Positions 1 through 64,000 of a stretch of DNA of 64,000 bases are shown here, one piece after another. A program made the translations under genes and the position numbers. Positions within the stretch are counted from its first letter, which is position 1. Each line of letters starts with the position of its first letter. Origin of the DNA: Lumbricus rubellus (taxonomy: Eukaryota; Annelida; Clitellata; Crassiclitellata; Lumbricidae); the NCBI GenBank assembly GCA_945859605.1, contig OX243819.1, forward strand, positions 9,847,801 through 9,911,800. The letters are read 5' to 3'. The notes beneath the pieces are model-generated. The model had not been told where the DNA came from, did no database searches, and saw only the letters and a program-made list of their open reading frames with translations.

Positions 1-210
1 ATTCTATCAAACAGTTGGGTTATTTGACTAAAAAAGAAACCATTATAATAAAATGGTATAATGCGAAGCGACTCAAGTTTGGGTAACTACGGTAAGTCTA
101 AAATAAGAATAAAAAATTTCGGAAATGCTGAAATGTTCGCTTGGGCGAATAACCTACCTTTGGGCGAATTCCCTTGCGCAAAAATAATTGAGATGCCTTC
201 GTTCTAGTCT
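1..210. repeat. Segment duplicated at 40196-40430
   Basis: The first 210 bases match 40196-40430 closely in the same orientation, starting with attctatcaaacagttgggt in both and running to gagatgccttcgttc, with small indels. Similarity ends abruptly at that point in both copies. No coding signal is seen. It lies in the first visible intron of the membrane-protein gene, so it may be an old interspersed repeat or part of a partial locus duplication. Confidence 0.75.
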
Positions 211-334
211 TCCAGAGACCTGGAAAGGAATTTTTTATATTTATAAAATAAATTCGCTGATACTTGGTGATGGCTTCTTCTTTCCTTATTTTCTAACTCT
301 GAAACACAATAAATTGTTATTATATATCTTTTAG

Positions 335-6485
<6,151 letters not shown>

Positions 6486-7640
6486 ACCCTCGTTGTGAAG
6501 GGCAACTGTGTGTACCGTAACGGACTCTCAACGGTGTTCAATAGATAAACACGTATTTTAAATAATATGAATGTTACGTTTCACTGATCTGGTAACAAAT
6601 GTAGTTGTAAATTTATATTGCGCCACGTCAACAGAACACTCGTCAGGGCCTTCTGGATATACAACAACAACTATGGAACAGAATTATGGTCATTAAACAC
6701 TTGCGCAAACAGAGGCAAAGATATGTGGCAGTAATGCGTGTGTATTTTAGCATGGACTTGTAAATCCTGCTTCGAACTGCTGTGAGTGCATAATTTTATA
6801 GACCTAGCAATGATGCGTGTTCATTTACTTTTTAGCATGAGCTTGTAAATTTTAGCATAAACTTGTAACTTCTGACACAATTTGATCAAGTCTCTTATCA
6901 ACTTTAGAGTATAGAAGTCTCATTCCTTCGCATATTGAAAATGCATCATACATCGATACTATAATGTGTTCAACTGTTCATAACCTAATTATCATGTCGT
7001 TGATGAACGTTTAACCTGATTGGTCGTAACAGTGCACTCAATTCATATGATTATACATTATACAACGTCTTAATGAAATCTCTTAGTTAATTGGTGGCAT
7101 GTAGATAGGCTATTTGTCTTTGTTTAAAAACTATGTGTCGTAATAAATAGCCTACATGTATAAGTTGTGTCGCCCTCCTCCTTTATTCAGGCTATGTACT
7201 GGCAACACCCGGTGAAAGGTAGTGGCGGAGTTTTCGTTGGTAGGTATAGGATTTTCCGTAACATTTTACTGCACTTTGGGTGGTAAAGGTTTAAAGAGGT
7301 TTTATTGCTTTTTGCGTAGCCTATTAATTTTTAGCCACAACCATTCTGCCTCGGCATTCAGGAAAAACAAAACCTTTGTCCATAGACCCACATTTGTACT
7401 GAAATCCACTTTGGAGCTCGATTAGGCCTGCACTTACTGTACTAACACACATATTTGCGGATTGAACTCAGAAGGGAGTAGGCTACTAGAGGCGCAGGTT
7501 TTCTATTTTATTGGGGGGGGGGATCAATTAGACTAATTCACCGAACAATGGCAAAGGTCGAAACAATAAAGTTATCCTATATATATATATAGGTCTACAG
7601 ATTCGCCATGGAAGGAAATCACGTGCTCATTTGAAATTGC
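6486..7640. other. 3' flank of membrane-protein gene
   Basis: This probably holds the 3' UTR. An aataaa lies at about 7143 and another at about 7567, but neither can be confirmed as the poly(A) signal. Positions about 7390-7580 resemble 45440-45650 at the outer edge of the tandem array, including a poly-G run and acaatggcaaaggtc. No other gene is seen. Confidence 0.4.
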
Positions 7641-7644
7641 GCTT

Positions 7645-7735
7645 ATTTAAATCAAATCAAATCAAATCAAATACTTTTATTGGTCCGTTTGTAACAGCAA
7701 CCAGCACGTTTGATTTATGCGAAGTCTTTTGCTGT
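7645..7735 (-). mobile_element. LINE 3' end fragment, (aaatc)n tail
   Basis: The run aaatcaaatcaaatcaaatc followed by tacttttattggtccgtttg resembles the 3' end of the minus-strand LINE at 30492-31217. Only the tail remains. Confidence 0.45.
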
Positions 7736-7943
7736 AGGTGGCTCATGTGTTAAATAAATTGCACTTTCGTTGATCTTTTTAATAATAGCCTGTGGCAGAA
7801 ATCAATGAGTTCACATTTTATTTATTTTAGGGCCACATAATTATGCAGGCGTTATAAACAGGCGGTACGCTTACATACAATTATGAACCAACGGACGAAA
7901 AGTGGCGGAACATTTTTCTTAAGAGTTTCATCTCGGTAAGATG

Positions 7944-8468
7944 CATGGGCGGAGACCTAGGGGGACAGGGGGGACGGTCCTCCCAATAAAAGTGTTGGGG
8001 GGACGGCCCATGCATTGGTCCCCCCCAATGTTTAGCGTCAAGACTTAAAAAAAGTAGCCTAATAGAAAATTTTGTTGCGGTGAAAAATTGAAATTTTTCT
8101 GGACTTTTTGGTCTGAAAATAGAAGAAAGGTCTAAATTTTTTAAAGCAGACGTTTGGGACTTTTCGGGGCGGACGACTTTTAAAAAAGGTCATCAACTTT
8201 TTTGGCGATGAAAATATAAATTTTTGGGAACTTTTCGGGGCGAACGACTAAAAAAAGTCATCGACTTTCTTGGCGATGAAAATAGACATTTTTGGAGACT
8301 TTTCGGGGCGGACGACTAAAAAAAAGGTCATCCACTTTTTTGGCGGTGAAAGTCGAAAAACTTTCCTCGAAATTTTTTTTCCCTCCGTCAAAAAATCTCA
8401 CGTCTTTCCTTCCTTCGGGCGCTCGTTCGTCCCCTCCCCCCAAATCTTCGCCCAGGTCTCCGCCCATG
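7944..8468. mobile_element. hAT-type MITE, 525 bp (catgggcggagacc family)
   Basis: Termini are catgggcggagacct and aggtctccgcccatg, flanked by the perfect 8-bp duplication gtaagatg (7936-7943, 8469-8476). The interior has several direct copies of a module around ggcgatgaaaat and cttttcggggcggacgac. Relatives with their own duplications are at 27185-27520 and 49682-50091. Confidence 0.88.
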
Positions 8469-8476
8469 GTAAGATG

Positions 8477-8777
8477 CGTGGCTTTACTACTGTACGTTTG
8501 GAAAATGTCTTACCCTTTAAAAACAGCCTTGTGTGAATTCGTTAAAGCATCAACCGTGAATACATGTATGTCATGGATGAGGAGGATGGCATCCGCGTTC
8601 ACGAAGCCTGGGTCAATCCGGGCGCGCCCTCCCTGTGAGTACCTTCTGGGAAACTAAGGATGCCACCAGCTGACCGAATTCATCCGAATCCCGGTCCACG
8701 CTCCGACAAGACCTGGAGCAGTAGCATACGCGAAGAAGAAGATGGATGAGTGATTGCGTAACCATACGTATAGACTA
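8477..8777. other. Unassigned spacer
   Basis: This lies between the MITE and the 3' boundary of tandem unit 1. A short stretch near 8680-8750 reads like a degraded LINE fragment on the plus strand, but it is too short to classify. Confidence 0.3.
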
Positions 8778-9539
8778 CTCATAAGAAGTGAAGAACACAT
8801 TTAATAGATGATGTAACACGTTTCAAAGATTTACGTAGATAATGGTTGTTGTCTAGTGGAAACATACTTGGTCGCGGATCCCACGATTGCTGGTTCGACT
8901 CTGCTTAACAACTGTAGACAAGTTTACGAGCGTGTGTCACGTGCCCTGTCAATGAACGGTAGACTTAAATTTGCTATAGATGTAAGTTTGGATGAAAAAT
9001 CTGATTTCATACCCTCGTTCTATTCGGACTGAAATTTAACAGAATCTTAAAACTGAAACAGGACTATATCGAAGTGACGACGGACCTACTAAAAAGACAA
9101 TTAAGTATCTACACCTGACCATTTATTCACAAATCACAACAAAGTATAGGTTGCAGGCCCCAAAAGTGGCCTTAGAGAGCAGGCCAACTGACTATGTCGA
9201 GTTGGCTGCTTTAGTCTATCCACAACGAATTGCTAATTTTTATGGAGGCTTCACACTTGGTGATCGTTCAGATTGTATGGCAGCTAAAATTGTTAATATT
9301 AAGTTGATTTAAACGTCATAAAGAGATTGAAAATGAGTTGGCTTGTCCAGAGGTCGATGACCGACGGTAATACTATTGAGTGGATTAATTGATCATCGTT
9401 TTCTTCTGTGTATGATTTGTATTATCGTTAATGTTGGCTGGTGACCATGGATGGTGCTGTTGTTTACAGTCCTCGCCAATTATTCTTTTCCCGTATATTT
9501 GCATAAAATCTTCATCCACTTCTGCCACCACCTGTAAAA

Positions 9540-10684
9540 AGATCACATAGGCCTATAATTATTATTAGATACAAATTCTATACATCACACAGGTTATTAT
9601 AGGCCCATAATTATACAATAATTTTACATGTATGCATATAGGGCATATAATATGCTTTCAGCATGCCTAAAACGTATTATATAGTTCAAGCAGTCATTCA
9701 TTCATTCATTCATTCATTCATTCATTCATTATGAAGATTTATATAGCGCACCTTCGAGGTTACTACTCAGGAGCGCTCGATCATTAGCCTATCCTCTGGA
9801 CAGTTCCACGGATATTTCCTTCCCGGACATTTTCCTCCTCCTCTGACTTTTCCTCCGACATATTATTATTATCATCATTAAGGACGATGCCGTTGATGTT
9901 AGTGTCCATTTTAATTAATTGTTAATTATTCAAATATATGTGACCTATCACTCATGAAGCTCGCATAGGTGTAGGCTTATTACGCCCCCCGTCTTTCACA
10001 TGCTTTTCACATGAATAGGCTACGATTTCTACAGAATACCCGAATGATTAATAGGTAATTGTAATTGAAATAGCTGAAAGCTGACCGGTCAATAAAGAAA
10101 TTAAACTAAAGTTAATGTGAATTCAAAAGGAATTTCTAGTCTGGTTAATAACGGACCTTTAAGCTACATGTATTTAGATAAGTAATTTAAATAGGCCTAG
10201 GCAATGAAATAAACTTTCTAGTCAATAGAATTTTATGCTCAATAACTAAGCTAATTATTATGCCGAGGCAAATGTCAGTGGCATATTTTCCTACGAGTCC
10301 ACGAAGAAAGGTCACAATATCTATATCATACATGCGTGAGTATTTTACATAAATTATACATGACAAGGTTACTTGGGATGAGTCGCCATCTTCACTTCAA
10401 AGTTTTTATGTCATCTGGGTTTTCACGCTGAGAGCGCTTCTGAGTGGCTAATACTGTTAGAGGCGCTTTATAATTTATAATTTCTCATAATTATACGATA
10501 CGATACGACATAGGGCCTATTATAAATAATTTCTATATACATAATACATACATGCATATATATATATATAATATATATATATTATGTAGCTATTATAGGG
10601 ACATGTCCCTATAGAGCTTAGGCCCTATAGGGACATGTCAAAGGCGTGAAAATGTGGCTGCATGCCTTGTAACGTGACTTAAAT
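9540..10684. other. Intron of unit 1, repeats only
   Basis: This contains a LINE 3' tail at about 9690-9800 on the minus strand ((attc)n plus tatagcgcaccttcgagg), a similar plus-strand tail at 10400-10480, an AT run near 10557, and two copies of ctatagggacatgt near 10596-10640. No coding sequence was found. Confidence 0.45.
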
Positions 10685-11246
10685 AAGAGGTTCTCAACCG
10701 GTGTGTCGCGACACACTGGTGTGTCGCGAATAGACCGGTGGTGTGTCGCGTAAAACTGGTGTGTCACTGGTGTGTCGCACAGAATTGGTGTGTCGCGAAT
10801 TCTCAGAGCATAGCCCGTCGTTCTTGCATTACAATGACTTGATTTCTTCAGCAGTTTGACGGTTGTGGACTATGAAAATTCTTTGCACTCTATTTATCTA
10901 TTGATTCTATTCCGTTTTATCGCAATCTTAAGCACCCCACAATCCCTACATACATAATTATGTAGGTCTACATGAAATAGTTTTGCGGATGACGCGCAAA
11001 TGATCAGTGTAATTTAGGCTTTTAAAGTTATTATGAACTAGAAAGTATTCAGTGTCAACATTTTCATTCATTAGAATTTTCAATAATTTAAAATATAGAA
11101 GCTATTTTAACTTTGACATAGGCCTACTAGGCCTAATTTAATTTAAGTCTAAAGAGATTGACATAATAAGACAATCGCATGGTGTGTCGCGAAATTTCAT
11201 TCCATGTTTAAGTGTGTCGCGAGCTGAAAAAGGTTGAGAACCTCTG
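10685..11246. mobile_element. hAT-type MITE with GTGTGTCGCG repeats, 562 bp
   Basis: Termini are aagaggttctcaacc and ggttgagaacctctg, flanked by the perfect 8-bp duplication acttaaat (10677-10684, 11247-11254). The left end holds several direct copies of gtgtgtcgcg, with inverted copies near the right end, typical of hAT subterminal transposase-binding repeats. No transposase is present. The element lies in the intron between the middle and last exons of unit 1. Confidence 0.88.
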
Positions 11247-11307
11247 ACTTAAATAACCAGGACATAAAATTGAATAAATTATAGTCGATAGACTTGACAG
11301 AACTCAC

Positions 11308-11379
11308 GTTTGTCAGGGGTTTCTCTATTCGCGCCTCCTGCCGACAACATTACGCAACGGGCACCTACGACATCGAGTA
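11308..11379 (-). pseudogene. Middle exon of unit 1
   Basis: On the minus strand the exon follows a strong acceptor (aatttttgttttag) and ends at AAAC|GTGAGT. In the frame matching unit 3 it encodes LDVVGARC and later ANRETPDK, aligning with LDNLNAYR and AKRETINK of unit 3. This frame does not join in phase to the signal exon of unit 1. Confidence 0.55.
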
Positions 11380-11876
11380 CTAAAACAAAAATTAAGTACG
11401 AATTCCTTTATTTTGGACAAAGGAAAGGGAAATCATCGGGAAAGTTCAAACGCAAATGCATCTATATTCATACAAATAAAATCGCCAAAAATAAACAGTT
11501 GGATAAAAAGTGGCTTTTAGCAGAAAAGCCTGAAAAGGTTTTGTATTAGAGAGACAAAAATCGGCAGAACAAATAGGACAAGGAGATTTACGTCTTCAGA
11601 ACTCAATTGGTCTAATGTTAGCTTACATCTACACCCGACAGAGCCTATATAGAAATCTGCAGCTTCTGTTTGGGTCTGTACAAACACTAGATATCAAAGT
11701 TATTTTGATACATTTGAATAGACCTACAGAAGAAGAATGGAGACCCAGATAAAGAAAGGTAAGGCCTACGAGACTAGTTTGCTTACAATAATAATGCAAT
11801 TGTGTCGACTAACACTGTAAATAGACACTAAGTTAAAATTTATTTAAAATCTATGCGAGGAGCGATGAGTGTATAC

Positions 11877-11994
11877 ATGAATGGTTTCATTGCCGACTAT
11901 TTGCGTGTGTACATAAGACGTCAGAGTTACGGCCAGAAGAACGACGACCAGCAGACAAACAGTCGATGGATTCCATGATAACCCCATGCTCAGT
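11877..11994 (-). CDS. Signal-peptide exon of unit 1
   Basis: Acceptor tgttgcag precedes the exon and ATG is at 11987. The 37 codons give MGLSWNPSTV, a hydrophobic core LLVVVLLAVTL and then SYVHTQIVGNETIH, up to a possible GTATAC donor. The LSWNP motif after the Met and the hydrophobic core are shared with units 3 and 4. Confidence 0.65.
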
Positions 11995-12856
11995 CTGCAA
12001 CATTACAAACACTGACAGTCACTGATTGAAGAATAGTCAAAAACAGGCGGTTTCGTGAAAACAGGAAAGTTCTTTATTATTCTATTTCGGTGGGATCTGC
12101 TTTCTCATTAGGCCTAATAGGCAACATGAAATAAGTTGCCTCTATTATGATCATATTTTATGAACTGATTTTATTTTATAATATAATTTGCCAATTCCAC
12201 TGCTTGATATAATTATAGCAGCAGCAAAATCTTAATTTGACATCTATGGATTTGTTGCAGGCCTAATCGCAATAATGTTCGAAGCAGTGTTTAAGTGTCA
12301 TAAGTGATCTCGAGATTTCTTCAGCATCCAGTTCCGGGAACAGGACTAACCACAGACGCTTAATAAATACACGGGTAGATCTACAGGGTCAGAATAATTG
12401 GACGACGTGCAATCCACGTTAGAACGACTACAAGTTCTTACTAGAAATACTTTACAGCCCATGCAGGCCATATGCTTCATGTCGTCTATTTATAAGCAGC
12501 GATGGTTTCAACTGAAACAGTACCGTGTTATAATTAGGCCTATCAGTCTATTCTAGAGGTTCTACAACTCTTGTGTGTCCTACTCAAGAATACATGCCTA
12601 ATGTTATTTCAGCTTCTTGATATTTTTAGCCTTAGTTAGACTTGTTCGATTCTATACATGCAATTAAAAGTTTGGTCTGCACAAACGCAATCGCTGGATT
12701 CCAGCTACAATTTTATCAGCTACGAATCACTTATACAATTGCATCAGACGTCTCATATTTCTAGCACTCGAACAGTACCATAATAATTTTATAGGCATAT
12801 ACTTCAGATAGCTCACGTGTGAATAGCTTAAAGAAACGCACCTACCAGACACTTAC

Positions 12857-12976
12857 CTAGGTTCAAGTGCAGTCAGGTATAGCAAATATCAACTCAGTGT
12901 TGGCTCTCAATGTGGTTGTCTTCAACGTCGGCACGTCTTCAATATAATTATGACAGACGTTGGCTTCGTATTTATA
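12857..12976 (-). promoter_or_regulatory. Unit 1 core promoter and non-coding exon 1
   Basis: A TATAAAT box (reverse of 12970-12976, context GATATAAATACGA) is followed after about 115 bases by the consensus donor CTAG|GTAAGT at 12857/12856. The stretch between them, including caaccacattgagagccaac, aligns with units 2, 3 and 4. I infer a 5' UTR exon starting about 30 bp below the TATA box. Confidence 0.65.
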
Positions 12977-13648
12977 TCCGATAGCAAGTTTTTGAGAACA
13001 AGTGAAGTGAATGGACGCATTCCGTTCAATCATAGCCTAATTATTTATTTCCTCAATGACTTCTTAATCCTCCTCCGCCTTTTCGTCTTTTTAGTTTTCA
13101 TCCTTTTCCTGAATATTTTGATTTTTCCATTTATCATTCAGCTAAATCTCCTTAGGCATTCCGTCTCACTCTGGATAACGCGCAGCTAATAGCAATTAGA
13201 TTAATCGTTCTAAATAATTTATTTTAAACGAACCTGTCATAAAACGTGACATAAATTTATTGATCCCAATGAGACTGGAAAACAATGAAGAGCCATGATA
13301 AGTATGATCGAGTCAGATCACGCTACTCTTGGCACGCACACGTATAATTATATATCTTGGATAATATCGATATGGATGAGCAGCAGCTGGTCTACAACTC
13401 TACATAGCCTAATATTAACGGATATAGCGGCCTAATAAATAAAGAGGCTTAGAGCGGAATGATAGGCCTAAATGGCACATCGCAGTGTTGGCCTAAATCA
13501 GCGTTTGTTTCTTACGCATGCATAAATTTTATTCGCTGATACCGACAATTTTATTTATGAGATGGGTTTGGTAGATTTGTCATATTTGCATGATGGATTA
13601 GTTTAGCTCTTAAAGAAGCCAAGAAGACGTCCAGGCTATCGACATTGA
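12977..13648. repeat. 5' flank of unit 1, paralogous to 32186-32800
   Basis: This upstream region aligns with the flank of unit 3 through to agacgtccaggctatcgaca and gatagattg. Similarity breaks at 13649, where the LINE begins. No gene of its own was recognised. The 79-codon ORF at 12950-13189 is a by-product of the pyrimidine-rich sequence. Confidence 0.6.
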
Positions 13649-15640
13649 TAGATTGGAAGCTCTACGTTTGAGCATTGCCACTCCTCGTGGTCCTGTCACT
13701 CTTTCCACCTTCTACAGACCCGGTTCCTCTTCTCCAACGAGACAATTCTTTGAAGAACTTTCCTCAATTCTGGAGATCCTCATAACGCAAAACAGCCAGC
13801 TCATCATCCTTGGTGACTTCAACGTTCATCTAGAAGAACCTACTCTTCCCAGTTCAGTTCGATTCCTCTCTCAGTTCGGTCTTCGCCAACACATCAATCA
13901 ATCTACCCAACTTTTTGGTGGTCATCTTGATCTTGTCATAACCAGTGATGACGAACAAGTTGACGATCTCACGGTTATGCCTCCAACACTCTCGGATCAA
14001 TCCGTCATACAGTTCATTCTTCCTTCCATCCATCTTCAACCGATTCATTCCATTCGCATGCAGAGAGGATGGAAGTCATTTGACTCTCTAGCCTTCAGCA
14101 ACGCTCTTCGTGATACTCTTCTTTCAAGTTTCAACGCCCTCTCCTGCTCTCGATACGCTCACGGTCGCTCAACTATTTGACCTCTACACCTCCATGCACC
14201 GTGACGAATCTCCTTGACAATATGCTTCATTGTAGCAAGGTATGGACACGTCGTCTTCGTCCATTGGCAGTTTGGATTGATGCTGACTGCCACAGTCTTC
14301 GTCGTCAAACACGATGCCTAGAGCGACGGTATCGTCGGACCAAGGAGTCCAGTGATCGACTGGCTTGGATTTCCCAGCTACGCGCCCTACATCGTCTCTA
14401 CCACCACAAAGAGGCAGCTCTTTTGGAAACGATGGTCTCGCGCAACGCCAAGAATCCCATACGGCTGTGGTCGTCGATCGTGGGGCTTCTTGGCAAGACA
14501 TCTCGCTCCTCTGAAATACCTGCATTCACTGCAAGTGAATTTCTTGAGGACTGTCAACAAAGATCGATCGCCTTCGTGCCTCAACTTCTGATGCACCTCC
14601 TCCAACGTTTACCGCAACGTCAACGGTCTTTGATGATTTTAAACCTGTCACTGAGTTTGACCTTCGGCTATAGCTTTTGCAACTGCTAATTTAAACTCGT
14701 GTGAACTTGATCCCTACCCCCATTTTTGTTATTAATTACATTTTGGATGACTTTAGCCCCTTTTGTCTACATGTTTAATAGGTTCCTCTCTGAAGGCTGC
14801 ATCCCTCCCTCACAGAAACGGGCCCTTGTCTTTCCTTTTCTCAAAAAGCCGAACTTTGACACCAACCTTTGCCAAAATTATCGACCTATCTTAAATCTAT
14901 CCTTTCTTTCTAAGACACTGGAACGTCTTGTCTCTCTGCAGTTTCTACCTTACCTTGAGCAGTCTGGTCTCCTTCCTGCAAATCAATCTGGTTTTAGGGC
15001 CCATCATTCCGCTGAGAAGTCCTCCTTTCTCTTTTATCTGAAATCTATTCTGCTGTTGATAGGTCTGAGGTCACTCTATTGGCCCTCTATGATGTCTCTT
15101 CAGCTTTTGACATAGTCGATCATGATATCCTACTTAAGCGTCTTGAGAACTCCTATGGTGTTAAGGGCCTCCTCTATCTTGGTTCTATTCGTACCTTTCT
15201 GAAAGAACTCAAATTATATATCTGGTGACTCTCGAACCCAATGGGTTCATGTTAATCTGGGTGTTCCTCAAGGTTCAGTTCTTGGACCTCTCTTATTTAT
15301 TCTTTACACAGCTGACATCTCTTCTCTTTTTCGGATTTGTAATGCTGCTGGTCATCTCATTGCTGATGATGTCCAAGCATTTGTCCATAGTTCCTCATCT
15401 TCCCAGCTGCTGTTAGTTGCGCTTATTGAATCCCTTACTAATCATCTCCACTCATGGATGTCTTCTAATCGCCTTTCGCTTAATACTTAAAAGACTCAAT
15501 TTACCTGGTTAGGTACTTCCCAGCAGCTCCAGAAGCTTGATTTCATTCGGCTCTCTGAAAAATTCCCGCTGTTTACCTTCTCTTCAAGTGTGCGGGATCT
15601 GGGTGTTGTACTTGATAGCTCACTTACCTTTACTGAGCAA
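13649..15640 (+). pseudogene. Non-LTR retrotransposon (CR1-like), broken endonuclease and reverse transcriptase
   Basis: 13653-14180 encodes an apurinic-type endonuclease domain: TLSTFYRPGSS near the start, ILGDFNVHLEE, DLVIT and a final SDQSV in place of the usual SDH. 14177-14689 encodes the linker, with RRYRRTKESSDRLAW. Reverse transcriptase motifs follow in shifting frames: NYRPILNLSFLSKTLERLV and NQSGFRAHHSAE (14726-15115), DVSSAFDIVDHDILL (about 15095-15130), GVPQGSVLGPLLF (about 15262-15300), then LIADDVQAF, where the usual Y-A-D-D Tyr is Ile, and NRLSLNT-stop-KTQF. Stops and frameshifts separate these parts, so it is inactive. Its 5' end is truncated at the flank of unit 1, and its 3' part ends at a foldback-type repeat array. 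Confidence 0.85.
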
Positions 15641-15711
15641 ATTTTGTCGGTACCATTTTGTCCATACCATTTTGTCCATACCATTTTGTCCGTACCATTT
15701 TGTCGTAGAAC
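15641..15711. mobile_element. One end of a GGTTCTACGACA foldback-type element
   Basis: Four tandem copies of a 14-15 bp unit (gtaccattttgtcc) end in gtagaacc. Read on the minus strand, the terminus is GGTTCTACGACAAAATGG, close to the terminus of the 23537-24614 element (GGTTCCATGACACTTAAT). Only one end is seen. Confidence 0.55.
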
Positions 15712-15891
15712 CGTATAAATTACTTATAAGAAGTTAAGAACATGTTTCAAGATTTTTGTAGATAATGGTTGTGGTCTAGTAGAAACACACTTGGACCTCT
15801 CTTATTTATTCTTTCTATTCTATATTCTATCTATTTATCCCATGATTGCGGGTTCGACTCTGCTTAACAATCGTAGACAAGTTGTTTACGC

Positions 15892-16190
15892 GGTATCCGG
15901 CCAATACCGCGCACACAATACCGCGCACACAATACCGCGCACGCAATGCCGCGCGCACAATACCGCGCACACAATACCGCGCACACAATACCGTGCACGA
16001 TCGTTACCGCGAATATTTTCAATCCAGCTTATATTTCATACCTATATCTACCTTGATCCAGTTTCTATTTCTCGCTCGTTATTCTCGTCAATCCAGCTTC
16101 TATTTCAGACATAAAATACCTTCATCCAGCTCTTATATCCCAAGCTTTATTTTCGTCAATCCAGCTTATATCGGTATTGACAGTAAACCT
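15892..16190. mobile_element. Foldback-type element with accgcgcacaca repeats, 299 bp
   Basis: It is flanked by the perfect 8-bp duplication gtttacgc (15884-15891, 16191-16198). Unit 1 has the uninterrupted site near 8920 (agacaagtttacgagcgtgt). The left part is an array of about eight 12-15 bp units (aataccgcgcacac). Ends are ggtatccggcc and cagtaaacct. It is non-coding. Confidence 0.75.
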
Positions 16191-16389
16191 GTTTACGCAC
16201 ATGTGTCACGTGGCCTGCCAATGAACGGTAGACCTAAATTGCTATTGATGTAAGTTTAGATGAAAAATCTGATTTCAAACTCTTTCTATTCGGACTAAAA
16301 TTTAACAGAATCTTAAAACTGAAACAGTACTATCGAAGTGACGACAAACTTACTGGTACTAAAAAAACAATTCAATATCAACACCTTAC

Positions 16390-16746
16390 CATTTATTCAC
16401 AACAAAGGTTGCAGGCCCAAATGTGGCTTAGGCCAACTGACTATGCTGAGTTGATTGCGGATGAAATGTTTCAGTCTATTAATTCATAACGAAATGAACG
16501 AATGACTAATTTATATGGAGGCTTCAAACTGGGTGATCGTCCATATTGAAGAGCAGCAATATTGTTAATATTAAGTTGATTTAAACGTCAGAAAGAGTAT
16601 TGAAAGAGAATGAAAATTGGTTGGCTTGTCCAGAGGTCGATGAACGATGGTAACTGACTGGATAGATCATCGTTTTCTTCTGTGTATAATAATCGTTGAT
16701 CACCGCCAATTTCCAAGAGTTTCCTACGGAGGCTACGGTGAGTCAC
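16390..16746 (-). pseudogene. Terminal exon and 3' region of unit 2
   Basis: The block aligns with the same position in units 1 and 3, sharing tatacacagaagaaaacgat, the long 3' UTR and AATAAA. In the unit-3 frame it encodes DSP before a stop. The sequence around the coding part has diverged, while the UTR is well conserved. Confidence 0.5.
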
Positions 16747-16759
16747 CTACAAAAACATC

Positions 16760-17315
16760 ACATGCAAGCTTATAGACCTATATGATTATATTATATTAAG
16801 CTATTCATCAAATAAAATGTTGTGCTTACAACTTGCCTGTAATGTATTAGGCCAATACTCCAAGCGGGTATGTTAATAACTAAGTTATCATTCGTATGAA
16901 TAATAAATAGCAACTGCAGTGTTTATTTGGAAGTTAGACTCTATTTAGCGCACGTGAATAAGCTGGTGCCCCGCGCTTGGCTTTCGAGTAGCGCTCTAGA
17001 AATTTGGAGATTACGAGTTGATACTACTTCGGAATTTTCGCCCAGACAACGCTAGATTTATTATTTGCATAAAGTTGAGGGATTTTACTTGACTTACCAG
17101 CATATGATGCACTCTGTTTAAGGGCGGTGCTATGAATGCCATGGGCTCCGACTCTGCGAGGTCCGTGAGTGCCCAGCGTCGGCAGAAATGGGCCAAGCGA
17201 GGCCCACATACACATGGGCACCACCAGAAATCAGCCAGCAGGATGTGCTTTTTAAGAGATTATTTCTCTGTTGCTTATCTTTAATAACATTGCGTCTTAT
17301 ATATATACATATATA
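16760..17315. other. Unassigned intronic sequence of unit 2
   Basis: This contains three overlapping minus-strand ORFs of about 61-66 codons (17011-17318) and a good donor at about 17097 (CTG|GTAAGT). None resembles the family's middle exon. 16935-17000 repeats at 19826-19880 (ctggtgccccgcgcttggct). I would not call a gene here. Confidence 0.35.
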
Positions 17316-18316
17316 CACCGTGACTCAAAAAAAGTAAGCCAAATTGTTTTGCATATATCTCTAATACCTGAAGACATAATTATGAAGCTACAATTTTTCA
17401 AATATTTAGAGAAGTGGACCAAGAATATGATTCCAAAATTTCATGAAATAAAGTTGAACGGATAAAAAGATATGAATATTTAAACTTCATATACCGAAAT
17501 TGCAGTTTACAAGCAATTTTTTTGTCAGATTCAATAAAAAGTAAGCCAAACTATTTTTTTTACATCTCTGATGTCTGATGAGTAATCATAAAAACTTTCT
17601 CCAGATATTTAGGGAATTGAACCAAGAATAGGATTCCAAAATGTCATGTCATAAATGTGAAGGGATAGAAAGATATGGATATTTCAACTTCATCACCCGA
17701 AATTTCAGTTTTCAGCAAGACTTTTATTGTGTAGACTTCATTTCTCCCACATTATGGCCTCCGAACAGTCCAGATTTGAATCCTGTCGACTATAAAATGT
17801 GGAGCGTGATGCAAGATCGAGCCTACCAGACAACAATCCATGATATAAACGATCTGAAGCAACGCTTGTTGGAAGTGCGGGATGGCCTGAACCAGAGGAT
17901 AATCGACGTTGCTGTTGCCATTGCAATGGCGCCAGCGCCCTCAGGCTTGTGTGCAAGCAGGAGGGGGACATTTTGAGCATCTTATTCAATTAAATTATCA
18001 AACCATACTGTTGGGGTCATATTGGTAGTTCAATTCTCTACATATCTGGAAAATTTTAGAATGTTTAATCATCAGGCTTTGGAGATAATAAGGAAACACT
18101 TTATTGAATCTGATAGAAAATTGCTTGTAAACTGCAATTTCGGTATATGAGGTTTAAATATTCATATCTTTTTATCCGTTCAACTTTATTTCATGAAATT
18201 TTGGAATCATATTCTTGGTCCACTTCTCTAAATATTTGGAAAATTTTAGCTTGATATGTCATCAGGTGTTAGAGATATATGCAAAACAATTTGGCTTACT
18301 TTTTTGAGTCACGGTG
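17316..18316. mobile_element. mariner-like element with about 200-bp inverted repeats
   Basis: Starts CACCGTGACTCAAAAAAAGT after TA and ends with the inverse, followed by TA. The inverted repeats extend about 200 bp with good identity. The interior plus strand keeps a transposase remnant at 17720-17976: FISPTLWPPNSPDLNPVDYK, the conserved Tc1/mariner region around the catalytic acidic residue, then LKQRLLEVRDGLNQRIIDVA. The N-terminal part is missing, so the element is non-autonomous. Confidence 0.85.
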
Positions 18317-18337
18317 TACATGTATATAGCCTATATA

Positions 18338-19216
18338 CACCGTGAGGCATAAAAAACAAAGCCCATAGAAAAATTGTTATAATTGTAACAATATTCAAAC
18401 AATGTCAATGAAATTCAGGAAATTTATAGCCAAATAGCAGGCAATGTAAACGGATTTTCAGTTTGTACTCAAACTGTCCGCCTTTAGCTTCTACGCATGC
18501 GCGAAATCGCTTGCGCCATTCACGCACCGCCGAGTCAATAATTCGCTGGTCAAGATAGTTCCAAGCTTGCATAATTCTTTTACGAAGATCTTCAACATCA
18601 CGGACTGTGGTTTTGTACACTGGTGTACAAAACAACTCATCCTCAGTCTTCAGTGTTACAAACACTGATGAGTTACTGAAGCAAAAATAAAATACAGGCG
18701 GTTTCGTGAAAACAGAGGAGTTCTCTTTTAGTGCATTTTGTTTGTGAAGACCTGTTTTCTTATTCCTGCTTCTCGTAGCAATACTCAAAATGATCGTCTG
18801 TATGTAGCAGTTGGAACTCGAAAGAGATATATTGCAGCCGACCGCCTTTTACGCACACGTCCGACGTTTAGCAAATCCCAAATGGTATCAGTCGGTGCTT
18901 CTTCTCTGGGGCGCACCACGCACGTCAATTCACTTTGTTAAACCGGGGGGTACAATCAACGGCCAACACTACAGAGATGTTTTTACTCATGGAAGGCCTT
19001 CTACCTGAAATTCGAGAACTCTGAATTTTACATTTTCCAGCAAGGTGGTACTCTAGCGTACACCGTACAGAGTTCAAGAAACGATTGCACTTCCGACGAA
19101 TGAAACTCGACTTGGCTTCATAACTCCTACACTATGCATGGCCCCCTAACAGCCCAGATCTGATGAATCCTGTCAATTAAAAAATATGGGTATGCATGCA
19201 GGAAATGGTGTACAAA
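18338..19216. pseudogene. Second mariner-like element, internally inverted and split
   Basis: Begins CACCGTGAGGCATAAAAAAC after TA. On the minus strand, 18620-18450 encodes the transposase C-terminus (TTVRDVEDLRKRIMQAWNYL, later RACVEAKGGQFEY). On the plus strand, 18766-19216 encodes the preceding part (LANPKWYQSV, HFVKPGGTINGQHYRDV, ending EMVYK) with stops and frameshifts. The two halves meet the same reading point (VYKT) but in opposite orientations, separated by a copy of a host repeat (18621-18765). The transposase is dead. Confidence 0.75.
18621..18765. repeat. 145-bp direct repeat, copy 1
   Basis: Nearly identical to 19206-19350, with one difference seen (gagttactgaagc against gagttattgaagc). 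It derives from the segment just upstream of the unit-2 signal exon and lies between the two halves of the rearranged mariner. Confidence 0.85.
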
Positions 19217-19350
19217 ACAACTCATCCTCAGTCTTCAGTGTTACAAACACTGATGAGTTATTGAAGCAAAAATAAAATACAGGCGGTTTCGTGAAAACAG
19301 AGGAGTTCTCTTTTAGTGCATTTTGTTTGTGAAGACCTGTTTTCTTATTC
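19206..19350. repeat. 145-bp direct repeat, copy 2
   Basis: This is the copy continuous with the rest of unit 2 (gattaagttctgtgtatgct follows, as in unit 4 at 43277). Its left edge, ggtgtacaaaac, is shared with the mariner transposase sequence. Confidence 0.85.
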
Positions 19351-20189
19351 GATTAAGTTCTGTGTATGCTGATTGTGTCTGTGGCCTAATGGTCCAGTAA
19401 ATGTATGCAATAATCTCATTGGATGTACATTCATGTAGCGCCTCACAAAATCTCACGAATGCGCTTATCATTTACACATTGTGCTACAATTAACAATAAT
19501 ATTTTCTTTTGACCAAATTTGCTAAAATCGCTGTTGTTAAGCAGCGCGATGACGATTATATATACTCAATTCTAAGATTGGTTCTAATCACACACCATGA
19601 ACCACATTCCTCAGTCTCCTCTATCCATCACTTTTCGGGCTTTTCATTCAAAACTTAAGACACTCCTTTTCATGAACTCTTACTCTGTCTCAGCTGATCC
19701 CCCACCCTCCAATTTCCGGCCCAGACGACACCCGCCCTAGTAGCCGTTCCGCCCATCTGATCCAATGGTAACTCGACCCGGACCACCACGGACTACTCTC
19801 ACGGACAACCCTTCTGACTCAACGCAGCGCTCGTGAATAATCTGGTGCCCCGCGCTTGGCTTTCGAGTAGCGCTTTAGAAATTTCAAATTTATTATTACG
19901 ATTCAAGTGGAATAATTAAGTAACCTACCGTTTTCTACAGAACCCCGCAAAAGCAATCGTGGAAACGAGTTTAATGGCAGACGCTTATTTAGAAATTGCT
20001 ATGCAGGGGCAATCTGCGTTAGAATCGCTGCAAGTGAACTTCAAAATGCTTCATGGCTTCTTCTAAAAAGCAGCGCTAGTCTTTGCTGAGACAGTTTTAT
20101 CCAATAGAATCCAGAATCTACAAATCTTGTAGTAAAGGATTTCTCTTCTAATATTGTTGTTTCGGCTTCTCAAATAATATCTTGAGTCT
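19351..20189. repeat. Intron 1 of unit 2, paralogous to 43277-43690
   Basis: The edges align with unit 4 (gattaagtt, then the stretch ending in cggcttct and ttgagtctta). The middle (about 19560-19880) is an insertion of unclassified sequence. No gene was seen. Confidence 0.45.
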
Positions 20190-20197
20190 TATCCAGA

Positions 20198-21019
20198 AGG
20201 CTATAGTGTTGAGCACACTTCTATAATTATGGAGCTGAGACGTGGCCTATGACGGTGGAAAATGGAAAGCGATTGGAGGCGGCACATCATAGGTGCATGG
20301 CTGAGACGAATTCTACACATCTCATGGAGAGACAAGATAACAAACAAAAGCATCAGATATGGACGCCCGCAGACATTTTTGCAGGAGGGGGCAAAACACG
20401 ATGGTCAACGTTAAAAATATTTAGCAGGAGGAAAAAAATGCAAAGCGGAGAGTTAAGAACATGCATGGGTATTTTTCACATAGGTTTCTTGATGTAAATT
20501 TCTCAGTTTCACTTTTTAAAATTTCTAATAAGAATTGTTTCTTTTTGCAATTAAAAGTTGTGTTTAAAAATCGAAAATTATTAGTTAAAAGTAGGTTTTT
20601 TAATTCTCTAATGCGAAGAAATTTGTTATAAACCCCAAAAGTAGTAGTGAGAAAAATAGGTTTCAATTTTTCAGGGGGGCAAGTGCCCCCCTTGCCCCTA
20701 TATGCGGGCGCCCACGGCATCAGAGAAAGGACTGGACAGGAAAAAATGGAGATTATCATCAGAAAGAGGCGACTAAAGTGGATGGGGCATGTAGCAAGAA
20801 TGGAACAAGAGAGGAGAGCAAAACAAGCAACAATCTGGACTCCGGAGGGAAGACGTGGTAGAGGGAGGCCAAGGAAGAACTGGATGGAGACGGTACGGGA
20901 GGATTTGCAAGGTCTGTAGGTGACGTGGAACGATGCTGTCGAGGTGGCGATGGACAGAATGGAATGGAGAAGATGCGTTTCTCGATGTGCAGAGCTGCAC
21001 GGGAAGGACTAAGGTAAGA
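20198..21019 (+). pseudogene. RTE-like LINE 3' fragment with target duplication
   Basis: The plus strand encodes the C-terminal part of a LINE reverse transcriptase protein: YGAETWPMTVENGKRLEAAH, HISWRDKITNKSIR, then after the nested MITE RRLKWMGHVARMEQERRAKQ and RGRGRPRKNW, ending near ELHGKD. It is flanked by the 8-bp duplication tatccaga (20190-20197 and 21020-21027). The paralogous unit 4 has the empty site at about 43689-43696. It is 5'-truncated and frameshifted. Confidence 0.8.
20358..20716. mobile_element. hAT-type MITE nested in LINE, 359 bp
   Basis: Termini are tatggacgcccgca and tgcgggcgcccacg, flanked by the perfect 8-bp duplication gcatcaga (20350-20357, 20717-20724). Skipping the element and one duplication copy leaves the LINE frame continuous across the site (S-I-R, then E-R-T). 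It is non-coding. Confidence 0.82.
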
Positions 21020-21236
21020 TATCCAGAATCTAGATCTAGATTCCACATGTTGTGAAATTCTGCAACATCAATCGCTATAACCCAGATAGGATCTTATCAG
21101 CTGCTCCAGGTTCAATCTTTAGCTCCAGGTTCAATCTTATAATTGCGCAGGATCGAGCTGTTGCGTTCCACTGTTTGAAACCGGTGTCAATCAGACAGTT
21201 CAGACGTTAAAGACAAATCAAAAGACACTTACTTAC

Positions 21237-21380
21237 ATCTACAGCTGTAGCCTGTAGTCAAGACTTTAGTGTAGAATAATTATTGGACGCAATCGGTCCA
21301 CAGTAATGTTCTTAATGTGGCTGTCTCTACGCCTGCAAGCCTTCAGATCGAATGACGGCCGCATATAATTAAATTTTATG
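21237..21380 (-). promoter_or_regulatory. Unit 2 core promoter and non-coding exon 1
   Basis: A CATAAAAT box (reverse of 21373-21380) is followed by a 5' UTR-like stretch (cgtagagacagccacattaa) ending at AGAT|GTAAGT. It aligns with units 1, 3 and 4, so it is inferred by homology. Confidence 0.55.
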
Positions 21381-21399
21381 CACGGCAGAAAGCATCAAG

Positions 21400-22425
21400 G
21401 TGAACGGATGCGTTCAGTTCAGTCACATTTCTTGCCGACCACAATAATATTCTCCCTCTCCTTCCTCCTCTTCTTCGTCCTTCTCCTCCTGAATCATTGT
21501 TTTTGCCATAAATTTTATCATTCATTTAACCTCTAAGCTTAATTGATTCATCGCGTCTCATTTGGAAGCAAACAGAACTAAAAAATCAGATTTATCATTG
21601 TCAAATTTCATTCCAACTGAATAATAATAATAATAATTGACTTATGCACCGATCACTCGAAAGTCATTGAATTTGTACTGATTACTGCTCTTTTGTACGT
21701 GTTTGATGCTTTGTCAATAAACGGCTTACTTACTTAATAATAATAATAATAATAATAGCAACGACAATTTATATGGCGCCGTAACACAGCCATACCGCTA
21801 CAAGGGCACCAAAAGGCGGCACAAGGATATATCCTGAGCCCGTCCCAAGCCGGGATAAAGCAGGAGGTTCCGCGGTGGACTGCAACCTACCCGGCAGTTT
21901 TTAATCTGCTCCCTGCTTGGGGGTGGAGAATTCGGGTCTCTGGAGGCGGAAGAAGCCTCCTTTTTGGCGGAGTGTTGGGCGGACAGCAACCGGTCGCTGA
22001 GCCACCAAAGACACCCATGTGATCGGCCATTTTCTGGCGAACTTTTTTAGTCTTTCGGTCGATATCTCAGAAAAATACACCATTTTTGATACTTACAAAA
22101 CTGACGAATTTTCGTGTATGCATGTACCCAAGACCCGTCGATTTTTCTGAGCGGGGGATTGTTGTACACTGAGTTTTTAGGGGATGCTAGGTATTTACAT
22201 ACATATACATGCAGCACCTCGCCAGGAGAATTCATTTTTGGGGGAAACTTCCCCCCCAGGGACGCCTAGATTAAACACTACCCACCCGGGTAAAAACCTT
22301 CACGCAACAGAAACAGCGCAACGATAGAAGTCTGCATAATAGTCTAACATCAAACAACATGCTTTGGCTACCCTTGAGGCGGAGTTTTAAACTATGATGT
22401 TGATATTTGCACATGACATTGTAGG
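21400..22425. repeat. 5' flank of unit 2, paralogous to 44600-45400
   Basis: Matches the upstream flank of unit 4, including gataaagcaggaggttccgc, the segment gcggacagcaaccggtcgct and the tail caacacctcgccaggagaat (or its variant). The fragment at 34930-35960 shares the inner part. No independent gene was seen. Confidence 0.65.
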
Positions 22426-22426
22426 G

Positions 22427-23153
22427 GAAGGGCTACTAATATGGGCACCCTAAGAAACTTCACTATTTCACGGTACAGATGCAGCTGAATGCGTCGGTTC
22501 GTTTATTCCATGCAGGCATAACTTGGCGTGATTTGTGATCAAATAGGAAGGAATTATTCTTTAATCTGTTCAAATAAAATTTGTAAGTATTTTTTCTAAA
22601 TACTTAAAGTGAGTCATATTATACGACCCTGTTTGTAATAATATGGGCCCCCCCGTTTAATTTTAAAGCATTTTTTCTTAACACAGAAAGTGGCCCATAT
22701 TACACGACTTTGTGTGCTTGTATGAATGGCAGAAGCCCATAATTACACCTTCGATCACAGTCCCATATTATGATATTACACACAATGGTATGTTTAGGGA
22801 AAATTCGTTATAGCGTGATCAACGAATGTTTTAAAGATCAAAATAGTTGCGTTTTTATATGATGAAGAAATTCTATACCTTCTGAAAACAAAGGGCATAC
22901 TGTAACCCAAATAATAAGCCTCACAACAGCTGCTGAAGTTTGAAATTTTTTTGGGGGAAATTTACATAAAACAAAAACATTGGATAATTTCGTGCAGAAG
23001 TTATGAGCATAGGGACACATTCAAAACAGGAAGTTGAAATCGGTGGACGGATTGTATCCCACAGTAAGAGTTCTCCGCAGACATGGTAGGTGTGAGAAAC
23101 CACCGTGGCCCATATTACCCACTGGCCCATATTACAAGCGTTTTCCCTAGGTC
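22427..23153. mobile_element. DNA element with TAGGGGAAG ends and atatgggc motifs
   Basis: Left end taggggaagggctactaata and right end (minus strand) CTAGGGAAAACGCTTGTAAT are imperfect inverted repeats. The motif ccatattac or its inverse recurs inside. The ends resemble those of 40591-41538. No transposase or clear target duplication was found. Confidence 0.5.
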
Positions 23154-23159
23154 TATTAA

Positions 23160-23528
23160 GTTACATAGGGCATCATTCATTCATTTATTCTGAAAATTTG
23201 CATAGTTTTATAGAGCATACAGTCAAAATCACAATTGCATCACATGCCTCAATCCGCGCTTATATCGTATGCATGCATTTTAAAAAATAGTTTAAGCCAC
23301 ATTTTCATTTAGGCCTATGAGATGAGTTCGAGATTTCTTTTGTTAGGTTTGTTTTGCTAAAATAATAGATTTTGTTTGCTTTTAAATGGGACGTTCAGAT
23401 GATCGATGTGCGCACTGGTGAACAGCAAATCCGGTGTCCTGCTGAGTTAACCAAGATCACTATTTTTGTTGTTGTTTTTACTATGGTAGGCCTATTTATT
23501 TTGGCCTAAATTGTTTTCCCAATGATAT
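23160..23528. other. Unassigned spacer between units
   Basis: AT-rich sequence without a coding signal or recognisable repeat. Confidence 0.3.
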
Positions 23529-23536
23529 GTTAATTT

Positions 23537-24614
23537 GGTAGCACGACATTTAATTCCGCGACACTTAATACCGCGACAGTTAATACCGGACGACGGACAC
23601 TTGGTCCCGGCGACAGTTAATCCCGCGTCAGTTAATCCTGCGACAGTTAATCCCGGCGTCACTTAATCCCGGCGACACTTAATCCCGCGATATTTGATAC
23701 CGCGACACTTAATACCAGGACGCACATGAGTCCGAATATTTGTACGATTATATTGTTGTCCACATAGCCAATTGGTTAGGCCTACCTCTCTGTTCAGGTT
23801 TCTGTTGTAGCCTACATATGTACATAAAACGATCATTATAAAGGATTTTAAACACGATTGCGAAGTTTAGTCTACGATAGGGAAGTGACATGGAGGCGAA
23901 TTTCGGCAGCAGTAGCAAGGCCTGCTGGCCTATAGTTAGCTACACTGGTAAGCGAGAGCGGCATACGTCTGTTGGTTGCAACGGACTGCGGTTCAAGCCC
24001 CGGGCTGGGAGTTGACATTCAGATATTTAGATATCTCGGGTTAGCACGTGTTTGACGCAGATGCGCAAGTTGCTGCGGAGCGACCTTGGGCAAGTTGCTT
24101 ACCCATCATTGTCTGTGGGGAAGACAACGGGAAACCACCTCACTCATCTCATCACCAGGGGCGTAAAGCCAATGAACATGCCTTCGGGCAGAGAACCATC
24201 ATCATCATCAGCAAAGCCAAACAGGCTGTGATACATGGAAATTACGAATAGTTTAAGCATCGCGACAATGCCAACAGGGCTCCTTTTATGAAAAAGAGTG
24301 AATATTGCTGTAAGTATGGCTCTTATCGAATTTTGCTGGTTTTGTAATATTTAACTGCAGAGGCTTAACTCTTTTGAACAATAGTGAATAGGCCTAATTG
24401 ATGTGACTATTGCTTTTATGGAATTATAACTCGTTTAAAATGCTATTTTACTTTCCCGGTGTTAAGTGTCGCGGGATTAAATGTCGCCGGGATTAACTGT
24501 CGCGGGATTAATTGGTCGCGGGATTAATTGTCGCGGGATTAATTGTCGCGGGATTAACTGTCCGGTACTAACTGTCGCGGTATTAAGTGTCGCGGGATTA
24601 AGTGTCATGGAACC
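23537..24614. mobile_element. Foldback-type element with cgacacttaatcccg repeats, 1078 bp
   Basis: Flanked by the perfect 8-bp duplication gttaattt (23529-23536, 24615-24622). Ends are ggtagcacgacatttaat and, inverted, ggttccatgacacttaat. Each end carries about ten tandem 14-17 bp units of the type cgacacttaatcccgg in inverted orientation to the other end. The core contains a SINE-like sequence. No transposase is present. Confidence 0.82.
23930..24250 (+). mobile_element. tRNA-derived SINE-like sequence
   Basis: A B-box-like ggttcaagccc (about 23990) lies downstream of an A-box-like taagcgagagcgg. The body contains accttgggcaagttgcttac, a module common in animal SINEs. It sits inside the foldback-type element. 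Confidence 0.5.
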
Positions 24615-24724
24615 GTTAATTTTAACCGGAGGTGGTTCTAATTCTCACGGCTAGTAAAACTATGACCGAAGACGGTTTTGAATGAATGAGTTTGAATGAA
24701 TTTGTTTATTGCACAGGAACGTGT

Positions 24725-27700
24725 AATCCTAAAACTGAGACAGGACCATCGAAGTGACGACGGACCTAGGCCTATACTAAAAAGACAATTAAATATCTGT
24801 ACCTTACCATTTATTCACAACAAAGGTTGCAGGCCCAAATGTGGCTTAGGCCAACTGACTACGCTGAGTTGACTACGGCTAAAATGTTTTAGTCTATTAA
24901 TTCACAACGATTATTACTAATTTATATGGAGGCTTCAAACTTGGTGATCTTCCAGATTGTAGAGCAGCTATATTGTTAATATCAAGTTGATTGAAACGTC
25001 ATAAAGAGTATTGAAAGTGAATGAAAATTGGTTGGCTTGTTCAGAGGACGATGACGGATGGTAACTGACTGGATTGATCATCGTTTTCTTCTGTATATAA
25101 TACATGTATTATCGTTGATGTCCCAAGTTAGCAGCTGGTGACCATAGTGCTGTTGTTTGCAGTTATCCCCAACCATACTTTCCCCAGTCTACATTTGCGT
25201 TAAATTTTCCTCCAACTTTACCTGTAATAAAATCACACAGGCCTATATATATATATATATATATATAGATATATATATAGGGTGGGTCAAAAAAAGACCC
25301 CCCTAGGTTTTTTGCCAATATTTTGGCCAGAAGTTAGAATTTTGAAATGAAATTTTGCAGTCTTGAAGGCAATTTATATTTACACATGATGGCCAGATTT
25401 CATTTAAATATATCAAACAGAACAAAAGTTATATCTGTTTTAGACTTTTAGTGAGGCCACCCCCGTTTTTTGACGATTAAAAAACGAAACGCAAAAAATT
25501 TAGGGTTTTTGCCAATATCTTGACCAAAAGTAAGAATTTCGAAATGAAGTTTTACAGGTTTACAGACACTTGATATTTGCACATTAAGGCCGGATTTCAT
25601 CAAAATATTTCAAACACAGCACAAGTTTAGCACTTTTAGCTGGACCACCCACCGTTTTTGACGATTCAAAAACGAAACGCAACAAAAAGTAGCAAGAACA
25701 CGATTTTATTAAGTCTCGTCTCAAATAACTGTTGTCAAATTAACTTGGTAGTGCTTCACAACTTGTGTTCAATGTGCCCACCACCAGTGCCAAAACTTCT
25801 TTTGAGTCTCTTTGCAAAGTTCTTGATGGACCTGTTGACTAATCTCACAGATTCCTTATTTACCAATTTGATGTCATCTTGCTAAGTGACTTCTCAGTGA
25901 TGTGCAGCTACGCTGGTACCCTGTTTATTATTTTAATAGTAATAATAATGACCATCTGGCAATACGAAGGCTATCTGATAACAATTATTTGAGATAAGAC
26001 TTAATAAAACCGTGTTTTTGCTACTTTTTGCTGCGTTACGTCTTTAAAACGTCAAAAAATGGGGGGTGGCCTCACTAAACGTGATATAACTTTTGTTCTC
26101 TTTCAAATATTTTGATGAAATCTGGCGATCATGTGTGGATATGAATTGTCTTTAAGACTCTAAAATTTCATTTTGATGTTCTTATTTCTGACCAAGATAT
26201 TGGCCAGAATAATTGAGTTGATTTTTTGTTACTTTTTCGTCGGGTTTTTGAATCGTCAAAAAGCGGTGGGTGGCTTCACTAAAAGTGGTATAACTTTTGT
26301 TCTGTTTGAAATATTTGATGAAATCTGGCCATCTGGTGTAAATATGAATTGTCTTTAAGACTGTAAAATTTCATTTCGAAATTCTTAGTTTTGGTGAAGA
26401 TATTGGCAAAAATCTTAGGGGGGAGTCTTTTTTCGGCCCACCCTGTTTATATATATATATATATATATGATTATCTACAAAGCTATTCAATGTATAATAT
26501 ATGTATACAAAACTATAGGCCCTACATGTATAATGTAGTGGATAACTTATATATTACATTTTCTCTTTCTTTGCTCCCTTCCGTCAGAAGCGAAAGCGTG
26601 TGTTGGTCGAGGTCTGCAGGCTGACATGCAGAAGACAGAATGCAGGAATGTGGAAGCTAGGACAACTGAGCAATCTACTTTTAGTATCTCAATATCTCAA
26701 TGGGACGGGGAGGGGGCGGTGGCGGTGGCGTATTGGATAACACACTGCCAATTGCGAGAGAAGGGCTTGCCCATGGTCCCTACGCGGCGACGTGAGGTGG
26801 ATTCGAGTCTGCAACCATCCGGCTGCAAGGCGGCGAGCATACCCACTACAGTGACTACACCACCGTGCCCGAAAAAGTATTGACAAAGTAACAAGGGCAT
26901 AAAACAAAGGAAACTGCAAGCAACATGATAATTGTAGAATATGAAGGAATTTACAGGACTTACGTTTGTTAATTGTTTCTCTCTTCGCGGTACGATATGC
27001 ATTTAAATTATCAAGCTGTAGAAGAAAAAAGCGATAGGAGTAATCTTACATGTCAAGTACAAATGCATCTAAATAAATCGTTAAAATAAATAAGCAGGAA
27101 TATGCGACAGTCATGACCAAGTTGAAATAAAGAGAATATCGCCAAAACATTTAATAACGAGACAGGTATACGGCTACACGTACACATAGGCGGAGACCTG
27201 GGCTGAGGATTGGGGGGACTGACGGGTGGCTGAAGGAAAGACGCGAGATTTTTGGGCGGACGAAAATTTTCCGCGACCCTTTTCTCACGAAAAATTTCTA
27301 TTTTCGCCGCCAAAAAAGTTGAAGACCTTTTTTTAGTCGTTTGGACCAAAAAAGGCCAAAAGTGAAGAATAAATTATATTTTATTCTTTTCAATAAAAAT
27401 TTTTGTTCACCCACCGTGAAAGTCTTAACGCTCAACTTTGGGGGACCAATAGGCTACATGGGCCATCCCCCAACACCTTTTGGGGGACCGTCCCCCTGTC
27501 CCCCTAAGTCTCCGCCCATGCACGTACAGCATGGGGGTCGGTTTTTAGATAAAACAGATTAGGTCATGCAAATCGGGAGAATGATTGCATGGTTGACGAG
27601 AAAAGATGAAAAACATGATAAACGAGAATAGGAAAAGAAACGGAAAGCAGAGTGTATACAAAGAAAAACAATTTTTACAGTTCAAATGAGACAAGATGAT

Positions 27701-30700
27701 CTATATCGTCAGATTGAGAAAATGTAAACGAAGATAAGAAGATAAGAAGATAAACAAGGACAAAAAGAGAAATACAAAAATGTATAAAGAAAAGCAAAAA
27801 GATAAAGAAAGAACAAGAAGATAAAGAAAGACGAGAAGATAAAGAAAGACGAGAAGATAAAGAAAGAACAAGAAGATAAAGAAAGACGAGAAGATAAAGA
27901 AAGAACAAGAAGATAAAGAAAGACGAGAAGATAAAGAAAGACGAGAAGATAAAGAAAGACGAGAAGATAAAGAAAAACGAGAAGATAAAGAAAGACGAGA
28001 AGATAAAGAAAGACGAGAAGATAAAGAAAGACGAGAAGATGAAGAAAGACGAGAAGATAAAGAAAGACGAGAAGATAAAGAAAGACGAGAAGATAAAGAA
28101 AGACGAGAAGATAAAGAAAGAACAAGAAGATAAAGAAAGACGAGAAGATAAAGAAAGACGAGAAGATAAAGAAAGACGAGAAGATAAAGAAAAACGAGAA
28201 GATAAAGAAAGACGAGAAGATAAAGAAAGACGAGAAGATAAAGAAAGACGAGAAGATAAAGAAAAACGAGAAGATAAAGAAAGACGAGAAGATAAAGAAA
28301 GACAAGAAGATAAAGAAAGACGAGAAGATGAAGAAAGACGAGAAGATAAAGAAAGACGAGAAGATAAAGAAAGACGAGAAGATAAAGAAAGACGAGAAGA
28401 TAAAGAAAGACGAGAAGATAAAGAAAGACGAGAAGATAAAGAACGACGAGAAGATAAAGAAAGACGAGAAGATAAAGAAAGACGAGAAGATAAAAAAAAC
28501 CAGAAGATAAAGAAAGACGAGAAGATAAAGAAAGAACAAGAAGATAAAGAAAGACGAGAAGATAGAGAAAGACGAGAAGATAAAGAAAGACGAGAAGATA
28601 ACGAAAGACGAGAAGATAAAGAAAGAACAAGAAGATAAAGAAAGACGAGAAGATAAAGAAAGAACAAGAAGATAAAGAAAGACGAGAAGATAAAGAAAGA
28701 CGAGAAGATAAAGAAAGACGAGAAGATAAAGAAAGACGAGAAGATAAAGAAAGACGAGAAGATAAAGAAAGACGAGAATATAAAGAAAGAACAAGAAGAT
28801 AAAGAAAGACGAGAAGATAAAGAAAGAACAAGAAGACAAAGAAAGACGAGAAGATAAAGAAAGAACAAGAAGATAAAGAAAGACGAGAAGATAAAGAAAG
28901 ACGAGAAGATAAAGAAAGAACAAGAAGATAAAGAAAAACGAGAAGATAAAGAAAGACGAGAAGATAAAGAAAGACAAGAAGATAAAGAAAGACGAGAAGA
29001 TGAAGAAAGACGAGAAGATAAAGAAAGACGAGAAGATAAAGAAAGACGAGAAGATAAAGAAAGACGAGAAGATAAAGAAAGAACAAGAAGATAAAGAATG
29101 ACGAGAAGATAAAGAAAGACGAGAAGATGAAGAAAGACGAGAAGATAAAGAAAAACGAGAAGATAAAGAAAGACGAGAAGATAAAGAAAGACGAGAAGAT
29201 AAAGAAAGACGAGAAGATAAAGAAAAACGAGAAGATAAAGAAAGACGAGAAGATAAAGAAAGACAAGAAGATAAAGAAAGACGAGAAGATGAAGAAAGAC
29301 GAGAAGATAAAGAAAGACGAGAAGATAAAGAAAGACGAGAAGATAAAGAAAGACGAGAAGATAAAGAAAGACGAGAAGATAAAGAAAGACGAGAAGATAA
29401 AGAAAGACGAGAAGATAAAGAAAGACGAGAAGATAAAGAAAGACGAGAAGATAAAAAAAAACCAGAAGATAAAGAAAGACGAGAAGATAAAGAAAGACGA
29501 GAAGATAAAAAAAAACCAGAAGATAAAGAAAGACGAGAAGATAAAGAAAGAACAAGAAGATAAAGAAAGACGAGAAGATAGAGAAAGACGAGAAGATAAA
29601 GAAAGACGAGAATATAAAGAAAGACGAGAAGATAAAGAAAGAACAAGAAGATAAAGAAAGACGAGAAGATAAAGAAAGAACAAGAAGATAAAGAAAGACG
29701 AGAAGATAAAGAAAGACGAGAAGATAAAGAAAGACGAGAAGATAAAGAAAGACGAGAAGATAAAGAAAGACGAGAAGATAAAGAAAGACGAGAAGATAAA
29801 GAAAGACGAGAAGATAAAGAAAGACGAGAAGATAAAGAAAGACGAGAAGATAAAGAAAGACGAGAAGATAAAGAAAGACGAGAAGATAAAGAAAGACGAG
29901 AAGATAAAGAAAGACGAGACGATAAAGAAAGACGAGAAGATGAAGAAAGACGAGAAGATAAAGAAAGACGAGAAGATAAAGAAAGACGAGAAGATAAAGA
30001 AAGACGAGAAGATAAAGAAAGACGAGAAGATAAAGAAAGAACAAGAAGATAAAGAAAGACGAGAAGATAAAGAAAGACGAGAAGATAAAGAAAGACGCGA
30101 GAAGATAAAGAAAGACGAGAAGATAAAGAAAGACGAGAAGATAAAGAAAGAACAAGAAGATAAAGAAAGAACAAGAAGATAAAGAAAGACGAGAAGACAA
30201 AGAAAGAACAAGAAGATAAAGAAAAACGAGAAGATAAAGAAAGACGAGAAGATAAAGAAAGACGAGAAGATAAAGAAAGACGAGAAGATAAAGAAAGACG
30301 AGAAGATAAAGAAAGACGAGAAGATAAAGAAAGACGAGAAGATAAAGAAAGACGAGAAGATAAAGAAAGACGAGAAGATAAAGAAAGAACAAGAAGATAA
30401 AGAAAGACGAGAAGATAAAGAAAGAACAAGAAGATAAAGAAAGACGAGAATATAAAGAAAGACGCGAGAAGATAAAGAAAGACGAGAAGATTAAATCAAA
30501 TCAATCAATCAAATACCATTTATTAAGGCAACAACCGTTGCACATTGATTAAGACAAAACAAACAAAACAGAATAATAGCATTAACATTAATGATTAACA
30601 TAACAGAAAGAATAAACAGCGTATCATAAGAATAAACAGTACATTATAAAGCAAAGGATCGCATACGGTTGAGCACTTAAAGGGGAACCCCAAAGGGACA

Positions 30701-32800
30701 AGTCCCGCTATCAGAGGAACCCCAGTATCAATCGTTGGTGGAATGGCAGATCAGACATTGTAAACAGATTCAATACATATAGCTTAACTAATTATCTCAG
30801 TGCAAACATATGGGTACTGCTAGTCAGTTAAGAAATAAAAAGAAAAACAAGCTTGAGATTTCCAAACTGAAGTGATCATATTAGCAAACAAAGGTCAGAA
30901 CAGCTATGGCAAAAGGGAAACACTGTATGATACTCTGCAGGTCAGATCATGCACCAGAATACTCAAAAAGAAAGATCTCAGGTTAATACAGTTCAATGAT
31001 CATTCTTCAGTTAGATATAACTTAAGAGCTCTCTTAAACCTGCTCAAAGTTGGAAGGGAGGTTATATCTAGTGGTAAGGAGTTCCATGTGATTGGGCCCT
31101 GGCATTTAATGGAAACTAGCTTCGGATTGATTCTAGCAAAATCAGGTCGGTAATCAGCTGCATGTCTAGTGTAATGTTGATGCACAGAGGACGCCAATTT
31201 AAAATAATTATTAAAACAAGATAAAGAAAGATGAGAAGATAAAGAAAGACGAGAAGACAAGAGCGCTCTAGTTCTCAAATGGTATTTGCGCCTACTTTTT
31301 TCTCACGAGATTCAATGTCGACTTCTTCCGATGTCACAGAAATCGTCAAAGTGATGACAAGAAGAAGAACGATGATGAGCAGACGACCAACGAACGGATT
31401 CCATGATAAACAACTCATCATCAGTCTTCAATGTTACAAACAACGACCAGCTACTGAGGAATAGTCAAAAACATGTGGTTTCGTAAAAACAAACAGGACA
31501 GGTTCGATAATAGTCCATTTGGATAGAATCTATTTTATCATTAATAGGCAACATAAAATGGGTTGTCTCTAGTAGGATGGCCATACGTAGCCTACATTGT
31601 ACATGTACATGTCCCGATTTTTTGTGGTGTGTCCCGGTGTCCCGATAACTTGGTCAACAGATCTAAATTGTCCCGGTTTTTCACAAGAAGGAAAAGAAGT
31701 TGCCAACTTGAATCTTGTTCTTTGTAATGACGGAACAAATTATAGTTTGCAACCAAAAAAAGAAGACGAATAGGAATATTAATTGTCGTACTGTAGTGTA
31801 GAGAGTGTTAGGCCTACATAAATACTGCTTCAACTGCTGCGGCTCGCTGATGCAGCGATGCTGTTAGAAAAAATTAATAGGCTTATTTATTTTATTTTAT
31901 TTATTTCTACATTTCTATAGCGCCCCTTCAAGCTCACTAATCAGATGCGCTCCCGATTACAGCGCGGACACTGCATCGGAGTTTCACGCCGAAGCGTCCA
32001 ATATAAATATATTTACTGCATCTATCAGACACTTGACAGTTATAGGGTAGCCTATACCTGTGTTCAAGACTCAAGTGTAGTCAAGTGTAGCGTTCCTGGA
32101 AGCAATCGACTCGGTGTTGGCTCTCAATGTGTTTGTCTTTAACTTCTGCGCGTCTTCAAAACGACAGACGGCCTCGTATTTATACCCGACAGAAAGCTTT
32201 TAAGAACATCAGACGAATTAGACGCATTCCGTTCAATTATATTATTTCCTGTCTGTCTTCATTAACTTCTTCTTCTCCTCTCCTTTCCATCTTTTCGTCT
32301 TCCTACCTCTAATAATATTCTATTTATCATTCATTTAAAATCTCCTTAGTCATTGCGTTTCACTCTGCGTGGATCACGCACATCTGATAACAATCAGATT
32401 GATCGTTCTAAATAATTTATTTAAACCGAACCTGTCATAAAACGTGACATAAATTTATTGATACCAATGAGACTGGAAAACAATGAGGCGCCATAATAAG
32501 TATGATCGAGCCAGATCACGCCACTCTTAGTACGTACACGTATAGGTATAAGCCCATATTATAGTTATTAGTTATTCTATAATGGCTGCAATAAATAAGG
32601 CGGTTTAGTGCAAAACAATGAATGGCACAAGTTACCGCAGTTTTGGCATCAAGCTGCGTCAATTTCGTATGCACGAATATTTTTTTTTCGCTGAAACCAA
32701 CAATTTCATTTATGAGGTGAATTTGCTAGATTTGCTTGATGGATTAGTTAGCTCTTAAAGAAGACAAGAAGACGTCCAGGTTATCGACATTGATAGATTG
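24725..32800 (-). CDS. Tandem secreted-peptide gene, unit 3 (complete frame)
   Basis: Family not recognised. Minus-strand gene: TATA box 32178-32184, non-coding exon 1 about 32150-32058, signal exon 31425-31296 (ATG 31418, or in-frame ATG 31421), middle exon 27015-26964, last exon from 25221 with stop at 25165-25163, AATAAA at 24815-24810. Phases fit (0, then 1). The product is 77 residues: a signal peptide with MSCLSWNPFVG and a hydrophobic core (about residues 12-28), an acidic stretch VTSEEVDIES, a spacer with Lys-Arg at 52-53, a Lys-Arg-Lys at 58-60, and the C-terminal peptide VGGKFNANVDWGKYGWG. The last Gly could allow amidation. There are no cysteines. Such an architecture fits a secreted bioactive or antimicrobial-type peptide precursor, but this is inference. 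Introns are greatly expanded by a mariner, a SINE, a MITE, an 18-bp array and a LINE. Confidence 0.6.
25163..25221 (-). CDS. Last coding exon of unit 3
   Basis: Acceptor gattttattacag precedes position 25221. The first two bases complete an Arg codon with the preceding exon, then 18 codons (KVGGKFNANVDWGKYGWG) and TAA. The conserved block beyond it (25162 to about 24729), shared with units 1 and 2, is 3' UTR. Confidence 0.6.
25277..26447. mobile_element. mariner-like element with gggtgggtcaaaaa ends
   Basis: Left end gggtgggtcaaaaaaagacc and right end ggtctt-type inverse (gagtcttttttcggcccacc) lie in TA-rich flanks. Each end is a pair of diverged copies of a module (ttgccaatattttggcc, agtgaggccacccccgtttt). 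The minus strand at about 25905-25765 encodes the transposase C-terminus, including SIKNFAKRLKRSFGTGGGHI and ending EHKL. It is non-autonomous and intronic in unit 3. Confidence 0.7.
26690..26885 (-). mobile_element. tRNA-derived SINE
   Basis: Read on the minus strand it starts gggcacggtggtgtagtcac and has a B box gactcgaatccacc. The same SINE body (cctca.g.cgccgc, cttctctcgcaattgg) recurs on the plus strand at 33000-33230. It lies in an intron of unit 3. Confidence 0.6.
26964..27015 (-). CDS. Middle exon of unit 3
   Basis: The strong acceptor cgcttttttcttctacag precedes 27015, and the donor is AAAC|GTAAGT at 26964/26963. The 52 bases encode LDNLNAYRTAKRETINK plus the first base of an Arg codon. 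The unit-1 copy (11379-11308) keeps the acidic start LD, RET.(D/N)KR and the donor. Confidence 0.6.
27185..27520. mobile_element. hAT-type MITE, 336 bp (catgggcggagacc family)
   Basis: Ends are cataggcggagacct and gtctccgcccatg, with the perfect 8-bp duplication cacgtaca at 27177-27184 and 27521-27528. It is related to 7944-8468 and 49682-50091 and lies in an intron of unit 3. Confidence 0.85.
27797..30491. repeat. 18-bp tandem array, about 150 copies
   Basis: The unit is gaaagacgagaagataaa, with a 19-bp variant (gaaagaacaagaagataaa) and scattered substitutions. The plus strand is about 90 percent purine. Because the inverse unit has no stop in any frame, all three minus frames stay open for over 800 codons, which is an artefact. 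Two more units lie at 31219-31262, separated by a LINE insertion. The whole array lies inside the intron between the signal and middle exons of unit 3. Confidence 0.95.
30492..31217 (-). mobile_element. LINE 3' fragment (CR1-like) inserted in the array
   Basis: On the minus strand, 31210-31000 encodes the LINE C-terminus: HYTRHAADYRPDFARINPKL, then CQGPITWNSLPLDITSLPTL and FKRALKLYL, ending in a stop. The 3' end is aataaatggtatttgattga with a (gatt)n/(gattt)n tail at the left edge. Array units on both sides show that it inserted into the tandem array. Confidence 0.75.
31296..31425 (-). CDS. Signal-peptide exon of unit 3
   Basis: Acceptor acattgaag precedes 31425. ATG is at 31418 (a further in-frame ATG at 31421). 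The 41 codons give MSCLSWNPFVG, the hydrophobic core LLIIVLLLVITLTISVTS and the acidic EEVDIESREKK up to a GTAGGC donor. Unit 4 has the same donor and start. Confidence 0.65.
31430..32057. repeat. Intron 1 of unit 3
   Basis: Parts align with unit 1 (ggtttcgtaaaaacaaacagga; ataggcaacataaaatgggt). 31895-31960 is a LINE 3' tail on the minus strand. Nothing else was recognised. Confidence 0.45.
32058..32184 (-). promoter_or_regulatory. Unit 3 core promoter and non-coding exon 1
   Basis: The box TATAAAT in GGGTATAAATACGAGG (reverse of 32178-32184) lies about 125 bp above the donor ACAG|GTATAG at 32058/32057. Between them lie gacgcgcagaagtt and acattgagagccaaca, conserved among units. The start site is inferred at about 32150. 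Confidence 0.65.
32186..32800. repeat. 5' flank of unit 3, paralogous to 12977-13648
   Basis: Aligns with the unit 1 flank up to gatagattg at about 32800, beyond which unit 3 continues without the LINE found in unit 1. No coding content was recognised. Confidence 0.6.
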
Positions 32801-32999
32801 CAAACACAGCCAGCAGAGTGCTTTTAGCAGGCTTACCATTTTTGCTGCTGCTCCTATTATTTATAGTTTTAATGCTTTTGCTATTGCTAGTCTTACCCGA
32901 GACATAAGGTTAGTAAAATTAGTCTACGTTCGAGGACAGAAAGAAGATCTGGACGAAACTTCAATCGTCGAGAAGGGTGCGTTGGTGTAGGGTGGGGAG

Positions 33000-33230
33000 G
33001 TGGTGTAGGGTTATGTTCGGTGCCTTGGAGCGTTGCAGGTTCGAATCCACCTCAAGCCGCCGCATATACGGACCTTGAGCATGTCCTTCACTTGCAATTG
33101 CTCATGCGCTTCGGCGTGGAAATCCGATGCAGTGTCCGCGGTAGATGGCGTTGGTGAACTATGCTAGGACGCGATGGACTTCTTGTATGGCTGACTGAAT
33201 TCGACTCCTGCAATTATAACTTGCGATCAT
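33000..33230 (+). mobile_element. tRNA-derived SINE
   Basis: A-box-like gtggtgtagggtta is followed by the B box gcaggttcgaatccacctca and a body (catgtccttcacttgcaatt) homologous to the minus-strand copy at 26690-26885. It does not fold as a functional tRNA that I can identify. Confidence 0.6.
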
Positions 33231-33289
33231 CCGTTCATTACTGATTGTAATCATAGGCTTTCTGCGTCGTGTCATTATTGAATTAAATG

Positions 33290-34103
33290 AAGATTATTAT
33301 TATTATTATTTTTATTTTTTAAAAATATTATTATTATTGTTATTTTTAATTATAGCATAGCATTATATAGCATTGTTACAAAGGCAATGTGGAAGAGAAG
33401 CAGATGGCGTTTCCTCGTTGGACTGCTACTGAGATTCTTTGAAGGAGATAGCTTGTCTCGAGCCTGTCCTGCGTCGCCTCGGTCAACCTTCGTCCCAGGT
33501 CTAAGACAAAGTCCAATCCTTCCGTGCTCCAGGATCCGCTGGACTCCAATGCCACCGCCACGAAGTCATGCGTCAGGGTGATTGCGGCGTATTTGGTCCT
33601 TTTGGCAGCGGCTGCTCGGTTTGCTTCTGCAGATGTTGCTGCCAGATGCGATGCTGCAAAGGTGTCTGACACCATCACGTCCCAAGTGAGACACTTTCCA
33701 CATGTCCATGGAATAAGTGTCACGCTGTCCGGCCGCTTTCCGTCTTCCATGGTGAGTCCTAACGGTTCCTTCTGTGATGGAATGTTTGCCTTTCTTAAGG
33801 AGCGTCATATGATGTCGTTCAGCATATTGTGACGTTGTTGTCCGCCAGCGTTTTTTCTGCATGCCAGACCGTGGAGGCCTCTGGCATCGACTCTTTCGCC
33901 ACAGTGACACAGGTGTGGCTCGCAGAGGGTTGTCCCGAGTCGCATTCCAACCGAGATCCTTATCACCTCATCGGACAGGCGCAAACCCAGAGCATTTACC
34001 GAAGGTGCTAACAGCCAATCTCCCGCGCGTGGTGCCTGAGAGGCTAAGAGACGAGCCCGGTCAATTGCTGTATTTGTCGACTCGTTCAGGGTTGTCCATG
34101 CCT
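33290..34103 (-). pseudogene. LINE C-terminal fragment
   Basis: Minus-strand 33750-33376 encodes KRPDSVTLIPWTCGKCLTWD, SDTFAASHLAATSAEANRAA and YLLQRISVAVQRGNAICF, a region I recognise from the C-terminus of invertebrate LINE reverse transcriptase proteins. Upstream, in another frame (33910-33760), the zinc-binding-like CHCGERVDARGLHGLAC part continues. An (att)n tail lies at 33296-33312. It is frameshifted and 5'-truncated. Confidence 0.65.
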
Positions 34104-34111
34104 TTTTGATC

Positions 34112-34190
<79 letters not shown>
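34104..34190. repeat. (TTA)n microsatellite
   Basis: A perfect ATT/TTA trinucleotide run of about 85 bp, followed by AT-rich sequence with a (ttg)n run at 34404-34432. Nothing else was recognised up to about 34900. Confidence 0.9.
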
Positions 34191-34929
34191 TCATTTTTTA
34201 TCCGAGGTACTTAGGATCTCTCGGGATTTCAAAAAAGTATGCTTGGAGCTGTTGTTTGATGTCTAGAAAAACAGGCCTCGTCCCCCGCAACATTTATTAT
34301 TTTTATTATCATTTTTTTGCCTTGAGGTATACAGGATAACTTGGGGACTTATCTACCGCCTAATATAAAATCACAGTCTGGAAAGGCCTATTCATAATTA
34401 CTATTGTTGTTGTTGTTGTTGTTGTTGTTGTTATTGTTATCATCAGTAGCATAAGTAGGCCTATAGGCTATTAGTCAGGGTATTATTGTTGTTAGCACTA
34501 TAATTTAATTATTATGATCATCACTGTTGCTTATCTAATTAAGGTCTAGTTAAGTATTATGTATGCTACGAAGACATTCACGAATAATAATTATGGAATA
34601 GGGGTCAGGATAGCACAAGCTATTAGCTTTTGCTGGCTCCTGTTGCCCAGTACTTGGTAGTTTATGCTTGTAAACAGAGTTGAATGTGCAATAAACAACA
34701 ACAAAATAATAGAAAGAAGGTCAACTATTTTAACCATCAGGCTACCAAGCTTTTTTGTAACACTGACTACCAACAGACTAATCAGAAAAGATTGCAATAA
34801 TATAATAATCACTTTTATATATAAACTTAATCTTGCGTTGTCATTTCTAGCTAGGTTCCCACTGTGAGCAAGTGAGTTAGTTCTTCCCCCGTACATAGTA
34901 AAGTAAGGACCTCTGACCGTGTTTCATAG

Positions 34930-35960
34930 CAGATACCAATCATGAAAGAAAGACGGCCGCATATTATTAAATTTTATACACGACAGAAAGCACCAAGGTG
35001 AACTGGTTATTATTATAATAGTTCTGTTTGCTTCCAAAGGAAGCAAACAGGGGCGGATCCAGAGGCCAATTCGGCCATGGCCCCATTAAAAAAATGCATG
35101 GGACGTGGCCTCCGCCCATTTGTAATTGTAATTGTAATTGTAATTGAACATTTATATAGCGCCGCTCACAGATTCAGTAGCGCTCCCGACCCTAGTTAGC
35201 ACTTCCCCTAACAAATAGTATAGTCTTCAGGCGTTTCCTAAACAGAGGGAGAGAGAGACTGAGAAGCTCAAGACGCAGCTTGTGCGGAAGACGGTTCCAG
35301 CAAGATGGGCCAACATAGGCAAAGCTTCTGGATTGGGCAGTAGCACCACGCATGCGAGGAACCACAAGGAGGCCATTAGCTGCTGAACGAACATGCTTTA
35401 TATATCAATGCAGCGAGATAAGGCAAGAGAGAAAAAGTAGCACGCGGCTAGTGAGGTCATAGACTGTATTTCCAAGAGCTTAAGACCAGACGACGGTGCA
35501 TAAAATAGTATATTTTTCTCGAAATTTTTACCAAAGGACTAAAAGAGGTCATCAGTTTTTTTGGCGGATAAAAGGAAAAATTTCCACACCCAAGGCCCAA
35601 GGCCAAGAATTTTTCTTTCGCCCCTCTTCGAATTTTTTTTATTCGCCACAGAACGGATACATTCTGTTCAGTCACATTTCCTGCCTACCACAATTGTTGT
35701 CATATCTCCGTTTCCTTCCTCCTCTTCTTCGTGCTTCCCTTCTGAATTATCCAATTTTTCTATTTATCGTTCATTTCAATCTACAATTACTTCATCGCAG
35801 CTCATTTGTAAGCAAACAGAACTATTATAATAATAATCAGATTTATCGCTGTCAGTATAATTTATTCCAACTGAACCTGGGACAAAATGCGACATATGGA
35901 TAGTTTCAGTCTGTCCTAAATCAGGATAAAGCAGGAGGTTCCGCGGTGAACCTGCGATTT
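34930..35960 (-). pseudogene. Promoter fragment of a fifth family unit
   Basis: A TATAAAAT box in GTGTATAAAATTTAAT (about 34974-34981, minus strand) and the following gcggccgtct match units 2 and 4. Homology stops shortly below the box. The upstream flank aligns in pieces with 44640-44940, interrupted by a LINE tail at 35122-35460. No exons were found. Confidence 0.5.
35122..35460 (-). mobile_element. LINE C-terminal fragment with (attac)n tail
   Basis: The minus strand encodes VPRMRGATAQSRSFAYVGPS, then CWNRLPHKLRLELLSLSLPL and FRKRLKTILF, then the gcggcgctatataaatg tail and (aattac)n. This is the GP..WN.LP...FKK.LK motif of CR1-like elements. Confidence 0.65.
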
Positions 35961-35984
35961 GCGGCGCCGTAACAAAGCAGTGCA

Positions 35985-36640
35985 GGACAAAAGCGCGCAG
36001 ACAAAAGCGCCCGACAAAGGGGCGCTAGACAAAGCGTGCAACTACACGGAACACTACCTAATGTTGACGTAAACCCAGTTCTGAAGCCATTATCATCTTA
36101 ATTTTTACATAATGTATAAGTAAGCTTGATGAAAATGCGCCATAGTACTATAAAAGAGACATTTCCATAGGCCCTCCAAAAATGTTGACGCTCTTTAAAC
36201 AACAGATATGGGGCCTATAAGTACGCACAAAATCAACTTCATGGTATGTATTAGGCCTAATTCGCAAGAGTTAGAATAACAGACAGCAGAAAATTAAAAG
36301 AGACATCATAAAACAGAATATAAGTCAAAAATCATATATCTTGGATACGAAGATGTGATCACAAACATCATTTTAAAGTTTGGCGGAAAGTGCTAATGAG
36401 ATTTCGGAACATTCACGACAATTTATAGTTTAAATAATTATGTTCGATAATTTTTTTAATGTTTTTTGTGCCTAAAGTTTTGACAAATCTAATTGATTTC
36501 GAGTAGGACTATAAATAAATGTTTCTTCCATAGTCTAGGCCTATGTTTTGTTTTTTTGCGTCAATTTTCTGCGCGCATTTGTCTGCGCGCATTTGTCTGT
36601 GCGCATTTGTCTGCGCGCTTTTGTACTTCGCGCTTTTGTA
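35985..36640. mobile_element. Foldback-type element with caaaagcgcgcaga repeats
   Basis: The left end carries four units of gacaaaagcgcgca type (35985-36032). The right end carries about six inverted units (cgcgcatttgtctg, 36560-36640). The core is AT-rich and non-coding. The right edge abuts the Ginger-type element, so no target duplication could be established. Confidence 0.6.
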
Positions 36641-36644
36641 TATA

Positions 36645-38846
36645 TGTTACAGGCAATGTGTAAAATCAGGGATTTTGTAAAATGCCTGAAATTTTTAGGC
36701 AATTTGTAAAATCCCCAATTCACTCGGGCACTTTACACAATCCCTGAAAAAAACAGGGATTTTGTAAAATCCCTGAAATCTTAAGCTGAAAATTTGACAG
36801 ATTGCCTGAAACCCAAATGAACATAATCGTTGTTTATTATGGAAACAAGCCACTTAAGTTTACTTCAATTTAATTTTTCGAATTTTAGTTTTTAATTTTC
36901 AAAGTTAATTAGTTAAAGTCATCTATAATACATTAAATTTTTTTCAAATTTGTAAACTGCTATGAACAAATCGAATACTAACAGCACTACCACTTACATT
37001 TTAAAAAGTTTAATAATAATACTACATAAAATTACTTGTCGAGACCCCTCCTGAATGTTTCTTCTAAGTTCAGTTCCAAATTCATTTTTAGTTCAGTTTT
37101 TAAACGGCTACATCAGTTTTTGTTTACACATGACGTACTCGAATGACATCGACTGTTACATTTGACCTTTGCTTTGAAACATTTGCACCTATTTGTCTTG
37201 CAGCGTCCAGTCCCTGAACAGTTGCATTTAAAAAACCTTGCCCACCACATTTGGATTCAAATTGAACAGCACTTCGAAGTCCTACTTCCTGTTCTGTTGA
37301 AATGTCATTGTTAGTTAGTATACCTTGTGGGCACACAAATCAAATTGATTACGGGAGTATTTCCCGGACAACATTCCAGCCCTTACAGCGATTCTGTAGA
37401 GGTCGTTGTTGTCACGCTCACAAACAACACCTATTATATTTCGAGGATCTCCCCGGCCTCTGTCAACGAGGGGAATATATATGGTGACATTGTCTCCTGT
37501 GTTTGCAGCAACGTTTGTCACTCGGCTACGCTTTACCATACGCTCTGCCTGATCAACCATTGCATCCCGAGCTCGCTCACGTTGTGTTTTAATTGTAACA
37601 CGATTCTGTTCCAGAGCTGAACTATTTTTGTCCATGACATCTTCCAGCAAAACAGGCTGGTTGTCGAGATTGTGCTGTTCCGATGTACCCAGACCTGATC
37701 CATTGATGACTGCTACCTCTGTTGATGTGGAAAGACCTGTCTGGTTGATGTATGAGGATGTGGTCGAGGTACCTGGAGCAGACAGGTTGTTGTCGGAGGA
37801 TGTGGTTGAAGTACTTGGATGAGATGGATTGTTGTCTGAGGATGAAGTACCTGGAGCAGACAGGTTGTTGTCGGAGGATGTGGTTGAAGTACTTGGATGA
37901 GATGGATTGTTGTCTGAGGATGAAGTACCTGGAGCAGACAGGTTGTTGTCGGAGGATGTGGTTGAAGTACTTGGATGAGATGGATTGTTGTCTGAGGATG
38001 AAGTACCTGGAGCAGAAAGGTTGTTGTCGGAGGATGTGGTTGAAGTACTTGGATGAGATGGATTGTTGTCTGAGGATGAAGTACCTGGAGCAGACAGGTT
38101 GTTGTCGGAGGATGTGGTTGAAGTACTTGGATGAGATGGATTGTTGTCTGAGGATGAAGTACCTGGAGCAGACAGGTTGTTGTCGGAGGATGTGGTTGAG
38201 GTACCTGGAGCAGATGGGTTGTTGTCAGAGGCTATTGTTGAGGTACCTGGATCAGATGGTTCGATTTCAGAGGATGTGGTCGGGGTATCTGAACCTGTCA
38301 GGTTAATTGTCAGTTGTAGATGTTTGTATAGTGAAAGCTGCCAATAAGTCATCTTCAGTAACCATGCGCTGTAAAACCTCAGTCGGTAAGGTCGTTGAAC
38401 AAAGACCAACTTTGGGATTTGCTCCAAACAAGGCCATATAAGGAGATTGCTTAATTCCTGTGTGAAAGCTAGAATTTTTGCTAAATTGAATGAATTTGAG
38501 TCCTACTGGCCAGTCTGTAGATTTGTTATCACCCAACAGGCTGACTTATGGCCCGCAGAACCATAGATATAATAAACCTGGATTTTAGAATAACGATACT
38601 TACTTACTTACTTCAATATTTCAAAGGGAAAGTGAGTCGCAACAGTCGATGGCAACGTTCAGTTATGTTCGTCATTTCGTTTCAGGCAATCTGTCAAATT
38701 TTCAGCTTCAGATTTCAGGGATTTTACAAAATCCCTGGTTTTTTCAGGGATTGTGTAAAGTGCCCGAGTGAATTGGGGATTTTACAAATTGCCTACAAAT
38801 TTCAGGCATTTGACAAAATCCCTGATTTTACACATTGCCTGTAACA
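36645..38846 (-). mobile_element. Ginger-type DNA transposon, degenerate, 2202 bp
   Basis: Inverted repeats of about 180 bp start TGTTACAGGCAATGTGTAAA and end with the inverse, flanked by TATA on both sides (36641-36644, 38847-38850). TGT termini and 4-bp duplications fit Ginger elements. The minus strand at 38536-38303 encodes the C-terminal part of an integrase (STDWPVGLKFIQFSKNSSFH, GIKQSPYMALFGANPKVGL). In a second frame, 38427-37315 encodes a Ser/Thr-rich repeat region followed by GDNVTIYIPLVDRGRGDPRN, CERDNNDLYRIAVRAG and KYSRNQFDLC. These resemble the KRBA2-like integrase C-terminus. The catalytic core is missing, so it is not autonomous. Confidence 0.75.
37769..38205. repeat. 78-bp minisatellite inside the Ginger ORF, about 5.5 copies
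   Basis: Copies begin gtacctggagcagacaggtt and are almost identical. On the minus strand each unit adds 26 in-frame residues, SSDNNPSHPSTSTT and SSDNNLSAPGT, a low-complexity linker between the integrase remnant and the C-terminal domain. Confidence 0.9.
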
Positions 38847-38850
38847 TATA

Positions 38851-39230
38851 CACCGTGGTTAAAAAAAACTAGGCCAAATTGTTTTGCATATATCTTTAAT
38901 ACCTAATGACATATCAAGCCAAAATGTTCCATATAATTAGAGAATTGGACTAAGAATATGATTCCAAAATTTCATGGGATAAAGTTGAACGGATAAAAAG
39001 ATATGAATATTTAAACTTCATTTGCCGAAATTTCAGTTTACAAGCAATTTTCTGTCAGATTCGATAAAATGTTTCCTTATTATCTCCAATGCCTGATGAT
39101 TAATCATTCTACAATTTTCCAGCTATGTAGGGAATTGAACTAACAACATGACCCCAACAGTGTGGTTTGATTATTTAATTAAATAACATGCTCAAAATGT
39201 CCTCCTCCTGCTTGCACGCAAGCCTGCACC
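38851..39230. mobile_element. Truncated mariner-like element
   Basis: Begins CACCGTGGTTAAAAAAAACT after TA and matches the inverted repeat of 17316-18316 for about 230 bp. It then reads antisense into the transposase end (inverse of ACVQAGGGHFEH) and stops near 39227. The other end is absent. It starts directly at the right TATA of the Ginger-type element. Confidence 0.75.
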
Positions 39231-40195
39231 ACAAAAGTAAACAAGGATTGCGGTTATTAAAAGATAATAAGTTCTTATGTAGACTATAACTTCGCCTCTA
39301 CTGTGGTTTAGAACATACAACTGAAGAAGTTATTATACTGCCACGGATGATTTAACAACTTTAATGCGTGAGAATCAGTAGTTAACGAGAGTCAAATCAT
39401 ACGTAATTCAATTCGGCATGATGTTCCATAAATGTTTCTAGACCAGTACCAGAACAGTTCTGGCGTCGTCATCATAATATTATGTTAAGCTGACGATTCC
39501 AGAAAGAAGAAATGAATAATAATTATGAACAATTCACACTATACTGAACTGCGAATTGAAGAAAAAAATAACAGGTGTCAAACACTGATGCACGTAAAGT
39601 TTTTTGGTTGGCAATGTAGAAGTACATGTAACTATGGGATCCAAATAGAGACTAGGGGTTGAAGCCCTCTCGCAATTCTCACCTTGACTCTACCCAGTTT
39701 TCGGAAAATTCCAGTCGGCTGCAGAGTATGATGTTACCGAACAAAAGCAGCGTCGTCTTTCAGATGCATGCCATTGTTGTATTCAGGGAATATTTTCCCC
39801 ATTGCAGAAGCGCCAGGTGCAGCACCCATTTCCGAGAGCCCAACAAGGAGCTGTGAAAAAACGATACACAAACAAAAGGTACGTATTGAGACGCATGAAT
39901 GCTGAGAAGCTATAGGCCTAATATAGTATATTATCCGTTCTTAGTTATTGAAACAGCTATTAGCAGCAGCCGGTGTAAAATTTGGGAGGGTCCCATCCAA
40001 AGTTTCACACTCGAAATTAAATTTTAAAACTAACCTATTTCAATTTTTATTATTTTTCCCCGTTTGGCTCTGTTATTATGCTAAGATTTTTTCTATTTCT
40101 TCAGGCTGCTAGAGTACTAAACAAAATGTAAGCTTATCGTTAAACATCGTTTCCTCTCTTGTAGGCTATTATGAATTATAACCATCCACACTGAA
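39231..40195. other. Unassigned sequence with one candidate exon
   Basis: 39808-39878 on the plus strand is bounded by ttttccccattgcag and AAAAG|GTACGT and is open in two frames. It lies about 320 bp left of the segment duplicated from 1-210, so it could be a copied upstream exon of the membrane-protein locus. Nothing else was recognised. Confidence 0.3.
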
Positions 40196-40430
40196 ATTCT
40201 ATCAAACAGTTGGGTTATTAAATTTTGACTAAAAACGAAACCATTATTTTAATAAATTGGTAGACTGTAACGTGAAGCGACTCAAATTTTGGTTAGGGGC
40301 TTAGGGCCTACTACGGTTAGCCTAGTCTAAAAGAAGAATAAAAAATTCAAAAATGCTGAAATGTTAGCCTGGGCGAATACCATTGGGAGAATTCTCTCGC
40401 GCAAAAGTTATTGAGATGCCTTCGTTCAAG
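40196..40430. repeat. Copy of segment 1-210
   Basis: See 1-210. Both copies end at gagatgccttcgttc. A 61-codon minus-strand ORF at 40532-40347 begins with a hydrophobic stretch, MIIAGLVVASD, but overlaps this repeat and has no support. Confidence 0.7.
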
Positions 40431-40590
40431 AATTCTTTTGTAAAGTAACTCGCATAGCCTACTACCAGTTTCCGAAGTGCCTCCCTGCTCGTTGTCGATA
40501 TCCGAAGCCACCACCAACCCAGCAATGATCAAACTGAATTCAATAATCTGTCACCAAGCTTGGTGAAGTCATCGAGCTCCTGCGCAGTCT

Positions 40591-41538
40591 GGGGGGAAGA
40601 CGGAGTAATTTCGGCCATTTTTCTAATTTTTTTTAATAAATTGCAAATGGTTGACTGCTAAAATTAAGCAAAATTACAACTAAATAAAGTAAGATATGGA
40701 CAATATACTGAAAGGTTACTTTTTGGGCTTGAGAAAAATATTTGCTTGGAAAAAATTATTTTTAAAGTGATATTTTGGCCGGATTTACCCCGGCATACGG
40801 GTAAATTCGGCCAGCACAGCTAAATTGATTTTCACAACCAACCGGACGAGATAATAATGCACAAATGTATTAGGCGATATCACTGATGCGCTAGTATGAA
40901 GTAACACAAAAGTTTTTATTATTATCTTTAAAATATTTTTTTATATAACGATTGGCCTTTCCTGGACTTCTTTCGTCCAGTTGCATGCTTGCCTTTCTTC
41001 TGGGAATTTCTTGGCATATAATTTAGAGCACCAAATGACTCAATATAATTATATTTTAAATTAAAACTGAGTATATTGGTGAAAAATATAAAGTCACTAT
41101 ATTAACACTGGTACTATGTACCATTTCTAACATCTCGGGGGTAAATCCGTTCACATGGCCAAATTTACCCCCGACCCATCCACCCTCCATAATAGCCGTA
41201 ACGAGAAGGGCCGTTATTTTGGACAATCGATTTGGATAACCAAATTGACAAAAAATATTGTGGTTTGCAGAATAAAAAGCAAATAACCGACATTTGAACC
41301 AGAATACCTTCATTTCTTAGCTGTTATTGGAGACAGCATAGAGAAGTCGATTTGGCTCGAACTCGTTTTTTCGCATTTAGCGAATTATACTCACATAAAA
41401 ACAAAACTATCTCGATAAACATACGTAATATGATATTGTGAACTAGATGGTAGCATTGAAATCTTCCCTTGCCCTCTGGTTCTCTTGAAATCACCCTGGC
41501 CGAATTTACCCCGTGGCCGGTATTACCCCGTCTTCCCC
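40591..41538. mobile_element. DNA element with ggggaagacgg.gtaat ends, about 950 bp
   Basis: Left end ggggggaagacggagtaatt and right end (minus strand) TAGGGGAAGACGGGGTAATA are inverted repeats. The motif taaattcggcc or taccccg recurs inside (40785-40820, 41138-41175). No transposase was identified. The ends resemble those of 22427-23153. Confidence 0.6.
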
Positions 41539-41544
41539 TATAAT

Positions 41545-43010
41545 CCATTCCTGAGTTACCGTTGTATAGGCTATGTGGATTTGATCATTTGAATACATAC
41601 TGAATAATTATTCTTAAAGTAAAAAATTGACCTGACTGCGGGGCCTCTCTACAGCCGGGGCCCCGTGCACTGCACAGGCTGCACGACCTATTGGTACGCC
41701 ACTGCTCCCATGTCTGATGTGGTCATCGGTGCAAGCACGCTCTCCGCAAGAACAAATTCGAGAACTTTTTGCATTTTGGCGGTCTTACACGTTCTTCTCG
41801 TGCTTGACGCTTAGCAGCACCACTTAAATAAGACTTAGGCATAACTGAGGCGACAGAAAGAGAGTGCCGTTCGAGAATTAAAAAGTATACAATTTCCAAG
41901 TAAACAAAAAAATTACTGAGTGTGTAATGTGTACGCTGTACATAGGCCCTATAGGTTTGAATACATGCCGAATATCGTTAGTACAACAATTGACTCTGAC
42001 CTCGTGGGGCCCTTGTAAAGCCCTTGGAAACTGCACAACCTGCACAACCTATTGCTACGCCACTGTCTGGTGAAGTCTCTTCGATATGTCTTCCGTCTTT
42101 ATTCTCGATAATGGCTGCTTTTAATTCCGCCAATAAATTGCCAGTCTATGAGCAGAAATCCAGAATAAATCAACGATGCACTATCGAGCGACGAGTTTAG
42201 ATAATAATATTACATTAGATTAGAATAATTAGCCCACAGTTTAGACATGTATTCGATTATTGATTAGACTGACCGCCTATAGATCCTCAGCCCACATACT
42301 TTTTAAAATTGTCGACTCAATTGGCTATTATTTTGTTTATTTCTACTGCATCTAGGCCTAATCAGTTACAATAATTGTATCAAATAAATGGCCAATAGCC
42401 CAATAAGTAGCCTATACGTGGTAGGCCTATGCAATAGCAATATAGGTTATATTATGTGCACACACCTCTCGAGCTCTTTTCAATGGAGATAAATGGAACC
42501 TGCATTGGAATTGGCTGACAAATTTGTCCGCGCAGTTAGGCCTATGGTCTTACACGGAATCATTCAAGTATGCTGGTTCTACAACTTCACTCTTTTGGGC
42601 GCTGTAGAAATCTTGAGATGTTACGATTAAGCCGACGATAAAAGTAATAATGGTTATATTAGGTAACATTGGCGGACAAGAAAATGACAATTAGAAAGTT
42701 CGGTCTTTAGTTTAAGTTAAGCATGCGGCAGACACAGGACTGTGGGTATGTGGGAAAGTGCTAAGGTAAATCTGGCAAAAATGGATGAGTCAACTGGCAG
42801 ATTTGTTTCAGAGTTTCGCTCGAAATAACCATAGCCGCTTAGATTCGAGTTATGCAGGCGATTTCTACAGCGAGAGACGAGAAAGCAACGAGTTTCAGAT
42901 GCAACATTTAGGCTACCTTATGTATTCAATGTCGTGATGATAAAATTTAGCGATGTTATTGGGCCTAATTAAAATTTCTCAGGAAAATTGTGATGTCGAA
43001 CGATAAGTAG
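41545..43010. other. Unit 4 intron/3' side, no exons found
   Basis: Two fragments ending attggtacgccactg (about 41703) and attgctacgccactg (about 42064) look like one-sided hAT MITE ends. No homologue of the family's middle or last exon was found, so the 3' half of unit 4 is either lost or too diverged to see. Confidence 0.4.
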
Positions 43011-43016
43011 GCCTAC

Positions 43017-43155
43017 TGCAATCCCCTGAGTCGAATCATTTCCGGCTTCTTTTTCTTCTGATGTCACAGAAATCGCCAAAGTGATGACAAGAAGAAGAAC
43101 GACGATCAGCAGACGACCAGCGAACGGATTCCATGATAAACAACTCATCCTCAGT
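43017..43155 (-). CDS. Signal-peptide exon of unit 4
   Basis: The acceptor aacattgaag and ATG context are the same as in unit 3. The first 30 residues are almost the same as unit 3 (V to A at 10, I to V at 16, T to A at 25), while the following residues differ completely except for the initial EE. Confidence 0.65.
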
Positions 43156-45650
43156 CTTCAATGTTGCAAACACTGACAAGTTACTGAAGCAAAATAAAAT
43201 ACAGAGAGTTTCGTGAATAACAGAGGAGTTCTCTGTTAGTGCATTTTGTCTGTGAAGACCTGTTTTCTTATTCGATTAAGTTTGGGCTATGCTGATTGTG
43301 TTTTTATGAATAATGGTCCAGTAAATTTCATGCAATAAATCCATTGGATGTGTATAATTGTATATGACCATTCATCCAAGATTGGTTCAAGCGTAGCCTA
43401 ATAAGTAACCTCAAGATTTCGACAAAACCCCGCAAAAGCAATCGCGGCAACAATTGAGTTTAATCACAGACGCTTATTTAAAAATTGCTATGCATGGTCA
43501 AAATCAAACGACTTGCAATCTGCGTTAGAATCGCTGCAAGTGAACCTCAAAAAGCTTCATGGCTTCTTCAGAAAAGCAGCGCTAGTAAAGACAGTGCTAT
43601 CTAATACAATCCGGGATCTAGCCTACATCTCTTGTGTTAAATGATTTATCTTCTAATAATTATTATTGTTTCGGCTTCTCTTGAGTCTTATCCAGAATCT
43701 AGATCTACAGATTTCATCAAAATATTATGTTGTGAAATTCTGCAACTGCAATCGCTCCAATCCACTTAAAAGATCTTATCAGCTTCAGGCTTAGCCTAAT
43801 TTTATATAATTGCGCAGGAGCTGTCGCATTCAGGGCTGCACTGTTAAATTTGGAGGTGAGTACACGCTGACCGGGAGAAAAACCGACCTTTTGGGGCCGA
43901 AATTTCTGACGACCTTTTTTTGATCATCCGGCCAAAATCTCGGTAAAATTTCCTCAATTTGCCGTCCGAAAATGCTGATGACCCTTTTTTAGTCATTCGC
44001 TTTGAAATACATCTTAAGCAGCCGCATGCACCCTGATTTACTAGCGTGTACGGTGTACCCTGCCTTTTTTACCCGCGTAGCCTATACCCTACTTTTCGGG
44101 TGGTGAGTATACGATGCCCTTTTCCCCCGGAGGTGAGTATAAGCCTACGCCGTATACCCGCGCACACCATTGATTACAGCCCTGATCATGTTCCATTGTT
44201 TAAAACCAGTGTCATTCAGACAGTTCAGACAGGTGACCGGTGACAGGCTTAAAAACAAACACGCAAAAGAAACTTACGTATATCCAGCTGTAGTCAAGGC
44301 TTCTAGAGTAGAGTTCTTGGATGCAATCGGTCCACAGCTCTTAATGTGGCTGTCTCTACGCCTGCAAGTCTTGAGACCGACAGACGACCGCCTTTTATTA
44401 TCATGGGCGGAGTTTATCAGGGGCTAGGGGGGCTAAGCCCCTCCAAGAAGGCCCAAATTCAACTTTTTAACCATGAAAATGGTATCCTTTTTCTGGGTTA
44501 GCCCTCCCAATAAGGCCTGGACTCGGGGTTAGCCCCCCCCCCAAGAACGGAAACCAAACTCCGCCCATGTTTATTATTAAATTTTATACACGACTGAATG
44601 CACCAGAGTGAACTGTAGGCCTACCCGTTCACCCTGACGTATTCAGTTCAGTCACATTTCTTGCCTACCACATTAAACAATTATATTCTCTCTCTCTCCT
44701 TAATTCCTCCTCTTCTTCGTCCTTCTTCTCCCGAATAATGGTTTTTGCAATATAATTTCAACCTTTAGTTAATTCATCGCATCTCATTTGGAAGCAAACA
44801 AAACTATTATAATCAGATTTGTCATTGTCAATTTTGATTCCAACTGAACCTATAGATAATATCTATAGGTTCAGTTGGAATCAAATGTCGTATATTATAC
44901 GCCCGTCCCAAGCCAGGATAAAGCAGGAGGTTCCGCGGTGGACTGCAATCCACCCGGCGGTTTTTACTCTGGTTCCTCTACTTGGGGTGGTGAATTTGGG
45001 TTTCTGGGAGCGGGAGAAGCGTCCGGTTTGGTGGTGTTTTGGGCGGACAGCAACCGGTCGCTGAGCCACCGAAGACACCCATGTGATGGGCCATTTTTTG
45101 GCGACCGTTTTTAGTCTTTCGGTCAATATCTCAGAAAAATATACCATTTTCGATACTAACAAAACTGATGACTTTTCTTGTATGCATGTACCAAAAACCC
45201 ATAAATTTTTCTGAGGGGGGATTGTTGCACATTGAGTTTTTTTGAGGGGGGATGCTAGGTATTTACAATTTTACATACATGCAACACCTCGCCAGGAGAA
45301 TTCATTCCTGGGGAACTCTTCCTAGAAACGTCTAGATTAAAAACTGCCGAACCGGGTAAAAAGTCACACATCAGAAACGACGCAACGATTGAACATATAG
45401 CCGAGGGCTAACATCAAACGCCATAGGCTAACACCTACATTGAAGTCCACTTGGGAGCCACGATTGGGCTTAGACCTACTGTATCAAGTACCAGCACACG
45501 TTTTTTGCGAATTAAAGCCTTTGAACTCCGAAAGGAGCAGAAACGAAACATGCGCAGTTTCTGTTTTATTGGGAGGGGGGGAGAATCGATGATACGATCG
45601 ATAAATTCACTGACAACGGCAAAGGTCTAGGCAATAAAATTATACATAGA
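43017..45650 (-). CDS. Tandem secreted-peptide gene, unit 4 (5' half only)
   Basis: Minus-strand unit. The TATAAAAT box is at 44581-44588 and non-coding exon 1 ends ATAC|GTAAGT at 44278/44277. The signal exon is 43155-43017 (ATG 43148) with 44 codons: MSCLSWNPFAG, the core LLIVVLLLVITLAISVTS and a polar end EEKEAGNDSTQGIA, then a GTAGGC donor as in unit 3. The signal exon is intact and differs from unit 3 mainly after the signal peptide. No downstream exons could be found. A 168-bp MITE has inserted between the TATA box and the expected start site. It is probably a partial or silenced copy, though an expressed gene with diverged 3' exons cannot be excluded. Confidence 0.5.
44278..44588 (-). 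promoter_or_regulatory. Unit 4 promoter split by a MITE
   Basis: The TATA box GTGTATAAAATTTAAT lies right of the MITE (44402-44569), and the conserved 5' UTR (aggcgtagagacagccacat) lies left of it. In unit 2 the same box and UTR are contiguous. The insertion pushes the box about 176 bp away from its original start site. Confidence 0.65.
44402..44569. mobile_element. hAT-type MITE, 168 bp, in unit 4 promoter
   Basis: Ends are catgggcggagttt and aactccgcccatg, with the perfect 8-bp duplication tttattat at 44394-44401 and 44570-44577. It is a close relative of 4602-4749. Confidence 0.88.
44833..44885. repeat. Perfect 25-bp inverted repeat with 3-base loop
   Basis: Positions 44833-44857 pair exactly with 44861-44885 around the loop aat. 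The arm contains ttccaactgaacctatag. Paralogous flanks at 21610 and 35865 carry only one arm, so it arose within this copy. Confidence 0.9.
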
Positions 45651-47402
45651 TACAGGCAGGGTCGGCCTTAACCAAAAAGGCGCCCTAGTCATTAGTCAAC
45701 GCATCCGTTTTGGCGCCCGAGACAAAGCATAGGTCTACATTTGGCGCTTTTAGATTCCCACTCAATTGTTCAGCCTACGCCAGAATCTAAAGATGAATTA
45801 ACCAGAGCTCAACTGAGTGACTTTATTAGTTTTTTTGATTAGTACACTGAAGGCTGGATAATACTCAATTTTGCGAAGAATGGCTAAAAGTAAAAAAGAA
45901 TAATGGAAACACACTTTTGTGGAAATGGCGCCCCTTTGATGAAAATGGCTCCCTCTAGAACTTGGTGCCCTGTGCAACTGCCTGCTTTGCTTATGCCTAG
46001 GCTTTATTTCAAGCCTTCATCTAGTAGCTACATTTTCCTCGATCGTCGTCCCTGCTAGAATATATTTATTTGAATCTGAATAAAGGGCGGGCTGCAATGT
46101 TGTACTGAGTGATTTTCAACCGGATTTCCCCGGAACCCATGACGTGGACGTCGGCCAGAGGTTCCGCGGTAGTTTGATGGAAATTATTTTTGGCGCCAAC
46201 TGAAATCCCAAAGGTATTAGCAGTGAATAGATTATCTCACAGCTTTCGGTCATTCTTGCTTAAAATAACATTATTACGTAAATGCATTGTTGTTTTATAT
46301 TATTATGCTAATGTTGTTTTGTATAATTATGTCGTCATAGATCATTACTTGTTATTCGGAGGGCACATGCTTTATATGGGAATCTATTGGCCTTTAAGCA
46401 TAGATTGCTTATATACTGTATGGTGCATTTCCATCAATCAAGTCGGACAATCACAAACAAAGCATTTTAATAATTGGTTTTAAACTATTTGGACTGTTCT
46501 GAACTAACAGAATCTGCTGAGCACTAGACCCACGACCTGTTTGATTTATTCTTCTTTTCATTCGTTCATTTTGAAAGTCAGTGGTTACATTTCTTATCCA
46601 GTGGTAGGGCCTATCCCCCTAGCGGATAATTCGAAATTTTGCAAATGAAAGCCTACGCCTTAAACCTTTAGAATCTTTAACCGACATACCTATGCTTATA
46701 CTCGCTATAAAAATATTTTGTTTTTCGGAAAATCGCATAAGATGTGCGAAAAAAATCATGCAAATGTGTGATTGCTGTGACATCAGCACTTTTCAGGTGC
46801 AGCGACGTATAACCAGCAAACGATGCTAAAATTCTCCAAATATGCTTAAGCCTATCGCCCCTCCCCCTATTTCTTCGTGTCACTCACAAAGCACATGGCG
46901 ATTGAACCCCAAATGATTTTTTATGCTGAAAACGAATCGTTATATGGGTCTGCATGCCTATAGGTTGACGTGACGTGTTTTATATCTACGATGCGTCCAG
47001 GATTTAAACCAGGCACAAAAATTCACAGAAAACTTGAGGAAGGATATAGCCTACTTTAGCAAAACTTGTCCATAACACTGATTCAGAATAGACCGTATTT
47101 TCATTTTTCAATATTCCGTCCATGATGGGTAGTTGGCGAAATTGATCAGAAATGCAGTTGTTCCCTGAACATGTTTTGTGCACTGGGCCTTCAGTTTTTT
47201 AAAGTTTTAAGGTATGCATTTGTAATGTGATAGACTGCACCAGAAGTGCAAGTAACGTACATTTAATCAAAATATTACTAGCCGACAGTTGTAACTTGTA
47301 GTTACAACTGTCGGCTAGGCTGTGTATATCTTGAAATACTAGACGGGTGAAACACGAGTGTTCCGCAGGATCTAGGACTATACTGATAGAAGGGCAATTG
47401 AC
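45651..47402. other. Unassigned repeat-rich sequence
   Basis: About 45655-45990 looks like a diverged hAT MITE (agggtcggccttaac near the left, gcttatgcctaggc near the right). A perfect 19-bp hairpin lies at 47278-47318. No gene was recognised. Confidence 0.35.
47278..47318. repeat. Perfect 19-bp hairpin
   Basis: 47278-47296 (ctagccgacagttgtaact) pairs with 47300-47318 across the 3-base loop tgt. It is not followed by a T-run and has no gene context. Confidence 0.85.
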
Positions 47403-47560
47403 ATGTGCGGAGTTTGGTTTCCGCTCTTGAGGTGGGAGGAGGGCTAATGCCTTCTTGGGGGGGGGCTAAGCCCGGAAAAAGATACTATTTTCGTGGTAAA
47501 AACGCTGAATCTGGGCCTTCTTGGAGGGGCTTAGTTCCCCCTAGCAGCTTTCTTACCATT
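47403..47560. mobile_element. Partial MITE of the catgggcggagttt family
   Basis: Reads catgtgcggagtttggtttc, then the ggcttagc-type arms found in 4602-4749, in opposite orientation. The far end is missing. Confidence 0.6.
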
Positions 47561-49203
47561 TTTCGCCCAATTTCATGTTTTTTATTATTGTGCTAGTGAA
47601 TGCATTCTATTATTTTTAAATTTTTTTCATTTTGGTGGGTGTTTTCATGGTTTTATTTCATGGCCTTTACACCATGTGCTAGTAAATGCGTTACATTATT
47701 TATTACATTCTCCATTGGGGGGTTCAAAACCCAAAACACCCCTAGCTATGGCCTTGTATAGGATATAATTAGGCCTATATACAATGCTATACATAATATG
47801 TGTATATAATATAAAAAGATTATATATGTATGTAGCCTATATGTTCATGAATGCTCAATGATCCTTACATCAATAAAACATTTCATGCTATTGGATGATG
47901 TATTGAAAATTTGGTTTTCCTGCCATCGACCTCAAGACGACCTTTATTCGCGCAGATATAGACTATAGCCTAGTTTGACAAGTGGATGACCACGCTGGAC
48001 GGCTGGAAACCCTTTTTCCCACGCAAGGAGACATACGGGACATACTCGGCTCCATAACAGAGGATCCGTAGCGAATTCCACGCACGCTCACCGGTCTTGC
48101 TTGATGCAATGCGGAATGGAGTAAACACTCACCAACGTTGTCACAGTGAGCAGGTTATATGGACGGAAGGCGGTTCCGTTTTGCCGTTTCGCTGACGGAA
48201 AACACAACTTCGGAATAGTGACCTATTGGATCACAGTGCGCACGTGACACGCTGCAGGACGCAAAATGGAACCCGGAGGTCCTATTTTGTACACGTGGGC
48301 GATGACGTACTTGCTTTTTCTTCACTTATAAATACAATTCCATGCTATGATGTTAAGTATGATCCTTGCAGCTCTGTCACGCCAAACACATCATACTATA
48401 AGCATCGGTTGAAGATGAATCCTAAATTTTTTTCGTCAGTTTCTATCGTTTTGTATCGAATCAATCTGACATAGCAAAGTAGAGTCTATGAGGTTTAGTT
48501 AGAGAAAGAGATATATAGAAAGAGAGTGATATATGTAACATATTATATATATATATAATATTATATATATACACATATGTACAGACAGACAGGAAGGCAG
48601 ACATACAGACAGACAGACAGGAAGGCAGACAGACAGACAGACAGACAGACAGGCAACACAGCTGGGAACGTAAAGGGCTTCCAGACACTTATTTTCCTAC
48701 ACTTTAAACACTCACCCAAACTATTAAGCATGTATTGTAGGCTATTATTAATGACGGAAATAATGCTTGACTTCATTTTCTTCTGCGTAGCCTAAGCCCC
48801 CTACTTGCTTAAATTCTTAAACCCTGTGTCATGCAATCCTAATCGAGGCTCACAAAGTCTAAAACGCTACAAAGCTAATTGCAGGGCCACAGCTTAATCA
48901 CGAGCGTTGCTTTCAATCAGAATTACGAAGTGAGGAGCGAGAGTTGTCTGATAGAGGACTGTTATATTGGGTTGGTCTTTAGATGAGAGAACATTGAAAC
49001 AGGGTGAGAGTCGATTTAGATCACAATTCGTTTGGTAATAATATTCCAACCAACATCAAGCAGAGAATCTATGTCCTCGGTATTCACACTGACTATAAAC
49101 TCAACATACTAGACACAAGAGGGCCAGAAGCGTTAATGCATAGTTTGTATACATAGACTAACGCGTGAGTATGTATACAACTATACATGCATGTAAGGCG
49201 ACA

Positions 49204-49240
<37 letters not shown>

Positions 49241-49673
49241 TACAGGCCGACACTGCATTCACGCAATGCGCCTCTGCGTTAAAAGGACACAGGTGACGAC
49301 GTTCTGTGTTTGAGCGTCGACTTGAGTGCTGCTGTCAAAGCGATCGCATTCTAAGCGTCACGCAAACCGTGTAGACATCTATGGCTAGGTTTTATGACGA
49401 CCGCTTTGGCAACTGTGTGTGTAGGCCTATATCGCTCTAGTTGTGTGCTTCTCTATCTGTCTGTTGTTTTTTGTATCTCTGTCTTATGTTTAGGCTATTT
49501 GTATCTCTATGTTTGTCTGAAATACAGATGCAAACTTTTTATACAAACTGCATAGGCCTAAGTAAAGTTACCTCTATCTGTCTGTGTCTAATTAATAATT
49601 TGTCTGCATGTCCCTCCATCTGGTTGTCTGTCTGGTTGCCCGTGTCCATGCATTTCAACGCAGTAGGCTAAAA
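47561..49673. other. Unassigned sequence with microsatellites
   Basis: Contains a (gaca)n run at 48580-48652 and an (at)n run at 49208-49233. No gene, RNA or classified element was recognised. Confidence 0.4.
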
Positions 49674-49681
49674 CATTCAGG

Positions 49682-50091
49682 CATGGGCGGAGACCTGGTC
49701 GGAGATTGGGGGTGGGGGGGACGAATGAGTGGCCAAAGGAAAGACGCGAGATTTTTTGACGGACGAAACTTTGTCAAGGAAACAAGGAAAAATTTCTACT
49801 TTCACCGCCAAAAAGTTTATGACCTGTTTTTAGTCATCTGGCTAAAAACATCAAGAAAAAATATGTCTATTTTCACCGACAAAAAAGTTATTGATTTTTT
49901 TTAGTAATCCAGTCCCAAAAAGTTAAGAAATGTATAAATGATGTGCATTTTCACAGCCAAAAAATGTCAATTACTTTTTTTCTCTTGACGCTCAACGATT
50001 GGGGGGGGGGGGGAAGGGACAATGCATGGGCCGGCCTCCAACACTTTTATTGGGGAGACCGTCCCCCCTGTCCCCCAGGTCTCCGCCCATG
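49682..50091. mobile_element. hAT-type MITE, 410 bp (catgggcggagacc family)
   Basis: Ends are catgggcggagacct and aggtctccgcccatg. The flanking 8-mers cattcagg (49674-49681) and catttagg (50092-50099) differ at one base, so it is somewhat older than its relatives. Confidence 0.82.
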
Positions 50092-50501
50092 CATTTAGGC
50101 CTATTTGACATGTTGCAAAAAAACTTAAAAGTTGCTTTGCTTGCAGAACTGTCGGTCTCACTTGATGTAATCATCATCGTTTATCTTTTCTTGTCGCATT
50201 TCTTCGTTGAATTACTCCTTATCGTCACACATCTTCGACCGCTTTCCATGGTGTTCTTGTACTGGCCTGATGGATTTTCGTTGAAACGATGGACTATATC
50301 CATCTCCATTTAAAAGTAATAGCCCGTAATATCCGACAACCTGAAGTATCGCGGATCTACATTTATTTCTATCGCTTAAATTAACTCGAACATAGATGTT
50401 CCCCAACGTTTGTGGTTTTATACGGAACTAGGCTATGGCCTAATCACGCGCGTAGCATATTCTAACATGTAGCGTGCTCAGCCGAATTGTATAGCCTAAT
50501 C

Positions 50502-51678
50502 CAGTGTATCGCAAACTTTTTTTAACCCCCGGCACACTCAGTAGAGAAATTTTGTATCGCGGCACACCAATTAAAATTTATTACAATTGCAAAGCCAACG
50601 GCAATAATTAGGCTACAGTTTGTCATATTTTTAGCTTGTCATTTTAGTCTAGCTATTATAGCGAAACTAGAGCACATTTGTCATTGAATAATCATCACTA
50701 ATGCGAAGAATGAGCTTGTTTACGAGAGCATATTAACTCAAGACGCGGTTCGATAGCTGACACGCATTTCATCATCCACCATCTGTAGTCGCTCGAGATC
50801 TCGTTTTTTCGATTTCATTTCTGTTAGAACAGAAAATCCAAATTCGCAGAGGTAAGACGATCCAAACGGCAGCAAACACTTGATTGCTTTCGTGCTCAAG
50901 TCTGGATATTGGCTAAGAATTGAGATCCAAAAGGCTGACAACTCTTGATCAGCGAAAGAGCCTCTGTGAACCAGATCGTTCTTAATATCGATGAGACTCT
51001 CTTCTTCAGCCATCGTTAGACCGGTACATTCGTGATTTACGAATGGATTGATGACCCATTCATACTCTCTTGTCTCCAGTGAAGGAAAGTATTTGGCGAA
51101 TGCTAACGCGAGATTTTCCAGCGTCTCTCTAATTTTTCCAATTAGCATGCTCTTGTGTGGAGAAGCATCGATGCCTGGAAAACAGTCAAGGTGTGAATTG
51201 CTTGTAATCTTAATCCACAGTTGTAACTTTTCGCTGAATGCCTTAAGTTTCCCTGTGATTGTGATTATGTTTTCTTTTGCGCCTTGAAGACTCAAATTTA
51301 AGGTGTTCAACCTTTCGAAAAGGTCGTTGAGGAATGTCACTTCAAGTTAGAGATGTGCTGGTATTTCTGTAATAATGGCGTCGACAGAACGAGTTAACTA
51401 TGTATTCTATGTTTGTATCTCCATAATAATTACGTCGAGAAGAGTAAATAACATAGAGTAGAATCAGTAGAACAACGTAACTAGAGTTTTTAAATACTGA
51501 GGATAAACTATTCTTACACATAAAAACATTGGGAAGCCGAAAATTGTATTTATCATTTTATTAAATAATTTCTTCTAAAGTCAATTAAAAGACTACAAAT
51601 TTTAGGTTTCTCTCGCGGCACACCTGAAATCTCACGCGGCACACTAGTGTGCCGCGGCACACAGTTTGCGATACACTG
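50502..51678 (-). mobile_element. hAT transposon with transposase fragment, 1177 bp
   Basis: Ends are CAGTGTATCGCAAACT and the inverse GTTTGCGATACACTG, with the perfect 8-bp duplication gcctaatc (50494-50501, 51679-51686). Subterminal cgcggcacac repeats lie at both ends. The minus strand (51340-50738) carries an uninterrupted 200-codon ORF. It matches the C-terminal third of ZBED5/FAM200-like hAT transposases, including the dimerisation region: LPFGSSYLCEFGFSVLTEMK and then RVSYRTAS at the end. The catalytic DD and BED-finger parts are absent, so it is an internally deleted copy. Confidence 0.88.
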
Positions 51679-51689
51679 GCCTAATCCAT

Positions 51690-52079
51690 CTAAAACAGTC
51701 CTCTATGCACGAAAGCGCTTGTAATAATATTCATGATGAAATATCCATGTAGTGATTTTACAGGGCCCTATCTGGTTTTTAGTTGTCGCTTGCCGTTGAC
51801 ACGAACGCATTCTCGGCTGTGTGACAGACCGCGTCCTTTTTGACCGAAATGCAAAGCGATCGGCTATGTTGAAAATGTCAAAACTATATCCATTGGTATC
51901 CAAAGCGATAAGTGATGTTTGTTGTCGGGGGGGGGGACAAAGGTTTCAGGCAGCTGAAATGCTTTCGTTTGCTGAGGCTTGTGACGGCGGCGTGGTTCCG
52001 CCTCTTTGACGGGAAACACAGCTGATGCATCATTGCATGCACGCAAGGTTAGTATATAGACTAATAATGATGATAATGA
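51690..52079. other. Unassigned spacer
   Basis: No gene or classified repeat was recognised. A poly-G run lies near 51929. Confidence 0.3.
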
Positions 52080-52330
52080 CGACAAATTATATGGCGCCGT
52101 AAGTTCGTAACACGACCATGCCATTACAAGGACACCTTACAAACCAGTTTAAAGAGAGGCTGGATAAACCGTGAAAGACAAGAGTGTTTAGCAGAGATTT
52201 AAAAGAGTCCACTAATCGAGAAGGCCGATCGAATAGTGAAAGTCTGTCCCAGCATCGAGGACCAGCAGAGGAGAAAGCACGATCACCGAAGCGCATCCTC
52301 ATCCTCCGCACACGCAGGTCGGTCCTCTCA
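52080..52330 (-). mobile_element. LINE C-terminal fragment (CR1-like)
   Basis: The minus strand encodes RRMRMRFGDRAFSSAGPRCW, then DRLSLFDRPSRLVDSFKSLL and NTLVF, the widespread GDRAFS.AGPR.WN.LP...FK..LKT.LF tail of CR1-like LINEs. The plus-strand ORF here is its shadow. Confidence 0.7.
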
Positions 52331-53621
52331 GGCGATCGGAGACAAAGCCCGGCAGCAGAGGAGTGAGTCTTAATGCAGTAATCGCGCAGGTAAACCTACT
52401 CGTTCGCATCTCCGTTTACTGATTTAAAGACAAGCAGACAGAGCTTGCTTGAACTCGATGCGCAATGGAGCAGGCAGCCAGTGGAGGATATCACGCAGAA
52501 GTAAAATTACGGTTAATGTAGGCATAATAGGCTAGTGAGAACACTGTCCATGAAGGCATAAATGGGTAATGTTCAGTTGACGAAAGCTCGCATTGTAACT
52601 ATTATAGGCTATTGAATGCTCGTATACTGATTTGTAGTTTCCGCAGTCTATTGGCTGATATCTTCATAAAGCCATGTGATTCTGATCTGTCGGTGCGTGG
52701 CGCCTAAAACTATGTTAATTCGCACACTGTAAACATTGTTATCACTATATATTATTCTTGCAATGATCCATGAAGAACCTGTGAGCGTTATAGTAGATGC
52801 GGAAACTATAATTTCTGTTATTGTTNNNNNNNNNNNNNNNNNNNNNNNNNNNNNNNNNNNNNNNNNNNNNNNNNNNNNNNNNNNNNNNNNNNNNNNNNNN
52901 NNNNNNNNNNNNNNNNNNNNNNNNNNNNNNNNNNNNNNNNNNNNNNNNNNNNNNNNNNNNNNNNNNNNNNNNNNNNNNNNNNNNNNNNNNNNNNNNNNNN
53001 NNNNNNNNNNNNNNNNNNNNNNNNNCGAAGGAATTAATTGAAAAAATTAACAGAGTCTAGGACGTAAAATACAGTCGCTATAAAAAAAACCGCGAACTTT
53101 AAACCACAGGCCTACGTACGCTATTAGGCTATATAACAGGTCGTTGCTACCAAACAGCTGCATCGAGTCAGCGCAAATAAAATAGTTTATCGCCTTGTTT
53201 GTCTCGTAATAAAAAATTAAACAATAGTTTATGAGACTGAAACTTTGCGGTAGACCTGTGGTATTGTAAAAAAAATTGCTTCAAACGGTGCTTTCCACAT
53301 AAGTTAACCGTTAACGTGTTATAATAATTATAATTTCGTGACCAGAGGCTGACAACTTTAAATCTAGATTCCGTATTCCATGATCATCGGTTTGCGCGTT
53401 TCGGCCCTGGCTATTGGCTAAAGACCGTGCTGGTCCAAAGATCAAAATCCGATCCAAAAATTCATATTTATCTATTATGTCTGGTCAATAAATGGGCTGA
53501 GTCTGCCGTGCATTGCACCTTACACCAACTCAGAAGCAAGAAAGCAGTAGTTGCATATTCTTTAGTTTTGAGTTTCGTCTCAGTCTTCATCCGAACAACA
53601 TTCGATTAACAACATTCGATT
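52331..53621. other. Upstream region of catalase, with assembly gap
   Basis: 52826-53025 is 200 N. An inverted CCAAT box (attgg) lies at about 53413. The 5' UTR must lie shortly left of 53622, but its start could not be fixed and no TATA box was seen. Confidence 0.4.
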
Positions 53622-56600
53622 ATGGCGGCAAGAGACAAGGCAACGGACCAAATCAACGACTACAAGAAGTCGAAAACGGTAACAATGTCTCAGGTTTAAT
53701 TGTCAATTTGTCATGCTGGGTTTGTGGATATTCGCCATGGAAAGCCGCGAGTCAGCTAATGCTGCTTAAGAATTTACGTTTCATGCTAGAAGGTAAGTAA
53801 GTAGGCCTAAGTATCAACCTTAATTCTCAGTTGCAGGTCTACTGCAATCCGAGTTACAAACGACATTCTACATGAGCATGTACATTCAAAGATAAGAATA
53901 ATCAGAATATAGCATACGAATAAGAAACGTTCTACGCATTCGATCGTCAGCCGAAGGGAGAACTCTATCGTGTTTCCTTGGTCGAAGGGAGTACTTTATT
54001 TGGGTAGGCTCTGGTTTGAGCACGATCACAGCAAAAGCTGCCCTGTCTGCTCTTGAGCATGGTGCTCAAAGATAGGGTTTCTTCAGGGACATATCCTAGC
54101 CGACAAAGTCTGTTTATTACAGCATTGCAGTTCAAATGGATTGCTTTCACTTGTGAGCAATCCATTTGGACCATCAGAAAAATCTGAAATGGCTTTCATC
54201 TGTCGGCCATCGAGGATCAAAATGACTAAAACACAAGACACCCATGTCCACACATTTTCTCATTATAACTTGCCAAACTCAGGTTTTATGTTTTTCATAA
54301 AGTTCCTTTGACAAGTTACTCACGATCTCAAAAATTGATGGATCATATTAAAACCGGAGGAAGGCTGTGTGGTAGGTATATAGAAGTTGAAAAAGATGAG
54401 CCTCAAAATGTGTTGGGCCAACAACCAAGAAATCCCGTAACCAACTTTGTTCATGTGCGTGTTACATCAGCAATTGTGTGTATTAACTGATCATTTTGTA
54501 AAGTCGGAAACTGTATCTGGAATATATAATGCCATTGAAATGTTATCATTTCAAACCATTGTTCTTTCCATTGTAGACTCCTCCTGACCAGGTTACAACA
54601 TCGCTTGGTGCTCCAATTGGAACCAAAAATGCCATTAAGACGGTTGGCCCGCGAGGTCCAGTCCTCATGGAGGACTTCAACTACATGGATGAAATGGCGC
54701 ACTTCCATCGAGAGCGAATTCCGGAACGTGTAGTCCACGCCAAAGGAGCAGGTTGGCTGACTTCTGTTGAACAGTAATTTCACTGAGATGAAAAGCAGGT
54801 TGCATATTTATATGCGGATGAATTGATGAATTTGTAGAATTTGTGCAAGGTCATAAGTAGATTTGACAAAGGTTGCCCAAACAGACTTCTTTTTTGTAAG
54901 TTGCCCAAACTATTTGGGTTACTTTGACAATGAAAAATTGTACTTAGTTACCTGTTAATTGTGATTTATTGCATCTCTACCATCTGTTAATGTTAATAAT
55001 TACTGTTACCTTTTATGGTAATTGTTTTGCTTTTTAAGCTATGCTCTATCTACATAAAACGCGATGAGAACAGGTGATTTGTTTAGAACAGCAGCAGTTT
55101 TATTAACTGTGCCTCTTTCAGTCGCTGAATGAGCCTCTCACTCAAAACTGAAGACACTGGAATGTCGGTCAACACTTATTTTGCCACAAATCTTATCCTG
55201 ATTGGTTCTTTTCCATTAATCTTTACCACTCGTATGTCCGCTCCCACCGGCCAAATTTGGGCCAATTCATTATTAATCCGAGGGGTAAAGGTTAACATCT
55301 GCTGCCAAGCCAATTATAAATACCATATACCATAGCTTGTCTGTCTGCTTGACCTCTAACTGCACTTGAGTGATTTGTTTATTGACCTGCATGTCGCATC
55401 AGCTTCAACATAGGCCTAATAAAGCTGCACAATATATTAAGAATACAGACTAAATCACAACTTAGATCTTGATTAATGTAGGTCAATGATTCAGCCATAT
55501 TGACCCACTAAGACATTTACAATATTAATACATTCTTAAAGTTAGTTCAAAGCATCAAGAAATGCGCAGTGAGACATTGAGTCGCATGTACAGATTATGG
55601 AAAATTTTAAACTGGTTCATAGCCTGTAACTGAACTTGACCTTAGCTGCGTACTGATTCTTGTTTTACCAAGGCACTGAACTAAATGGTGCCCTCTCATC
55701 ATAGCTTAATGTTTGTGGCACCGTAAAAATCTTGAGTTTGCAATTACAAAATCATTTCAGCTAAAATGTATGCACTTCAACTTCTCTGTCTCTCTAAGGA
55801 TCAGCAGCAATTTTACAGATTTTATAGTGATTATTGCATTACATTTAAGTTTTCTAAAGTTGAGTAGTGTAATTGTGCATGGAATTTGTCCTTACTTTTG
55901 TATGTTAGGTGCCCATGGTTACTTCGAGGTGACACACGACATCACGAAGTACAGCAAAGCGAAGATCTTCGAAAAAATTGGAAAGAAGACACCGATGTTT
56001 GCAAGATTCTCCACTGTCGGTAATGATATTTTTTATTGACCTTATTATTCGGATTAAAGTTAGATTGATAAGTGTATTTTAAAGAAAGATGTGACTGCTG
56101 TAGTTTCTTTTAAGTCCTTCAGGATGTTTGAAACAGCGCTGCTAGCATTAATAATTGTTTAATTCTTACTTGTGACAAACATTATCCTAGGTTTGGCCCA
56201 TCTTTTCGGATCACCTGAACTTGGAAATCTGAAAAATGGCGTCATACTTTATCCACATAGTCACATAACACAGCAGATTTGTTATTTGCTGCTCAAGGTT
56301 AAACAATGAATTCGTTTCTGATTGCTGAAGCTTGTTATCGTAGGTGGAGAGAAAGGTTCTGCCGACACGGCTCGTGATCCACGTGGATTTGCGTTGAAGT
56401 TCTATACGGAGGAGGGCAACTGGGATCTTACTGGAAACAACGTTCCAATCTTCTTCATTCGGGATCCGATGCTTGTAAGCAAAATAATGTATATGATCTT
56501 AATCTGTCATTGATTTTCTGGTTTTTGCTCTTTGCTGTGGGTTACATGATTGGATGACATTTTTCAGATGATGCGATACTTGAGGACTTGATGGAAGATG

Positions 56601-59600
56601 TATAGAGATGAAATACCAGCGTGTTTTAATTTGGCCAGTGTCTAATGATTTTATTTTGTTGATGACGACATGTTTGCTGTCTAATTGTAGTCTCAAATTT
56701 ATATATCGCCCCCCCCCTCCATGAAGATGGACTTTACAGAGGCATTTCTGACCTAGCAACAGATATCCAAATGTGAGATGAAGTTTTTGTTAAAAAAGCG
56801 TTTGAGATTTATGATCATTTAAACATAAGTCTGATGATCTTGTACTTCAAAATTTTAATTCTATTCGATTCTGACCTTTCTGGCATCCCTATCTTGTCCT
56901 TGACTGAGCTCATGTGAATAGGCTGGTTCCCTATTTGCTGTTGAAATCTCACGATGATGACTGTTTCAATGAATGGTTGGTCTGTTGTTGTAGTTCCCCA
57001 GTTTCATTCATACGCAGAAGAGAAACCCAAGGACCAACCTCAAGGTTTGTTTGCATTTAATATCATCAGCCTCAGCAATGGGTAATTTTTTGAATAGTAA
57101 CATTCTTCAAATATATTCCATGTTGAGTATGAGCACTGGAGAAAGGAGAGATCAAGCAGTGAAGAAATTTTCTGTCATGTTGCCCCATTTCAAAATGGAG
57201 GGTGGCTGCCAAATGCTCCAATCATGTCTTCTGCATTAAATTGAATTTCACTCTTTTGCACAGAGGATTTTCTATGTCTTGTTTGTAAGTGTGAGAGCTA
57301 CGATATCTTGTTTTGTAAAGTGTTGATATACTGGAATTTCTAATTTGTGTTAAGATATATAATGTAATTTAATGACTTAAATTGTATCACCGGTATGTGC
57401 ATACACAATGGTTGCCTCAAGTGAGTGTATAGTCAAGGTTTGTAAGCCATTGGAGAGGCACAGTCAAATGCAGTTGGTCAGGAACCCAGGAGAATGGCGT
57501 ATGTATATATATATATATATGAATTTATATATGTATGTGTAATTTGTGTATACTTGTATATGCATTTATATATGCATTATATATATATGTATGTGTATAA
57601 TATATACATACATTTTATATATGTATATGTGCAATGTGTTAGCATACCTAAGTTTCTTTCAGGATCCTGATATGTTTTGGGATTTCATTTCTCTTCGTCC
57701 TGAGACGCTTCACCACGTTGCCTTCTTGTTCACGGACCGTGGAACTCCGGACGGATATCGTCACATGAACGGATACGGAAGCCACACGTTCAAGCTGGTG
57801 AACGCCGATGGGGAAGCTGTGTACGTCAAATTCCATCACAAGGCATGTCAACGTGTTTTCATCACTAATCTTTGAACTTGTGTTGCAGGCTTTACAGTTC
57901 TTGCAGGTTACAAGTTCTTAAGATGTCATATGGCCAATGAATGTAGACAGTAGACACCAACAGGAAGATTGTTCACAATGTTCATTCATTCATTCATTCA
58001 TTCATTCATTCATACATACATACATACATACATACATACATACATACATACATACATACATACATTCATTCATTCATAGATTTATGTAGGACCTCTTGAC
58101 ACCTGATTCATCTCTGTTGTTTGATTCAGAATCTTGTCATTTAAAAAAAATATTTGTTACAGAATAGACAAAGAAGTCTGAGAAAAAATTGACATTAAGG
58201 GGTGTTACATGGATTATTTCATACAAGTTTTGGCTTCAGATTCTGGTCCATTTTCAGACTAACTTTTGCTCGTTGTGTTGTTAACAATGACAAGTGGTTC
58301 TTTTAAACATGAATTCAGGGAGAATTGAGATACAATGATAATGTTTATGTCATTGTAAAGAGGATGATGCGCTTCACTTTAAAATGATGTATTTCGTAGA
58401 AAGAGTAAAAAATTCGACTTAAGACTGGTTCCTTTGCAGACGGATCGCAAATCAGGCGATGATGGGTATGCAAGTTGAAGCAATCTTCAGATTGCTGTCG
58501 GAATACTTATGAAATGCTCAGATTTTGAGCACGAGATTTTCCATTTGCATAATGTTTACATAATTTAAGAATAGGTGTAAACTTGTCGGTATTGATGACT
58601 ATTTACTTGTTTGTTTCTTAAGACCAACCAAGGCATTAAGAATTTGTCGGCTGCTGAAGCCGATAGACTGGTCGGCGTTGACCCAGACTACGCGACCCGT
58701 GACCTTTACAATGCCATCGCTAATGGCAACTACCCATCGTGGACCACATACATCCAGGTTATGACGTTCGCTGAAGCGGAAAAATTCCGCTGGAATCCAT
58801 TTGACCTGACAAAGGTAACTATCTATTGACCGGAACTAATATCAGAGCAGGTAATTTTATTGTGTTGGTGTCTAAGTCTGCACAAGTTGTCAAACGCTAC
58901 CGTTATCGTAGATTCTAATCTTCTGAGGCGTTATTTATTTATTAGGACTTTTTAACAATCGTGTTAATGTCCATTATTTTCTGAAGCAGACATGGTATTT
59001 ATATGGTATTAAGTTTGGTATGAAATATATGGAATTGAGCAGAATAAGCAGACGGTTCCAAAATTAGATGCCAGCGACTGAAAAATTATGATGTGCCTAA
59101 GGAAGAAAGTATTTTGGTTGGCCATAATTTAATATTTTGTGAACCAATGCCAACCTAGACGATCATTGCAAATGTGCTTCTATTGTGTTAGGGCATTTTG
59201 TTCTGTTTGTAATTGTTGTGAAGCTTATGACTAGATTTTTTCTTGACGTAATTGTATGATATGTCAGGAAGTGCTTTTAGAATATTTATTGTGAATTCAG
59301 TAAATTTATGACATGTTATTTTAACAGTTTTTTTTGCTGTAACACATTCATGTCATTTATTCTCGGCAGAAAAGTTCAGATTCGATGTAAAATTGGTTTT
59401 TCAGAGTTCTGCTGCTCAAGTTTTCACTACATTATTAATAACTTCTCTGCAGCCTCTTAGGATTGAGATTCGATGTTTGTTTTCGTGCTAGATCTGGCCA
59501 CAGGGAGAGTTTCCTCTGATTCCAGTTGGACGCTTTACGCTCAATCGTAATGCGAAGAACTACTTTTCCGAGGTGGAGCAGTCGGCTTTCAGCCCATCCC

Positions 59601-60714
59601 ACATGGTTCCAGGTGTTGAGCCAAGCCCGGACAAAATGCTTCAGGTCGGTCATCGCTAGTTTCAGTTTTCAGATGATTTATACATGGACAATTTTAATTT
59701 TGATCTCATTTTATTATTTTTTTCCAAGTTGCTCTAAGAATTCAATCCTGTTTCTTTTTAGTTTTAAAGAAGAAATATAATATAATAAATAAATATAATA
59801 ACAGGTAACTGGTATAATGTATAAGATACACATTCTGTGAAAGACTGAAGAGGCTTTTGTAAGATAAGACTCTTCAAACGTGTTTCAGCAGAATGACTAT
59901 CTCACTTATAAACAGTGGCTGGCAGGGGCATTAATTGTTGCAGGCTTGAGTGATGGAGTTTAATAATGGGTTTGTTGTTTGATTGTTGTTATCAGTCAAT
60001 TGCTAAATCACAAGACTGATGACAATCCCATAGGACAGAGATCTAGTTAGGGGGAAGTATAACAGTGAGGATTTGAGTATAATTAATGGGATTGGTTGAG
60101 TGTTGTTATCAAATCAATTGCTAAGTTGATAAGGATATGATGATCCAGGGGTCAGAGTTCTAGTTACAGTAAGTAAAGACAGTGAGGGATTGGCACAACA
60201 GCACTTTTGTTAGTTTAAAAGTGCTTTGTAATGTTGGCAAAAGGTCTATGACCAGTTGACAAGTGTCATACTGTGATTTCTGTAGTGTCTTGCATATGGA
60301 CAGATATCGGGTTCTTGGTGTTTTGAGTTGCGGGTCCAAGGCTTTATAATTTGATGCCCAGTTTTATTTTGTTCTATAAGGTTTTTGTCATCCAGGTGAA
60401 ACCCCTGTCATTGCTTGCATATCAACCAAAACCCAGATTCTGGTGTTGTCAATGGATTATGAGTTCAGATTATGAGTTTAGATTATGAGTTCAGATCACA
60501 GTTCACTTGCAGTGACCATCAATTTTATTATTATTGGCATTATAGATGTCATTAGATTTGATTTTGGGTTAGAGATTAGCAAGAGAAGTTGTACTGTTGC
60601 CATCGGTTCCAATGGCAAAAATAGGGTAGAGTCAGATACAGGTACAATACATCGAATGGGAGAGAGAGAGCAGGTACAATACATCGAATGGGAGAGACAC
60701 AGAGACAGAGACAC

Positions 60715-60745
<31 letters not shown>

Positions 60746-63700
60746 GAGACAGAGAGACACAGAGAGAGACAGAGAGAGAGACAGAGAGAGACGAATATGG
60801 GAATTAAGGAAGATTGCCCTGTGGGATAGGATTGGACAGATATACAGAAAAATGTTTACAGCAAACACAAACTGTTAATGTAGATGTCAAGAACTGTGTT
60901 TCTTCTATTGTCCAGTTTCTTGAGTTCTATGACAGTGTTTAACACGTTCCCGCCGGATCGGGTCGCTAGCGACCCGAAACGGGAGGCATTGAAACAGGCT
61001 ATAAGCTATTTATAAATACGCATTCGTTGTGTGTAAAAAAAATCAGGGTTGAAGTCCGAACAATTCCTCACAATTCGATGTGTTTTTTGTTGACAAAAGT
61101 TATATATTGGAGTCCCAAAAAAAGTTTGAAGTGAGGGATAAAATTGTCCTAAGTTCCGAAATTTTTTAGGTGTGTCATGAATGGTTTTGACGATGAATTT
61201 TTATCTTTTGACGATTAATTCGTCCGAGATTTGAAGATGCCGGTGCACGGACAGCGTGTGGGACGCAAATAGTTTCGATTTTAGCCCAGTCTTGTCGTTC
61301 GGACTCCGCATTGCTAAATAATACCGAAGTCGGAGAGCAGTGCCGATTGTTTATCGTGACTGTTTTGCCCTTTGGAAAGCTAAGTCGCTATATAAATGAA
61401 TATTTCTTCAATGTAAAACATGGATTTATAGCCAGAAGTTTGCTGATTCAGGAAATATATACTTTATTATGACTTCTTGTAAGGTTTTGTTGAATTGCTG
61501 TCCTTATGATTCATTGTCGATATGTCTATTGGTGACTGTTTTACCTTTTGGGATTATAATGCCGCTATATAAATTAACTATTGCTCACGATATGAAATCT
61601 TTATTATATAGCCAAAAGACTACTGGCTCAGAAAATATATGGTTTTGTATGCTTATTTGTTACCAATATTGGACTGTTGGCCGTCAAATGCTGTGTAAGA
61701 TGCTTATCGATGACTGTTTTGGCCTTTGGCATGCTGAAGGCGCTATATAAATGAATAGTTCTTCACCGTGAAATATGCAAGTTAATTGCCTTAAGTTTGC
61801 TGATTCCGAAAATATACACTGTGTCCGGAAAAAAAGGGACCCATTTTGTAAATATGAAAATAAATAGTAAATATTCATCGATTTTCACAATTCAAAGACC
61901 GTTTTTATCCTAACATATTTCTCTAACAATTGTGAAAATATAAAAGTTCCAGTCCAAATAATGACGTCATGATGACGTCATTTGCACAAAAAGTCAAATT
62001 TAAGAGATAAATGCGCAAAATCATCAAAAATTTCAATATTTTCATGATGTAATTTATCGATAATAAATGTAAGTTTAATTTTAGTTTTATATCTGAATTA
62101 ATTTGTGGTCAAAGTGTACACCTTTGGCCTCAACGTAAGCTTCAAAACGGTCGCGCTAATACCAACAGCAGCATCGATAACCAGCGTATCAAAATCCTCT
62201 CCAGCAGGCATTAACAATTCGCTCATGGAGTTCTTCAATGTTTCTTATCCTTGTGTTGTACACCTTCTCCTCCATCAGTCTCCAACTCTTATTGTCAGCG
62301 GGATTTAAGCAGGCATGCAGCCGTTTAGCGGCCAAATATTAAGAGGAATGAAATCTGAGTCTCCTTAGTCAACAGTTCAACAGATTGACGAACTCAGTGA
62401 GCTGAAGCGCTATTTTGTTAAATGTGTAGGCTGTTGTTCCGAATATTCCCGGATATCAGGCACCACTTTTTTACAGAGCAGACAATCCCTCTAATAGGCT
62501 GCATTTATATTCACTCCTGGTTCTATTAAATGGATTTCCGTTTTACCAAAAGCCAATATACCAACCGAAATCATGCATGAATGGCCGGCTAAATGAACTT
62601 TAGTATAAATGACGTAATTATGACGTCATCATTGTGACTAGAACTTTTATATTTTCACCAATGTTAGACAAATATGTCAGGATTAAAATGGTGTTTGAAT
62701 TGCAAAAATCGGTGAATATTTACTATTTATTTTCATATTTACAAAATGGGTCCCTTTTTTTCCGGACACAGTGTATACTTTATTATGCTTAAGTGTGACC
62801 ACTGTTGCAGTATTGTTAGTCTAGTATAGGTACCAATAATTTCATAGATATCCCAAAAAACAATTCAGGCGGGATTGGGTTAACAGCAGATGTAGATGAT
62901 ATAATTTGGTGTGTTTTGACTTGATTTTGCCTAAAATTTTATCACGCTTGCTACTTCACTCCAATTCGCAGACGGTAACTATTTTTCTTTTAGGCACGTC
63001 TGTTCTCTTACCCGGACACCCATCGTCACCGCCTTGGGCATAATTACCTTCAGATTCCAATCAACTGTCCATTCAATGCTAAGGTCAGGACCTACCAGAG
63101 AGATGGTCCAATGAACGTTAGCGACAATCATGGTTAGTGTCTTGACTACACTTGCCGTAATATTCTTGATTGTAGTTTCATGAATGTCTGATTAATTATT
63201 GGATTCATATTTCAATACTGTGTTTTGACTGTGAAGGAAGGATTCGAAAGTGCTAAGTTTAATTGAATTTTTGCAATGTGTTCATGTAATTAGTCACATA
63301 CATGTGTATCCTGCTGTTAAAAACTTGTATAACCGATTAGCACTTTAACTTTTCGAGGCGATTAAAGGCATTTGCTATTAAATTTTAATCACATGCACAA
63401 AATATGGATATGAGAATTTAGCAGAGCACTTGACTTACTGCAGGAAGTAGATTAACTGGGTAAATCCACACTTCTGGCAAAAAATTAAAAAATTTATTAC
63501 AGTGGGAAGTTTTTTTATTAGCCATCTTGTGTGATATTGATTAGGATGTAAGTGGTAAGCCCCTGATGCGCCTGAACAGGAACAGTTGCATATTCCTATT
63601 CAGGAATATTAGCAGGTTCCCGCTTACATCTTAATTATTTTGCACAAGGTGGCTCATTATACAAACTTCTGCTCTCTCTCTCACCTTAAACATGTTTGTT

Positions 63701-63981
63701 CTGCTTAATGTCTCATGCCATATTATGCTTGGCTTATGATATGTAATATCATGCATGCAATTGAATAAATGACTGTATGATTCCACCCTGAGTCCAGTGA
63801 TGCAGTCTGATGTGTTTTCTGTTGTCTAGAGGACCAACCAAACTATTACCCAAACAGCTTTGGCGGCCCAGTTGACCACCCGAGGTTCAATGACTCTAAG
63901 TACAGCGTATCTGGGGATGTTGCACGATACAACACGGAGGATGACGACAACTTCACCCAGGTTACGACATTCTGGCAGAAG
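53622..63981 (+). CDS. CAT: Catalase, ten exons in view, 3' end off window
   Basis: Haem enzyme that converts hydrogen peroxide to water and oxygen, normally peroxisomal. Exons: 53622-53678, 54577-54751, 55909-56019, 56344-56474, 56994-57044, 57663-57842, 58623-58814, 59492-59644, 62994-63132 and 63830-63981, with all phases compatible. They encode 447 residues. Animal catalases have about 500-530, so roughly 80 C-terminal residues, including any peroxisomal signal, lie beyond the right edge. Visible landmarks: the active-site signature [17 protein letters not shown] with catalytic His73, the catalytic Asn146 in GNNVPIFF, and the haem-ligand signature RLFSYPDTH with Tyr356. The start ATG at 53622 gives [10 protein letters not shown], matching the usual N-terminus. 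Intron 6 (57843-58622) starts with GC instead of GT. Intron 8 is enlarged by nested transposons. No broken codon was seen, so the gene looks functional. Confidence 0.97.
57976..58075. repeat. (ATTC)n/(CATA)n microsatellite
   Basis: A compound tetranucleotide array with attc units on both sides of a catacata core, in catalase intron 6. Confidence 0.9.
59645..60942. other. Catalase intron 8, left part
   Basis: AT-rich intron sequence. 59940-60170 holds two diverged copies of a roughly 115-bp segment (attgttatcaatcaattgcta type). 60655-60795 is a purine-rich (gagaca)n array. No exon was found. Confidence 0.5.
60943..62879. mobile_element. piggyBac-type non-autonomous element, with nested mariner
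   Basis: TTAA occurs at both borders (60939-60942, 62880-62883), next to inverted ends cacgttcccgcc.ga and tc.ggcgggattggg. TTAA duplications are the hallmark of piggyBac. The interior has about three diverged tandem copies of a 180-bp segment (gctatataaatgaat, gctgattcaggaaatata). No transposase ORF was found. Confidence 0.65.
61817..62773. mobile_element. mariner-like element nested in piggyBac element, 957 bp
   Basis: Begins CACTGTGTCCGGAAAAAAAG after TA and ends with the inverse before TA. Inverted repeats extend about 170 bp. The minus strand at about 62290-62110 keeps a transposase C-terminal remnant with stops ([29 protein letters not shown]). Confidence 0.82.
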
Positions 63982-64000
63982 GTAATCTTCAAGCAAATGC

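Follow-up and report, generated by a model that had tools for sequence, protein, structure and literature searches.

Which product do the repeated small genes on the minus strand of this window (the whole stretch of DNA analysed, 64,000 nucleotides) encode, and which part of it changes between copies? The first-pass annotation had described small secreted-peptide genes as a tandem family fragmented by mobile elements, and our results support such a family, whose promoter, untranslated exon and signal exon are conserved. Self-BLAST of the window bore out four related minus-strand units and one promoter fragment, the blocks of units 1-4 lying in identical order and orientation. The promoter/exon 1 block was shared by units 1 and 3 (12888-13658 and 32105-32803, 73%, E 2e-122) and by units 2 and 4 (21165-21371 and 44190-44400; 21413-21621 and 44642-44848), the signal-exon block by units 1 and 3 (11886-12151 and 31311-31578) and units 3 and 4 (31323-31491 and 43053-43222, 86%), and the terminal block by unit 1 with unit 2 (8911-9416 and 16180-16690, E 1e-113) and with unit 3 (9043-9557 and 24725-25247). 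Alignments and coordinates agreed with a common TATA box and non-coding exon 1, TATAAATA being common to units 1 and 3, and the terminal block claimed for units 1-3 was found again by self-BLAST, with GTGAATAAATGG in all three. The GTAAGT-type exon 1 donor is present in units 1, 2 and 4, as had been claimed, whereas unit 3 has GTATAG. The signal exons of units 1, 3 and 4 align as annotated, with MxLSWNP or MSCLSWNP followed by a hydrophobic core. The features read in the window were:

9105..9531, minus: unit 1 terminal exon and 3'UTR, AATAAA near 9122-9127 (3' end approximate)
11308..11379, minus: unit 1 exon 3, ending ..RETPDK|C, donor GTGAGT (alignment)
11847..11994, minus: unit 1 signal exon, ATG at 11987, MGLSWNPSTVCLLVVVLLAVTLTS... 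(3' limit uncertain)
12857..12945, minus: unit 1 non-coding exon 1, donor CTAG|GTAAGT (start inferred from TATA position)
12967..12976, minus: unit 1 TATA box TATAAATACG (alignment, coordinates)
16389..16746, minus: unit 2 terminal block, without the peptide-coding part in the alignment with units 1 and 3
18622..19236, minus: unit 2 signal exon, two broken copies (self-BLAST, alignment)
21237..21372, minus: unit 2 TATA-like promoter and exon 1, donor GAT|GTAAGT (self-BLAST, alignment)
24790..25221, minus: unit 3 last exon, (R)KVGGKFNANVDWGKYGWG stop, TAA at 25165-25163 (3' end approximate)
26964..27015, minus: unit 3 exon 3, LDNLNAYRTAKRETINK|C, donor GTAAGT (exon scan, coordinates)
31296..31425, minus: unit 3 signal exon coding M(M)SCLSWNPFVGRLLIIVLLLVITLTISVTSEEVDIESREKK; weak candidate donor AAA|GTAGGC in phase 0
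32058..32155, minus: unit 3 exon 1, donor ACACAG|GTATAG (putative transcription start)
32175..32184, minus: unit 3 TATA box (alignment, coordinates)
34948..35003, minus: orphan promoter fragment of the unit 2/unit 4 type (self-BLAST)
39783..39850, minus: unit 4 last exon, (x)PCWALGNGCCTWRFCNGENIP stop, C-x6-CC-x4-C (pattern search, DNA matches)
43017..43155, minus: unit 4 signal exon coding MSCLSWNPFAGRLLIVVLLLVITLAISVTSEEKEAGNDSTQGIA; candidate donor GCA|GTAGGC (alignment, profile)
44278..44401, minus: unit 4 TATA-like ATAATAAAAGG and exon 1, donor ATATAC|GTAAGT (alignment, coordinates)
44401..44570, no strand assigned: short mobile element insertion, 169 nt (self-BLAST)
53622..63981, plus: catalase gene, first ten exons read, between units 4 and 5 and on the opposite strand

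The array had been given a limit at 45650, which did not hold: its units flank the catalase gene on both sides, with units 5, 5b, 6 and 7 (the last inverted) past the right window edge, and units 5 and 6 repeat the order and strand of units 1-4. A signal-exon profile built from units 1, 3, 4, 5 and 6, with 5b left out, found unit 5b at E 5.7e-7 (next match 0.71, among the open frames of 244 kb), and in six units a hydrophobic core past the start methionine, with mutual profile matches, forms a putative signal peptide. Several signal-exon donors are weak (GTAGGC in units 3 and 4, GTCTGT in unit 6, GTCGGT in unit 5b), and any splice joining the unit 5 signal exon to its exon 3 is tentative. Runs of N of 5 kb hide the promoter of unit 5b and perhaps the last exon of unit 6, which was not found and just beyond which such a run lies; for unit 7, neither signal exon nor promoter was found.

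The conserved peptide is encoded in a separate last exon with four cysteines spaced C-x6-CC-x4-C, as in the unit 5 core HCWDVTDVCCMWGIC. A pattern drawn from units 5 and 5b, searched blind with acceptor score and phase, added units 4 and 7; the exact spacing occurred four times in 244 kb, against 10 in total over 200 simulated sequences (0.05 each). DNA similarity among these four last exons was confined to the exon and its acceptor tail, and four of the six pairs reached E <= 0.1 (units 5-5b, 1.6e-9; 5-7, 1.1e-7; 4-5, 8e-6; 4-5b, 2.4e-5). The stop follows the last cysteine directly or after a short tail (D in unit 5b, NGENIP in unit 4) that never ends in glycine. By itself, the blind exon-3 pattern was not significant (six found versus one to five in each of 12 simulations), and exon 3 was assigned by its position, its phase and the shared GNIRKR/RETxxK ends. 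One match of that scan, at -2838 (plus strand), was taken as chance, and exon 3 of unit 7 is, by the same measure, a candidate only. The dibasic NIRKR stands right before the mature peptide in units 5 and 5b, and the same cleavage site is present in unit 6.

Three other chromosome-size contigs (C2, C5 and C18) also encode the unit 5 core, one copy each. Across 787 Mb, a degenerate DNA pattern for CWDVxDVCC matched five times, always in a last exon of this type, and its reversed control never. Genome searching of this kind is insensitive: one search with the unit 1 frame found unit 1 and a chance match (E 2.78) but missed units 3-6, and another missed units 7, 5b and 4. Candidate upstream exons of the right phase end RINK(R) in C2 and C18 and TRNK(R) in C5, chosen without a control from three, six and three listed for C2, C18 and C5, respectively; the signal exons of these loci are likewise candidates. 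In a codon comparison taking in six mature sequences, the six pairs among C5, C2, C18 and unit 5 showed nonsynonymous change of 0.03-0.10 versus synonymous change of 0.79-1.50 per site, over only ~6-8 synonymous sites per pair; synonymous change is near saturation while the amino acids hardly vary. Judged by these codons, the mature peptide of unit 5 and its three paralogs is under strong purifying selection. A protein-database search (784 candidates scored) returned one match, and JGI protein P0121 (131 aa) runs, in a single reading frame and free of any splicing assumption, from a signal-like N-terminus to GIRKR-HCWDVTDVCCMWSIC. Its end is identical to C5; unit 5 shares 14 of its 15 mature residues, with unlike propeptides. 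A PDB sequence search with the 21-residue end of P0121 gave no match.

Since the conserved core sits in the last exon and P0121 ends with it directly after GIRKR, the best reading of the variable stretch behind the signal peptide is propeptide, not mature peptide. The proposal of a fast-evolving mature peptide is not supported for the separate last exon under purifying selection, and better fits units 4, 5b and 3. The proposed gene plan would run from exon 1 through the signal exon and a propeptide exon, whose terminal Lys-Arg is split by a phase-1 intron, to a last exon with one short peptide. If the genes are transcribed in Lumbricus rubellus and spliced in this full pattern, as we infer, an intact precursor would comprise a signal peptide, a poorly conserved propeptide, Lys-Arg and a C-terminal four-cysteine peptide of ~15 residues, which a prohormone convertase would free, in which two disulfides would form, and which would act on a receptor. 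The array would have expanded locally, its promoter and signal exon being kept while copies decayed (units 1 and 2), lost the propeptide exon (unit 4) or changed the peptide (unit 5b, unit 4 and cysteine-free unit 3). We consider it somewhat more probable than otherwise that this is a tandem array, with birth and death of copies, of genes for small secreted, disulfide-bridged, peptide-hormone-like (neuropeptide-like) products; shared promoters and signal exons, cysteine exons with their phase, paralogs and purifying selection are the parts read directly from the DNA. More tentatively, the loci could together belong to an undescribed 15-residue, two-disulfide signalling family (HCWDVxDVCCMWxxC) with this array as a nursery for new peptides. 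Promoters and signal exons may then have been duplicated and kept while last exons diverged, unit 3 potentially giving a cysteine-free VGGKFNANVDWGKYGW-amide from ...GKYGWG-stop, and, should P0121 belong to another oligochaete, the family would not be confined to one species. The four-cysteine peptide is apparently undescribed in the literature searched; a text search for its letters yielded, among the matches listed, only HCWDV as a string within other text, apparently initials. To our knowledge, the catalogue of peptide hormones in oligochaetes is poor, and gene finders easily miss precursors that are this short and divided among several exons. Being near-invariant on four chromosome-size contigs and matched in environmental sequence, the 15-residue peptide offers a concrete candidate to synthesise and to use in a search for its receptor, and next to an anchored catalase gene the birth, decay and re-use of peptide genes become readable.

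The CLCCY family name spells its motif, which is absent from the earthworm mature sequences; the two may be distantly related. As far as the accounts compared go, CLCCY and other lophotrochozoan cysteine-bearing proneuropeptides are likewise annelid or mollusc products of precursor genes, with some cysteines that may form disulfides (PMC3890597, PMC6425005, PMC8398477). The CCWamide/agatoxin-like neuropeptides of protostomes, with eight conserved cysteines and an amidated aromatic C-terminus, share the short precursor, signal peptide, non-conserved spacer, intron-interrupted basic site and cysteine-rich last-exon peptide (PMC8557429). They differ from the earthworm peptides, which have four cysteines and no amidation glycine directly past the last one, and in them the intron splits the basic codon after its second base rather than its first (PMC8557429). 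Two general features of peptide hormones were found here: a dibasic site before the mature peptide (units 5 and 5b and P0121; candidate in C2, C18 and C5) and a mature peptide conserved amid a varying precursor (unit 5 versus P0121; codon comparison).

The four window units look like a decaying or altered end of the array, and none is both complete and four-cysteine. Unit 1 is, on its frames, a broken copy: a TAG closes exon 3 if it is entered in phase 0 as in other units, and a TGA follows six codons into the terminal exon (split Arg counted) in the frame of unit 3. An alternative last-exon frame (VVAEVDEDFMQIYGKR...) was dropped because the break in similarity between units 1 and 3 coincides with the stop of the other frame and unit 3 stops in the alternative after ten codons. 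Unit 2 is, as its exons read, dead: unrelated sequence takes over in the signal exon just past ATGAGTTGTTT, the broken exon appears twice (18622-18651, 19207-19236), a 145-nt intron/exon piece is duplicated (18621-18765 versus 19206-19350, 99%), and the coding part of the last exon is gone. In unit 4, no propeptide exon was detected. It is thus an even question whether all window units are dead pseudogene outskirts, with only unit 5, perhaps 5b and 6, and the dispersed genes working; against this, promoters, exon 1 and signal exons of units 1, 3 and 4 look intact, unit 4 keeps the exact cysteine spacing, and no stop interrupts unit 3 between its ATG and its terminal codon, its exon 3 having a strong acceptor and the donor GTAAGT. 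A conserved 3'UTR with AATAAA follows the unit 3 stop. The last exon of unit 3 has no cysteine, a point for loss; its coding part, like that of unit 1, gave no match to the four-cysteine exons in DNA comparison, and the joined precursor found no homologue as a protein-database query. That exon was given up as the family's mature peptide, whether glycine/tryptophan-rich or amidated, and unit 3 is the odd one out because four-cysteine exons were found in other units. Death of all window units would be compatible with the peptide-hormone-like array that we favour.

The precursors of frog-skin peptides, which form a gene family, combine a conserved signal with a propeptide, a basic site and a single peptide at the C-terminus; lumbricin is a small, proline-rich earthworm antimicrobial peptide, and we know of no venom organ in earthworms. 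The array could encode host-defence or deterrent secretions of skin mucus or coelomic fluid, from conotoxin- or frog-skin-like precursors, rather than hormones, and its tandem arrangement, kept signal and promoter, changing mature copies (units 4, 5b and 3) and precursor layout agree with this. The account of conotoxins compared describes the same conserved signal, propeptide, basic cleavage site and single C-terminal peptide, with no four-cysteine C-CC-C framework in it (PMC4278219). The Pfam Conotoxin model (PF02950) aligned to residues 12-84 of the unit 5 precursor model (E 0.17), but at 13.3 bits, far under the curated cut-off of 25.1, and did not match P0121. In contrast to conotoxins and frog-skin peptides, no part is better conserved between loci than the mature core, which is almost invariant despite saturated synonymous change (unit 5, C2, C5, C18), and lies on four chromosome-size contigs. 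Inspection shows mature peptides that are neutral or acidic, which typical antimicrobial peptides are not; those four have two Asp and no Lys or Arg. Unlike lumbricin, the mature peptides are rich in Cys, Trp and Asp, with no proline in units 5, 5b and 7, C2, C5 and C18. We therefore regard a defence role as unlikely.

That the blocks represent a dispersed mobile element or duplicates made in assembly rather than genes is very improbable even in a region full of transposon pieces and with the unit 2 piece repeated at 99%, since order and strand are constant in units 1-4, 5 and 6 and the islands of similarity coincide with promoter, exons and 3'UTR. In addition, the unit 3 signal-exon block, searched as DNA against the whole genome (very common words skipped), returned only three copies, all in the window, and units differ by ~9-30% across aligned blocks. 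Rfam and tRNA scans of the window returned nothing, and Pfam matched four of nine window frames, all with transposon domains (LINE endonuclease, reverse transcriptase, DDE_3), two below the curated cut-off. The 169-nt insertion (44401-44569 by self-BLAST) lies directly upstream of the unit 4 TATA-like sequence, has relatives at 4601-4749 and 47401-47545, and is flanked by the 8-bp repeat TTTATTAT (read by eye).

Self-comparison of the window (C9:9847801–9911800), together with alignments, confirmed the blocks described in the first-pass annotation, namely four minus-strand peptide-gene units (u1–u4) and one orphan promoter fragment, with the same block order and strand throughout. The signal exon is common to u1, u3 and u4 and truncated in u2, a terminal block (last exon and 3'UTR segment) bearing GTGAATAAATGG is common to u1, u2 and u3, and the spacing from TATA box to exon-1 donor, calculated from coordinates, is ~119–132 nt in u1–u6. 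Used as a genome-wide query (787,420,884 bases, 368 contigs), the u3 signal-exon block matched u3, u4 and u1 only (3 candidates, 3 scored), and thus, at the sensitivity of that search, represents a local family rather than a dispersed repeat. The decayed array end in the window is nevertheless not the whole array, contrary to the first-pass annotation, since reading of the flanks (60 kb left and 120 kb right, 244 kb including the window; positions above 64000 continue its numbering) revealed further units to the right of a catalase gene, in a view limited by N runs at 75526–80525 and 158026–163025 (5 kb each) and 52826–53025 (200 nt).

71197, minus strand: u5 signal exon, same family
72159: u5 promoter and exon 1, GTAAGT donor
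75445, minus strand: u5b signal exon, same family
81756, minus strand: u6 signal exon, same family
82322: u6 promoter and exon 1, GTAAGT donor
C9 (the array contig), 9.855–9.937 Mb: array region

A signal-exon profile from five units recovered the sixth, u5b, with an E value of 5.7e-7 (next candidate, 0.71). Thus, the array straddles the catalase gene, which lies in the opposite orientation. Its product, read from ten exons, shares 86% identity with Eisenia fetida catalase and 97% with a JGI protein.

Between the signal exon and the terminal block of u1 and u3 sits a conserved exon (exon 3) ending in ..K|C and followed by GTRAGT.

11379–11308, minus strand: u1 exon 3 (..K|C, GTRAGT)
27015–26964, minus strand: u3 exon 3 (..K|C, GTRAGT)

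The corresponding pattern, itself drawn from these two exons, gave two matches without mismatch and none in 100 shuffles. A comparable exon with a GNIRK(R) end is present in u5, u5b and u6; it was assigned because of the shared GNIRKR and its exon position, and a blind search gave six hits where 12 simulations produced 1 to 5 apiece, which is not significant alone. When acceptors downstream of exon 3 in u5 and u5b were ranked, two yielded matching short frames, and a pattern drawn from both located the last exons of u4 and of the inverted unit u7.

66839: u5 last exon, (R)HCWDVTDVCCMWGIC
74130: u5b last exon, (A)DCADVGDICCTLGICD
39850: u4 last exon, PCWALGNGCCTWRFCNGENIP
88247, plus strand: u7 last exon, (R)HCWDVMDVCCILNAC

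All four share the spacing C-x6-CC-x4-C, four cases as compared with 10 in total over 200 simulations (two at most in any one), only u4 and u7 being independent of the making of the pattern. Four of the six pairs also match in DNA, within the exon and acceptor tail. A loose cysteine search additionally returned two long unrelated frames (up to 4 in 12 simulations). HCWDVTDVCCMWSIC, HCWDVADVCCMWNIC and HCWDVSDVCCMWNVC are candidate family peptides, with two predicted disulfides.

As a genome-wide protein query, the u5 end identified four places, u5 itself and one on each of three other chromosome-size contigs (C18, C2 and C5), and a degenerate DNA pattern for CWDVxDVCC matched five genomic sites (u5, u7, C2, C5 and C18), its reversed control none.

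C2, 28.695 Mb: dispersed paralog
C5, 3.147–3.155 Mb: dispersed paralog
C18, 27.235–27.240 Mb: dispersed paralog

All three show a splice acceptor and conserve the phase, with a stop codon following the last cysteine. Candidate signal exons were seen at each, as were candidate upstream exons with the ends RINK|C (C2), TRNK|A (C5) and RINK|A (C18), the latter chosen without a control from 3, 3 and 6 listed candidates, respectively, by phase, splice sites and NKR end. In the protein-database search, one of 784 candidates matched (P0121, a JGI protein of 131 aa on a 1255-base contig; E 2.8e-7); it ends in GIRKRHCWDVTDVCCMWSIC despite a very different propeptide, and is probably a spliced transcript, because one reading frame crosses the site that is split in the earthworm.

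Codons were compared over 15 positions, omitting the extra last residue of u5b and leaving out u4 and u3. The six pairs among C5, C2, C18 and u5 showed 0.79–1.50 synonymous versus 0.03–0.10 nonsynonymous differences per site, and pairs involving u7 or u5b 0.49–0.95 versus 0.17–0.36, ratios that are rough since each pair offers ~6–8 synonymous sites.

The earlier view of real genes of a small secreted-peptide family was right, but the part then taken as mature is best read as the propeptide; the mature peptide would lie in a separate last exon, which is conserved while the spacer varies. Because of this layout (signal, spacer, dibasic site and one C-terminal peptide), and because the mature part is fixed and the spacer free, the family most likely functions as a precursor of the neuropeptide or peptide-hormone type; its array paralogs would drift away or die. 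It is possible that the family, above all its altered copies, encodes defence peptides or toxins, but the Conotoxin model scored far below its cut-off. The known Cys-rich annelid and mollusc neuropeptides compared, CCWamide and CLCCY, do not match the family in number of cysteines or in motif. What gives the finding its value is the peptide, which is short, has four cysteines and is strongly conserved; it is encoded on four chromosome-size contigs and, in the literature and databases searched, appears to be undescribed.

Within the window, u1–u4 are each damaged, altered or incomplete, so that none is at once complete and of the canonical type. In u1, the phase used by the other units leads to a stop in exon 3, and the last exon meets a TGA after six codons in the u3 frame. 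By alignment, u2 has a disrupted signal exon and a last exon without coding part; an intron/exon piece recurs at 18621–18765 and 19206–19350 (99% identical, 585 nt apart), both copies ending at one identical junction with unrelated sequence, from either recent duplication or an assembly artefact. The u3 unit is open throughout (MMSCLSWNPF...ETINKR followed by KVGGKFNANVDWGKYGWG) and its last exon has no cysteines. This exon could be an altered version of the u5b-type exon, because the 3'UTRs align in the same register for 29 nt (83%, E 5.8e-4); the coding parts of the two last exons gave no match. Finally, u4 has an intact signal exon, a four-cysteine last exon and a mobile element directly upstream of its promoter, and searches of its region found no exon 3.

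An 18-bp repeat (ATAAAGAAAGACGAGAAG), present in about 149 copies, occupies 27784–30491, between the u3 signal exon and exon 3. A 181-nt block situated ~190–375 bases upstream of the TATA boxes of u1 and u3 (13172–13352 and 32370–32550) is 89% identical, versus 70–73% over the whole aligned exon-bearing u1/u3 blocks, and could possibly be an enhancer; 35828–35896 matches it more weakly. Paralogous fragments outside recognised exons (1–207 with 40196–40430; 7400–7585 with 45441–45652) suggest that the duplicated segments exceeded the peptide genes in size.

A short mobile element whose ends are of the CATGGGCGGAG type occurs at 4601–4749, 47401–47545 and 44401–44570, the last immediately upstream of the TATA-like sequence of u4. 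A 2.2-kb element at 36638–38853, with ~190-bp inverted repeats (95–97%), contains a minus-strand open frame of 395 codons that includes tandem repeats of 26 residues and in which Pfam found no domain. Pfam likewise gave no match for a 202-codon minus-strand frame at 50741–51346 that looks hAT-transposase-like. A plus-strand gene-like exon series at 1–6485 ends in a transmembrane-like segment and a short tail (LVCLFITAVLAGFFFWPKC...), and catalase exon 6 appears to end at 57842 with a GC-type donor (AAG|GCATGT).
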